A DNA stretch of 64,000 nucleotides. It comes from Antedon mediterranea (Eukaryota > Echinodermata > Crinoidea > Comatulida > Antedonidae). Shown here piece by piece: positions 1 through 64,000 of the stretch. Within the stretch, counting starts at the first letter, position 1. Each line of letters starts with the position of its first letter. Below the pieces are notes generated by a model. That model made no database searches and was not told the DNA's origin. It worked only from the letters and a program-made list of their open reading frames with translations. The stretch is taken from assembly GCF_964355755.1 (NCBI RefSeq), contig NC_092675.1, positions 27,984,912-28,048,911 on the forward strand, in the 5' to 3' direction. A program made the position numbers and the translations under genes.

Positions 1-914
1 GTACCCTTAACTACATTTAATACAGTGTAAAGCAGGCAACATTTTAATGCAAAAGGACTGACAAAGGCGAATATATATTTCTTACGGATATACTCAATGA
101 TTTAATAAACATAATTAACTCAAAGTAATTTTTATTAATATTCATTTTTCATGTTTTTGGGGGACAATTATACATTTTTAATAGGTGACCACAACTCAAC
201 TAATCTCTTACCATGCTCATCAATTTTTACGATGCACCAGTTTGTTGTTTTTGTTGACCTTATCTTCTATTTTAAAAACTGACCAGATATTACTGATAAA
301 GATACCGAAACATTTCTGTAATGATAGTTTCAAGTATTTATAACCACAGTTAGTACATTTGATGTTTAGAAAACAGCGATTAATTGTTCTTTTCTTTTGA
401 AAAACTTATGAAATCAAAGAAAACCGAAAATGTTCTATAGTCGTTGTTATGGGTATCTCTAACTATTTGCTTTATAATGACATATTTTAATATGTTTTTC
501 ATGTGAAAACTAAAGTTATTGGAGCATAATTATGATAATTATTATTATAATTGCACATTATAACTACAATAACTTTATCTGGTGTAATGTTTAATTTTAG
601 ATTTACAGGAACTTTTGGTTTTGTTTGATATTAATACTGTACATACTTTTAGGAAATATATAATCTATCTATAAATTTACCATAGTGTGTACTAATAATT
701 AGATGGCGTGACAGTCAAAGATATTAAATTTAAGTTTTCTTTTCTCACTAAATTTCAGTTTTTGCTTTCATTTCTCATAATTCATCAATTGTCTGTGTCT
801 AAATAAATACAGAAATTTAAATGTTTGACCAAAATAAATTGTACCAGCTCTTTTTAGTACCCTCTGACAACCATTTTATTTATAATTATTCTTACGTAAT
901 TGGAATTTACTTAA
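1..914. other. AT-rich non-coding flank
   Basis: No coding frame is recognisable. Around 100-181 there is a decayed end of the small TTAA-flanked element found intact at 915-1463 and 21121-21345: it shares the string catgtttttgggggacaat with the right end of the 21-kb copy. The rest is unassigned AT-rich sequence. Confidence 0.5.
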
Positions 915-1463
915 AGATGTATTGTCCCTTGAAACACAAAAAATGAAAAAAAAAAATTCTAAATTTAAATTGGCCATATCAAAGTAATATTAAAGTTATT
1001 CACTTTAAGTCGAAAATTCGAGCCAAAAACAACAAGTTTACGTAATTAACAGGTAAATTAATTTGATTACATTTCGTCTGGAAAATCGTCACGAGCAAAA
1101 GTAAACAAAGATTTCAAATCATTAGTATGCATTATGCATGATGCTACTTAGGATTGTTTACAACTTGTCGCAGTTAGTTGAGAAGGTTTTTTCACACAGA
1201 TCGCGAAGAAGTTTTATGAATATGCATACAGAGTAGCCAAACAAGCGCGTTGCATTATGAGATATGTTTTGATCGAAAATTTTGACTGGAAGTCAAAGTT
1301 ATTTTTTTAACAAAAAAACGTCTGTATTTTGGTTAAATTATTTTTTTTCCGACTAATTTTTTGTGAAAGTTAATAACTATTATGATACTTCAAAATGACC
1401 CACTTTTTTCGAAATATTAAAAAAAAATTTTTTTTTTGAATTAGTCAAAGGGACAATACATCT
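915..1463. mobile_element. TTAA-flanked MITE-like element
   Basis: The ends are inverted repeats: AGATGTATTGTCCC on the left and GGGACAATACATCT on the right. Both are bordered by TTAA (911-914 and 1464-1467), as expected for a TTAA target-site duplication. The interior is short, A/T-rich and non-coding, so this is a non-autonomous DNA transposon of the kind mobilised by piggyBac- or Kolobok-type transposases. The transposase family is inference from the TTAA target only. A shorter relative lies at 21121-21345. Confidence 0.75.
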
Positions 1464-1467
1464 TTAA

Positions 1468-2255
1468 TAGAACAGCAACATGATAAATGTTTTGTATTTG
1501 TTGAATGCGGAGAATATATTCATAAGTTAAAATAATGACTATTAAAAGATTTGAAAATGCATTATTTCTGTATTATATACTTTTTTTTTCTATTTTTAAA
1601 GGACATGATAGAATCCATCGTCGTCGTAGTTCAAATTCTTCACACACACGATGGTGCTCGTGTTGTTATGCAATGTATTTATTTGGCATGGCACAGCAAA
1701 AGTATGAAATATATAAATAATACAGACACATAGATTAGATCTAAAGCAAGTTTTCCATTGGGCCAATGAAACATGATTCCTGCATCGCAAAAAATAGATG
1801 GGATCTATCTCAAATAGGCTTTAGACCAAGGTTGTACAGAAATCAAACAAACATTACAATTAAATTGCCTAATTTAGCTCATGAAAGTTGCACAAATACA
1901 ATATAATTGCAAGTTTGCTGGTGATTTTGTTAAGTAAATCCCAGCAACAATCTGAATTCTAATTTATATCATATCCTCTGCTTAATTTATAAAATAAAGC
2001 ATATATGCATTTAATTGTTATTAATTGCTTTTTAAAATCTTTCAAGACGTATTTTTCCAAGATATGTCGTGAGGAGTATTGTCATTGGGTCATGTAGGCA
2101 TTGTTTGATTCAGTTGACGATACAAAGCTATTGGCAAAGATTATTCTGACGGTATGTCTTATTAACATTAATTGAAATATGTCAGAAGTCAAAATGATAA
2201 GTAGCAGTGAGAGAGATTAACTGAAAAATTTCTTTTAGATACTAATAGTGAATGG
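1468..2255. other. Non-coding gap
   Basis: Only short overlapping frames with no domain-like content are present. I see no splice-bounded exon, RNA gene or repeat that I can name. Confidence 0.4.
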
Positions 2256-2846
2256 GTGTCAAACATTCACTAAACAAACATATAGCATTACATGTTAGAT
2301 TAGACTACTTTTATGCAACACAATACTCGTTTTTATTTGCTTATAAAAGTAATTACTGTAGATAGTAAGTAATTACTGATTAAATTGCGTCAGTGGTGGC
2401 GCCAGGTTTTGCCCGATACATATTATTTGAACACATTTCACTTATGTCGATAGATAGATAGATAAATATTTAGCTATCTATCTATTTATCTATATGTATC
2501 AGTATTTATGACATAATTAAATAATTCAGGGCGGCAGATGGTAAATTCTCTTTGAGGCAAAGGTTGCACTTTTTGTTTGCGCTACCAGGCCTATATGTTT
2601 TAGTAGATGACAAGATGCGTCACGAGATTGAATATTACTAATTATATTAACTTTATGCAGCACAATGATGTTATTATCTACTAATAAGAAATAAGCTTCC
2701 ATAAAATTGTCTAAAGTCCAACTAACATGAACTTACTATCTACAGTATTTTATAAGTAAATAGAAGCAAGCATTGTGTTGCATAAAAGTTGTCTGAAGTT
2801 CAATCTAACATGTACTGCTATTGTTTGTTTAGTGGATGTTTGGCAC
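2256..2846. mobile_element. Foldback element with ~115-bp inverted arms
   Basis: The left arm (about 2256-2367) and the right arm (about 2735-2846) are inverted copies over their whole length with scattered mismatches. They share strings such as TATGCAACACAAT and ACTGTAGATAGTAAGT in opposite orientation. The outer ends are GTGTCAAAC and GTTTGGCAC. The ~365-bp centre has no coding frame. This is the form of a foldback or MITE element; no clear target duplication was found and the superfamily is unassigned. Confidence 0.7.
2448..2495. repeat. Palindromic GATA/TATC microsatellite
   Basis: A GATA run is followed within a few bases by its complement (TATC run), so the tract can fold on itself. 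It lies in the centre of the foldback element at 2256-2846. Confidence 0.8.
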
Positions 2847-4474
2847 GAGGGGAGAGTGTGCCCAATTAAGGATTTTCAACTTTAAAAGCGACTAAAACTA
2901 CCCTCAAATTAATGTCTAATATCATCTGGAGTTTCTGGAGGCTCCACCCATGTAGCGTAATAGGCGAGGGAACAGGTGTCCCCCGACGGATTTTACCGGG
3001 CTGGAAAATTTGTACCAGACTGGATATAGAAGAAAAAAAAGAGTTGGGAAAGACAGGGGAAGGAAATAAAAAATGGTTTATTGTAGATCAAACTTGTACA
3101 TACTTGTATCGATAGTATTACATCAATGACACTTTCTAGATATGACAACGTTAGCATAAATTCAGTATTTTAAAAGGAAAATTCCCGGAAGCTATCATCG
3201 AAAACCCACGCAAATACTCTGTATTTTTATTTATACCTGTAGTTGGTTGCGACGTATCTAAAATCAGGCCTATTTTCCATCCCAATATAACCTGACATTT
3301 TTAAAGTATAAATAGTGCATTCCGGGGACCTCAGCTCTATTTTTTTAAATGTTCTCACCTCAGCCAATAAATATTACTTACTTACTAGCCCCAACCACGA
3401 TGGAGCTAAATTCTTGTAGAGTGGTTTTTTTTTTTGTTCGTTTTGGGCAGTTTCCTACACCAAGTCATAGATTAATAACCCACAAATTATTATCTTTGCA
3501 CACCCTGACCCAAGACCTGTTATGCGGCTGGCTCCGCTTATTCAGTTTTTTGTAAGATGTTGATTGATAAAGTTGGTACAGATAAGATATCAGCATGGAA
3601 CACTATAAACAGAGGATCTTTTATACTTTTTAGGCGAGTAAAATTCATTCGTTTTCAGAGCTACTGTATTTGTTTCTTTGTATATAAATTTAAATTTATG
3701 GGCTGATCACAATTAGCAACGACTGTGACAAAGGTTACATTCATACCTGACGTGATGTTGTTTGAATAAAATAGATAATCACAGAATAAATAACAGAACG
3801 TTTTATACCAGGCTGACATGCAAGTAACATGTAGGTGAGAGAAATTGTTAACTAACAATTCAAAGGTACAATTTAGACACCATCACGCATGACCTCAATT
3901 CAGTGGCCACTCATAATTTGTCCTACATGTTGTCAATATTTACTATAGAGGCCTATATATATGTTGTACAGCTTAATTGTCAATCCTTTCCCGCAGGTCG
4001 GCCGTACGCATGGTAAGTTAAGGATTTTTTTAGTAAATTTGTAAACATAGGCTTGTAATACATATAATCTGTTCAATGCGAACTGTTGATCAGATCCTGC
4101 AATCAGAATTAACACCCAAAACATCTGCGCTACATCTTTTCTTCTGACGTATTGTATTTAGCAAGTGCATTTGTACTCAAACCCACGATATGTCGGTCTT
4201 TATAAAAATAATCTTGATAAATTATATACGATAAAGTTCAAATAATTAATTTGTATTTAAAATTGCACTAAGCAGGACTATTTAAGTAGGAGTTTCTACT
4301 GTTGTTTAATTCCATTATTTTTACGTTTGTTTTTAAGTTTATTTACTGCAATAATTCAAACTCAACCGGATTCACTATTCAATGAGCGAATCTCAAATAT
4401 CATACACACCAGATAATATAGTTTATTTTAATTCGTCAGTAATAGCGATTTTTGTGGCAGGTCCTTAACTCGAA
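2847..4474. other. Non-coding gap
   Basis: Frames here are short, overlap on both strands and lack domain-like content. I see no exon with matching splice sites and no structured RNA. The T-rich end at about 4470-4500 is the target site of the following LINE. Confidence 0.4.
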
Positions 4475-4492
4475 CTTTCTCATTTGATACTT
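4475..4492. repeat. Target-site duplication of LINE, 3' side
   Basis: The 18-base string ctttctcatttgatactt is repeated at 7685-7702 on the other side of the LINE. The last two bases are ambiguous because they merge with the poly-T (poly-A on the minus strand). Confidence 0.9.
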
Positions 4493-7400
4493 TTTTTTTT
4501 TGTCTTATGTAGGATCGACCCACTTTTATTTCTTCATCAATAAAATGTTCGTTTACAATGAGTACATTGAGCACATGAGTAATGTAATGATACAATACAA
4601 TATAATTGACATTAACTAACTTTCAGTACAACTGATATCTCACTCCTACCATTGCATTTTATATATAATAGTATAAGGAAAGAAAAAAAAATCCTCTATG
4701 TTATACACTCTTTACACGTTTTTCAATTCTTAACAATGTACGTATAATTTACCACAGAATTCTTAATTTTATAACTCTTTTTATCTCTTTCAGGCAATCA
4801 AAAAAAAAAGTTATATTTTACTTTACCTAATATCAATTTTATAAACGTTAATTTTATACCTTGCTAAATTGTTACGGTCCATATCTGACCACATTTTTTT
4901 TGCCTTTTCTTTATTTATTAAAAACTCACAATTGATTATATCTTCTAACTCCGCAGTGAACATTAACCATGGACATTTTTTAACAAGTCCTAGTCTGTGT
5001 TTGACTTTATTTTTATAAACACAGAAAGTTAAAATGGAAAATATTTCATTAATTTTGACATCATATTTTCCAAGTAAAATTTTCTCCCATGTAACTTCCT
5101 GAGTAAATGCAAAACATGTTTTCAGCATAGCGCAACATTTTACCCAGCAATGTTTTACTTCTTTGCATGTAAATAACATATGCTTTTCATTTTCAACCTC
5201 CTCATTACAATATTCACAATAATTACTGTTTGACAAATTCCATAATTTTAGCTTACACCTAGTTGGTAAAATTTTATGTAGCAACTTAAAATTAAAGAAA
5301 GCCACTCTTTTTATGTGCAACATACTCTTAACTTTGTTTTTCCAACATAGATTCCAGTCGATAAAACAATTTTGAAGTTGGTTTTCCCATTTATCCTGTG
5401 CTTTTGGTATGCACGCTTTATATGCTACATCGGTAAAAGTGGAATAGAATTGTTTGACAGTTGTATAATTTGAAGTAACATTAACATTTTTGTCTATTGT
5501 ATCAACCTCTTTATGTATATAACAATAGGGTTTCTCAACCACTATAACTTTCCAGTTTCTTGGAATAGCGTCAATTAGTGCCATATATTTTAAAAATGCA
5601 TTTTCCCTTCGTTTCAACAGTGGAGTTATTTCATTAATATGCTTAAATCTAGACTTATCCATAATATCTCCTACTGTTTTTATACCTGATTTCACCCAAG
5701 ATTTACAGAATAGTGATTTTTTGTTATGCATGACATATATATTCTCCCATAACCTCTGAGTTTTTATTTCACATATACATTGAGGTTTTTTAGTATAAAT
5801 ATTACTAAACCGTATGCAGGCTTTAAGCAAATTTATATAGAATGTATTCACATATTTGAGTGCATTATGCTTCTCAAAGTTTGCTTCCGTCATACTTAAT
5901 GTATAATCAATTGGATATAAATTGTATAATGGAATACATTTCCACTTTCCTGGATCCGGGCTTAGTAAACGTTTTACCCAGCCTAACTTTAAAGATTCAA
6001 TCATAGAGTTAAAGTCTATCATTTTAATCCCACTATTTTCAATGTTTTGTATCAGAGTATTTCTTTTAATTTTTTCTTTATTACCACTCCATAAAAAGTT
6101 GTATAAAATCTTGTTTATTTCAGGAATAATAGATTTTGGCAAGTCTGTGACACTTGCATTATAAATAAGTTTTGATAACGCTAGCGTTTTAATTACCGTT
6201 ATTTTCCCAAAGAATGATATTTTTCTTTTTTCCCATGTTTTAAGGATCTTTTTTAGATTTTCAATTTTCTCATACCAATTTTTTGTATTGCAAATATCCT
6301 TATCATAACCAATGTAAATACCTAGAAACTTAATAGGTTCTTGATTAAAGGTAATGTTGCAATAGTTACTAATTTTCTCTTTATCACAACCAATCCACAT
6401 TCCCCTTGTCTTGGATTTATTTAGCATCAGACCTGACATTTCACAAAAACAATCTATTTCGTTAAAATAACTTTGTATGGCTTTTTCATTCTTGGCAAAA
6501 ATCACAGTATCGTCTGCTAATTGTGCAATCTTTACATTAACATTTTCATTAGTTACTGACGGCAATTTGATACCTTTACACAAATGATTATTTCTTATAT
6601 TTGTTGCCATAACTTCGACTACTAAAATAAATAAAAGTGCTGAGAGTGGACAACCTTGACGGATTCCTCTATTCATTAAAACACCTTCTGACATCCATCC
6701 ATTATTTACAATGTAACTTTCAGTATCGTTATACATAACTTTAACCCATTGTATAAATTGAATACCGAAACCAAATTTTTCTAAAGTTTTAAACATAAAA
6801 TATCTGCCTACAGAATCAAAGGCTTTTTCAAAATCTATAAAAATCAAAGCACCTTCTTGTTTATGTACGTCACTATAATTAAGTAAATCTTCTATTAATC
6901 TTATGCTTTCACCAGAGAACCTGCCTTTGATATATCCCTTTTGATCATTATTAATTATGGAGCTAATGACCGAATGTAACCTATTGTCTAACACTTGTGC
7001 AATAATCTTATAATCAATATTCAAAAGAGTAATAGGTCTCCAATTATGAAGTTTCTCTCTTTCACCTTTTTTATACAGTAATGAAATAATACCTTTACGT
7101 TGCGAAGATGTCAGTTTTTTATTCAAGAAACTGAAGTTAACAGAATCACACAATAAATTTCCTAAGGAATCCCAGAATGTGCGATAAAATTCGACTGTTA
7201 GCCCATCTGTACCAGGACTTTTATTTAACTTCATGTGTAAAAGAGCCATCTTGCATTCATAATTTGTTAACATACCTTCACATTTTTGCTTTTCTTCAAA
7301 TGACAGTGTATTGATTTTAGTACTACCAAAATAACTATTAATATTTTCCTGGTTTGAAGGGGTTTCTTTATACAATTCTTTGAAAAACCTAACTTGCTCG

Positions 7401-7684
7401 TTAAGAATTTCTTGGGTGTTTGTCGTAATTTTTCCATTTGGTTTAAGTACTGACGTAATATGTTTTTTCTTAGCCTTGTTTTTTTCTAAACCTAAAAAGA
7501 ACTTAGTATTTCTTTCTCCTTTTTCAGTCCATTCTACTCGAGCCCTAATTTGTGCTCCTTTTGCTTCAGATGTATAAATTTGGTTTAGCTCGTTTAATTT
7601 GTTATTTAATATCTTTTCTGACTTTTGATCATAAGCACCATCAAGCTCATCGTTTAACTTATACACTTCTTTAATTAATGTATT
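4491..7684 (-). mobile_element. 5'-truncated Tx1/L1-type non-LTR retrotransposon
   Basis: The element lies on the minus strand, ends in a poly-A tail (T-run 4491-4501 on plus) and is bordered by an 18-bp direct repeat, the signature of target-primed reverse transcription. It carries the reverse transcriptase and C-terminal zinc-finger part of ORF2 and about 330 bases of 3' UTR. The endonuclease part of ORF2 and all of ORF1 are missing, so it inserted as a 5' truncation. A second copy at 57913-58932 differs at only a handful of positions over ~1 kb, so both insertions look recent. Confidence 0.92.
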
Positions 7685-7693
7685 CTTTCTCAT
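4823..7693 (-). CDS. LINE ORF2 fragment: reverse transcriptase with zf-RVT end
   Basis: A 956-residue open frame from a Tx1/L1-clade non-LTR retrotransposon. Seen in order: a linker with the motif SPGTDGLTVEFY, the RT core with WRPITLLNIDYKI, a palm motif FIDFEKAFDSV, GIRQGCPLSALLF and the catalytic box LADDTVIF, then a thumb region. The C-terminal third carries [10 protein letters not shown] and a CEYC...H...C cluster typical of the zf-RVT domain. Known role: copying the element's RNA into DNA at a nicked genomic target. The N-terminal apurinic-type endonuclease is absent, so the protein is incomplete. The apparent start codon and the first three residues (MRK, 7685-7693) lie inside the target-site duplication, so the start is host sequence and not the element's own. 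No internal stop or frameshift interrupts the frame. It is unlikely to act alone. Confidence 0.93.
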   Translation of the reverse strand: MRKNTLIKEVYKLNDELDGAYDQKSEKILNNKLNELNQIYTSEAKGAQIRARVEWTEKGERNTKFFLGLEKNKAKKKHITSVLKPNGKITTNTQEILNEQVRFFKELYKETPSNQENINSYFGSTKINTLSFEEKQKCEGMLTNYECKMALLHMKLNKSPGTDGLTVEFYRTFWDSLGNLLCDSVNFSFLNKKLTSSQRKGIISLLYKKGEREKLHNWRPITLLNIDYKIIAQVLDNRLHSVISSIINNDQKGYIKGRFSGESIRLIEDLLNYSDVHKQEGALIFIDFEKAFDSVGRYFMFKTLEKFGFGIQFIQWVKVMYNDTESYIVNNGWMSEGVLMNRGIRQGCPLSALLFILVVEVMATNIRNNHLCKGIKLPSVTNENVNVKIAQLADDTVIFAKNEKAIQSYFNEIDCFCEMSGLMLNKSKTRGMWIGCDKEKISNYCNITFNQEPIKFLGIYIGYDKDICNTKNWYEKIENLKKILKTWEKRKISFFGKITVIKTLALSKLIYNASVTDLPKSIIPEINKILYNFLWSGNKEKIKRNTLIQNIENSGIKMIDFNSMIESLKLGWVKRLLSPDPGKWKCIPLYNLYPIDYTLSMTEANFEKHNALKYVNTFYINLLKACIRFSNIYTKKPQCICEIKTQRLWENIYVMHNKKSLFCKSWVKSGIKTVGDIMDKSRFKHINEITPLLKRRENAFLKYMALIDAIPRNWKVIVVEKPYCYIHKEVDTIDKNVNVTSNYTTVKQFYSTFTDVAYKACIPKAQDKWENQLQNCFIDWNLCWKNKVKSMLHIKRVAFFNFKLLHKILPTRCKLKLWNLSNSNYCEYCNEEVENEKHMLFTCKEVKHCWVKCCAMLKTCFAFTQEVTWEKILLGKYDVKINEIFSILTFCVYKNKVKHRLGLVKKCPWLMFTAELEDIINCEFLINKEKAKKMWSDMDRNNLARYKINVYKIDIR

Positions 7694-7702
7694 TTGATAC
7701 TT
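7685..7702. repeat. Target-site duplication of LINE, 5' side
   Basis: Direct repeat of 4475-4492. Read on the minus strand it supplies ATG AGA AAG, the first three codons of the 956-aa frame. Confidence 0.9.
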
Positions 7703-8005
7703 ACTACAAATGTTAACTTACTATTAGGCCTATTGATTTTATAGTCCCATAGGCTATCCAAACCAATGATTTCTCGCGTTCTCTCTGGATCCGTTCAATT
7801 AAGGAAAATAGGTCTGCTTGCTAATTAGTCATAAGTACGGTATTGTAGTTTTGAGAAAATGATAATAATTGTCATGTTTTGATTCCAAAATATTCAATTC
7901 AAATAATTTTTTTAATGTACTTTCTTTTTAGACCGTCCGATCCTGCATACGCACAAAAATGAAAAAAATGAGGAAGAATTAGTAAAACGGACGAAATTGG
8001 CCAAT
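7703..8005 (+). promoter_or_regulatory. Leader of A1 with candidate 3' splice site
   Basis: A pyrimidine-rich tract ending in AG (about 7920-7931) lies 74 bases before the ATG at 8006. The third family A gene has the same arrangement (tract ending at 37480, 73 bases before its ATG). This suggests a 5'-UTR intron whose upstream exon I cannot place. Confidence 0.35.
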
Positions 8006-8842
8006 ATGAAAAGAATAATATTTATGACACTATATTTGTCAATTTCCTTAGTTGCGGGATGCTATCTATATTCACCTCTCAATGTTAACAAAACTGTCAT
8101 AGAAGGTGAACACGTCTTCATGGGTTGTATTTTTCACTGTGATGGGAATAGAAAGTATATTGGACGGTGGACAAGAGCCCATGTAAACGTTATAGATACG
8201 GAACGGATGAATGTAGCCACACGTACCCGCCGAAATAACAGCGAAATAATAGTGAGTACGTCATTCAAAATTAATGACGCGAAAATAAAAGACGAAGGTG
8301 AATACCGATGTATTTTGATAGACCTCAGTTTAAATGCAATTGTAGGAACCTCCGATGGCTGTCACGTGCATGTGCTACAGTCACCAAGCGTATCATTTCC
8401 GGTCATTACATCCTCTAATCTTCAAAATGGCATAATGTCAGCAACTTGCATTACGGAGAAGGTTGTACCCAAGCCACACCTCTATTGGCTTCATCAAACG
8501 GAGACGCTCTATGCTGATAACGGAACACATATTATGATACAGACGATATCTGAAGTTGATAAAAAAGTAATTTGCATTATGCTTTGGTATACCGAAGAAC
8601 CACGTGTCCGTATTTATACGCCTAGATCTGATACAGGGCAGGATAAAACAGATAGCTATACCTCAGAATATGATAACATGCAGCTTCAATCCTCAGTGGC
8701 ACCTGGAAATGATGACAACAAGTTAAAAACACACAGTTCATACGTAATAATTACCGTAATAATTTTTTCTCTAATAATAATTATTATTATGCCTAAGTAT
8801 TTGTTGGCAAATAAGAAATCAGCAATTAGATGCACAACATGA
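8006..8842 (+). CDS. IgSF receptor, family A, member 1 (two Ig-like domains, TM)
   Basis: A predicted type I surface protein of 278 aa in one exon. The first ATG of the frame at 8006 gives a hydrophobic signal peptide (residues 1-18); the frame upstream opens only with TTG. Domain 1 is V-type: Cys41, Trp55 and the F-strand motif DEGEYRC (Cys102). Domain 2 has Cys148, the YW pair at 160-161 and Cys190 within VICIMLWYTEEP, a block conserved in all three family A members. Cys19 and Cys119 are also conserved and may form an extra disulfide. One membrane segment (about 246-262) is followed by a ~16-residue tail without tyrosine motifs. N-glycosylation sequons include NKT, NNS and NGT. Paralogues are at 25403 and 37554. 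Function is unknown; recognition at the cell surface is inference from the fold and the cluster. Confidence 0.85.
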   Translation: MKRIIFMTLYLSISLVAGCYLYSPLNVNKTVIEGEHVFMGCIFHCDGNRKYIGRWTRAHVNVIDTERMNVATRTRRNNSEIIVSTSFKINDAKIKDEGEYRCILIDLSLNAIVGTSDGCHVHVLQSPSVSFPVITSSNLQNGIMSATCITEKVVPKPHLYWLHQTETLYADNGTHIMIQTISEVDKKVICIMLWYTEEPRVRIYTPRSDTGQDKTDSYTSEYDNMQLQSSVAPGNDDNKLKTHSSYVIITVIIFSLIIIIIMPKYLLANKKSAIRCTT

Positions 8843-8935
8843 TACTCTAGATCGAGAAGCGTTAAAAGTATAATAAAGTCGAGTGAAATAAGCCTGTACG
8901 GAGTATGATCGGCATACAATACATAGATAATATAA

Positions 8936-8945
8936 AATAAATAAA
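8936..8945 (+). other. Polyadenylation signals after A1
   Basis: Two overlapping AATAAA hexamers lie about 95 bases after the stop codon of A1, a normal distance for an animal mRNA 3' end. Confidence 0.55.
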
Positions 8946-9210
8946 AATTTAATTCATATTTTACACAAGCATATTTATTGGTGTTTGTTTAATATCATGG
9001 GTCTAGGATTATAGTACAATATCAATGTATCAATTTGTCGTATAGGCCTATACAAAATAAATTTACATTTTTGTTATGGATATATTTGTGCTATGTCTTT
9101 AGTAAATTTTATCTACAATGTTATGTTATTTTTTATTTTTGCAGTTTATGAAATATCTCCGGCATTGATTTTTAAAGTAAGAATCATATCGTTCTACGTC
9201 CTATAGGCGG

Positions 9211-9279
9211 CTAGAAAACTCAGATCTAGAAAACTCAGATATATCTGAGATCTTAGTTTTCTAGATCTGAGTTTTCTAG
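9211..9279. repeat. Near-perfect palindrome, ~33-base arms
   Basis: The strand reads CTAGAAAACTCAGATCTAGA... and then returns as its complement ending TCTAGATCTGAGTTTTCTAG. Each arm itself holds two copies of a ~15-base unit (TCTAGAAAACTCAGA). The tract could form a cruciform or an RNA hairpin. It lies downstream of A1 and is not part of a recognised transposon. Confidence 0.85.
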
Positions 9280-12155
9280 ACACCCATTATAGGCACGGTT
9301 CGTCACAACATATTTTCTGATCATGGTACGAAAACGTCTATTTAACTGTTGACCTAGTTCCTTTGATTAAAAAAACACGACTCAAGTAAAAACATAATAA
9401 CATTCCAGCACTTTCATGATTCAATCAACATTTATTAACGGCTATATACAAAAGCGAGACGGTACGTTTAACACATAACTCAATTCGTTCTTGCTTTTAT
9501 TGTGTTGGGGGCAGACGTAGTGTGTGGTTGACTTGACCATAATCCGTATAAATGAGGTTTGACCCCCCAAAAACAGAAGGTTTTAATTAACTGTTTTATC
9601 TAGTTTGGTAGGGTGTGTGTGGGGGGTGGGGGTGCTTACCATGAGTAGCACACTCAAAATAGGACAAAATCGGAACACCGGAATGGGTTTAATTTGCATA
9701 TTTTTATAAAAATAATTGCGGCCATTTTTATAAAATGTCTATAATCTCCGCAAGAGAGCTGATTGTATGTCCGAATGTTCACAATATATTTACTCTATGA
9801 TGAGACAATGATACATTTTGTCAAAAAAATGACCAGAACTACGATTTCTGACCTTTTTTGACCTTTCACCTGTGTATTTTTGTATCTCAATATAACTATT
9901 GGTGACACAAAGATACAACTGGACGGAAGATGGTCAGCGAGCACGTATGTTTATATTTGTTATATATTATACAATTGTGTGTCACGGGGTGACTGAAACC
10001 ACAGTATCATTTGACATAATTCACTCAAGTAAAACGTCCATTAAAATTATAGTTAATTATAGTATATTGTTGTAAATGTTTCGTTTCATACCAAGTAGGC
10101 CTATTGACATTTGAACCAATCAACAACAAAAAAAGATTGCTTATTGTGCAGAGTGGCACCGGTTTGTTTTAGTTTTTGACTCAAAATTCTAAATTGCTGT
10201 GCTGTTTAGTGGTACTGATAGATATTTGGTATGAATACATTATGCTATATATACCGTATTTATTCGAATAAACGCCTCCCTCGGATAAACGCCTTCAAAT
10301 GGCATCATTTTGAATAAACGCCGCCCTCTGTATCACCCACTAATGTAACAATTAACCACTAAAACCACTATTTACGACAAGTTAGCAACAACTGGAGCGT
10401 ACAACTGGCAGAACACGCCGCGGAATTTTCAAAAGTTTATAATTCAGAACGAATAATAGGCCTACTTTCAATTTTAGTCACTTAATAACAATAGTCGTTC
10501 TTCTATATATAAATTTACGTAAGGGCAAAATTCGGTAAATCGCGCCTTACTTCTAGAATTTTTACTCGATGGTATATAAAGTTGGTTCGTACTTTCGGTA
10601 CTGATTTTAACCACCTGATGTAATCCTGTTTACTAATTAAATTAAGTTAGATAATTAGTTATTGACGATCAAAACGAATTTAGGTTCAACGATTTGCCCC
10701 AAATAGGGGTGTTTTCCGATCGTGGTATACACTGTCTAATGGATGTCCATCTTGAAAAATACCCGCCACAAAAATGCCAGGAGGCTTCGCATTTTCCTAT
10801 CTCCTACGATAATTGTTTTTATTAGCTGAAAACCGGTTGAACAGCTAGAGTACAGCATCATAATGTTGAAGACAGGCCGATTTTCTTTAAAAAATACTAT
10901 TTTGATAGATTTAATATACGATTATACAAATGTATTGATTTGCGATGAATGGAACATCCCAATCTCTCAGTCTGCCAGAGTTTGGTTTAACACAAGTAGG
11001 TAAATTCATGAGCCCTTGGTTTAACACATACGGTAGGTAAATATATGGGCCCTTTGGGAATAAACTTGCAATACTTTGACAATACTGTAAATACCTATTA
11101 ACTATTTTTGGTCCTCATTTGAATCGAACATTTCTTACTGTGAATGTTCGTACTGTTAGATGTAATATAAAAATATATACAAATAAACTTTATTACTGAG
11201 ATTGTGGTTAGGCTTCACTGTTAGATATATAAACACATTATTATATACAAATAAACTTTATACTGACAGTTCCCTCTCAACGTTTGTATTAATTATTAAT
11301 TAATAATTACCAATTTATATAAACGTCGTAGTGGTGTATCGTGACATATACTTTAATATTTCAATTGATTATGACAGTGACAGTTTTAACAAAGTATTAA
11401 ATCGCAAATGTTTTACTGTATTTAGAGGTATATTATTTATAGGCCTATAAAACGTGAACAAAATATTTCGTTACTGAGTGGATAAAGAATATATTTAAAA
11501 ATTGTTCCTCGTTGTACCTATCCGTTTTCCCATCCCTCAAACCTAATGTTACATACAAAACACAAATTGAGTTTCTTTAAATGAAAAAATTGAGTCCAAA
11601 TCAAAAATTTGGACTCATTTTGTGATAAGTTTCTCCTTCGGAAGTAATTCACAGGGTGCTAATTTTAGTTGACTACATAAATCATCGTGTCTATTTATTC
11701 GTTTCTGTAAACGACAATGTATTATAATTATAATAGTACATTTGAAATCGCCAGTTTTGTTACGCTGAAATTACTGTGTATTCGAGAACCATCTGTGGGC
11801 ACGACCTAGATGGTACGCGAGCGAAGCGACCGTAAAGGTAAAGCACAAAGCTTCTAATAAGCGCTTCAAATTGTTACCCTCGTCATTTTTTTGTATCAAA
11901 CACATAATATGTACAGTCTCATAATGCAGCTAGTAATCAGCGCAATTGTGTTTTGTACCTTGTGAGGTACACATTTGTACATCTGGGTGGAGAGACGCAA
12001 ACAAGGGATAAAAGCAATGCGACGAGCGTAGGATTCGACCAATTTTGACCAATCGCAAGCGATGAATTATTCGAACTCGAAGCGTTTACGTCCTAGTGGG
12101 AACCAAGCTTAAATGATCCGGCCCACATACTAGCCTAGGCCTACAACCTAGGGAT
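9280..12155. other. Intergenic region between A1 and B1
   Basis: No gene is recognised. About 10250-10330 contains three spaced copies of a GAATAAACGCC-like unit after ACCGTATTTATTCG, probably the end of a small transposon. TAGGCCTA octamers occur at about 10100, 10460 and 11440. The rest is AT-rich and shows no coding frame of note. Confidence 0.4.
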
Positions 12156-12159
12156 AACA

Positions 12160-12225
12160 ATTCAATTCAATTCAACTTTTATTTCAGACAATTGTCCATA
12201 TGGTATAATACATTACAAAAAAAAA
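12160..12225 (-). mobile_element. Possible LINE 3'-end remnant
   Basis: An AATTC/ATTCA microsatellite passes directly into cttttatttcagacaattg. Short 3' microsatellites of this kind end CR1/L2-type LINEs, here read on the minus strand. No coding part remains, so the call is tentative. Confidence 0.3.
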
Positions 12226-12445
12226 GATGAGGGAGAGAGGACCAAAACTTTTATCCATTTGTAGTTGTCGTTCGAGTATTATCATTTTGTTTTAAAAATG
12301 AGTTTATTAAATCAAATATTAATTATGTAATTCATAGTTGGGTATATCTCATTATGATGTATTAATACGTGTAAACAAAAGTACAATTGAGAGTAAAGAG
12401 TTTCTGTAAAACAAACCTTACCATACCAAATTATTTTTTTAATTG

Positions 12446-12562
12446 TTTGAAAGTAATGCTCTGATAAATAGTGTGGTGTCCTTTTATTGATCATGAACAT
12501 CTCAATAAACGAACTGCTTGTGATACATACTATTAGTTTCGAAATGGAGCTAGGTATATAAG
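12446..12562 (+). promoter_or_regulatory. Conserved upstream block of B1, with TATA-like box
   Basis: This block aligns with blocks at 16780-16895 and 35480-35600 upstream of the other family B genes. Shared strings are TGTTTGAAAGTA, a CTTTTATT followed by TCATGAA, and a GAGCT/GAACTG-rich part. In B1 it ends in TATATAA (12555-12561), about 210 bases before the ATG. Conservation between three paralogues amid diverged flanks suggests promoter function. Confidence 0.55.
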
Positions 12563-12769
12563 AAGTCCGAATATACATTTTAGTTCATTGACGGACATTC
12601 TTACGGACCAGGATAATTATTATTGCTATATATAATTATTGTCAGACTTCTTATTTGAATTTCATCGCGATTTGTAGGCCTATTATGTTCATCTTAAATC
12701 TGTATTTTATTTTTACAATTGCAATAAATCAATAAATATAATTCTACTGAACCAATAAAAATTGGAATT

Positions 12770-13942
12770 ATGGCATGTGCATTTTCAATCTCTCATCTCA
12801 TCGTTCATTTATTTGTTTTATCAATTGGCGAAGGCAGCTTCAACATTCACTGTAATCCAGAAGATAGAATGGATTCTTTTATTGGTGAAAAAGCCTACTT
12901 CAGTTGTCAGATCAATCGTCTAATTATTTCAACGCAAAACGCAAACTTCACTGTTAAGTGGATTCACAATGGGTATAATCTAGTGAAAACCGAACATGTA
13001 CCGGTAAACACAACTGGGTATACCATTCATGTTTCACTAAGCTTTAATAATTTAAGTACATCTCATACCGGTGAATATAGAGTATCGGTGATGGATAATA
13101 TTGATAAGAATTTCCTTTCTGATCCTATCGAACTCTTTGTTTGGCCACCGCCATTCGTAAAACTTTGCAACGCTTCTAGATCGCATTACTCTAGTGGTGA
13201 AGTGGCTACATTGAATTGTGTGGTAACCTCTCCAGCTAGATACTCGTTGTATTGGTCAATTGAACCAGAAATGCGGGATGTTGCTTATGTGAACACCACT
13301 GATTTTAATGGTAAAACGAAGAATGTAAGTATGATGTTCAACGTTACGTTGTCAGACCAAAATACATTTAGCTGTTTTATAAAAGGACTAAATTCGTTTG
13401 AAAGGAAGCTTTTGTGTATATTAAAACCATTATTCGAATTTTTCGCCATAGATAGCCTTCAGATTCTGTCTTCTACATTTATTCTTGGTAAGAATGCTCA
13501 GTTGGAATGCAAGTATACTGAAATAATGACTGTACATATTGTTGAGGCGTTTGCTAAAAGAGATGATATATTACCAGACGCGCAAAATGTATATTGGGTC
13601 TCAAACAACTCTGCAGTAAACAAACAAATAGAAAAGGGTAATGGCACAGGATTGCTGACATTGAAAAACATTTCTTCTGACATCAACTACAGTAAAATTA
13701 CTTGTATAGTTGGCCAATGGAACATTTCTACTATCATACAAGTTGTAACAGGATATGCAACAACAACTGTACAACTGACAACTCTATCAAATACACATAC
13801 CAGTATTGAGACAATTACAAATAAAAACGAAACATACTTATACATTTTAATTGTGGTTAGAACAAATATATTATTCGTGGCGAGTATAACGATTATCTAT
13901 TTTCTGTACACACAAATTAAACGTACATACTACAACGTCTAA
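12770..13942 (+). CDS. IgSF receptor, family B, member 1 (three Ig-like domains, Arg in TM, short tail)
   Basis: A 390-aa predicted type I membrane protein in a single exon. A hydrophobic signal peptide (about 1-20) precedes domain 1, with Cys28, Cys46 and Trp64. The F-strand position reads GEYRVSV, so the usual second cysteine is missing. Domain 2 begins after FVWPPPF and holds GEVATLNC, a Trp and NTFSC, plus a flanking pair of cysteines (KLCNAS and LLCILKP). Domain 3 has QLEC, YWVSNNSAVN and YSKITC. The membrane segment (about 356-380) contains Arg364 near its outer end (VVRTNILF); only about ten residues follow. By analogy with vertebrate receptors such as FcalphaRI and LILRA, an arginine here can bind an ITAM adaptor; that is inference. 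Paralogues: 18419 and 35685. Many N-glycosylation sequons. Confidence 0.87.
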   Translation: MACAFSISHLIVHLFVLSIGEGSFNIHCNPEDRMDSFIGEKAYFSCQINRLIISTQNANFTVKWIHNGYNLVKTEHVPVNTTGYTIHVSLSFNNLSTSHTGEYRVSVMDNIDKNFLSDPIELFVWPPPFVKLCNASRSHYSSGEVATLNCVVTSPARYSLYWSIEPEMRDVAYVNTTDFNGKTKNVSMMFNVTLSDQNTFSCFIKGLNSFERKLLCILKPLFEFFAIDSLQILSSTFILGKNAQLECKYTEIMTVHIVEAFAKRDDILPDAQNVYWVSNNSAVNKQIEKGNGTGLLTLKNISSDINYSKITCIVGQWNISTIIQVVTGYATTTVQLTTLSNTHTSIETITNKNETYLYILIVVRTNILFVASITIIYFLYTQIKRTYYNV

Positions 13943-15995
13943 GTAAGTACCTTGTACCAAGTACCGGTACTATTATAAGTTTTTTTTATTTAGGTATTAG
14001 GTTATTTTTAAGTATTCTATCGCTGTTAAAAAAACGAGTAAGGTTAATCATTTTTGTTTTTTATATTGTAAAATAAGTATTTAAATATGAAGAAAAAGTT
14101 AATTACAGAAAATGAACAGTTAAACCAGGGGAGACATTTTCACCCTGGTTCAACATTGCGCGTATAGGCCTAACCATTCTTAATTATCTAATGCAAATAA
14201 GTTGGCCTAAAGGCACTATAAATAGGCAGTGTATATTTTATAACAGTAAACCTATAGCTAGTATTTAAATTGTATTGTAAAAAAATGGTTGAGGCATACT
14301 TATGTATTATACTTGTCTATAAAGTAACGAGTTATTTAAGCTTTAAATCTATTCTATTACATGCTTATCGGTAAATAGATCGGTCGATGAGAGGAGGTAC
14401 AGGGATGGGAAACACTGACGTGAGATTGTTTAGGAATGATAATCTGAAAACATACCAGCTTATGTTAAACAAATCAATGACAAAGACAACTTTTAACTTT
14501 AAAAAAAATATATTTTTAGTGAACTAACTTAGTGTGCTAACTTATATAAGGTTGTTATTGAGAAGATTGTACTAAATATGCCAAGATTGTTTTTAAATAA
14601 TTATGTACATTTTTAACGTAGATCAGATATAGCAAGTTATGTTCGTAATAATCATTTAAATGTGTGTGCTAAGGCTTGCAGTAGGCCTACAAAGTTACTC
14701 CAATTAAAATATGATTATTAAAAATACGGCACTGGACTGAAATTAGTTTTAAATCTGCACTTTTTAAGATATAGATCTCATACATTGACATTTTAAGCTT
14801 GAAATTAAACATGTCCATTATCATATAAAAACTGAGCTTCATCGATTAAATTACAGTTAAGATTGTTACAAAATATCTTTTTTTTTTATGCAATTATTTT
14901 TGTCTCACCTTTTTTACTCTATTTTTTAAAATTAATTGCTGTTTTATTGGAAGAACCAGACTTGAAAACCTTTCCTCACAGAAACTAATGTTTTGTTTAC
15001 ATAACCAATTACAGAGGGCAGCACACTATTTCAATCGTATATTACAAACTAATAGTATCAATGAACCAATAGGTTCTTGATATTACTTGATAGTGCTTGT
15101 TACATCTGATTATAAATCTAAATTAAATCAATTTTTATCTCATCATAATTGATAGAATAATTACAATAATATAAAATCGTGTTTCTCTACTCAAAACATA
15201 AAATCTTCAATCAGGTCGAAGTATAGAATATATCTATGTCTTTGAACCACTACTGTCTCTTCTTCAGTACAGTAAGGGTCTACAATGGATGGCTATATTG
15301 ATACAGTAATATAGCATAAACGCCAGTTAAATAAAACCTAGTAGACCTACCGTTTGATTTTACAATCATTCGGGAAATTATTTGTGTTTTGTTTACTGCC
15401 GTACGTTGGTTTGTAATATAATATGAATACCGGACGTTATTCCTTATTTTAATATTTAGTAAGCTTAGATCTAACAATAAACGCATCGTACTGATTGCCC
15501 TGAATTCATTTAACATACGATACTTGTATATCATGATTGTCATATCAGCCAGTAATTCATAGTGTTCGTGGTCGAGTATTAGAACTTCCTGACAAAATGG
15601 AGGTGTGGTTACATGAGGTATTCTTTATAACTTTCTGGGGAGACCAGTTCGCTGGTTTTTCTTGTAAACATAAATGCATTGCCGACCGACCCAGTATGTG
15701 AGGTTCTACTGCACGGCAACCCTCACACAAAATACATACATTTTTTTCAATCAGATTTTGAATATGCCATTTTGCACTTTTCATAAAGTTAACTGACAGA
15801 AAATTTGGCTAATAGTTTGCTTTAAATATAGCTATAGGTAAATAGTGAATAACTATAATAATGTGAAATTAAAATGGCATATACAACAAACAAGGCCAAC
15901 AGCCATAAGTCGCGTGCTCTCAGAAAAAAATGAACTTTCAAAAAGTAATGTACATCAAAACAGTTCAAAAAGTTCAGAAAAGCGATAAAACGCAT
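13943..15995. other. Intergenic region between B1 and B2 units
   Basis: No gene is recognised. A short hairpin, AACCAGGG...CCCTGGTT, lies at about 14123-14151 in the likely 3' region of B1. A minus-strand frame at 15557-15784 has an interesting look but no support. Confidence 0.4.
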
Positions 15996-16002
15996 AGTAT
16001 AC

Positions 16003-16190
16003 CGGACCGACAGACAGACCGACAGACCGACAGACCGACCGACCGACCGACCGACCGACATAGTGAACTATTGAGTCGCGTCCACGCGACTAAAAACAAG
16101 GCCATATACATGGTTGCTCAAGTGTTGACCAACCGACCGACATAGTGAGCTGTGGAGTCGCATTGCACGCACGCGACTAAAAATGTGTTC
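16003..16190. repeat. (GACC)n tract with repeated GTCGC/GCGAC hairpin unit
   Basis: A GACC/GACA microsatellite runs into CATAGTGAACTATTGAGTCGCG...CGCGACTAAAAA. The unit repeats at about 16128-16180 (CGACATAGTGAGCTGTGG). An inverted relative lies at 48659-48765 and includes the neighbouring CAAGGCCATA...CATGG string. It behaves as a dispersed repeat with a built-in microsatellite. Just downstream (16199-16222) is a decayed end of the TTAA element seen at 915. Confidence 0.65.
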
Positions 16191-16289
16191 AATTGTCTTT
16201 GCAGGGGAACAATAAATCTTTAATAAGAAAAGGAAGCGCTGAAACAATTATTAAAAATAGAGTGTATACTAATACACATTGTTTACGAG

Positions 16290-16895
16290 TCTCACTTGCG
16301 GTTTTACTTTCAGAAGCGTGATAAAAATACACATTTATGTATTCCAATTATGATATTATGCAAAGTTTATTATCTCGGTTTATCTTGCACTTTATAAAAG
16401 CTGAATTGTATACAAGTTACATTAAATTCTTTTCATTCTTTCAAAGGAAATAAATACTTGATGCTTAGATTGAACACATTTTTTTTAGCCTTTGATAAAA
16501 ATAAAAATCCACTTTAAAAACCGATCAATGTACAATAATAATATACAGTACATTTACAATTTAGATATCTTATAAGACAGCCGACATTAATTTTATTTAT
16601 TTTTACGCTAAAATAACACATATAAAATATATGATATATAATAGGCCTATAAACATCAAAGTAGATCTAGGCGATGGAATAACAACTGTTGAACTTAACA
16701 AGGATTTTTTTCGAGAATGCTGTACAGTCATATATGATTTAAGTAAACACAACTTATTATTTTAATTTAATTATTCTGAAACTGTTTAAAAGTAATACCG
16801 GGATAGTTATACGTGCTTACTTTTATTCCTCATGAACATTTCAACCAATGAGCTGTTCGATGCTACATATTTCGAATTGGAACTACTGTAGGTAA
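16290..16895 (+). promoter_or_regulatory. Conserved upstream region of B2
   Basis: Two parts match the region upstream of B3. TTACTTTCAGAAGCGTGAT is at about 16305 here and about 35024 there. The block at 16780-16895 matches 35480-35600 and 12446-12562. The block ends in TGTAG|GTAAGATT, a good splice donor at 16892. In B1 and B3 the ATG follows within 85-210 bases, here it is 1.5 kb away, so a 5'-UTR intron is plausible. Confidence 0.5.
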
Positions 16896-18418
16896 GATTT
16901 GATTTAATTTTTGACCGGCAAAGTCTTCATCTTGCAAACCCAGAGTGTTACAAGTCCATTACACTCATATAAAGCAAGCAAGCCTTTACTGGATAATAGT
17001 ACTATTACGGTATATAGAAATAAGACTGTTTTTTGATAGAATGCTCCTACTGTATATGCCATCCATTGTGATCACTTTGTTTTCCAAGTGAAAGCAGCAT
17101 GTTTTTACCTTTCAAGATACGCCACGGAGGTATAAATAACTCCATTAATCAATATACTATAATTGGATTATAAATGATGATATAATAAATGTGAATGAAA
17201 TGAATACGCAAATAATAAATATGTATTGGTATTTCAAAATGGTTGTACGTTCGGTTTTTGGTGAATCCAAATTAATAAAATGACTGTCTATTTAGAAACC
17301 CGAAAACCCTGTAATATGGAGGATAGCATTAAATAACATGGTGTCCAGAAGAAAAGTGGAAAGAGGACGTTCTAAAACAACATAAGGTGGACAGTTGAAA
17401 AAGAGATCGACGATAAATATGACTTTTTACTACATAAAACAAAAGAAATCTTAACAGTTTTTCTCTGCTACTAATTCCAGAACAAACCCACATAACTGCA
17501 TTATGAAACTTTCCCAAATTCTGTCTTAAGTAAGAAAATGTATGTTTGTCTATTTATTGTCGATCGTTATCTTCTTCTGAAGAGGATGATGAGAATGAAA
17601 TGAAAATTCTTACGAGTAATTTTCAATGAAACAAAGAAAATATATTTGCCATACGACGAGTAACACCTCTACAGTACAGTAGTAGAGGAATGAGATACAG
17701 TGTGTGTAACATTGTCAATTTAACATCCACCACCAAACAAGGGAAGACTTTCTCTCTTTTTTTCGGTTTATCACAACACAAGTGTTAATTTTATTATTAA
17801 ATGCTCATTAAATAAATACAAATATTAACGTTCAGATTGATTTTCATAAAAACTCCAAACTCCAGACCAAACTTTATTATTTGTAGTGATGACATTTTTA
17901 AATTGCAATCCTCTCCCCATGCTGCCAACGTGTATACAGTACAATGTTTTTCCAGCTGGACAAAGTTTTATCTGACCTAAAAACCAACATGATTATCCAG
18001 ATGAAACACATGGTCTTTAATTTTTCCTACCCTTTAATCAAAAATAAAAACATTCTATTTTTGTCCTTAACACAGTTTTATTCTCGAACATTTTACACGA
18101 ACTTCCTGATAATTTTGTATTAGCACCGCAATCACACAACCTACCATATTCTGCTACAATTAAATCGAAAGAATTAATCGAAACTACGTAACTAAGCCTA
18201 CTGTGCGTTATCTGAAAAAAAAGTTGATATATTAACGAAACTACCTGATCTGCCAACATTCGAATTGGAAACGCAAGTAACTAGATTTAGTATCTTTTGA
18301 TTAGTAATTAATAATTTATCTTACAAGAAAGAAGTCGTTTTCTTTAAAAGAATTACAGTATTGCTTAATTTTCGGAATACTCTGTCCTTTTCTATCGTCT
18401 TAACAAATACTATAGAAG
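16896..18418 (+). other. Probable 5'-UTR intron or insertion upstream of B2
   Basis: No coding frame is recognisable. The segment begins at a candidate donor (16892) and ends in a weak acceptor-like ACTATAG just before the ATG at 18419. The alternative is that inserted sequence has displaced the promoter block. A spliced transcript would decide. Confidence 0.35.
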
Positions 18419-20620
18419 ATGCTCAGCAACAGAGTGGGTCTATTTGTCATTGTAATACTGCAGGTTTTTGCTGTAACACCTGTCAAAAGCGATGTCAATA
18501 TTAGCTGTAATCCAGTTGGTAGAATTGATGTTTTCATTGGTCAAGAGGCGTCCATCTGTTGTAAGGTCAATCGTCCAACTAGTTCGCAAAGAGTAATCGT
18601 CACCGCCAAGTGGTTTCACAACAACAGTGATAATGTCGTAAAAGTCGAGAATATATCAGTACCTTCAACTGCTTATGTAATTAATATTTCACTAAACCTT
18701 CATAATTTAACAATATCCAACAACGGGAAATATAAAGTATCGGTGAAGGATAACATGATAAAGACAAATTTACTTTCTGATCCTACCACACTCTTTGTTT
18801 GGCCATCGCCATCTGTAAAAGCCTGTAACGCATCTAAATCACATTACTCCAATGGTGAAGTAGCTACATTGAATTGTGCAGTAACCTCTCCGGCTAGATA
18901 CGCGTTGACTTGGTCAACTGAATCAGAGGAAGATTTGTCTTTAGTAAACATTTATACAAATGGTACAAGGAAGAATGCAAGTATGATGTTCAACGTTACG
19001 TTACTGTCCGATCAAAATACATTTAACTGTTTTATAAACGGAATAAATTCTTTGGACAGAAAGCTGCTGTGTACATTAAAGCCTTTATTTGAATCTGAGG
19101 TTATATATCTTCAGCTTTCATCTTCTCCATTTATTATCAGTGAGAGTTCTCAGTTAGAATGCAACTTCACTGAAACAATGACTACACTTATACATATTGT
19201 GGACGCATTTGAAAGAAATGACATTTTTTCAAATGTTAAAAATGCATATTGGATCTCCAACAATTCTGCAATAAACAAACAAATAGAGAAAGGTAACAAC
19301 GCGAGCAGGCTGACATTGAACAACATTTCTTCAGATATGAACTACAGTAAAATTACTTGTATAGTTGGTCAATTCAACACTTCTACTATCATAAATGTCT
19401 CAACAAAGTATACAACAATAAAAACCACAACTCATCTAAATAATGATATACTTACACCATTTAAGGCTACTGATAAACCTACCACTTTCTTTATTGCAGC
19501 TACCATAGGTTCACTTGTACTAGTAACTTTTCTCATAACGTTGATAATATGTTGTGTTATGTACAAAGTATATCATAAACACGATACTGAATCAACAAGC
19601 ATACGATACCCCGAGACTAGGCTTAACCAACATAGCATGCCAGCTGGAATAAATACAAACATACAGATTGGACTTGACGTGTCTACAATAAATACAGAAG
19701 AAGCATTCGAAAACATTTATGACGAAATCAATGAAGTGATGCCATATCGTTATTGCAGTAGGCCTACAATGCATATACCGGAGTTTAACACATCGTTTGA
19801 AAACAGGAAAGAACTATCTACGAACCAAGCGAATGAGATACTACAATTATTATCAAGTCCGAATTATACAGAGGTTAGAAATACAAATGTTAAAAAGGGT
19901 GGAGAAAAGAACCAAATTGTTCGACTACATAATCAACAAACATCATTACCTGGAATAAGCACAAACCAATCAACCATATCCCTACCAAGAATGCAATTAG
20001 TTGAAACTTTTGGTAATGGCGTTTTAACAATAAATCGAAATAAAACGTTGGACAGTGCCGAAAACATGACAGAGGATTGCATTAACACATCGAAGTGTAA
20101 AACATCTGTTAATAGGCGTTCAGTTGCTCGTTTTACAAACATTAATAAAATGCATAATACAGGCTTACTTCAGCTATTATCAAGTCCAAATTATGCCGAA
20201 ATTAAAAAGGAAGGTGATGATGGTAAAATCACGTGTTATTCAGAAAATACGGTAAAAAATAAAGAAGAAATCAAGATAGTTGGCCCACCAGATAATCATA
20301 TATATTTAGATAAAAATACAAACCGATCGACATTTGATGGACCTACAGGACTTGAAATGACTACACATAGAGTATCAGATGGTTATGACGAAATAAAAGA
20401 TGGGCCATATGATTACAGTAGGATACCACATGGAAGCAGCAGTGGCAGCATAGAAAGCAGGATACAGTTGAATGTCATGACGAATGTAACTGACAAGGAC
20501 AACTTTACAATACTTCAACTATTATCTAGTTCACACTACGCTGAAGTTAACACTAGTAATGATGAAACAAGTACGTGTTTTTCAGAAGATAATGTAATTA
20601 CAGAAGACACTAATATATAA
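18419..20620 (+). CDS. IgSF receptor, family B, member 2, with ITAM and SH2-ligand repeats in a long tail
   Basis: A 733-aa predicted type I receptor in one exon. Signal peptide at about 1-24, then three Ig-like domains like those of B1 and B3. Domain 1 again lacks the F-strand cysteine (GKYKVSV). Domain 2 has GEVATLNC and NTFNC. Domain 3 has QLEC, YWISNNSAIN and YSKITC. The membrane segment (357-382) has no charged residue, unlike B1 and B3. The ~350-residue tail holds YDEIKDGPYDYSRI (Tyr656 and Tyr666), an exact YxxI-x6-YxxI ITAM. It also holds three copies of a LQLLSSPNYTEV-type repeat at Tyr483 (YTEV), Tyr592 (YAEI) and Tyr707 (SHYAEV, which fits the ITIM consensus). A degenerate ITAM-like stretch starts at Tyr434 (YDEI...YCSR). 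Such motifs bind SH2 kinases or phosphatases once phosphorylated in other animals. Signalling here is inference; the motifs are seen directly. Confidence 0.88.
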   Translation: MLSNRVGLFVIVILQVFAVTPVKSDVNISCNPVGRIDVFIGQEASICCKVNRPTSSQRVIVTAKWFHNNSDNVVKVENISVPSTAYVINISLNLHNLTISNNGKYKVSVKDNMIKTNLLSDPTTLFVWPSPSVKACNASKSHYSNGEVATLNCAVTSPARYALTWSTESEEDLSLVNIYTNGTRKNASMMFNVTLLSDQNTFNCFINGINSLDRKLLCTLKPLFESEVIYLQLSSSPFIISESSQLECNFTETMTTLIHIVDAFERNDIFSNVKNAYWISNNSAINKQIEKGNNASRLTLNNISSDMNYSKITCIVGQFNTSTIINVSTKYTTIKTTTHLNNDILTPFKATDKPTTFFIAATIGSLVLVTFLITLIICCVMYKVYHKHDTESTSIRYPETRLNQHSMPAGINTNIQIGLDVSTINTEEAFENIYDEINEVMPYRYCSRPTMHIPEFNTSFENRKELSTNQANEILQLLSSPNYTEVRNTNVKKGGEKNQIVRLHNQQTSLPGISTNQSTISLPRMQLVETFGNGVLTINRNKTLDSAENMTEDCINTSKCKTSVNRRSVARFTNINKMHNTGLLQLLSSPNYAEIKKEGDDGKITCYSENTVKNKEEIKIVGPPDNHIYLDKNTNRSTFDGPTGLEMTTHRVSDGYDEIKDGPYDYSRIPHGSSSGSIESRIQLNVMTNVTDKDNFTILQLLSSSHYAEVNTSNDETSTCFSEDNVITEDTNI

Positions 20621-20755
20621 TACTGTAGGACTATACAATAACAATTTGATCTCTGTTGCGCGTGCGTACAACTGAGGGACTAGTGCTGTTCCGCCGTACC
20701 ACGCAGAGAATGTTAAAGAGTCGCTATCGAATCGGGTTTGAACAGTACCATGAAA

Positions 20756-20827
20756 GACCCAGTGGTCTAATGGTTAGGACATCTGCATATCAAGCAGGAG
20801 GTCCGAGTTCGAATCTCGGTTGGGGCG
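20756..20827 (+). tRNA. tRNA-Asp-like gene or tRNA pseudogene/SINE head (anticodon ATC)
   Basis: A 72-base cloverleaf can be drawn. The acceptor arm GACCCAG/TTGGGGC has one A-G mismatch and a G-T pair. The D-arm is normal. The anticodon arm TCTGC-ATATCAA-GCAGG puts ATC at 34-36, and the T-arm is CCGAG-TTCGAAT-CTCGG. The A and B boxes are good. ATC would read GAT (Asp) and the discriminator is G, as in Asp tRNAs, but animals normally use GTC. There is no T-run just downstream. A pseudogene or SINE head is about as likely as a working tRNA. Confidence 0.5.
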
Positions 20828-21120
20828 ACTGAGTATGATCAAATTAATATTTAAAACTTTGAAACAATAACAAGATACAATTGATTTAATTTATCCGTAT
20901 TTATATAATACGGTATTATTTTAAGCTTTTTAAAAATCTTTTAAATATTTTTTTTAAAATCATTACTATTTATTATTATATACGGTATTCTTCTTGGGGT
21001 TTCTGTGGTGGATCTAAAGACTTATGCATGATTCTACTAAATACTATTTTTTTTGTTAAATCATTAATCTTCAGGCCAGTTCTTAATCACTGTCTAAATA
21101 TTGTTCTTTGGTGTTGTTAA

Positions 21121-21345
21121 AGATATTGTCCCTCTGAAAAAAAAAAAATTAATTTCACATAATAGTTATTCAGATTGGATCCAAAAAATTATTTACTTCA
21201 AAAAATGTAATTTACTGAGCAAAAAAATAGTCAAATTTGCTGCCAGCCAATGGGTTTTTGGTTGCGTTTAACCTTTTTTTCTACGGAAGTTATAAACTGC
21301 ATTAAAATTTCTTCATTTTTCATGTTTTTGGGGGACAATACATCT
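21121..21345. mobile_element. Short TTAA-flanked MITE-like element
   Basis: The ends AGATATTGTCCC and GGGACAATACATCT are inverted and bordered by TTAA at 21117-21120 and 21346-21349. It is the same family as 915-1463 but only about 225 bp long. Confidence 0.75.
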
Positions 21346-21349
21346 TTAA

Positions 21350-22523
21350 ACTTCTAGAACATGGAGCTTGCGCTAATTCGAGCCCAAAGAAACAGCGGGT
21401 ACTGACAACAATGATATAATTGAACTGAGGCATTTTTTAATGTTTCTGTAAATTATTTAGATACTGTTAAGTTAATGAGTTCAAGTTTTGGTATGCGATG
21501 AGAAAACTACAGTAGTAGCCTAGTGAAGAGTTATTAGTAGGGCTAAGTATAAATTCTGAAACTTGGCACGGTTACACATTAGGGTATCGAAAACATGGAA
21601 TATAGAAAACATAGGCATTCATGGTGTCATTGGAAAGAGAATTTGATACTCATTTTATTCCAGTGACACCCATATAAAAAAGTCATAGTTACACAGTTAT
21701 TTAGCAATAAAACAATTCACGTGACCAGCAAAGGTCAAAAGGTCAACATCTAATTTTACCAAATACCGTACTCTTTGGTATCGTTAGATAGCATTTTTTA
21801 TTCTGAATACAGTTTTACCAATGTATGTCTGATTTTCCTCTGTTCTTTTTCATAATTTTCCAATTGCATACATTTTTTACAAGTACGTATAACAAGTTTC
21901 CATTAGTAAAGAATAATATGGATTTTGTTATTATTAATTTGACACTTCATTCAAATTAAGAGTAAACTTATAGTTATAGTTACAATAGCATTTACCCGGT
22001 TTTAACTGCTTGACACAGGTGTTTCGCGTTCTAAAATTATGTTTAAGAATGTGCCTGAACATCAGTGTCAAATGTATACGTAGCCTATAGTTTGATTAAT
22101 TATTCTACTACCTATCACTATTTATATTGCAATAATTAACAAAAATTATAATAAATAAATGATATTAGATGTTAAAAAGCTTCTTCATCTTTTCTTTTTA
22201 AAAGGGTGATGTCAACCGGTAGAGAATGGCAACAAACTGATCTTTATATGGCAATATGATTTCCAACGTTCCCTGTAATAGTGATCAAAGAAGTACAAAG
22301 ATTCGATTTCATGTTCTTAAATATTATGACATCCAGAGCTAAAGCCAATGGAAACTAATTTCTTATGCGTAATTGGGTCGTCTTGAATCTGAATTTTGAA
22401 CAGTATTTTATAGGTTCGAAATAAAAAACCGTGGCGTGTCAGTTATTCGTAAATTTATTAGACCAAAATTCGCATTGAGATGCTGGACGCAATGTTCCCG
22501 GATCCACCGGTGGGTGGCGCTGT
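21350..22523. other. Intergenic region
   Basis: AT-rich, without a convincing coding frame, RNA gene or nameable repeat. Confidence 0.4.
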
Positions 22524-22766
22524 AAAGGGTATGTTCAGACTCACGGAGTTACGGTGGAGTTATCTACGCAAGGCCTACGGTAATCCGTGGCGTTAAAAGC
22601 CAAGGTGTTCAGACACAACGATCAACACTCCAATGCCTTGCGTTTAAAACACTCTGATCAGGTCAAAGCAGATAGAACTATATGTATACATTCATGACAA
22701 TGCATGAAAGTTTACATCGTTTACATTGTTTTTTTCATTTTTATTTATATAATGTTAACCTTCAAA

Positions 22767-22795
22767 TATTTATTTATTTATTTATTTATTTATTT
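22767..22795. repeat. (TTTA)n microsatellite
   Basis: About seven consecutive TTTA units inside the inverted-repeat element. Confidence 0.85.
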
Positions 22796-22954
22796 CATAC
22801 TCATCCAACAGCGAGTAACCCGCCAATTACAGGATGGATAAACTATTTAAAATTTCACAAGACAAACATATACACAAGATGCTCTACATAAACAAAGACT
22901 TATTATTAAGTCTTTGGGAGTGGAGTTGTAAATTGTCATGAGAAAAAAACCCTG

Positions 22955-23058
22955 ACATATGACAGGACTTGAACCCAGGACCCTTAGATTGGTAGCCAAG
23001 CATCATAACCACCAAGCCACAGCTCCACTCCTAACCACCAAGCCACAGCTCCACTCCT
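22955..23058 (-). mobile_element. tRNA-derived SINE fragment
   Basis: On the minus strand the segment reads as a tRNA-like head. GTGGCTTGGTGGTTATGATG resembles an A box and GGGTTCAAGTCC is a B box. A 26-base part (accaccaagccacagctcc...) is present twice in tandem at the 5' end. It lies nested in the 22524-23475 element. Confidence 0.55.
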
Positions 23059-23059
23059 A

Positions 23060-23090
<31 letters not shown>
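23059..23090. repeat. (TAC)n microsatellite
   Basis: About ten consecutive TAC/ACT units next to the SINE fragment. Confidence 0.85.
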
Positions 23091-23091
<1 letters not shown>

Positions 23092-23475
23092 GTAGAATAT
23101 CATTTTAATTCTAAATAATTTAAAACGTAATTGTTACATGGACAATTATCTGAACGCCAACTTTACTGTTCTTTAAAATCTGAACCTGAAAATACATTTG
23201 ACATAGCTATTTAGCTGTCGTATCATAGGGTACGGATATGTAGTTGCTGTCTGCTATACTAATCGTGGTCGTTTATTTTCATTGGTTAAGGTTAAAATCA
23301 CTGATGCATCACTGGATTAGCGTTATGAAATCTACCCTCTCCCGCTAGAGTTAATTAACGCCACTGGCGCGGAGTAACAGCTTCCCAATGCTAATCCGCG
23401 GCATGCTTCAGACACAAAAATATGTACGCCGCTTACATAACTCCACCGTAACTCCGTGAGTCTGAACATACCTTT

Positions 23476-24897
23476 TTCGGAACACACTCAATACTTTCTT
23501 AGGGAGAAATCAGGTATGACCTAAAATGCCCCAGAATGTATGTTGTAGCCAACATTTTGACATTGTATCGCATGGAACACCTTAGAATGGTTTCAAAACA
23601 GTATATATCTGAGCCAACAAGTGGATTTTATGACTTTATTAAATAGCATATGACGTCACAAAGAACGTTATTTTTGGCATGTCTTCGGAAGCAACGTCTT
23701 CAGATTGCTTGGAAATGTCACCCAAACCATGGAGGAAAAACAAACAAAGTTCAAGAAAAGATGTCAACCCTGTTCTGATTGATCGGTTAAAATGCTATAA
23801 TGTATGTTTTATTCATTCATAATACAAAGTAAAACCCAATAGGATTGACGAGCTGGATGGCTCAGTGGGCTTGAATTGTATTGAGGCTATATCGATTGTC
23901 TACTTGACAATTTTTCAAAATATATTTTTCTTTTATTTTGAGAGAAATTATTAGGGTTAGGTTTTTAATATTTAGGACGAGTTTTATTATTTATGTTTTT
24001 CATCAAGACAAGTTCATAGTAAATAAAACTAAGCCGTCAGACACAGATAGATGCACTATTGGACTAAACAACGATGCCACATACATGACCAATGTGAATA
24101 CAGACACTATTCCAACATTCCCTTCCAACATCAAAATCAGATACAATTACATGAAATGCACTTAGCAACGATTCTGAGGATCAAGTGATTGTTTATACAT
24201 TGTGGCTGTTCACCATTCGTGAAGACGAATAGCCAATGAGGTTGCTTAACTATTTATATTCAATTCAAATTGAATTGTTGTTTTGCTTCCTTGTCAAATT
24301 ACGAACAAGGAACAGGAAGTAAAGTGCATTACAGGAATAATAATCAAAAACGTTGTTACAAGACAAGTTTTCTATATCGTCGTATTGTATGATAATTACG
24401 AAAATTAACTTTAAGGTGAGTGTGTGATAGTAGAATACAATGAGTCCGGCGTTTGAGTCCTTGCTGAAGATGGATCAACTATTTTCATTGTTGGGAATTT
24501 GTTTTGTTTCATTTTATTCTTTTATCTTTATATTACGGTTTTCTGCATTTCTATAAAATATGTAACTTAAAATAGGCCTTTATAGCTAATAACGTGGAAC
24601 ATGCTTTTTCAAAGACGTCTAAACTCGAGCAGCATAAGTTACGCGTGATTTCAAGAATTGTATGATTGATCATAAACAAATATGCTTCATATTAAGTTAA
24701 TCCTATAGCATTTATCAGAGCAAATCAGGCTATTGAGCACCGTCCACATTTCACCCTTTTTTTCATTTAATTTATTATGTCGTAATAAATTTGCTAGGTA
24801 CCGTATTTAATAATGACGTTGGCGATCCGACTGTACCACATTTGAGTTTCTTGCTACTCTCCAGCAGTTAAACTCATGAAGATATACTCTTTTTATT
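23476..24897. other. Intergenic region
   Basis: No gene is recognised. A short tRNA A-box-like string (GGCTCAGTGGGC) at about 23860 may be a further SINE scrap. A small palindrome, CAATTCAAATTGAATTG, lies at about 24260. Confidence 0.35.
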
Positions 24898-25125
24898 ACT
24901 CGGGGTACCCGAGTCTAGGACTCTCTCATCTTCCATCTGGACAGTATTGAGCCAACTTTCAAGTCCTACTAGTTCTTTACGCGTCGTCTGGACGGCTCTG
25001 AACCATGTCATGCATATACTAGGGTAATAGGTGAACAAAGCTATAGAGAGAAAATTTTCGTACTTCGATGCAGAATTATGATGTCATAAACATGGTACCC
25101 CGAGTATCGCACATTCGTGCTTGTT
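24898..25125 (+). mobile_element. MITE with ACTCGGGGTAC ends
   Basis: It starts ACTCGGGGTACCCGAGTC and ends near GGTACCCCGAGT plus a tail GCACATTCGTGCTTGTTT. The same element in reverse orientation is at 42029-42310, where it has both the ACTCGGGGTAC terminus and the ACAAGCACGAATGTGC tail. The two copies define a small dispersed family without coding capacity. Confidence 0.65.
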
Positions 25126-25402
25126 TCTTTAAGCCGCTGGACCCTACTTCTACAGAATATATAGTATTTTAGAATTCATGTTTATGCTGAAACTCAAATT
25201 AATATTTTATAATAATTATTGATTAAACATACCATGACACAGAATGCAAATGTGTGTCATTTACTAATTTTGTGGATTTCTTTATTCAAATTCAATTAAA
25301 TTATTACTAGAATTTCTAAAATGTCCTAGCATTCATTTATTTCTACTTCACTTCACAGCAGTAGGCCTACTTGAAGGAACATTAAAAGACGAACATAAAG
25401 CA
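25126..25402 (+). promoter_or_regulatory. Leader of A2 with candidate 3' splice site
   Basis: A pyrimidine-rich stretch ending CTTCACAG (about 25340-25358) lies 44 bases before the ATG. It echoes the acceptors before the other two family A genes. A TAGGCCTA octamer is in the leader. Confidence 0.35.
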
Positions 25403-26281
25403 ATGTTACTCTCAATAATAAACCATAACAAAGTAATTGGTATTCTACTGGTATTTATCCCAATAATTAGTGGATGCAGTTTAATTTCATCTCCAGATAC
25501 AACAACAACTGTGGTGAAAGGCAAAGCTTTTGTAATGACCTGTGTCTTTCACTGCCAAAGGAATCGAACCTACATTGGATCGTGGACAAGAGGAAACATT
25601 AACATAATAAACAACAGACATGGAATAACTACAATAAGTGCAACCTCTCACAATGCCAAGGGAACATTTGTAAATACTACATTAAGAACACACAACACAA
25701 AAGTAGAACATGAACATGTGTATCGATGCATTTTGAATGATCCCACTATCGATATAAACGTTGAAACTTCTGCTGGATGCTACTTAAACGTGTTGAAGCC
25801 ACCAAACTCAAAATTTCCACTCATTAATTCCAGAAGTCTTGAAAATGGCATAATGATAGCAACGTGTATTACAGAGAAAACTGATCCAATACCAGAATTA
25901 CATTGGCAAGATAAAAGTGAATCATTATTTGCTACCAATAACGTGACACACGTTGAAATTAATGGGATATTTAAAGTTGATGTGAAAGTGGTTTGTATTA
26001 TGCATTGGTACACTGAAGAACCACGATATGTTCATATCAGACCATCAAACAGTAAAAATACGACGAATTTGTATGCTGATGAAAAAAGGACGTTTTTGTC
26101 AACTACTGATGAACCTATATGGCAAACGGAAAAGAATGATGGAAAGTCTGAAAAAGAAACTAATAATAATATTTTAATTGTAATTAATGTTATTATTATA
26201 AATATCATCATTTTTTTCAACATTTTGTTTATCTATTGGCGTAAACTTAAACGAATTATCCGTCAGTCGACAGATGTCTGA
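25403..26281 (+). CDS. IgSF receptor, family A, member 2
   Basis: A 292-aa predicted type I membrane protein in a single exon, starting at an ATG that yields a signal peptide ending near ISG. The mature N-terminus has the conserved GC. Domain 1 has CVFHC, a Trp in GSWTRG and VYRC as the F-strand cysteine. Domain 2 has ATCITEKTDPIPELHW and VVCIMHWYTEEP. A serine/threonine/lysine-rich stalk leads to a long hydrophobic, Ile/Asn-rich membrane segment (about 252-276) and a basic tail (RKLKRIIRQSTDV) without tyrosine motifs. It aligns with the members at 8006 and 37554 along its length. The ligand is unknown, and the presence of a B gene on either side suggests a shared role. Several N-glycosylation sequons. 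Confidence 0.86.
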   Translation: MLLSIINHNKVIGILLVFIPIISGCSLISSPDTTTTVVKGKAFVMTCVFHCQRNRTYIGSWTRGNINIINNRHGITTISATSHNAKGTFVNTTLRTHNTKVEHEHVYRCILNDPTIDINVETSAGCYLNVLKPPNSKFPLINSRSLENGIMIATCITEKTDPIPELHWQDKSESLFATNNVTHVEINGIFKVDVKVVCIMHWYTEEPRYVHIRPSNSKNTTNLYADEKRTFLSTTDEPIWQTEKNDGKSEKETNNNILIVINVIIINIIIFFNILFIYWRKLKRIIRQSTDV

Positions 26282-26437
26282 AAGTATGTATTTTGTTTAA
26301 TTTCAAAGCGAACTTATTCTCACGAATCGAAAGCGGCGATTTTGATCATAATGCTTTTGCAGATTTTGCATTCGGGATATAGGCTATGTCAGTCATTTTC
26401 TTTTATATAGGCCTAACATTTGTACAGTTTCTGTGAG

Positions 26438-26671
26438 TTAAATTAGAAATAGAAACAAATGCAAATGGAGTGTATCGAAGGCCTGCTCCTGTTCTGACAT
26501 CAAAGGTATCTTCCTTGGCGGATGAATTTCAATGAGTGTGTAATAATTATCTTGTTTAAGGTTCTTTGATTTCAATGCAAAAAAGTTGGATAATGGAACA
26601 TTAACATAATTGGTCTCATCAACAGAGGATTTGTTCGTATCCCGTGTCACTGTTTCCCTTGCAAATTTTGT
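26438..26671 (-). other. Minus-strand frame resembling a receptor cytoplasmic tail
   Basis: The open frame reads a polar, Pro/Ser/Lys/Asp-rich peptide with DETNYVNVPL (a YxN Grb2-SH2-like motif) and NYYTLIEIHPPRKIP (a YTLI-type motif). It then reaches a stop at 26438. Its composition is unlike random AT-rich frames, and its motifs are of the same kind as in the tail of B2. No membrane segment or clean splice acceptor is attached, so it may be a relic tail exon or chance. Confidence 0.25.
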
Positions 26672-27090
26672 AAATTTTTATAAATGTTTTAAGTTTTTTA
26701 TATATTATATGTACGAGTAGTTGCCAGTGGAAACTTCCACTCTAAAAATCAGTGGAGAAATTAAAGATTTAGAAGCAAACATATATTATATAAATATATA
26801 TTTTTACAAATTAATAATAATAACTAAAAATACGAAGTGTATAAATCTATAACAAACAACTGTTGACAATTCATAATGCATAATTTAGGTTTTAGCAAAC
26901 TAATATTAGATGACACGAAACAGGATGTCATGAATTTTATATTTAGTATAAAAAAATGTTTGCCTTAATATATAAATTTTGTAAATATTTATATATTTTT
27001 GGTTTTTTTATATACTTTTATATGTAGTAGTAGTAATTGCCAGTGGAAACAGAATTTCCACTCTAAAAATAAGTGGAGAAAATAAAAAAA
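26670..27090. repeat. Two direct copies of a hairpin-bearing repeat
   Basis: Copies at about 26670-26765 and 26980-27085 share an AT-rich lead followed by TTGCCAGTGGAAAC..TTCCACTCTAAAAAT and AGTGGAGAAA. In each, GTGGAAA pairs with TTCCACT, and a second ACTC...AGTGG pairing is possible. The spacing is about 310 bases. No gene is visible. Confidence 0.6.
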
Positions 27091-29692
27091 GTTGCCCCAA
27101 TGTCTTTAAATGATTTTGTTATTTAACTGTAGCTTTGAAATGTTTCTGTTAACACTCTTTAACAACAGGGTGCCTACGGGAAAACATGCATATTATTAAT
27201 AATTAATCTCCCCACTTTGGCACAGATGGTAGATTCTGCAAATAGGCCTAAATAATAATATATTACTTTGCCACACGGCATCTGAAAAATTGTGCATTGT
27301 AAAGTAAAACGATAAATAAAATCAATTGTTCAATACTGTTTATTATCTTCAATGTTGATTTGTGAATAATATAAGCTTTAGTAAAAAATATACAATTATT
27401 GATACAAAATGGAATAAAGTAAATTTTATATAAAAAAAATTATTGGTTTACAAATTTATGATAATTTCAAGATTTCGTTTTAAAATGTAACAATGCTCGC
27501 ACATTATTTATACAAATTAATAATATAAAACTAAAAACATGAAGTTTATAAATCTATAACAAACAACTATTGATCAAAGTATTTATTTGTCAAAATGTAA
27601 GGATGGCAAAATAATCAAACTGATAATACATAAAGAGGGGAAGCACACAATTATTTATAGACATTTCATATTGCATATTTTTTAAGTTTTTATTTTTAGA
27701 TATCCCAAAACAGTAAGTCATGAATTTTAAATTTAGTATACTAACAAATGTTTGCCTTTTACTGTATTATATAAATGTTTAGTATTTAATTTATATTTGA
27801 ATATGGCATTAATCATTTACAAACATTCATTCTACAATCCAAACTATTATAAAAATACATATAATTAAAAAATGTGGCTCAGAAATTAGCATATGAGAGA
27901 GGGCTTTTAAACAGCTTCAGCAAAGCCTAGACGATCTGCACCCTTGTCAAACTCGGTGTAGAACTTGCCCAAAAAGACGTCACCCAGAATCCACAGAGGG
28001 CCAGCTGGCGGTGCTACATCTAGAGCTTGGAAACCACTCAGACAAATGGTTTCACTCCCCTGTGCAAACTGAAATATAAACAAATAAAAGTTAACTAAAA
28101 GTTAATCAATCATGTTGAGCTTAAACCATTGTGACCCAGTTGCTAGAGACATCCAACAGGAGGAGTGCATTAGGAAAAAATTCTAGATATGATCCCAAAA
28201 ACTCAAATATATGTACCCTTTGTGAAACCATGTAATTGCTGTAGTAGAATCTTGGTAGTAGAGTTGTTGACTGCAATCTGGAACAGAACTATTATTGACT
28301 ACAGTCAAGTCTTCCAATACAAGACTCTCTGACAACCGGAAACTTTCCCAAAACCAGATTTTTCTTGAAAATTCACTTATACTATTAAAAATACACTCCA
28401 AATACAATACTTTCCACGAAACCATATATATTTTGCCAGCCCAAAGGTTTCCAGTATTTAAGAGTTTTTACCTAAACTTAAAGCTAATTTAACAAATACA
28501 GTTTTGACATACCTTGAGTACATAATCTTCACCCGTCAAGTTAAATGCCTTTCCGCCAAGAACAAAACCAATCTTTGGTAACGACGACACTTGATTGCAA
28601 TCAAATATGTACTGTAACAAGAAGATATAAAATAAAATGTATTTCAAATTTAATAGTGAATAATACTGCATTATTTAATATTTGCATAGGAGGTTTGGAA
28701 ACAACAAAATGCAGATGTGGATGGAAACCATTGCGAAAACGGTTTGTATATGTTCTTTTAGATTTTATAATCACAGTTTTGGAAAATGACTTTCTTTCCT
28801 TTTCCCCAGTAACCCATATATTATTTTGTGGATTCTTTTAACCCTCTTTATATTCCTTACTGAGCCTTGCATTTCTTTGGCACCAAGTTCTTTGTTGATA
28901 GCTAAGACATCAGTTGTAGGACCAGCAATTAAGGAAGTACCTGTATCAGCAATAGCTTCACAGCCCTTGGACAATATTTGGAACCACCTTGTGTTGCAAT
29001 GCAGAAAAATATACATAGATATTTTATTTTCTCATAAAGGAAAGAATTACTAGCACTATGAAATTGTTTAAGACCTATTTAAATATATATAAAATGTTTG
29101 TATTTCATAGTCAGGTCGACGTTATCTGCAATAAGGTATCAAAATACAGTTGTGCATACAGGACGTATTATGAAGCCTAAACTTTATTTTAAATGGAACA
29201 CTTATATTGTTCACGTTTTTCTTTTCTTCTACCCTAATAATATGCTTTGGCATTACCATATATTGATTTTAGAGACCTATTTATCTTTATATATAAATTA
29301 TATAGATTTTCTGAAATGAAAGTGAAGATAAATGAATACATCAATAATATTGACAACAATAAAAACTACCGCATGTGATCATTACAACAAAAAGGAACTA
29401 TTTATAATTTTAGAAACAAAAATCAATATAAAATATATGTGGAGTGTTTGTACACAGTGATAACAAATATTATTATCTATATTCCGTCATTTTTTCTCTC
29501 AAAATTACTCGACCAAACTCTCGCAACACCGACTTATTTTCCCTTGCCCGTTGTCGAGTCAACGTAACCAAAAATGGTTTCATTTAAAGATTATCCAAGC
29601 TTTTTAATTCAATTTCTATTAAAGATAAGACTATCGATATTTTTTTTGACACTTTGTCCAAATTTAAGTCTAAAGTTCTTAAATCGATTTAA

Positions 29693-31299
29693 AGGGGGAT
29701 TCTGGGTTTAAAATTGCTTTTAAATATCGTTTATTTATTAAATAAAAAATATTTTAACAATATAGACATGTCAGAATGAAGAAATAATAATGAGAAATTA
29801 AAAAAATAAAATTTCATATACATTTTAGGCTAAATTCATGGAAAGTCTGTTTTTCAGCAGCTTAGGGAAGCTCATTAATATTCATGAGATATTCACAAAA
29901 TCACGTCATCAGTGGATTCCAAACTCGTCATGTACGTTGTGTTTGTCAACTAAATTTACATCTATCTCCCCTGTTAAACGACGACCACCCGATCATTGTG
30001 AAATAAATTTTTTAAGCTAGGCCTAAAGTGTAATAATAACAGTAGTAGCATATATTTATTTGACATTTAATGAAATACAAAATTTAGTACAGACTACGGA
30101 GTCATAAATTATATACTATTTTTATACCTCGAATAGTACAGATCGTATTATCGGCTTCAAGTACTACAGTACTAGGCTAGGCCTAGCCTAAATCATTTTT
30201 TTTCATGGGTGAGACTGGGAGCCATTCTGACTAGGGATTAAAACGTTAAAACATTGGGGCCCATCATGGGCCTAGCTAGCCTACTACCTGTACTAAATGA
30301 TTGGCCCATAATAACAAAACTCAGTGGATTCCGAACCCATCCTATAAACCAAACTCCTAAACAATCTAAACCTAAAACATTCTACAAAATCGGCTGTAAA
30401 TATCGCCGTTCGCCGTCCGCACGTATGGTGTCCCGGTCGTCTAATAATAGGCCTAGGCCCTCTAGGCCCTAGGCCTAGTTACTCTCCAAAAAAGCGGATA
30501 CTACTGCATCAAGCAAGTAGACCAGGTAGTAGGAAGGAGACCTAGCCGATCCGGCCCAGTTAAAAATTGAGCTAGCTAGTGTAGTAGACCCTATGCGAAT
30601 TGATACTACCAGGCCTTTTTTTACTAGGCTACACTTCTTAAAATTAACAATACTTATGTTTACAAATATTCCAACTCTCTCATTCGAGCTATATTATCTA
30701 TACCATTCCGGTAGATCGAGTCGACCTTCAATCAAATACTGTACATCGTTCATGTTGTAATTATAGACGGGGTATACTCGACCCGACCAGTTTGGTATTG
30801 TATACTGTATCTGCTTATCACGTGACGATGCCAGGCATGGGCAGGTAGAGAGCACGTGTATCGTCGTCTCGCTCTCCTCGCTCAGCAGGAATGTATACGT
30901 TACGCTTCATTGATTTTGAAAGCTTTCCCTAAGTCAGTGCGAAAATCGGCAAACGTAAAGTGCAAACATATCTAATTTTTCACTGTTTTGATGAATTTTC
31001 ATAGAACATTGACTTTATAAATGAGAAGACCGACTAAAATTACATCAGATAAGTATAATTTTACAAAAGTAATTGATATGGTTAATGATAACGGATCGTC
31101 GGAAGATTGACCATTTCACGAATTTCCTATTCTGTAACACAGTGTCATATCGCCGTAGCTGCACTTGTAATCTGGCCTTATTTCACAGCCTTCGTTCTGC
31201 TTCACTGGGCGATTATATAAATTGAAACTTTTACCGTTCAAGAGACAAACAAATATATTTTACATTTTTTACTATTCATTTTAAACCCGGAACCCCCCT
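29693..31299. mobile_element. TTAA-flanked non-autonomous DNA transposon, 1.6 kb
   Basis: The ends AGGGGGATTCTGGGTTTAAA and TTTAAACCCGGAACCCCCCT are inverted repeats (~25 bp, few mismatches). They are bordered by TTAA at 29689-29692 and 31300-31303. The corresponding intron of copy III lacks it. The interior has no transposase frame. It contains two CACGTG E-boxes (about 30820 and 30856) in a relatively CpG-rich stretch. piggyBac or Kolobok are the candidate families, from the TTAA target alone. Confidence 0.78.
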
Positions 31300-31303
31300 T
31301 TAA

Positions 31304-32351
31304 GTTTGCCATTTTATGATTCATGTTTCATGTTTTGTATTTTTATGTGCTTTTTTATTCTATATTTATATCTAAGAGTTTTAAGGCATCGTGTAATTGG
31401 CGCTTTTTCGCTGTTGGATGTGGTTGAAATAAAACAAAAATAAAATCTAGTACACTTCCTAGTGAGAGATTCAATGTCCAAAAATGGCATTCAAAAACTT
31501 TGTATATATGGAATATGAGTGAATAAGAGTGAAATATGTGAAACTATATTTAGACTATGTTAAGTAACTAAGCATTTATTGCACCACACAATATATACAA
31601 TGCTGAATATTAATCTGCAAATTGACATAATACTGTATGCAGTATTGTATTGGAATTCAATTGCTCAAATGCCTTTAGGCCTACGGTGATATCACAAGTA
31701 GGCGTGAAGTGTTTTGTTTCATTTGTCAACAATTTTTTACATGGCTGCTAAGACATATTTAGAAAACTAATATAACTATTGTATTGATTGATAGGATGAA
31801 GGTCAGTTTTTACTTGTTCAATAATGACCTATTTTTTGAACGGCATGTCAATAATATGCTTGCAATGTAGCTGACTTGCCCCAAGTCTGTATTTATTGTC
31901 TTTTTTATGTCACTGTCCGTCTACTAGTCGATTTTCATCTGGAAATACGAACTCTATATTTTTACTAATTTTGGTCTAGAACCTAGAAATTTACGGACAA
32001 TCTTATGGAATTGAATATTTGCTGTTAAATTTAAAAGTAACATATAAAAAAGAATGTTCATTGTACTGCAGCACATCAGTGCTGTAAACTTGCACCAGTG
32101 GGATTAACATTAGATCAAATTATAGACTCCTGTAAAAACCAGTTTCTTGTTTGTTACATGTTAAACCATGCAGAGATTATTTACTTGGACTATATTCAAG
32201 TTTTCCAATAACAACCCTTTATATGGTAATTTAATATAATACACCTTAGAAAAGGATCAGTGAACCAAGCAGAAATGTCAAACACACATTGATGTACTGT
32301 ATGCGACCTTTTTCTCAATAGAGTAAACAGTACATACATCCACAAATTTAC
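31304..32351 (-). other. Intron sequence of protease copy I
   Basis: It matches copy III at about 51830-52349 and copy II at about 42950-43049 and 47824-48010. It provides the empty site for the Helitron-like array. No other feature was found. Confidence 0.6.
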
Positions 32352-32880
32352 CTGTCCATGTTAAATTGCCAATAACCTTTCTTGGTAACTTTCTCATAAG
32401 AAAAGTTACCTTTGTAGTACTTTGGGTCTGATCCTCCCAAAATCAGTTCTCCACCTGAACTATCATTTGTATTTCTGAAAAATAATATTTGACATTTATA
32501 CAATGTTATTGTGATATAGTATATTAAAACAATTTTACATTAAGAAGAAATTGTTAAATATAATAAATACAATAAAACTACTTTTACAACTTGCACTACA
32601 ATTTATTTCATTTCTTTATGGGGAAGGGATTTTGAGGATACTCTCATCAATTTGTACCTACCAACTCTTACGCATAATGCGGAAGTCTCATGCATGAGGC
32701 CAGATTGTTTTAGTCGTGTGCAATGCTATTTCCCGCACATCCATACAAATATTCAGAAAAAACATTATTTTGAAATGAACTTGCCGATTTTGAGGAAAAA
32801 AAGCCTAGGACTGCACATTATTTAATTAGTTTGAGAATAATTAGCCTAGTTAAGTAGGCCTATGTTTGTTTGTATTTATG

Positions 32881-33289
32881 GTTAACCCATTGACCCCTAA
32901 GTTCATTTTGCTAAAAAGGGACCTAAAAAGCATGTCACGTCATAATTAACCATAACTTTTTTTTTAAAGACAAAAATTCAAAAAATCAAAAAAGAAAAAT
33001 AATGCAAAGGACATTTTCTTTTCAAATATGTTATCAAATTTGTGTTACAACTTATTTTGCCGGAGTATGGATTATGCAAATTTTAGAAATATTTTAGGAA
33101 AATTACTAAACATTTTTAATTTATCTTTGACGTACTACCAAAATTACTAAATAATTGAATAAAACTATATCTCTTCAGCAGAACCTATTTCATCAAAATA
33201 AGACCAAACTTGACCATTATGAATGACCGGTTTTGAAATTATGAATAAATTAGTAGACGGACTCATCCGTCGATGACCATATGGGGCCG
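32881..33289. other. Non-coding gap
   Basis: AT-rich, no feature recognised after the end of the segmental duplication. Confidence 0.35.
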
Positions 33290-33445
33290 GGATCCAGTCA
33301 AATCGCCCCATCGCGACTTTGCAATGGGGCGACCTTGTGATGGATGACTTTGCGATGGGGCGACTTTGTTTTGGGGCGACTTTGCGATGGGGCGACCTTG
33401 TGATGGATGACTTTGTATGGATGACTTAATGGGGCGACTTGACTA
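33290..33445. repeat. GC-richer minisatellite (GGGGCGAC/GATGGATGACTTTG units)
   Basis: Units GATGGGGCGAC.TTG and GATGGATGACTTTG alternate about nine times. A 33440-33570 continuation has a different decayed motif (CTAAGA-TCACGAAA/CCTAAGAC). The 62-residue frame on the minus strand is the repeat read through (VIHHKVAP...), not a gene. Confidence 0.8.
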
Positions 33446-33570
33446 GCTTCCATGGGGCCTAGGCCCATCACGAAACCTAAGATCACGAAAGCTAAGACTC
33501 CCTACTAAGATCTAAGATTACGAAACCCAAGACCCAAGAGCAAGACCTAAGACTTAGCTAAGATTACCAA

Positions 33571-34158
33571 CAAATCTCTATCGCACCTGCCTTGTATTTT
33601 AACTCTAAATTTGTTAACCAACTTATTCCGAATACCACACCTTATAATTAGATGAAGAAGAATCAATAAATAACAATAGATTCTTTAAATAAATTGATGA
33701 TTTTACAGACGTTTTCTCATGCGAATCTCGCATACTCTATGTTCAATATCATGTTTCTATGGAACGCCAAAGAGCAACATTAATGAAGGGCTAAAAACTA
33801 TGCGGAATCCATCTATTTAATTCATTTTTTTGGTGAAAATCATGTTCAATTCAATATATGTTGTCACTGTTAATACAAATAAAATGTTACTGTTGATACT
33901 TTACACGGTTTCGTTAACGTTAAGAAAAGAAATCGACAAATTCATCATATCCCCTTACTAGGCCTAGGGTAAGTAGTGATGCTTATTTTCAGATCGATTA
34001 ATATTCTTTGAAAATAGAAAAGTATCAGCAGTAACATATTACAGCATTTTTATTGACAAATTGACAAAATATATTGAACAAATTAAATGTGCATTTCACC
34101 AATAAATTCCATCAAGTTGTTAGCCCTCTAACTCTATTATTGTTGCTCGCTCTTTTCT
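33571..34158. other. Non-coding gap
   Basis: AT-rich, no feature recognised. Confidence 0.35.
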
Positions 34159-34608
34159 CGTAAATCTTCTAATTGTAACCCTGGGTTATTATTCTTTGTT
34201 TTTTTGTTTCTATTTTTTGTTTTTTTAGGATGGGTTACTATTAGGGTAGTGGGTTACTATTACTAATCTTAAAAAAGGCACTTGAAAATAGTAACCCACC
34301 CCAACTTTTCCGGCCAGCAAATCATAGCAAAATAATAAAAATTACGAATAAACAAATTTATTTGAACTCTAACTTTATTTTATAAACTCAAAAACACTCA
34401 ATCAACATGCATTATCTCTTTATTTTCAAAATACGGTGACCAGTCTTAATAATGTCATTTTGTCAATAGTTTTTGTGACTCTAATATTAACCCCATGGGT
34501 TACTATTAGAGAAGTGGGTTATTATATAGATTGACTTATAAGGTGGGTTACTATTAGAAGGGGGGTAATTTACTATTAGAGTGTGGGTTACTATTAGAAG
34601 ATTTACGG
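34159..34608. mobile_element. Inverted-repeat element with GGGTTACTATTAG subterminal repeats
   Basis: The ends CGTAAATCTTCTAATTGTAA and TTACTATTAGAAGATTTACG are inverted. Inside, about seven copies of GTGGGTTACTATTAG lie in both orientations, mainly on the right. Multiple short subterminal repeats are typical of transposase binding arrays in non-autonomous DNA transposons. The family is not assigned. Confidence 0.68.
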
Positions 34609-35479
34609 TAGTTGTTTAGTAAAACATTGCACACATACACTTAGACGACATTATTACAATACTAAACTAAGGTAGCCTACATCAACTAAATTATGTGAAT
34701 AATGTTATGATAAAGATGAGTAGGAATTACTCCATAAATATTTAAAGTAATCACGAAGTAATTTTTAATCTATAAAATAGATTATTTTTATGGATTGTGA
34801 TAGGTGTATTCATGTAAATGGCATATACTCTAAAAATACGGTACACAATAACTGTAGATTAAGGTATAAAATTAATTCTTTATTTTATAATATTGTTCAT
34901 TTCCCTTTCTCCATGAAAAACACGATATTGTATACGTAATTTACTTATCCGTCCCTGCCTATCACATGCAGTGAAGCAATGTTAAGCAAAAAGTGCAGAA
35001 CATGTACTTTCTGTTTTCGTCGTTACTTTCAGAAGCGTGATCAAACTATTAATTTATGTAATATTAATAACAATATGAAAGTTGTATTATTTCTGTCATA
35101 GCCATCGGCACGCTATGCTGGTATCAAAATTAATTTGTCTTTGATTCTTTAAAAACTATATAATAACAAATATATATAGTATTAGGCCTGTACTTGATAA
35201 TGATATTTTAATTTAAAGAATACAAAAGTAAAATAAAAATTTAGCACAAAAAAGTTAAGGATTTTGTACTAAATTTATAAAAAGTAGAAAGCGATATTTA
35301 TAATAAAAATGTAAGCAAGTTATTCTTAATCAAAATATCCTATACAAAAATTATCTTAACCGGTCCATAGATATTAACAAAAAATGGGCTAAATCAAATG
35401 TGATAATAACAAAGTGATAATAACAAAGTTTATTGGTGAGTACTATTATATTAAAACAAAACTTAACTATTCATTTATC
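34609..35479 (+). promoter_or_regulatory. Upstream region of B3, partly conserved with B2
   Basis: The string TTACTTTCAGAAGCGTGAT followed by ATTTATGTA (35020-35065) matches the region at 16300-16345 upstream of B2, so a longer duplication unit included far-upstream DNA. The remainder is AT-rich and unassigned. Confidence 0.45.
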
Positions 35480-35600
35480 GAAACTGTTTGAAAGTATACC
35501 TAGACTAATAGTCAGATTACTTTTATTCTTCATGAAACAGTCCATAAGTGATGAGCTGTCCATGCTATTTGTTGGTTTTAAATATAGATATGTAAGAAAG
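35480..35600 (+). promoter_or_regulatory. Conserved upstream block of B3
   Basis: Shares ACTGTTTGAAAGTA, TTACTTTTATTC.TCATGAA and GATGAGCTGTCCATGCTA with the B2 block, and more loosely with B1. It lies 85 bases before the ATG. AT-rich TAAATATAG-type sequence takes the TATA position. Confidence 0.5.
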
Positions 35601-35684
35601 TCGAAGACGGATACATTGTTTAATTTGTGTCAACAACTTTTTGTAAGTTTCTCAAAGATCATACAGTTCTACTGAATTAAAATT

Positions 35685-36857
35685 ATGGCGTGTAGAGTAT
35701 TTTGCATGTCTCATGTCATACTGCACGTAATACTGCATATTTTTGCTTTAACACGTAGCAAAGTTAACGCCAATATCCATTGCAAGCCAGTGGGTAGAAT
35801 TGATTTTTTCATTGGTCAAACAGCCTACATCAGTTGCCAGATAAATCGTGAAACTATGAGTAGACCTAGTTCGGAAAACGTAACAATAACTGCTAAGTGG
35901 ACGCACAATAGCTATAATCTAGTAAAAACTGAGAATTTACTCGCAAACTACACTGTGTATACAGTTGATGTTTCACTGAGACTTAATAATTTAAGCATAT
36001 CTGACGGCGGTCAATATAGATTATTTGTTACGGACACCGTTGGTACTACATTGCTTTCTCAACCTGCTACCGAAATCTTTGTTTGGCCAGCGCCGTTTAT
36101 AGAAGTGTGTAACGCATCTAAATGGCAATACTCCAATGGTGAAGTAGCTACATTGAATTGTGCAGTAACCTCTCCAGCTAGATACTCTTTAACTTGGTCA
36201 ATTGAGCCACAGATACAGGATTTTGTTTTGGTGAACACTATGGATGGTATAACAAAGAATATAAGGCTACTGATTAACGTTACGTCACTGATCGATCAAA
36301 ACACATTTAGCTGTTTCATAAGCGGAATAAATTCTTTGGTCAAAACAAATTTGTGTACATTACAACCTATGTTCGAATATGTGGTCATAGACAGCCTTCA
36401 AATTGTATCTTCTCCGATTAATCTTGGTGAGAAGGCTCAGTTAGAATGTACATTCACTGAAGTAATGACTTTACATTTTTTGGATAGGTTTGCTAGAAGG
36501 GATGACATTTCTAGCGTTGAAAATGTATATTGGATCTCAAATAATTCTGCAGTAAACAAACGAATAAACCAAATTAATAACAAAAGACTGCTGATATTGA
36601 ACATTTCTTTTGAAATGAACTACAGTAAAATTACTTGTATAATTGGTCAATGGAACATTTCTACTATCATAAAGGTTTCGAAAAATTATGTTACTACTGT
36701 ACAGCCCAGTATTAACACAATTAAGAACAACAATGACACACGCTTATACATTTTAATTTTTGTCAGAACTATACTTGTAGCACTTCTTATCATAATACTA
36801 CTTATTTTGTGTACAAAAAAAATCATACGTAGGCCTATAACAAGGCTGAAACCGTAG
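35685..36857 (+). CDS. IgSF receptor, family B, member 3 (three Ig-like domains, Arg in TM, short tail)
   Basis: A 390-aa predicted type I membrane protein in a single exon, the same length and layout as B1. A signal peptide (about 1-27) precedes domain 1, which has NIHC, YISC and a Trp but GQYRLFV in place of a YxC. Domain 2 (GEVATLNCAVTSPARYSLTW, NTFSC) and domain 3 (QLEC, YWISNNSAVN, YSKITC) are close to those of B1 and B2; domain 1 is the most diverged. The membrane segment (about 354-376) has Arg361 near its outer end (IFVRTILVALL). A basic 14-residue tail without tyrosine follows. By analogy this is a receptor that needs a signalling partner. Family A member 3 follows 700 bases downstream on the same strand. 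Confidence 0.87.
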   Translation: MACRVFCMSHVILHVILHIFALTRSKVNANIHCKPVGRIDFFIGQTAYISCQINRETMSRPSSENVTITAKWTHNSYNLVKTENLLANYTVYTVDVSLRLNNLSISDGGQYRLFVTDTVGTTLLSQPATEIFVWPAPFIEVCNASKWQYSNGEVATLNCAVTSPARYSLTWSIEPQIQDFVLVNTMDGITKNIRLLINVTSLIDQNTFSCFISGINSLVKTNLCTLQPMFEYVVIDSLQIVSSPINLGEKAQLECTFTEVMTLHFLDRFARRDDISSVENVYWISNNSAVNKRINQINNKRLLILNISFEMNYSKITCIIGQWNISTIIKVSKNYVTTVQPSINTIKNNNDTRLYILIFVRTILVALLIIILLILCTKKIIRRPITRLKP

Positions 36858-37553
36858 TCGTACATCATAAGCCTACTTGATAAATTGTATAGATGTATGG
36901 TATTTTCATCCAACAATACGTCAGTTAAAAGATTTTAATTTGTTTAAATATTATTTTCATTTCTGTTTAATGTATTATGACAGATATGGAGGTAGTCCGT
37001 ACCTTTATTAGGTAGTTGTATAGGGTGCGCGGGTGTTACAGTAGACAAACTATTTTATAGACTACGAATCTCCAAAGGTAATAATAATTCGGGCTCTGCA
37101 CGCACCAGTACAAGATTCTATATACCACTATGTACCACAACAGAGAAAAATTTCACTCGATAAAACCGGAATATAATAATATAGACGTTGCATAAAATCA
37201 TTCAGACACCTACAGAATGAGTCGATGGATCCAAAGGCGAGTACTACAAAAGACAGAATTGGCCCTCTACATATCAAGTCATTCATAAAGAAGCACTTCG
37301 TGTGAAGACACAACGATCACACTCTGTCAAGGTATTTTTTTTTATTCCCATTGGTTTGTTAAAAAGAAATTTCTAAATTCAATACATTGATCCAGTTGAT
37401 ATCGTTTTCAATCCGTTTATATTGTTTTCTGTTTGTTCAAACCATGTTTGTCACCAATCAGTTTCTTTTCTCTATTTCAGAAATAGTTCAATTTTTTCAC
37501 TAATCGTTACTGTGTCACCTCTAAACGGACAAAAGAAGAAGAAAATAACAATA
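36858..37553 (+). promoter_or_regulatory. B3-A3 intergenic space and leader of A3
   Basis: It contains a strong acceptor-like tract, CTTTTCTCTATTTCAG, ending at 37480, 73 bases before the A3 ATG. A1 has the same spacing. The frame upstream of the ATG opens only with TTG and does not make a signal peptide, so I place the start at 37554. Confidence 0.4.
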
Positions 37554-38342
37554 ATGAAACTATTAATCGTTATGATATTGGTTTCGTCGATTCCAATAGT
37601 TAGTGGATGCAAGTTACTTTCTTCTCCAGATTTGAACACAACTGTTGTGAACAACAATTCTATTTCACTGAACTGTGCATTCCATGCTTCCAAGAAAAAT
37701 GAAGTCTATTCTGCAGTGTGGACAAAGGAAGGCACTGAAATACCAAATTTGGCTGGGAAGCATACTGAAAACATAATTTCCCATAATAAAAGTGGCACAT
37801 TAATAAATAGTACTTTGCGAATAGATCACTCAAACATTAACGATGAGGGTAAATATCGATGTCTTTTGAAGGCTGGCGAAGTTAGTGTGGAGGCCTCTGA
37901 TGAATGTCAAGTAAATGTATTAAAGTCTCCAAGCACGATATTTCCACTCGTTACTACGACAAGTCTTGATAAAAGTGACATGATGAGGGCAACGTGTATT
38001 ACCGAAAAAACCGTGCCACTACCAAAACTGTATTGGCTTGATCAGAGGGGACCGTTATATGCTAATAACGCGACACATATAATAATTCATGAGATATTCA
38101 AAGTTGATGTGGAAGTGGTTTGCATTATGCGTTGGTATACGGAAGAACCACGAGTGAGTATATTTCCAAGAAATGTCAATACGCCTGATGACATGAAGAA
38201 GACGCTTCCACCGGCTGTGCAAGCGGAACACAAGCTGGATTCCTACCTTATCTGTATAATCTTCTTGAATATCTTTTGCTTGTTTTTATTATTTGTTATA
38301 TCTTTCCGCATATTTTATTGGAATGATTGGTGTAATAACTGA
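37554..38342 (+). CDS. IgSF receptor, family A, member 3
   Basis: A 262-aa predicted type I membrane protein in one exon. The ATG at 37554 gives a clear signal peptide (MKLLIVMILVSSIPIVSG). Domain 1: CAFHA (the second cysteine of the FHC motif in A1 and A2 is Ala here), a Trp in AVWTKEG and DEGKYRC. Domain 2: ATCITEKTVPLPKLYWLDQ and VVCIMRWYTEEPRV. The conserved extra cysteines (SGC at the N-terminus, DEC after domain 1) are kept. A strongly hydrophobic membrane segment (about 230-252) and a tail of about ten residues end the protein, with no tyrosine motif. It closes the cluster; no further Ig-like frame follows. Confidence 0.86.
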   Translation: MKLLIVMILVSSIPIVSGCKLLSSPDLNTTVVNNNSISLNCAFHASKKNEVYSAVWTKEGTEIPNLAGKHTENIISHNKSGTLINSTLRIDHSNINDEGKYRCLLKAGEVSVEASDECQVNVLKSPSTIFPLVTTTSLDKSDMMRATCITEKTVPLPKLYWLDQRGPLYANNATHIIIHEIFKVDVEVVCIMRWYTEEPRVSIFPRNVNTPDDMKKTLPPAVQAEHKLDSYLICIIFLNIFCLFLLFVISFRIFYWNDWCNN

Positions 38343-38401
38343 CTGAACTTTAACTTTTCATTAAGCTTACATATTAGCCTATATAACATTGCCGGGACCT
38401 G

Positions 38402-39407
38402 CAGGCCCGTAGCCAGGGGGGGTTTTTATGGTTTTTTATGGCGAACCCCCCCCCCCCCCCCCTTTACAGCGAACCCCCCTTAACCGACTGCGAACCCCCA
38501 TCCCCGACATGCCCAATACCTCACCCTCATCTCCGAAAATCGTCCAAATACGTGCCCCACAGTACAACAAGTTGTTCGTAAATTAAAAAATTCGTAAACC
38601 TTCTTCCCTGTATGAGCGTACTTCGAGCGATATAGTCTGTAAAGAGTTGCAAATGAATTGCGGATTTTAACCTGAAAAATAAATGTTTGGTCCCTGCATG
38701 TAACATGATATTGACGCGTCTCACAGCGAGCTGGGGGACGAACGATTCGTACAAAGGACACCGCCAGACAACTGCGTACCAATTGTTTAGATCACTGGCA
38801 GTCAGGCAGCATGCATAAAGTATATAGCCTTCCGACATACATCAGTATTTATGTGTGGCTATGAAGTATTATTAATATTTTACACTATAATATCTATGGT
38901 ATCATGTACTGTAGTTCACATTATGGCATCCGATTATTTTTGTCTAGACCACCAGCCGATACGTAGGCCTACTCAAATGTATCAATATCACCTATTTACA
39001 TTGACATATTTAATTTCCTCAACAAATTGCTGTAAATAAATATTATAGATAGAGCTATAATAAGAATTGCATTTGCCTTCACCCAGTGTGCTTTTTTCGG
39101 GGCTTCTCCTAGACGTACGTTCGCATTGAACTTGAACGCAATAACAAAATATCGAGTAAATGATCAAACAATCGGCGGTTCCACACAGAGCACGCGCATC
39201 TAACGAGTCCAAGTACGATCGTTTTGCTCATTGGTAGCATGCTGCATGAGAGTGTCTTTTCCGGCCATCTAGGGGTGTCATTTAACAAAATTTGCTTCGC
39301 CTCAGGCCCCACCCCAGGTGGGGGGAGGGGGGTTAGGTATGGGGGTGGGGTGACCCAAATACTTAGTGTGCGAACCCCCCCCTTGACAGATCCTGGCTAC
39401 GTCCCTG
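38402..39407. mobile_element. DNA transposon with CAGGCCCGTAGCC ends and 5-bp target duplication
   Basis: The ends CAGGCCCGTAGCC and GGCTACGTCCCTG are inverted repeats followed by G- and C-rich tracts and a GCGAACCCCC string at both ends. ACCTG occurs just outside both ends (38397-38401 and 39408-39412). Two overlapping ~100-aa minus-strand frames inside lack any transposase motif that I recognise, so the element is probably non-autonomous. The terminus is hAT-like, but a 5-bp duplication does not fit the usual 8 bp, so I leave it unassigned. Confidence 0.72.
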
Positions 39408-39412
39408 ACCTG

Positions 39413-39760
39413 ACTGCTTAATTCCAATATTTTTTTAAAACACAATTGGCAAATTAATTAATTAAATTAATGTTTTTATTTTTGCATAAAGATTTTTATC
39501 AAAGAAATTGAAGGAAATGTTTTATAAAGGATGCAAAACTCAATTTTTTTTTTCGTTAACTTCAATAACTTAATTTGTAAGATGACTAAGAAATTGCTTT
39601 GATCGCACCATCCTCCTATGGATCCAAACTTTGGAAAATGTAAATATAAAAAAAGCTTAAAGAATTGCTCTTTATAAACAATTATAAATATGTTATTTTT
39701 ACTTAATAAAGACAAATGCTATTTTCTTTATATATTCACTCACTATACATTTTACAATTT
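39413..39760. other. Non-coding gap
   Basis: AT-rich, no feature recognised; it may belong partly to the LINE fragment that follows. Confidence 0.3.
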
Positions 39761-39773
39761 GTAACAGTTTGTC

Positions 39774-40302
39774 GTGTATACACAAATTCTTATACTGTTC
39801 TACCAGTCGACCATACTTAGTGTTATTTCTTTTTGTAGATTTATCTGGGAGACTTGTTTATATCAAAAAGATAAAGTATTAATAAATAAAATTACCAGAA
39901 GGGCTGGGCGAGTTATTGGAGTTGATGTATCCGTACTTAATTTCAACTATGATGCAGGTGTTCTATCCTTGGTAAAACGTATACTCTCCCAAACAGAGCA
40001 CCCTCTTCATAAGGAATACACTTTTCTCTTCCATCTAATATTCGTATCCGTCTGCCTCGAAGCCGTACTAAACGCTACAATAAATCATTTGTCCCACAGT
40101 CTATTGTCACCTATAACAAATTTGTCAAACGCTAACTCTTGGCGAGAACACTTGGATCGTGACTTTTTGATATTTTATATTGATATAAAATTTTAAATTG
40201 ATTTGTATTTGTATGTATATTTGCTACTATCTCTGCAGTGTTTATAAGAGGAATTTCTGATGTATGTTTTTATATATTGGACCAAATAAAGAATAATAAT
40301 AA
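39774..40302 (+). mobile_element. 3' fragment of a non-LTR retrotransposon (frameshifted RT tail)
   Basis: The frame at 39774-40196 matches the C-terminal tail of LINE reverse transcriptases: YQSTILSVISFC..., INKITRRAGRVIG and HPLHKEY. After about 40020 the family sequence (LPSNIRIRLPRSRTKRYNKS) continues in another frame, so there is one frameshift. An AATAATAAT microsatellite after AATAAAG (40287-40302) is the 3' end. It is a 5'-truncated dead copy of a different family from the Tx1 and CR1/L2-like elements here. Confidence 0.72.
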
Positions 40303-41888
40303 ATGTATAATATATTTTAAACTACTACTGTACATTCATATAAAACACAAATCCTTATTTGTTTCGGTAATAAAATAATATTATAATTACTATTTTTTAT
40401 TTTTTCATTTACTTTGTTTGTAAATAATTAATCTTCTCCCTCATTATCTTTTTTACTGTTAAACTTGAATTATTATTTTGTAAACCAATTTTTAAATTAT
40501 TTTGTAGTAGGCCTAATCTAGGGTCTCTATCATACAAACTTCCGGGTTTCTTGAGATCCCATTTCATCATTTTCTTGAATCATTGTACATACTATTATTT
40601 TATTTGTGATTTGATTTGATATAATCAGTTTGGGTTTAGCAAATACATAATAGGCCTATATTTTTATTCATTGGTGCATTGGCACAGAGTTTTCAGTAAA
40701 TATTGGTGATTTTTCTTGCCTAGCATAAGTTTTTGTCCCCATTTAATTGTGTAGGCCTATGTGAGTGACATTATAAAATACATGTAACAATAATGTAGAG
40801 ACATTATTCATTTACTGGTGTTCAGGCATGTAAATAGGCCAGAGTATTTCTATGTAATACATGTAAGCAAGCAGATTTCATCAATAGGGTGCACTTCCCA
40901 GTATGTTGGAAGTGCCTTGTATTTCGATGCTGAAAGACATCTACATAATATCTACATAATAAAGAACATTGCATCACAATGGTTATCCTGATCTGTAAAA
41001 AATACCTTAAAATTCAAAAATTGTCAGCGCGTAGGCCTACCTATTTTTTTTTTACAAACTACAATGACGTAATTTGTGAACCATTTGATTGGTCATGCAG
41101 TTTTAACGATCGTAACGTTGAAGTTGAACGAACGATTGCAGATTTCAATGATTTCTAACGTTGATATTGACTATACCCCCCTTCTCTGTTAAATCGTTGA
41201 ATCCTGTAAATTATGCAACTCTCAACGCAACTCGCCGTAACGTTACGTCTACAGGAAACAGGCTTTATGTCGACAGGAAAACAGCCTTTTGAGGTGTATT
41301 ATAACATTTGAGATTTCCGAGGGAATTATATTTTTCTCGAGGGATTATGAAATATAGTTCCTCAAGAAAATATAATAATTCCTTCACCGCGGAATGGCGT
41401 CTATTGCAAATATCTCGCGCAGTTACCTATCTTGCGCTAAAGTCTTTGCTCGCACCGCCGCAGGGTGATAGTTCGACGTCATCGGCCAAAACGACCGATC
41501 GGTCCGTTCTAACATTTTGGATCCTCGGAATGGTGATCATGTGATGCCATTTAAACAAATCATGTTCTAGTATTTACATATGCTATGTAATAACGTATAT
41601 ACTGTAACTACCGATATTATCGTTCATCAGAAAGAAGCTGATAAATACATAAAGACGGGAAGCATACAAAGTTATTGATACACATTTCAAGGCTTAAAGC
41701 TGAAAGGCAAGTCTGATTTCGTCACCCTCTAGCCTATATTATTGTAAGTCTCTCTATTGTAGATGAATATGATGACAACCATCAAGGTTACCAATGAAAT
41801 AAATGAAAAAATATATATATAATTTCCATATGTAAATATTTCAATGTTGCATTAATCTCATTGAACATTATAAAAATGTATACACGTA
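40303..41888. other. Non-coding gap before protease copy II
   Basis: TAGGCCTA octamers are frequent (about 40508, 40651, 40752, 41032). A CpG-richer stretch at 41240-41530 has a small palindrome around TTCTCGAGGGA and gives a 78-aa frame without family resemblance. No gene can be supported. The last ~200 bases match the 3' flank of the protease copies. Confidence 0.4.
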
Positions 41889-42028
41889 CACATTCCAAGA
41901 CTTGTCAATCTCCGAGTAGAACTTAAGAGGACGTCACCCATAATCCAAAGAGATCTAGTTGGCGGTGCTACATCTAGAGCTTGGAAACCGCTCAGACAAA
42001 TGGTTTCACTCCCCTGGAGAAACCTAAA

Positions 42029-42310
42029 AAACAAGCACGAATGTGCAATACTCGGGGTACAGCAAAAGAAGCTGTAATGACGTCATAAGACGCTACCAAA
42101 TACGGTCCATTTTCGAGACGTGATATGGCTGCATCCGGTTTGAAATTTAAAAATCCGGCTCTATAGCTTTGAGGACATGTGCCTGTAGTATATTCATGCC
42201 AAATCCAAGGGAGGAGTAGTACTTTACAAATCGCACTTTTTACTCAATAGTGTCCAGATGGAGGAGGAGGAGGAGAAAATGAGTAAGTCCTAGACTCGGG
42301 TACCCCGAGT
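42029..42310 (-). mobile_element. MITE with ACTCGGGGTAC ends, reverse copy
   Basis: Reverse-orientation relative of 24898-25125, with ACAAGCACGAATGTGC at one end and GGGTACCCCGAGT at the other. It lies inside protease pseudogene copy II, directly next to the last exon remnant. Confidence 0.65.
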
Positions 42311-43049
42311 AAAAATTAATGTGTATTACTTTAATCTATTACGATGTTAGAAAATGCTCCTCCCTGGCCTCATAGGCCTATATTTTGTGGATTTTTTTAA
42401 CCCTCTTTATATTTCTTACAGAGCCTTGAATTTCTTTGGCACCAAATTCTTTGTTTATAGCTGGTCCTATCACTTGTAGGACCAGCAATTAACGAAGTAC
42501 CAGTATCAACAATGGCTTCACATCCATTTGGACAATAAAACCATCTTGTATTGCAATGCTGAAATGTATACATGTTTTGATTTCCCATAAAGAAAAGAAT
42601 AACTAGTACTATAAAAATTGGTAATACTGTACATCATGACTTTCTTAAATCCATATATGAACATTTCGACAGTATAAATACTTTGCTGTATCAATTAAGT
42701 TTTTTTTTTACCTTTTTTTTTCTTCTACCCTAATATACTAGATTTTGTGATATGGAAGTGAATATACAATGCAAAAAAGACATACTAAGACCATTACAGA
42801 ATTTTAAGGAAATCATGATTAGAATTTCAAAAATAAATATCAATATGAATTATTTATTTGAAGCGTCCGTAACAGCGATATATATAGCTATGAAATATTA
42901 GTGAAGAGTACTATGTGTCACTATTTACATGTATTGCATGCATCACATCACATATACAATGATGGTTATTAACACACTAAGTGTATAGTATTGTATAGGA
43001 ATTCAATTGCTCAAATACTTTTCTGTGACATCAAGAAAGCAATGTTTCA

Positions 43050-44702
43050 TTGGTTATCCGCAACGAAGTTGCAGGATAACCTCTTGTGATTGTACGAAAT
43101 CATCATCATCTTTTTTAGTTATCCGCACTCAGCGGATAACTCCTTGTAACTGTCCTGTATCATCATCTTTTTTTTTTTTCTGTATTATTCTTTCTTTCTG
43201 TCATTTTTGTGCAGAGCATATCTCAAAAACGTGTAAAGTTAACATTTCATAACTTTGTCAACATATGGGTATTCACCTGAAGTTGTGCTTTTCTATTTCT
43301 GAATGACGTCAGAATTGCACAACATGACTTACGCGCGTTTTAACGAATTTCGCGTATTTAACATACATCGAAAACCATATAACAATTTAAATTGAAACTT
43401 AACAAAAGTTTTAGTTATATCTTGCGCTAACTGACTTTGTAAAAAAAATGGCATGTTTTACACGAAGTTACGCGCGCACGCGCGTTTAAAATTTCAAAAC
43501 GCGAAAAATCAATTTCTAATCCACTTTCTACGCGTTTCATGTCATTTTGAGCAGGTAAAAAATTCCCACGCGTGCGCATTTTTTTACGCGCGCCGTGCGC
43601 ACGTAGCGTTGAAAACAATTTTTTTCACGTGATTTATGTTTTTCCAGCCTTTTGTAGTAATTTTACCAACTTTAAAAACGATTTAGACTTAAAATTACGT
43701 CATACGTGCACGTCGAATTGGATAATTTACGTGGGTTTTTGATGAAAAAGGTAAAAAATTCGTTAAAATTTGTCAAAATTATGCCTTTTTTTAAATAGTC
43801 GTAATTTCTAAACTGGACGGTCAACTTTTTGTGGATGACATATTCTTGAAGTTGATGAGGTGTAGATATTGGATCATGTAATAATATGGCTAACCGGACA
43901 TTGTGACGTCATCGTATGGCCACGCGAATATAAAATATAGGATTTTTGTATCTTTCATCATAGCGCATGACATTTAATAGAGCGCATCTCCAATTATCTG
44001 TTTTCCATTTTTACCCCGATTTTTATATTATCTAGGTCAATCAACTATCTTTCGTATGAGTTAAAAATATTTTAATTTTTATGACGTCATCATGTCTAAA
44101 AATGTAAATAACGTGGGTCACTTATTTTCGTCTTTACAGTAAATTTCAATCTGTTATAGCTCGTCAGAATAAAACGTGATAATCATGATTAAAACGTTTT
44201 CTGGAAGCTATTGGATTGTAGATACGAATTTATGTAAACATTTTGCCAATCGGATGTTGTGACGTCATCATATGACCAGTTAAATAAAAAAAGTCGTATT
44301 TTCATCTTTTGCGTCATAATTCATCACATTTAAAAGAGCGCGCATCAATATTTTACGTATTTAAATTTCTTCTACACATTAATATGTTGTTGCCGAGATA
44401 ATTTCCTTCCGAAATTGCTATCTTAGTATTTCATTTTGATACCGTCGCTATGTTAAAAATTGGAATAAATGGCGGGTCCAGTCATTTCACCTATTCTACA
44501 CAGTATGTAATATGTATACAGATTATATTGTATATAATACGACACAAAATAACAGAATTCAGCAATAACAACATATCATATTCTTCAGTTCAGGTCATAT
44601 TGCCACAATCTTTTTCTGTGTGCAATATTCTAACGTATGACGTCTACGTGGCCTTTGTCGTGCGGATAACTAACTCGTCAAAGTGACGAGTTACATGTCT
44701 AG
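43050..44702 (+). mobile_element. Helitron-like unit 1 of a tandem array
   Basis: Head: TTGGTTATCCGCAACGAAGT, whose GGTTATCC returns as GGATAACC after 13 bases. Tail: AACTCGTCAAAGTGACGAGTT hairpin (44672-44692), six bases, then CTAG. A 3' hairpin followed by CTRR is the Helitron signature, and the unit is non-coding, so it is non-autonomous. This unit has a second head-like palindrome (GTTATCCGC..GCGGATAAC) at about 43117-43142. The preceding base is A and the base after the whole array is T, as expected for A|T insertion. Confidence 0.75.
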
Positions 44703-46302
44703 TCTTAATTGGTTATCCGCAACGAAGTTGCAGGATAACCTCTTGTGATTGTACGAAATCATCATCATCATCTTTTTCTTAATCTTCTTTCTTTCTGTAT
44801 GATTTTTGTGTAACGCTTTTCTCTAAAACTTGCAAACATAACATTTTGTTAACTATGTTAACATTTTGACATTTATGTAACGTCGTCAAGCGAAGCTTTT
44901 CATGATGTTTACAATCGCGCAACGTGACGTACGCGCGATTTAACGATTTTCTCGTATTTAACATATGTCGAAAACCAAATAACATTTTAAAGTGAAACTT
45001 TGCAAAAGTTTAATTTATATCATGCGCTAACCTTCTGTTGAAAAAAAATTGCGTGTTTTACACAAAGTTACGCGCGCACGCGCATTTAAAATTTCAAAAT
45101 GCGCAAAATTAATTTCTAATCAACTTTCTACGCGTTTCATGTCGGTTTAAGCATGTCAAAAATTCCCACGCATGCGCACATTTTTACGTGTGCGGAGCGC
45201 ACGTAGCATTGAAAACGTATTTTTTTCGCGTGATTTATGTTTTTCCAGCCTTTTCTAGTAATTTTACCAAATTTTAAACAATTTTGACTTAAAGATACGT
45301 CATACGAGCACGTCGAATTGGACAATTTGCGCGCGTTTTTTATGAAAACGTTAAAAAATTCGTTTAAAATATGCCTTTTTTAAAACAGTCGTAATTTCTA
45401 AACTAAACGGTCAACTTTTTGTGGATGGCATTTTCTGGAAGTAGATGAGTTGTAGATATTGGATCAGGTATTAATATGGCTAACCGGACATTGTGATGTC
45501 ATCGTATGGCCACGCAAATATAAAATTTAGGATTTTGTATCTTTCGTCATAGCTCATCACATTGAATAGAGCGCATCTCCACTTATCCGTTTTCCATTTT
45601 CACCCCGATTTTGATATTGTCTAGGTCAATCAACTATCTTTCGCATGAGTTAAAAATATTTTAATTTTTTTTACGTCATCGTGCTTAAAAATTTAAATCA
45701 CGTGTGGCATTAATTTCATCTTTACAGTAAATTTTAATCTGTTATAGCTCGTAAGAATAAAATGTGATAATCACGATTAAAACTTTTTCTGGAAGCTATT
45801 GGACTGTAGATACGAAATTATGTAAAAATGTTGCCAATCGGATGTTGTGACGTCATCATATGGCCAGTTAAATAAAAAAGGTCGTATTTTCATCTTTTGC
45901 GTCATAATTCATTACATTTAAACGAGCGCGCATCAATATTTCACGTATTCAAATTTCTTCTACATGCTAATACGTTGTTGCTGAGATAATTTCCTTTCGG
46001 AATTGCTACCTTCGCGTTTCATTTTAAAACCGTCAACATGTTAAAAATTGCAATAAATAGCGGGTCCCGTAATTTCACCTATTCTACACTGTATGTGATA
46101 TGGATACAGATTATACTGTGTACACTATATATGAATTTGAATAATAAAATTCAGCAATAACAACATATCATATTCTTCAGTTCAGGTCATAATGCCAACG
46201 TGAACACTTCCTTTTGTCCTCAACCTATCCCCTTAATGTTAATGTTGCACCACTTGCGCGGCGGATAACCAAACTCGTCAAAGTGACGAGTTACATGTCT
46301 AG
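44703..46302 (+). mobile_element. Helitron-like unit 2
   Basis: Begins TCTTAATTGGTTATCCGC immediately after the CTAG of unit 1 and ends with the same hairpin and CTAG (46299-46302). It is closely similar to unit 3 and more distant from unit 1. No protein-coding content: the short frames repeated at 1520-base spacing are the repeat itself. Confidence 0.75.
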
Positions 46303-47823
46303 TCTTCTTTCTTTCTGTATGATTTTTGTGTAACGCTTTTCTCTAAAACTTGCAAACATAACATTTTGTTAACCATGTTAACATTTTGACATTTATGTAA
46401 CGTCGTCAAGCGAAGCTTTTCATGATGTTTACAATTGCGCAACGTGACGTACGCGCGATTTAACGATTTTCTCGTATTTAACATATGTCGAAAACCAAAT
46501 AACATTTTAAAGTGAAACTTTGCAAAAGTTTAATTTATATCATGCGCTAACTTTCTGTTGAAAAAAAATTGCGTGTTTTACACAAAGTTACGCGCGCACG
46601 CGCATTTAAATTTTCAAAATGCGCAAAATTAATTTATAATCAACTTTCTACGCGTTTCATGTCGTTTTAAGCATGTCAACAATTCCCACGTGTGCGCACA
46701 TTTTTACGTGTGCGGTGTGCACGTAGCATTGAAAACATATTTTTTTCTCGTGATTTATGTTTTTACAGCCTTTTCTAGTAATTTTACCAAATTTTAAACA
46801 ATTTCGACTTAAAGATACGTCATACGAGTACGTCGAATTGGACAATTTGCGCGCGTTTTTTATGAAAAGGTTAAAAAATTCGTTTAAAATATGCCTTTTT
46901 TTAAACAGTCGTAATTTCTAAACTAGACGGTCAACTTTTTGTGGACGACATATTCTGTAAGTAGATGAGTTGTAGATATCGGATCAGGTATTAATATGGC
47001 TAACCGGACATTGTGACGTCATCGTATGGTCACGCGAATATAAAATTTAGGATTTTTGTATCTTTCGTCATAGCTCATCACATTGAATAGAGCGCATCTC
47101 CACTTATTCGTTTTCCATTTTCACCCCGATTTTGATATTGTCTAGGTCAATCAACTATCTTTCGCATGAGTTAAAAATATTTTAATTTTTTTGACGTCAT
47201 CATGCCTAAAAATTTAAATCACGTGTGGCATCAATTTCATCTTTACAGTAAATTTTAATCTGTTATAGCTCGTAAGAATAAAATGTGATAATCACGATTA
47301 AAACTTTTTCTGGAAGCTATTGGATTGTAGATATGAAATTATGTAAAAATGTTGCCAATCGGATGTTGTGACGTCATCATATGGCCAGTTAAATAAAAAA
47401 GGTCGTATTTTCATCTTTTTCGTCATAATTCATTACATTTAAAAGAGCGCGCATCAATATTTAACGTATTCAAATTTCTTCTACACGCTAATACGTTGTT
47501 GCTGAGATAATTTGCTTTCGGAATTGCTAACTTCGCTTTTCATTTTAAAACCATCAACATGTTAAAAATTGCAATAAATAGTGGGTCCCGTAATTTCACC
47601 TATTCTACACTGTATGTGATATGGATACAGATTATACTGTGTATACTATATATGAATTTAAATAATAAAATTCAGCAATAACAACAGATCATATTCTTCA
47701 GTTCAGGTCATAATGCCAACGTGAACACTTCCTTTTGTCCTCAACCTATCCCCTTAATGTTAATGTTGCACCACTTGCGCGGCGGATAACCAAACTCGTC
47801 AAAGTGACGAGTTACATGTCTAG
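46303..47823 (+). mobile_element. Helitron-like unit 3
   Basis: Begins TCTTCTTTC directly after the CTAG of unit 2, so it lacks the first 80 bases of unit 2 but still starts with TC. It ends with the hairpin and CTAG (47820-47823) followed by T. Its right flank (TTTTATTTGGTGTT) continues the protease intron as seen in copy III at about 51970. Confidence 0.75.
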
Positions 47824-49289
47824 TTTTATTTGGTGTTTGAAATTAAACTGGCTGACGTCTTTAGAAAACTAATCATGTGTATTGATATTGATAGCTTGAA
47901 GGTCAATCCCTTCAGTTTTTGAATGGCATATCGACCTGCTTGCCATTTAGGGACAATCTTACAAGATTTAATTTTTTCCATTAACTACAAATTTAAAATA
48001 ATGCAAAAAATCATCCCTTGTCTTATATTAAGGGAAAAACAATGCACTAATCACTATCAAAATCAATACAATTATTTTTTTTTTTAAATAGAAAGTTATT
48101 AGTTTAGTAATTTAAATATAAGATAATGACCTCGTACAGAAAGCTTATTTTATCTAAGAAAACACAACCAAAACAATTATCCGGATTGTAATATTCTAAA
48201 GAAAATGAACTCACCGATCTAAATAGAAAGAAAAGAACTGTATGTATCAAAGACAATCTGCACATCTTAATTTAATTATTTGAAACCATTTAATTTTAAT
48301 AAAAATAAGCTTTATTTAATCAAGATATTAAAATTCATAAATAAAAAAGATAACATTGCAACATTGCACTTAAATACACACAGATGGACAGGACAGACAA
48401 ACCAATTTAACATTTACCCCGGTCACGCTTTGAGGTGCAAGATGGGCCATTCTGACATTTAATTTCTCTCTTAAGGGTAAAGATCACTTTTAGTGCCTGT
48501 CTTTAGTTGGAAGGATTCTAATTAGAGAACAAAGCTACTAAAGAGAACTAAAACATTGAACCTAAAAGTGGTCTTTAATTAGAGAAAGACAGTGTAATAG
48601 TTAATATTTATTGTGATTTTAACTTTTCCCTTCAATATCGAACTCCAGCAATATTTTTAGTCGCCTGCAACGCGACAGCTCACTATGTCGGTCGGTCGGT
48701 TGTTGGTCGGTAAACATTAACTTGACCACGCGACTGCAGCCATGTATGGCCTTGTTCATTTAAGGAAATACAGTCCAGACTAAAGCTTGGTTTAAAGAAA
48801 CTTATTGGCCAATTTGAGAGATGGAATAAACCATAAGAATACATGAAACTGACTCATCCAGAAATATGCTAATATTCATATTTAATACCACATAATGAAA
48901 TATTTTGACAAAAATCCGAGAGCTTTCCGATTTAGGCCTGCTGTACCATAACACGATGGAGTAAGTAAGATTTTATTCTTTACTCTATGAATATACCAAT
49001 TAGCATTCCAAAATTATTGAATTATAATACTCAGATCCCAGTATGTTCAATTCAATAAACTACTTGAAATAATTAATAGGCCTACTGTTGATATAAGTTA
49101 AAAGTAATACAAATAAAACGTAAAAAATATTTTGAAAATATTTGATTATGATAATAATATTCTTGGTAGACACACAACAAAACCGAAGAAGGAATTAGTA
49201 TGTGGTAATTCCATTAAATTCCAGTTTTTTGTTCCAGTCATTTATTTATTCCGACAAACAGTACCGTAGGCCTACTATATATTACTTTA
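47824..49289. other. Remnant of protease copy II flank and gap
   Basis: 47824-48470 aligns piecewise with introns of copies I and III. From about 48470 to 49280 there is AT-rich sequence with one dispersed repeat (48659-48765) and no gene. Confidence 0.45.
48659..48765 (-). repeat. Inverted copy of the (GACC)n/GTCGC repeat
   Basis: Reverse complement of the unit at 16088-16190: AGCTCACTATGTCGGTCGGTCGG and CATGTATGGCCTTGTTC match in order. Confidence 0.65.
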
Positions 49290-49779
49290 TCAGATAGCAT
49301 CTATGCATCTGTGCATTGTAAAGTAAAACAATAAAATAACAACAATTGTTCAGTAATGTTTATTATCTTCAATGTTGATTTGTGAATAATATAAGCTTTA
49401 GTAAAAAATATACAATTATTAATACAAAATAGAATAAAGTAAATTTTATATAAAAAAAATCTATTGGTTGACAAATTTATGATAAATTTAATATTTCATT
49501 TAAAAATGTAACAATGTTCGGACATTATTTTAACAAATTAATAATATAAAGCTAAAAATATGAATATGTTGATCTAGTATTTATTTGTCAAAATTTAAGG
49601 ATGGCAAAATAATCAAACTCATAATACATAAAGAGGGGAAGCACACAATTATTTATAGACATTTCATATTGCATATTTTTTAAGTTTTTAAAATCTATTT
49701 ATAGATGACCCAAAACAGTAAGTCATGAATTTTACATTAAGTATAACAAATGTTTGCCTTTTACTGTATTATATAAATG

Positions 49780-49785
49780 TTTATT
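49780..49785 (-). other. Polyadenylation signal of protease copy III
   Basis: AATAAA on the minus strand, about 135 bases after the stop codon. In copy I the same position reads ACTAAA. Confidence 0.5.
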
Positions 49786-49919
49786 ATTTAATTTATATTT
49801 GAATATGGCATTAATCATTTAAAAACATTCAGCAACTACAATCCAAACTATTATAAAAATGCATATAATTGTAAAAAGTGTCACATGTGGCTAAGAAATT
49901 AGCATATGAGAAAGGGTGT

Positions 49920-50081
49920 TTAAACAGCCTCAGCAAAGCCTAGACGATCTGCACCCTTGTCAAACTCGGTGTAGAACTTGCCCAAAAAGACATCACCCAG
50001 AATCCACAGAGGGCCAGCTGGCGGTGCTACATCTAGAGCTTGGAAACCGCTCAGACAAATGGTTTCACTCCCCTGTGCAAC
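49920..50081 (-). CDS. CTSD: Protease copy III, last exon
   Basis: Starts after TTTCAG in phase 0 and ends at the stop 49920-49922. Encodes [20 protein letters not shown] and the C-terminal [18 protein letters not shown] block. Confidence 0.88.
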
Positions 50082-53000
50082 CTGAAATATAAACAAATAA
50101 AAGTTAACTAAAAGTTAATCAATCATGTTGAGCTTATACCATTGTGACCCAGTTGCTAGAGACATCCAACAGGAGGAGTGCATTAGGGAAAAATTATAGA
50201 TATGATCCCAAAAACTAATTTATATGTACCCTTTGTGAAACCATGTAATTGTCAGTCAAGTCTTCCAATACAAGACTCTCTGAAAACCGGAAACTTTCCC
50301 AAAACCAGATTTTTCTTGAAAATTCACTTTTACCATTAAAAATACCCTCCGAATACAAGACTTTCCAGAAAATCATACATATTTTGCCAGCCCAAAGGTA
50401 TCTAGTATTTAAGAGTTTTTTTCCTAAACTTAAAGCTAATTTAACAAATACAGTCTTGACATACCTTGAGTACATAATCTTCACCCGTCAAGTAAAATGC
50501 CTTTCCGCCAAGAACAAAACCAATCTTTGGTAACGATGACACTTGATTGCAATCAAATATGTACTGTAACAAGAAGATATTAAATTATATTTCAAATTTA
50601 ATAGTGAAAAATACTGCATCATTTAATTTGCATTGGAGTTTAAAAACAACAAAATCAAGTTGTTGCCACAACCGGATGGAAACAATTGCATAAACGGTTT
50701 GTATGTGTTCTTTTAGATTTTATAACCACAGTTTTGGCAAATGACTTTCCCTCCCTTTCCTCAATAACCCATATTATTTTGTGGATTCTTTTAACCCTAT
50801 TTATATTCCTTACCGAGCCTTGCATTTCTTTGGCACCAAGTTCTTTGTTGATAGCTAAGACATCAGTTGTAGGACCAGCAATTAAGGAAGTACCTGTATC
50901 AGCGACAGCCTCACATCCATTGGGACAATATTTGGAACCACCTTGTATTGCAATGCTGAAATATATACATAGATATATGTATATAAATCCAAAGGCAAAT
51001 TACTGAACAAATGACAATGCTGTGGGTATCAGTGGCTGGATCTCAATGGAGATACAAAAAAAAGAGAAAAGCTAAATCAAAACGATAAAGTAAAACAGCC
51101 AGAAAAGTTAACAGAGCTTTATAATATAAACACAACAGGCAAAGAATATTAATTCTAAATATACTATATTTTAAGGAAAGAATTATTGGCACTGTGAAAT
51201 TGGTAATGTATCATTTATGATTAAATTATTATTACCGGTAATATATATAAAATGTTTGTATTTCATAGTCAGGTCGACGGTATCTGTGGTAAGGTTTTAA
51301 AATACAGTTGTGCATAGAGTATTTATAAGGCTGTCTAAATCTAAGCTTCATTTAAAATAGAATACTGTACTTTTATATTGTTCACGTTTTTCTTTCATTC
51401 TACCGGTACAGTATATTCAATTGATTTTCTGATTTTATAGACCTATTTATCTTTGTGTATATTATATGATACCCACAGCATTGTTATTTTTTCAGTATTT
51501 TGCCTTTGAATTTATATATATATATAGATTTTCTGAAAGGGAAGTAAATAACATTGCAAACAATACGAACTAGAACATGACCATTACAAGATATTATAAG
51601 GAAATTTCACAAAATAAATATCAATATGAATATGAACTATGTGTGTTTGTACACAGTGATAAAATTATTTCATTTACCGGTATATATCTAGCACACTTCC
51701 TAATAGTGTCCAAAATTAAATGTAATAAATGTAATACATGCATTAATTTTGAAATGTTATTGACACGGAATATGTGTGAATAATAATAAGTATGTGTAGG
51801 AAGAGTTTGTGTACAATACAAATACACAAGTTATTGCATCATATCACATACAATGCTGGATATTAACATAACATATTATAGTGTACAGTAGTGTATTAAA
51901 ATACAATTGATTAAATTCCTTTCCAGTGACATCAATCAAACAAGTGAAGCATGCAATGTTTCATTTCATATTTGGTGTTAAAAAGAGATTAAAATGGTTG
52001 CCAAGACATATTTAGAAAATTAATCATTGTACTGATTGATATTAGTATGAAGGTCTACATACCCCAGTCACTTTTTACATAAAATTTTACAATACTCATC
52101 TATTTTGCACAAGTAGGATTAAAATTCAGACTTATGCTGCAGCTCATACTTTTGGAAAAACCAGTTTTAACTGAAACTTGGATATAGTCCAAGAATATTA
52201 AATCCACATTTCCAATAACAACCCTTTATAAGGTAATGTAAGGATAATAATCAGTGAACCGAAGCAGCCCCCATTGATGTATATATAATGCAACCTTTTT
52301 CTCAATAGAGCAAACAAGTACTTAAATCTACAAATTCCAAAACCATTACCTGTCCATGTTAAACTGCCAATAACCTTTCTTGGTAACTTTCTCATAAGAA
52401 AAGTTACCTTTGTAGTAATTTGGGTCTGATCCTCCCAGAATCAGTTCTCCACCTGAACTATCATTTGTATTTCTGAAAAATAATATTTAGACATTTATAC
52501 AATGTTATTGTGATAAAGTATATTAAAACAATTTTACATTACCAAGTATGGCAAAAGGTGCATTAGTAGTAAATTGGAAATAATAATAAAAATACTATTT
52601 ACAGAAACTGATAGAAATAATAAATTTACTTTTACAACTTGCACTACAAGTTATTTAATTTCATTATGGCAAAGAGTTTTCCGAAGATACTCTCACAAAC
52701 TTATTATTATTATTATTATTATTTATTGCCAAAAACCAGTTACAAACAAACAAAACACAGAAACTAAGGGAGTAGGCAGGAACCTAAAAGTGAACCTAAT
52801 CACTATAACAAGAGTTCAGGTTCCGTACTCCCAAAGTAACAACAATGATATAAAATAAACTATATAAAAATATTTAAAAAACAAATAGACGAATCAACAG
52901 TGTCAATATAAAATAAACGGATAAAATACATAATAGTCGATTCAACAAAGTCAATATAAAACATGTGATTTAAGTGAATTTAAAAATATTTGAAAACTGT

Positions 53001-56000
53001 CTAAAATTAAAGAATTTTTAATCATTTCCGGTAATTCTTCCCACAACCTAGGGAATATATTAATAGCGGAATGATGAAGACAATTGGTTCGAGCATAGTG
53101 ATGAATGAACTTAAGTGTATCAAGGTGACGGCCATTAACAACTAAAGATTGACGAACACTACTACAATCAACCGTTCCAATAAGTGATTTACAAACAAAG
53201 GATAACAGAAGATAATTTCTTCGATTAGATAGTGTAGGCCAATTTAGCTTAGTGAGACGTTCCTCGTATTCCATTTCACCTCTTGTTTGTTTAAGGACAA
53301 GCCTAGTAGCCCTTCGCTGGACTGCCTCGATACGTTCTGTAAGTTTTTTGGTTCGAGGCAACCACGCTGGGACACCATATTCAAGGATGGGGACAATGAG
53401 AGCTTTATAGAGTGAGAAAATAGCTGAAGGGGATGATCCTCCTGCAATACTAGTAATAAAACCCAACATTCGATTTGAACGAGAAATAATTAAGTTTACA
53501 TGGTCATCCCAAGTAAGTTCACTATTAATCGTGACCCCCAGATGACAATGACTAGATACGGATTTAATAGGCAAGTCATTTATACGATAAACAGGTCTAT
53601 ACTCTTTCCTTGATCTTGTAATGTGGAGAACCTTGGTTTTATTTAAGTTAAGCTCCATTTCATTTAGATCACACCAAGAGGAAAGCCTGATCAGATCGCA
53701 CTGAAGAACAACTTCATCGTCTACAGTAAATATATTTCTATAAATTATTGTGTCATCGGCAAACAATGCACATGGAGAAATAATAGATGAGGGAAGGTCA
53801 TTTATAAATAAGTTAAAAATAAGGGGTCCAAGTACGCTGCCCTGTGGTATGCCAGAGGTAACTGGGGATGATGGGCTAATGGATCCTTGATACAAGACTC
53901 TTTGGGAACGTCCCAATAGAAATGACTTGATCCATTTCCAGACATTGCCTCTGATATTAAAGTGGCTAGCCAGCTTATTTAAAATAATATGGTGAGGTAG
54001 TTTATCAAACGCTTTGGCATAGTCGAGAAAGATAACATCAATTCTGGGGGCTTTAGTTTTATCTAGCGAAGATGCCCAGTAATGAGTTAGGTTGGTAAGT
54101 TGGGTAACACAGGAACGTGAGGGGAAAAAACCGTGCTGGACATCAGTAATTGGACAATTATAAGCAACATGATCAGATATACTTGAAAACAGTATTTTTT
54201 CAAGCAGTTTCGAACAAATAGGGGTAAGGGATATTGGTCTGTAATTACAAATTGCATTTTTATCACCAGATTTAAATATAGGAGTGATATGGGACATTTT
54301 CCACTTAGCGGGGATTTCTCCCATACGCAGGGACAAGTTAAACAAATTAAATAATGGTGGAGCAATAAATTCAGAAGCAGATTTCAATATGTATGGATGC
54401 ACGGAATCAGGACCTGGAGATTTATTAGATGAAAGTCCATTAATCACCTTCTCAACATTGTAGACGTTAAAGTTAAGTTGAGAAAGTTCAGGGATTGGGA
54501 CATTACAAACCGGAGGTTCACAGCTGGGAATTATGGGTGAGTTAAAAACAGAAACAAAAAAATCATTAAATGAACTAGCAATTACAGGGTGTGACGAAAC
54601 ATTCACACCATTAATATTAAAAGATAACGGTGCTGGTGATCTTCTACGTTCTCTAACAAAACGCCAGAAAGCTTTACGAGTAGAGTCACTTGTAAATAAT
54701 TTGTTGACATATGAATAATACGACTTATTGCATAGACGCTTAACCTTATTACGAATAGACTTATAGTCATCCCATGCAGATACAGAACCAGTACGTTTGG
54801 CTTTTCTAAACAGTCTATGCTTTATATTGATAAATTGCTTGATGTCATTGGTAACCCATGGGGAATGTTTCCGCTGCTTGCGTGATTTCAACGGAACTGA
54901 GTCACGGACAATAGCTGTAAAAATATCCAGAAATCCATCCCATGAGTTGTCAACTGAGTTTTCATCCATGAAGACATTCCATGGGGCAAGGTGGACAAGT
55001 TTTTTTAGATGGTCAATATCAGTTTTGTGGTAAGCAAGAAAATTACGTACCAACAATTTAGAATACGGTTTGGAAAGTAATACGTTAAAGGAAACTGCAT
55101 GGTGATCACTGATCACTGGGTTATCAATGACATCAAGTGAAATTAAACGGTCTGGCCTGTTTGAAAAAACAAGATCAATTATTGTACCAGATGATGGGAC
55201 CAAATGATTAGGCCTAGTGATTTCCTCAACAAGCTGAGTACAATTTAAAGCATTCATAGTGTCAAGAAAAATGGTAGGTATCGTATGTTTAAGATTCCAA
55301 TTTAAATTAAAATCCCCAACAATATAAATATCATCATACTTTGGTAAGTGAGGTAATAAAGGCAGAAGAAAATTGTTACTAAAGTCATTCCAGAAGGACA
55401 CTGGAGAGTTCGGTGGGCAGTAACAAACAGCGAAAAGCATCTTATAATTGTCAATCGAAATAGAAAAACATATAACTTCATGAGGACCAGAGTCCAGCAA
55501 ATGACAATGAATTGGATTCAGTTCGTTCTTTATTGCTGCAAATACACCGCCTCCTTTCTTGTTGGGTCTGTCCTTTCTGATCACCATATAATCTTGAGGA
55601 ATGCCCAGTGAAGATGTCAAATCTTCTGATGTAAGCCAGGATTCTGTTATTGCTAAAATATCAATGTTTTGAATAGAGAGAAACGCTTGTAATTGAATGG
55701 TCTTGTTCCGAAGACTGCGGGCATTCATGTTAAGACAATTCAAAGTTGACGCAGTACTGATAGATGAACTCGATGAACGCAGCTGCTGCTCCTGTGCCTA
55801 ATGCTGATTTACAGGGCCTGGGTTAGGGTGTATGTCACCATCACATGATAAACTACAATAGTGTCGTGTTGCAGTTGAGTTAGAATAAAGGACCTGAGGA
55901 GGGCCTTGAAATTTGCGCTTGATAATACTCGTATTGTTTGAACAGTAATTGTGCGATAAGTAGGCATGCTGCTCAACACTATGACTCCAAAAGAGCGATA

Positions 56001-59000
56001 AAAGGACATGAGAAATATAAATAATAGTTATGCTCACCATCTTGAATGCAAAGAAATCCAAGCGAAATAAGAATCCTGTGTACAATGATGATGAGTCCAA
56101 GCATTGACAGGCAAATGATCACAATCGACTTTTACAGGACATCACAGCACAGTTAAAGTATTTAAAAAACAGTTATTATCATAAAAATCGTCAACAAACA
56201 TCAAAAATTGGAAAATAACTGGTAAAATAATCTTGATACGGCCCTCGACAAATCAAGATGGACGACAACAACGGAAAAATATTTGAACACTGCGTAAAAT
56301 TGCTTAAAATTCAATCAGCGACTATAAAACTGTGGGTCGGTTCTTATAATATATGATTAAAAAATGTACTCCATATAGTATAAAAGTTAAAATGGAAGTC
56401 CAACGCTTTATACAAGTTGAAAATATATTGCACTATGCCTAGGCTAGGGGTGCGCCCTGCCTTCACACTGTCGTCGCCGGGAACGTTTGAAATTCCCGGG
56501 TAACAAGAATAGTCAATCAGGTGAAATTCGGGCCTAGGGAGCTCTTCCAGAACACAACCGCTCGCAGTGAATCATTCTCACTCGACTCGAGTACCTACCA
56601 ACTCTGACGCGTAATGCGTGAGTATCATGCTTGAGGGCAAATTTGTTATGCCTACACGTACTATTTCTCGCGCATCCATAAAAATATTGAGAAAAAACAT
56701 TATTTTGAAATTAACTTGCCTATTTTGAAGGAAATATAGCCTAGGAATGCACATTACCGTATATTTCGGTGTATAAAGTCGCACCTGTGTATAAGACGCA
56801 CCCCCTAACTGAGACTGAGAGTAAAATATCGGTATTTTTATATCGTCGATGTATAAGACGCACCTTATTTTTCATCAAAACCATGTTTTTTTAAATTGTA
56901 ATCAATATTATTGTAATAATATATTTTGTTATATCTACAACGGCGTCCTTTATTTAGGTTTTTTCATACCTAGGCTCGGCCGCGCCCAGCCTCAACAAGT
57001 TCTTTCTAACTTGTTATTCATGAGTTTCGCCGCAACATCGAGTGCATGACCGTGTGTGTAACACGTACGTGTGTGGGCTAGCCTCGCTCGATCATTTCGA
57101 GAGGGCGCACGTTTTCACGGACAATCGTATTCGATTAGTATCTATGTATCCGAGAAGTGTATACGCTAGGTCCATGCTATAATCAACTGGAGAATATACT
57201 AATCGAATACCGTACACCATGTGGCCGCCAAGAAGGGCTTGCGCTAGGCTAGGGGTACGGCGGTTGTGCGTATAACTATAAATACACCATGTGGCCGCCA
57301 AGAAAGGGCTTGCGCTGGGGGTACGGCGATCGTGCGTATAACTACTGTATAAATAAATACTATTCCAATCGTACGTAAACGTTTACAAATGAAATTTTAT
57401 CGGAGTGCCATAATGAACAAATCTTTTCATCATATTATTTAGTATAACATCATGCTAAAATGCCTTGAAAACTAGGCAGAAGCAGGTTGCCGTTACGTTA
57501 GTTAGTTACTGTAGCTGACCTAACCTAGCAAACGAGGTGACGATAGCCTATCTATAGTATAGGTGATGTACAATCTGTGTGGTGAGGCATTTATGTTCGG
57601 TGTATAAGACGCACCCTTAATTTAGAGGTCAAATTTGCGTGTCAAAAGTGCGACTTATACACCGAAATATACGGTAATTAATTTGAGCATAATAAGCCTA
57701 GGCCTATGTTTATTTGTATTTTATGGTTGATGTAGTTAAGCCAACTCAATTAAAAAAAAATTCAATATAGAGGGTGTATTTTGAAATTATTTTGAATAAA
57801 AATAACAGAGGGCCCTCATTAAATTAATGTCTCACCATTGGCCACTGAAAAAGTTGGCAACTATATAAACTATTTATTATTTATTAACTTCTGTCTGTAA
57901 ACTTTAAACTTTTTTTTGTCTTATGTAGGATCGACCCACTTTTATTTCTTCATCAATAAAATGTTCGTTTACAATGAGTACATTGAGCACATGAGTAATG
58001 TAATGATACAATACAATATAATTGACATTAACTAACTTTCAGTACAACTGATATCTCACTCCTACCATTGCATTTTATATATAATAGTATAAGGAAAGAA
58101 AAAAAAATTCCTCTATGTTATACACTCTTTACACGTTTTTCAATCCTTAACAATGTACGTATAATTTACCACAGAATTCTTAATTTTCTAACTCTTTTTA
58201 TCTCTTTCAGGCAATCAAAAAAAAAAAAAAAGTTATATTTTACTTTACCTAAATATCAATTTTATAAACGTTAATTTTATACCTTGCTAAATTGTTACGG
58301 TCCATATCTGACCACATTTTTTTTGCCTTTTCTTTATTTATTAAAAACTCACAATTGATTATATCTTCTAACTCCGCAGTGAACATTAACCATGGACATT
58401 TTTTAACAAGTCCTAGTCTGTATTTGACTTTATTTTTGTAAACACAGAAAGTTAAAATGGAAAATATTTCATTAATTTTGACATCATATTTTCCAAGTAA
58501 AATTTTCTCCCATGTAACTTCCTGAGTAAATGCAAAACATGTTTTCAACATAGCGCAACATTTTACCCAGCAATGTTTTACTTCTTTGCATGTAAATAAC
58601 ATATGCTTTTCATTTTCAACCTCCTCATTACAATATTCACAATAATTACTGTTTGACAAATTCCATAATTTTAGCTTACACCTAGTTGGTAAAATTTTAT
58701 GTAGCAACTTAAAATTAAAGAAAGCCACTCTTTTTATGTGCAACATACTCTTAACTTTGTTTTTCCAACATAGATTCCAGTCGATAAAACAATTTTGAAG
58801 TTGGTTTTCCCATTTATCTTGTGCTTTTGGTATGCACGCTTTATATGCTACCTCGGTAAAAGTGAAATAGAATTGTTTGACAGTTGTATAATTTGAAGTA
58901 ACATTAACATTTTTGTCTATTGTATCAACCTCTTTAAACTTTATTGAAAGCTGTAATGTATCAAAATAACAATGAACAAGAGTTCAGTTTACTCATTTAT

Positions 59001-60261
59001 AATGTTTACTGCCCTCTATATGATTGAAAATTGGCTAAAGTTGGCCACAGATGACCAAATGATATTTTGGTATAAATATAATATAAGCAGGGCTGAAATA
59101 ACTGGATTTAAAAATAATTGTACACATTGATTATAAAAAAAAATAAGGCAAAGTATAAAATAAATTAATACATTAATTATTATTACTGTATGAACTTTAT
59201 ACAAATTTTAAAAAGTTATTTATATTCAATTTGTAATTTCACTTTTATAAGATAATGACCTCAAACAGAAAGCTTATTTTTAACTACGAAAACGCAACCA
59301 AAACCATTTATATGACTTTGTTTATTCATAAATGAATGTATTGTTTAGATTGCATTTGAGATTTCTAAAGACAATAACTTACCGATCTAAATAGAAAGAA
59401 AAAATAGGTTTTGCAACCACTTTCTGTTCAACAAATGTATCAAAGACGGTCTGCACACCATCAACAGCAATCTCTGAGTAACCCATTCCCAATATTCCAT
59501 CAAACTTTGCCGCAACAAACGTTGTTCCTGGTTCTTGCGTCGCTTCTGCAAAGGTCTGACTCTTGGCAACAACTGATTCTATCTGAAATTTAATTAAATG
59601 AAACCATTTTATTTTAATAAAATAAGCCTTCTTTCATCAAGGTATCAGAAATTCAAAGATAACATTACTGAACTACCAAATATAGCTTTTTACAGACCAA
59701 TTTCAGACAGTGATTTTTCACTTCCTTTATTCAAAGTTTAGGAATTTTTGGCCACCAGTTGTCATGAATTCACTAATTAGGTAGAGGTAAACCACCAATT
59801 AACACTATTTTAAAACTAAAAAGCTCTGCTCCCATATTTTTGGAGTATGAATGTATTTTTTAGGAGATTATATGAATAATTGTGTGTACTGTAGACGATA
59901 CTCTACAACCTGTTTTTTTTTTCTGCTGATGGTTATTATAAAGAGATATTTACTGGTAAAAATTAAATTAAAATTAATAAATAGTAGTTATTAGATGAAA
60001 AATTGATGCTGGGTTGTTATGGTGTTATTTTTCAAGAAAAACTTACAATTCGTGGCTACTCTGTATATTTTCTAATTTTCCCTTCTACCTACACCCTCCT
60101 CCATAGTACAGGCCTTTAACGAGCCTTTTTGAACTGACTTACTGCAACTGTGTCTGTACTTAGGAAGCCTTTCATACTACCAGTGCCATATTCAATGTTG
60201 ATACTTGTGCCATTTGCTTTGTATGTACTGGATTTACTGCTGTTATATTTATTATGCAAAA
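49920..60261 (-). CDS. CTSD: Cathepsin D-like lysosomal aspartic protease (partial gene, six 3' exons)
   Basis: Six exons on the minus strand join in a continuous frame with GT-AG junctions: 60143-60261, 59383-59582, 52350-52472, 50814-50955, 50465-50563 and 49920-50081. The product is the cathepsin D part from [10 protein letters not shown] through [62 protein letters not shown] (second catalytic Asp) and [18 protein letters not shown] to the stop. Known role of the family: acid endopeptidase in lysosomes. The exons for signal peptide, propeptide and first catalytic DTG are not between 60262 and 64000, so they lie outside the window. The 6.9-kb intron 52473-59382 holds two LINEs and a DNA transposon. 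Of three copies this is the only one without lesions, so it is probably the working gene. A pepsin- or renin-like relative is less likely. Confidence 0.88.
50465..50563 (-). CDS. CTSD: Protease copy III, penultimate exon
   Basis: A 99-base phase-0 exon ([20 protein letters not shown]...EDYVLK) between TTACAG and GTATGT. Confidence 0.88.
50814..50955 (-). CDS. CTSD: Protease copy III, exon with second catalytic Asp
   Basis: 142 bases. Encodes [17 protein letters not shown] and [20 protein letters not shown]. One leading base completes a Ser codon with the previous exon. Acceptor TTTCAG is intact here and lost in copy I. Confidence 0.88.
50988..51525. repeat. Inverted duplication inside the protease intron
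   Basis: About 45-55 bases at 50988-51033 (AATCCAAAGGCAAATTACTG...ATGCTGTGGGTATC) recur inverted at about 51468-51525 (GATACCCACAGCAT...). Neither is present at the matching places of copy I, so both were gained in copy III. Confidence 0.65.
51034..52349 (-). other. Intron sequence of protease copy III
   Basis: Matches copy I intron sequence. No further gene or repeat was seen apart from the inverted duplication. Confidence 0.5.
52350..52472 (-). CDS. CTSD: Protease copy III, exon [10 protein letters not shown]
   Basis: 123 bases, phase 2 in and phase 2 out. Encodes [18 protein letters not shown] to [10 protein letters not shown]. The equivalent exon 32352-32474 of copy I is also open. Confidence 0.87.
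52951..55743 (-). CDS. LINE endonuclease-reverse transcriptase (CR1/L2-like ORF2)
   Basis: About 925 residues from the first in-frame ATG (55726-55728); the frame opens upstream with TTG and runs back to a TAG at 55798. In order: an APE-type endonuclease ([34 protein letters not shown]), a linker, then RT with [49 protein letters not shown] and the catalytic FADDTIIY. The end has [13 protein letters not shown], usual for CR1, L2 and Jockey groups. Known role: nicking the target and reverse transcribing the element RNA. No frameshift or stop lies inside, so the enzyme part may still be active. The window has only one such copy, inside the cathepsin D intron. Confidence 0.9.
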   Translation of the reverse strand: MNCLNMNARSLRNKTIQLQAFLSIQNIDILAITESWLTSEDLTSSLGIPQDYMVIRKDRPNKKGGGVFAAIKNELNPIHCHLLDSGPHEVICFSISIDNYKMLFAVCYCPPNSPVSFWNDFSNNFLLPLLPHLPKYDDIYIVGDFNLNWNLKHTIPTIFLDTMNALNCTQLVEEITRPNHLVPSSGTIIDLVFSNRPDRLISLDVIDNPVISDHHAVSFNVLLSKPYSKLLVRNFLAYHKTDIDHLKKLVHLAPWNVFMDENSVDNSWDGFLDIFTAIVRDSVPLKSRKQRKHSPWVTNDIKQFINIKHRLFRKAKRTGSVSAWDDYKSIRNKVKRLCNKSYYSYVNKLFTSDSTRKAFWRFVRERRRSPAPLSFNINGVNVSSHPVIASSFNDFFVSVFNSPIIPSCEPPVCNVPIPELSQLNFNVYNVEKVINGLSSNKSPGPDSVHPYILKSASEFIAPPLFNLFNLSLRMGEIPAKWKMSHITPIFKSGDKNAICNYRPISLTPICSKLLEKILFSSISDHVAYNCPITDVQHGFFPSRSCVTQLTNLTHYWASSLDKTKAPRIDVIFLDYAKAFDKLPHHIILNKLASHFNIRGNVWKWIKSFLLGRSQRVLYQGSISPSSPVTSGIPQGSVLGPLIFNLFINDLPSSIISPCALFADDTIIYRNIFTVDDEVVLQCDLIRLSSWCDLNEMELNLNKTKVLHITRSRKEYRPVYRINDLPIKSVSSHCHLGVTINSELTWDDHVNLIISRSNRMLGFITSIAGGSSPSAIFSLYKALIVPILEYGVPAWLPRTKKLTERIEAVQRRATRLVLKQTRGEMEYEERLTKLNWPTLSNRRNYLLLSFVCKSLIGTVDCSSVRQSLVVNGRHLDTLKFIHHYARTNCLHHSAINIFPRLWEELPEMIKNSLILDSFQIFLNSLKSHVLY
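55798..56100 (-). pseudogene. Upstream part of the LINE frame, ending in a 2A-like peptide and a single TAG
   Basis: About 100 codons with a hydrophobic stretch ([18 protein letters not shown]), then [14 protein letters not shown], five more residues and a TAG (55798-55800). The frame is the same as that of the endonuclease-RT frame that follows, so one nonsense codon separates the two. Either the stop inactivates a longer ORF2, or translation restarts downstream. Confidence 0.75.
55813..55836 (-). other. 2A-like (NPG|P) motif
   Basis: The peptide DIHPNPGP fits D-(V/I)-x-x-N-P-G-P. Canonical 2A has Glu where this has His. In the known family the ribosome skips the Gly-Pro bond, and such motifs are established at the start of some LINE proteins. 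Activity of this variant is not shown. Confidence 0.7.
56757..57674. mobile_element. TA-flanked DNA transposon (CCGTATATTTCGGTGTATAA ends)
   Basis: Both ends carry CCGTATATTTCGGTGTATAA-type inverted repeats with subterminal AAGACGCACC copies. TA lies on both outer sides (56755-56756 and 57675-57676). Copy I of the duplication shows the unoccupied sequence TGCACATTATTTAATTAG at about 32813-32830, which supports insertion into TA. The interior is non-coding. A ~74-base unit (ACCATGTGGCCGCCAAGAA...) is tandemly duplicated at about 57215-57355. Confidence 0.82.
57903..57912. repeat. Target-site duplication of the second Tx1 copy, 3' side
   Basis: TTTAAACTTT, repeated at 58933-58942. The end overlaps the T-run. 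Confidence 0.7.
57913..58932 (-). mobile_element. Second Tx1/L1-type LINE copy, strongly 5'-truncated
   Basis: About 1 kb identical to 4491-5510 except for roughly ten substitutions or one-base indels. It has the same 3' UTR and poly-A start. It breaks off within ORF2 at CAACCTCTTTA. A 10-base direct repeat flanks it. It lies in the large intron of protease copy III. Confidence 0.88.
58249..58746 (-). pseudogene. C-terminal fragment of LINE ORF2 (zf-RVT region)
   Basis: 165 codons identical in content to the end of the 956-aa frame ([23 protein letters not shown]). The same frame is expected to continue upstream to the truncation point. A one-base insertion changes the last codon before the stop. 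There is no RT core, so it cannot be functional. Confidence 0.85.
58933..58942. repeat. Target-site duplication of the second Tx1 copy, 5' side
   Basis: TTTAAACTTT, matching 57903-57912. Confidence 0.7.
59383..59582 (-). CDS. CTSD: Protease copy III, exon FDGILGMGY
   Basis: 200 bases starting in phase 0 after TTTCAG and ending in LDR with two bases of the next codon. Encodes [20 protein letters not shown] and [17 protein letters not shown], the cathepsin D region after the flap. Confidence 0.88.
60143..60261 (-). CDS. CTSD: Protease copy III, exon with EYGTGS flap region
   Basis: 119 bases between TTGCAG and GTAAGT. Encodes [19 protein letters not shown] and [17 protein letters not shown]. 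It is the most 5' exon that I can find in the window. Confidence 0.87.
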
Positions 60262-62433
60262 CTGCAAAAGAAAAAAAATATACGGAAAAAAGAAATATTA
60301 GTACTAATAATAATAGTAGTAATATTATGTATTAATAAAACTATTGTATATTATTATTAAACATTTTTATATGTTTAAATACTAATGCAAATATACATAT
60401 CTTTGATAATATTTTAAGATAAACAGCATGATTAAATTATTTAATTAATTAATTAACCAAACTGCAGAAAACTTGGGAAGCATCACTATTAGTATTTATA
60501 TAGACAATTTATAAAGGGACAATTTATTCAGGTATAAGGATCCAATAACCATAATAAAATAAATTAGAAAAAGTAGCATTTTTAAACCTCCTGTAGTCCA
60601 ATGCATTATTTATATAAAATCAAAGTGGATGAGAAAGACAAATTCTCAAATACTGTACATGCATTTAAAAATGATTTGAAAACAAATATTTTATGGTTTT
60701 GAAAATCTACTTTCTTCTTCTTTACTTCTAAATAAAGATACCAGCTATATTAAATATATTTTCTTAGGTTTCTAAACCCAAATCATAATACCTGTAGGCC
60801 TATTAAAAAGGAAAAATAAAAAACCATGCACTATATCTCCTATAAATTAGCCAAAAAAACCCATGTTTAATCAAACAATTTCCAATTACATTATTGAACC
60901 CAAAATATACTATTACCAAATTAATTGTAATGATTGTTTTATATCAACTGTACAACTGTTGCTTGAATCAAAATAATAGAATTACTGTTAAAAACACAAA
61001 AATACTGTTTGCTGCACTCTATAGTCTGTTGTTTGCGAACTTTCATATGGCAAACAGTTAAATCGGAGATAACAGTTAAACAAAATGCAGCGTAAAGAGT
61101 TGTATGACCACAGTGGTGCTAGTTTGATTATTTACCTATTTAAAACATATCTTGTTTAAAATTTTATTTATATTTCTATCTAAAATGAAAGGTTTTTTTG
61201 TAGGCAATTTTAATACACATTCAAATCGTAACTTGTGTAATTTTGAAAATTTTAAAAAATAAATAATCAATACATGATAATTTATAAAATATAAATAAAT
61301 AAATGTACAATTTACAATAATTTACATAACCACTTTTATCTTACTTTGTTTTTTATATTATATTTTTTGGAGCCTCAAAATAAAATAAAAAATATTCATA
61401 AATAGAAATAAATTGAAGTTTTAATTTTTTTATCCGTTTTCTACTATTTAAAAAAAAATATTAATATTATTTGAAGTTTAAGTTTGGATTTCTATAAAAG
61501 TTTCAAAGATATTATCACACAAAATATGTATCTATTTTTGCTGGCCTTAAACCGAAAAAAATATTAATAATAAAATTTTACTACTATGAAAATTGAAAAA
61601 CAAAAAAAAAACCTAATCCAATCAATCTTGAACCTTGAAAACAAAAGCCTTTTTATTGACCTTCATGTAGAAATAACTGCTTTATCATTTTTCCTTAATA
61701 TTACATCTCATTTTTCTCGTATTAAGGTTAAACATTGCATTTGGGAATAGTTTGCCAATTAAACACAACATCAAAATAATCTTGATCGTCAGCAAATAAC
61801 ATGATCTCTTAAGCTGTTACATGAAAGATAAGCACTAACTTAAGTCCTTATAAAATTAATATACAGCTAAATATCAACCTTTTAAAGAAATATCCATGAC
61901 TACATTTATGAATGAATATAGAATATATATCATATTTCTATATTTATTTGTAAACATTTCAAATATTGTATTTTTTTTTTTATATTCTGTTTATAATTTA
62001 TGTTTTAAGTGTTTTGTGTAGTGATGTAACTTCTGTCTGTCTGTCTGAAAAAGTTATTCACAAATGGAAGTGGGATCACAGAATGCGACTGCACCAATCC
62101 GCATATCAGATACGGCAGTTTCAATCATGCTCCGTATATTTCAGGGATGTTAGCGTATCAATGCGAACAATTTTTATATGAGCCTTGTATCCGTAAAATT
62201 GAAAAGATATGTTAAGATATTTCTTTTAATGCCATATTAACTAACAATGAGTCAATTTTATAAAACTGTACTGCAGTTTTTAAGAGCAATAGGAGGATGT
62301 ATATTTTCAATTTATTTTAAAATGGCAGGCCTTTTTATTTTGCACTTCTAGTTGGCAAGATGACATAGCGACATAGCGACATCTGCATATGTGGAATATG
62401 GTATTATAAAATAAATCATGCTCGGTATTGTAT

Positions 62434-62592
62434 CTATTTCCGAAGTATCATAGGAATATTTGGTAATACAACATCACATGTGTTTCACATGTATCTAGTA
62501 GTAACCTAACCTTACATAATACAGGCACCACATGTGATTTAAATGAGATGCTGTATTACCAAATACTCCTATGATACTTCGGAAATAGATAG
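62434..62592. repeat. Inverted repeat, 37-base arms with one mismatch
   Basis: The left arm starts CTATTTCCGAAGTATCATAG (62434). The right arm (62552-62592) is its complement. Inner parts with CACATGTG are also inverted. A foldback or MITE-like element without coding content. Confidence 0.8.
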
Positions 62593-62959
62593 TATGTGGA
62601 GATACAGCACTGGGAATCGGGTGAATAAATTATGAATAAATGAAGAAAAAGATAAATTTGTTTAAATAAAGTCTGTCTAGCAACACATCAGTTTATTTTT
62701 TGAAACAAAACTACAAACGATTACCAATTACCTCTTCCTTCCTACAGCATGTATCAAACAGACATCAATGAAACACTGCCGACGGACATCAAATACGAAC
62801 AACGCATTTGTAGGTGTCAATTGTACTTTGTTGTCATTGAAATCTAGAGTCCATGACAAGTTGAATAACACAAAAACATTACAGATATGTAATTAACAAT
62901 TAATAAAATTAAAAGAATGCTAAAGTGAACTAATATAAAAAGACACGATTTGCAATATA

Positions 62960-63350
62960 AACATAGTATAACATATACATAAGTATTGTTTTTTATTTTG
63001 TGTGTATCATGTGTGTGGCTAAATGCTACACACACAACTAGAAATAGAACCAATCACCCTTTTATACAAAAAAATGTCGGCGGGAAGATTCTTTCTATAT
63101 TTGATAAGCTTTTACCATTTTTGGCTAGTAGTAAATGAGGTTCATGATTGATGACATTTTCTTGGATTTCTGAAGGCACTGGGTGTAAACAATTTCTACT
63201 TCATGGTATAAAAATGGCGCATGCGCAGGGGAAAATTAGAGATTTAATGGTTATTTGAGCACTCTGCGTCTCCACTGTAAACATATATGTATTGTTTTTT
63301 ATTTATGTGTATGGTTGAATGCTAGAAATAGAACCAATTACCCTGGGATA
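62960..63350. repeat. Two ~75-base direct repeats about 300 bases apart
   Basis: Copies at about 62970-63060 and 63275-63345 share TATTGTTTTTTATTT.TGTGTAT and AGAAATAGAACCAAT.ACCCT. No coding frame lies between them. Nature unknown. Confidence 0.5.
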
Positions 63351-63879
63351 AAAACCTTTGCACTTTTGAATTTTTATACTCTATTTAAAATTTTTTTTAA
63401 ATTCTTAATTATGTTCAGATGTACAGAAATAAAAATCAGCTAATTCATGCAAAATGAACAAAAAAAATTGAAGAAACGACTATAAATAAAAGTTGCATCT
63501 TATCTTCGCAGAAACAGGAGACACTGTCCATATTCCATTTAGGATGAGTTTTCTTACTGTCAATCAAACAAGTAGATACCATGCTTTTACCTAACTAATA
63601 ATTATTCAATTTTTAAAACCATGTTTCTGTTTATCAAAGGGAAACACCTTGCACTGATGAGAACGTCTTTCTTTTTACCCGAATCTGTTCCATCCATCAA
63701 AATAAAAATCAGATTAAGATTAAGACTATAAGGATGAAATTGATATTATGCCTAATGGTATCAACAAAACAATGCTGATTGTAAGAAAGGATTAATGGTG
63801 AAATGTTTTACCTTACTCCATGAGTATATTTCGTATTTACGATTTGGAATTGGCAAGTAATTGTAATAACGGGTGGGAC

Positions 63880-63990
63880 TCAAACTAACAACCTCCAGAA
63901 CTGTGTTGCCAGACGTCTAGATTTAGGTTGGAGTTTAAGCCCACTAAAGCAGTAGGTCTGTACCAAAAAAGATGATAAATGTTATAACTA
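63880..63990 (-). mobile_element. Possible tRNA-derived SINE fragment
   Basis: On the minus strand GTTTGAGTCCCACCCG resembles a tRNA B box and T-arm 3' side. The A-box side is weak, so this is tentative. Confidence 0.3.
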
Positions 63991-64000
63991 CTACTACAAA

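Follow-up and report, generated by a model that had tools for sequence, protein, structure and literature searches.

Does a cluster of six immunoglobulin-like (Ig-like) genes in what is probably an invertebrate follow the logic of vertebrate paired receptors? In paired receptors such as KIR, LILR, SIRP and CEACAM, related ectodomains are combined either with a long tail carrying tyrosine motifs or with a short tail and a basic membrane residue. Such sets, with activating and signalling ends as alternatives, are most familiar from the immune cells of vertebrates. The reading that we put forward, at somewhat less than an even chance of being correct, is that the 64-kb stretch of DNA analysed here (the window) contains a cell-surface recognition cluster in which family B forms a paired-receptor set and family A provides a linked ligand or co-receptor.

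Organization and integrity of the locus

The open reading frame listing of the 64-kb window contains six intact frames, all on the plus strand and arranged as A B B A B A, and pairwise identities separate them into two families as the initial annotation had proposed. A1 (8006..8842; 278 amino acids), A2 (25403..26281; 292 amino acids) and A3 (37554..38342; 262 amino acids counted from the ATG) are 41–46% identical to each other (E 2e-54 or better), with A1 sharing 41–43% identity with A3 and A2. The ectodomains of B1 (12770..13942; 390 amino acids), B2 (18419..20620; 733 amino acids) and B3 (35685..36857; 390 amino acids) are 58% (B1–B2), 55–56% (B1–B3) and 57% (B2–B3) identical. The start of A3 had to be revised: position 37422, assigned previously, is a TTG, whereas the frame is open from 37377 and the ATG followed by a hydrophobic leader lies at 37554. 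A six-frame search of the window for further A- or B-like exons recovered the six genes and otherwise noise, in which the top-scoring segment had an E value of 0.077.

The genes had been described as intronless and as uninterrupted by other coding sequence. All six coding parts are indeed single open frames, but acceptor-like sites 44–74 bases upstream of the ATGs of the A genes weakly point to a possible intron in the 5' UTR. Single-exon coding parts also distinguish the locus from KIR and LILR of the vertebrate LRC, in which the coding sequence has multiple exons and each Ig domain is encoded by one or two of them. The second part of the description did not stand, as a partial copy of an aspartyl-protease exon (about 28774–29031, minus strand; Pfam Asp E 4e-7) lies within the cluster, in the A2–B3 interval. 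It is one of three partial protease copies in the window and is 79% identical across 63 codons to the copy at 50658–50999. The cluster also includes a tRNA-like sequence (20756–20827). LINE reverse transcriptases are present at 4823–7693 and 52951–55743, and a LINE 3' fragment at 58249–58746. Capture of the cluster by a virus was considered and rejected because its surroundings, with split protease exons and LINEs, are indicative of a host chromosome.

Single-exon coding parts in the neighbourhood of LINE reverse transcriptases, a LINE 3' fragment and partial protease exon copies would be compatible with inert retrocopies or decaying pseudogenes in a transposon-rich region. We regard this as very improbable. 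All six frames have stayed open although the paralogues are separated by dS values of 0.56–1.23, and no A-run longer than 12 is found within 600 bases of any of the stop codons. Based on dN/dS values of 0.39–0.55 between paralogues, the six genes look functional. Gene conversion was not detected in either family. The longest identical-codon runs at shared residues were 12, 13 and 21 in B (permutation P 0.81, 0.64 and 0.18) and 8, 5 and 11 in A (P 0.31, 0.75 and 0.07). This differs from the paired CEACAMs of Xenopus, for which PMC5112662 reports gene conversion between ectodomains.

Family B combines related ectodomains with two membrane and tail forms

An Ig assignment above the Pfam cut-offs was obtained for four of the six proteins, namely B1 (Ig_3 9e-10; five models above cut-off), B3 (Ig_2 and I-set), A3 (Ig_3 E 1.7e-8) and A2 (C2-set_2), whereas A1 (Ig_3 E 1e-4) and B2 remain below all of them. 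The three Ig-like domains claimed for family B reduce to two clear ones and a weak third, which is matched by a single model, an IL18BP-type Ig, at E values of 0.12 (B1), 0.036 (B3) and 6e-4 (B2), all below cut-off.

B1 and B3 carry an arginine within the membrane segment (R364 and R361, respectively) followed by tails of only 7 and 13 residues, in line with the initial annotation. In B2 the best 19-residue membrane window is uncharged (uncharged run 354–382) and is followed by a tail of 351 residues (383–733; coding region 19565..20617, plus strand). Family B thus resembles KIR, LILR, SIRP and CEACAM in joining related ectodomains to two tail and membrane forms, and paired CEACAMs are likewise described as carrying opposing tails (PMC5112662).

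How the two forms arose is less clear-cut than an exchange of modules. In the block past the arginine, which covers the latter half of the membrane segment plus the short tails, all three B pairs are alike (28/45, 29/50 and 30/47), and when B2 is aligned with B1 and B3 by tblastn the match continues into the membrane segment. For these two reasons B2 may have a related membrane segment that has diverged, not one exchanged as a module, and the sequences support a clean swap of modules at the end of Ig3 only in part. A separate tblastn match of B2 (E ≤1) that would indicate remnants of a long tail was not found downstream of B1 or B3.

The B2 tail had been credited with signalling motifs of its own, which holds for its length and its content of YxxI/V sites. 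Six of its 13 tyrosines are in this context as compared with 2.4 expected in shuffles (P 0.019). Five of the six sites conform to Yx[ED][IV], a number reached by none of 20,000 shuffles with a pattern that was chosen post hoc after viewing the tail. The motif LQLLSSxxY[TA]E[VI] is repeated three times (residues 475, 584 and 699), and YDEIKDGPYDYSRI is located at residue 656. By contrast, the lone ITAM-like match (shuffle P 0.05–0.09) and the lone ITIM-like match to [SIVL]xYxx[LIV] (shuffle P 0.50) are within chance expectation. The ITAM pattern, which in the window matches 28 times across 25 stop-free segments, was rejected as stand-alone evidence. Given that the tail holds both ITAM-like and ITIM-like sequence, an opposition of inhibitory and activating forms is unsupported and the long tail is not clearly inhibitory.

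Family A as a putative ligand or co-receptor

The A proteins consist, as described initially, of two Ig-like domains, a membrane segment and a short tail. A hydrophobic leader precedes the domains in A1, the best 19-residue membrane window is free of charged residues in all three proteins, and the tails comprise 15 (A1), 13 (A2) and 11 (A3) residues. There is no split into short and long forms, and the paired-receptor reading does not fit family A. The KIR/LILR-like logic claimed for the whole locus fits family B and not family A. Judged by its combination of V/I and C2 domains, family A is more reminiscent of a ligand or a co-receptor. B7 and nectin-like proteins have an outer V/I-set domain, a C2-set domain and a short tail. 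The CD80-like C2-set_2 model passes its cut-off in A2 only; it is below it in A1 and absent from the match list of whole A3, a cut piece of which gives a weak E value of 0.045. Moreover, among 55 matches of the A profile to PDB sequences, CD276, ICOSL, PD-L1 and CD80 (E 0.0025–0.05) are outranked by LRIG1 (2.6e-5) and Dscam (3.5e-4).

Structure prediction yielded an Ig fold for the outer domain of A3 (block pLDDT 68–86), and the membrane helix was also well modelled. Confidence was low for A3 residues 124–229 (pLDDT <50) and for the B model derived from three sequences (mean pLDDT 36.5), and the fold comparison was made with A3. The A3 outer domain matches Ig domains of LRIG, PTP-delta, DIP-theta and Dscam as well as T-cell receptor and shark VNAR domains; neither KIR nor LILR is among the 50 fold matches listed, which excludes nothing. 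At the sequence level, the B profile has three PDB matches at E ≤0.1, led by CEACAM6 (0.0038) and Dscam (0.012). KIR or LILR chains were found neither with the B profile at this threshold nor among the nine matches of B3 (E ≤1), the method being weak at such a distance. The PDB sequence matches of both families are generic Ig matches.

The presence of LRIG, PTP-delta, DIP-theta and Dscam domains in these comparisons would also be expected of neural or epithelial adhesion molecules of the DIP/Dpr, Dscam or nectin-like type, duplicated locally and lacking an immune role, with the tail lengths being ordinary variation. We consider this unlikely. Ig-fold matches carry no function, and local copies that differ by dS 0.56–1.23 and evolve faster in the outer domain are more suggestive of turnover than of conserved roles in wiring. 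The faster evolution of domain 1 of family B is in part accompanied by a higher dS there (0.44–1.06 versus 0.27–0.75), so that the dN/dS ranges overlap. In addition, these adhesion families are not known typically to combine a long-tailed paralogue with one that has a membrane arginine and hardly any tail, which counts against such a function.

Proposed mode of action and comparison with other systems

From these features we infer a recognition cluster whose adaptor, phosphorylation, sign of signalling, A–B interaction and immune role are all putative. Since their ectodomains of about three Ig domains are related, B1, B2 and B3 would probably bind related ligands. B1 and B3 are predicted to signal via a separate adaptor that contributes an ITAM together with an acidic residue in its membrane segment, which is how adaptors of the FcR-gamma/DAP12 type work. 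B2 would signal via its own tail, whose YxxI/V sites, once phosphorylated, could recruit SH2 proteins. Family A, with two domains and no signalling tail, would most likely serve family B as its linked ligand or as a co-receptor. An adaptor gene was not recognized among the ITAM-like matches in the window, in a screen that applied no membrane-acid criterion and is blind to split genes.

With respect to organization, the closest precedent is provided by the fester/FcoR gene pairs of Botryllus schlosseri. There, two linked, adjoining families of membrane proteins are present in an invertebrate, of which FF has no known signalling motif while FcoR combines Ig domains with a long tail that contains an ITIM, hemITAM or YxxI/L/V core, as described in PMC12065747; the comparison made here is one of organization. 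FcoR proteins carry a sushi domain, which is absent from the Pfam matches of the six proteins analysed here (E ≤1), and the FF and FcoR genes are multi-exon and alternatively spliced, unlike the single-exon coding parts of this locus. A further difference from FcoR is that the family containing the long tail also includes short forms with a membrane arginine.

By analogy with FF and FcoR, which are encoded as neighbour pairs (PMC12065747), A and B may form heteromeric receptors in which each A is the ligand-binding partner and signals via the neighbouring B, as proposed for Botryllus. Each consecutive doublet (A1B1, B2A2 and B3A3) consists of one A and one B, and B3 and A3 are 696 bases apart. 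However, three A and three B genes can be ordered in 20 ways, eight of which give such doublets, so the alternating order is not significant. Only one B protein is long-tailed; the other two lack a signalling tail, and their A–B pairs would still require an adaptor. The upstream 1.5-kb regions of the six genes (plus strand, E ≤0.1) have a lone 15-base match in common, between A1 and A2. We consider heteromeric receptors rather unlikely.

Returning to family A as ligand or co-receptor of a paired family B, the NKR-P1:Clr cluster is a model for the interleaving, since families of receptors and ligands are interspersed there within one locus (PMC4041007). Those proteins are related to C-type lectins, by contrast to the Ig families A and B, whose interaction is putative. 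Other invertebrate Ig superfamily proteins include the 41-member Alr family of Hydractinia, encoded in one complex, and oyster CgIgIT2 with five Ig domains, a membrane segment and an ITAM (PMC11999971). Compared by description, their domain sets differ from those of A and B, and the available text of PMC11999971 describes neither two-family interleaving nor a short arginine-bearing partner for them.

It is rather unlikely, yet worth stating, that a paired-receptor family and a ligand or co-receptor family have become interleaved here in single-exon form and independently of vertebrates, with KIR-like forms and NKR-P1:Clr-like linkage. A division into paired-receptor forms in a compact locus of an invertebrate would speak for repeated evolution of such logic, and it would be a second invertebrate case alongside Botryllus fester/FcoR. 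The set of six genes is small enough for testing ligand, adaptor and sign of signalling.

Searches for relatives and sequence context

Searches of a protein collection with B2 alone, A2 alone (both E ≤1e-3) and the B alignment (E ≤10) gave no match. Viral contigs were scanned from pattern seeds with the alignment of each family (161 and 29 pattern matches), and prokaryote genome contigs with that of family B (16 pattern matches); tblastn identified no relative in these scans. This absence says little because the collections searched are, going by their descriptions, poor in animals. A published account of the locus was not found by titles and openings of abstracts, mostly outside subscription journals.

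Two general properties of the window complete the description. Its observed/expected CpG ratio is 0.89, a value that argues against vertebrate DNA and on which the assignment to an invertebrate is based. The octamer TAGGCCTA, which is common in echinoderm sequence and at most a lead, occurs 33 times in the 64 kb.

Organization of the receptor genes

The six plus-strand genes that the initial annotation had placed in two families fall cleanly into A1, A2 and A3 (8006–8842, 25403–26281 and 37554–38342) and B1, B2 and B3 (12770–13942, 18419–20620 and 35685–36857) by blastp, with identities of 41–46% within family A and 55–58% within family B. Between the families there is marginal, Ig-level similarity only (best blastp E 0.005; B profile against A1, E 1e-4); hhalign returned an E of 0.0012, yet a probability of 19%. 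These genes make up six of the 10 ORFs of at least 120 codons in the window (64 kb; GC ~32%; CpG observed/expected 0.89). The others are LINE reverse transcriptases (4823–7693 and 52951–55743), a LINE 3' fragment (58249–58746) and a frame at 39774 with no family assigned.

The description of the genes as intronless holds for their coding parts. A 5' untranslated first exon is possible, with an acceptor-like site 44–74 bases upstream of the ATG in each A gene; scored with a home-made matrix, these sites exceed 73%, 86% and 95% of random windows, and the scores of the B genes exceed 57–65%. GTAAGT immediately follows the B1 stop codon. Apart from the absent introns, a retrocopy origin is unsupported, as no long poly-A was found at the genes.

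Family B

Family B has the anatomy of a paired-receptor set. B1 and B3, whose membrane segments share YILIxVRT, carry a membrane arginine (residues 364 and 361, respectively) followed by 7 and 13 residues; B2 combines an uncharged membrane segment with a tail of 351 residues. All three genes run parallel up to the end of the third Ig domain, where B2 diverges: nucleotide identity drops from 47/60 to 27/54 and then 25/60 for B1–B2, and from 48/60 to 8/33 and then 24/60 for B2–B3, while B1–B3 stays at 24/33 and 40/60. Because all pairs are similar in the following block (28/45, 30/47 and 29/50) and tblastn alignments of the B genes extend into the membrane segment, that of B2 may be a diverged relative rather than a swapped piece. 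In an alignment, the end of the B3 tail (IRRPITRLKP) resembles IRYPETRLNQ near residue 397 of B2, which may reflect chance or a remnant of a formerly longer B3 tail.

Six of the 13 tyrosines in the B2 tail lie in YxxI/V (shuffle mean 2.4, P 0.019), and five sites fit Yx[ED][IV], a pattern picked after the fact whose count was reached in 0/20,000 shuffles. The tail also repeats LQLLSSxxY[TA]E[VI] (residues 475, 584 and 699), and each repeat unit includes one of these tyrosine-motif sites. YDEIKDGPYDYSRI at residue 656 has ITAM-compatible spacing (single match; shuffle P 0.05–0.09), and SHYAEV fits an ITIM (single match; shuffle P 0.50).

In domain 1, the second Ig cysteine is replaced in all three members (YRVSV, YKVSV, YRLFV), and an additional cysteine near the N-terminus is retained.

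Family A and proposed mechanism

Family A proteins consist of a hydrophobic leader, an outer V/I-like domain, a C2-like second domain, a stalk, an uncharged membrane segment and a tail of 11–15 residues lacking YxxI/L/V. Their profile gave 55 PDB matches at E ≤0.1, headed by LRIG1 and Dscam and including CD276, ICOSL, PD-L1, CD80 and amphioxus IgVJ-C2; we infer a ligand or co-receptor.

Most likely, B1 and B3 would pair via the membrane arginine with an ITAM adaptor and B2 would signal through its own tail tyrosines, all three acting on related ligands, with family A as a linked ligand or partner. Adaptor, ligand, sign of the signal and cell type are what we infer. According to a review (PMC12065747), ITAM/ITIM pathway components are reported in Botryllus and Hydractinia, making such signaling plausible in an invertebrate. 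By organization, the nearest system found is the Botryllus fester family with its co-receptors; the sushi domain featured there is absent here, and thus the cluster is not a member. As predicted from its genes, family B would work similarly to vertebrate paired receptors, although exon structure sets the cluster apart from KIR/LILR. Interspersed receptor and ligand families have a precedent in NKR-P1:Clr.

Divergence and genomic neighborhood

dN/dS values of 0.39–0.45 in family A (dS 0.99–1.23) and 0.44–0.55 in family B (dS 0.56–0.61) indicate constraint. In family B, dN is 0.27–0.44 in the first three windows (leader and domain 1) versus 0.16–0.25 in those of domains 2 and 3; since dS is raised likewise (0.44–1.06 versus 0.27–0.75), this is a hint at a faster-evolving outer domain, not a test. 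A search for gene conversion tracts among the paralogues found none.

Contrary to the initial annotation, the cluster contains other coding sequence, an aspartyl-protease exon copy at 28774–29031. Among 10 additional segments examined, five matched eukaryotic aspartyl protease, each of them minus-strand: one exon at 59382–59633 (cathepsin D chains closest, E 1.3e-20), another at 60119–60331 (Pfam), and copies of a third at 50658–50999, at 42400–42633 (frame broken) and at the site inside the cluster. The latter lies in a block (27.3–29.0 kb) ~90% identical to 49.3–51.0 kb. Judged from its sequence, the locus is undergoing rearrangement.

The 3' part of a LINE is present twice (4494–5513 and 57910–58936) at 98.5% identity, pointing to a recently active element flanking the cluster. 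Three tandem units of ~1.5 kb occupy 43134–47834, two of them sharing 97% identity. Directly behind B2, a tRNA-Asp (atc)-like sequence (20756–20827; Rfam 52.8 bits) is perhaps a tRNA-derived SINE. The octamer TAGGCCTA, which may be a lineage mark, occurs 33 times in 64 kb versus 2, 9 and 12 times for three other six-base palindromes counted.
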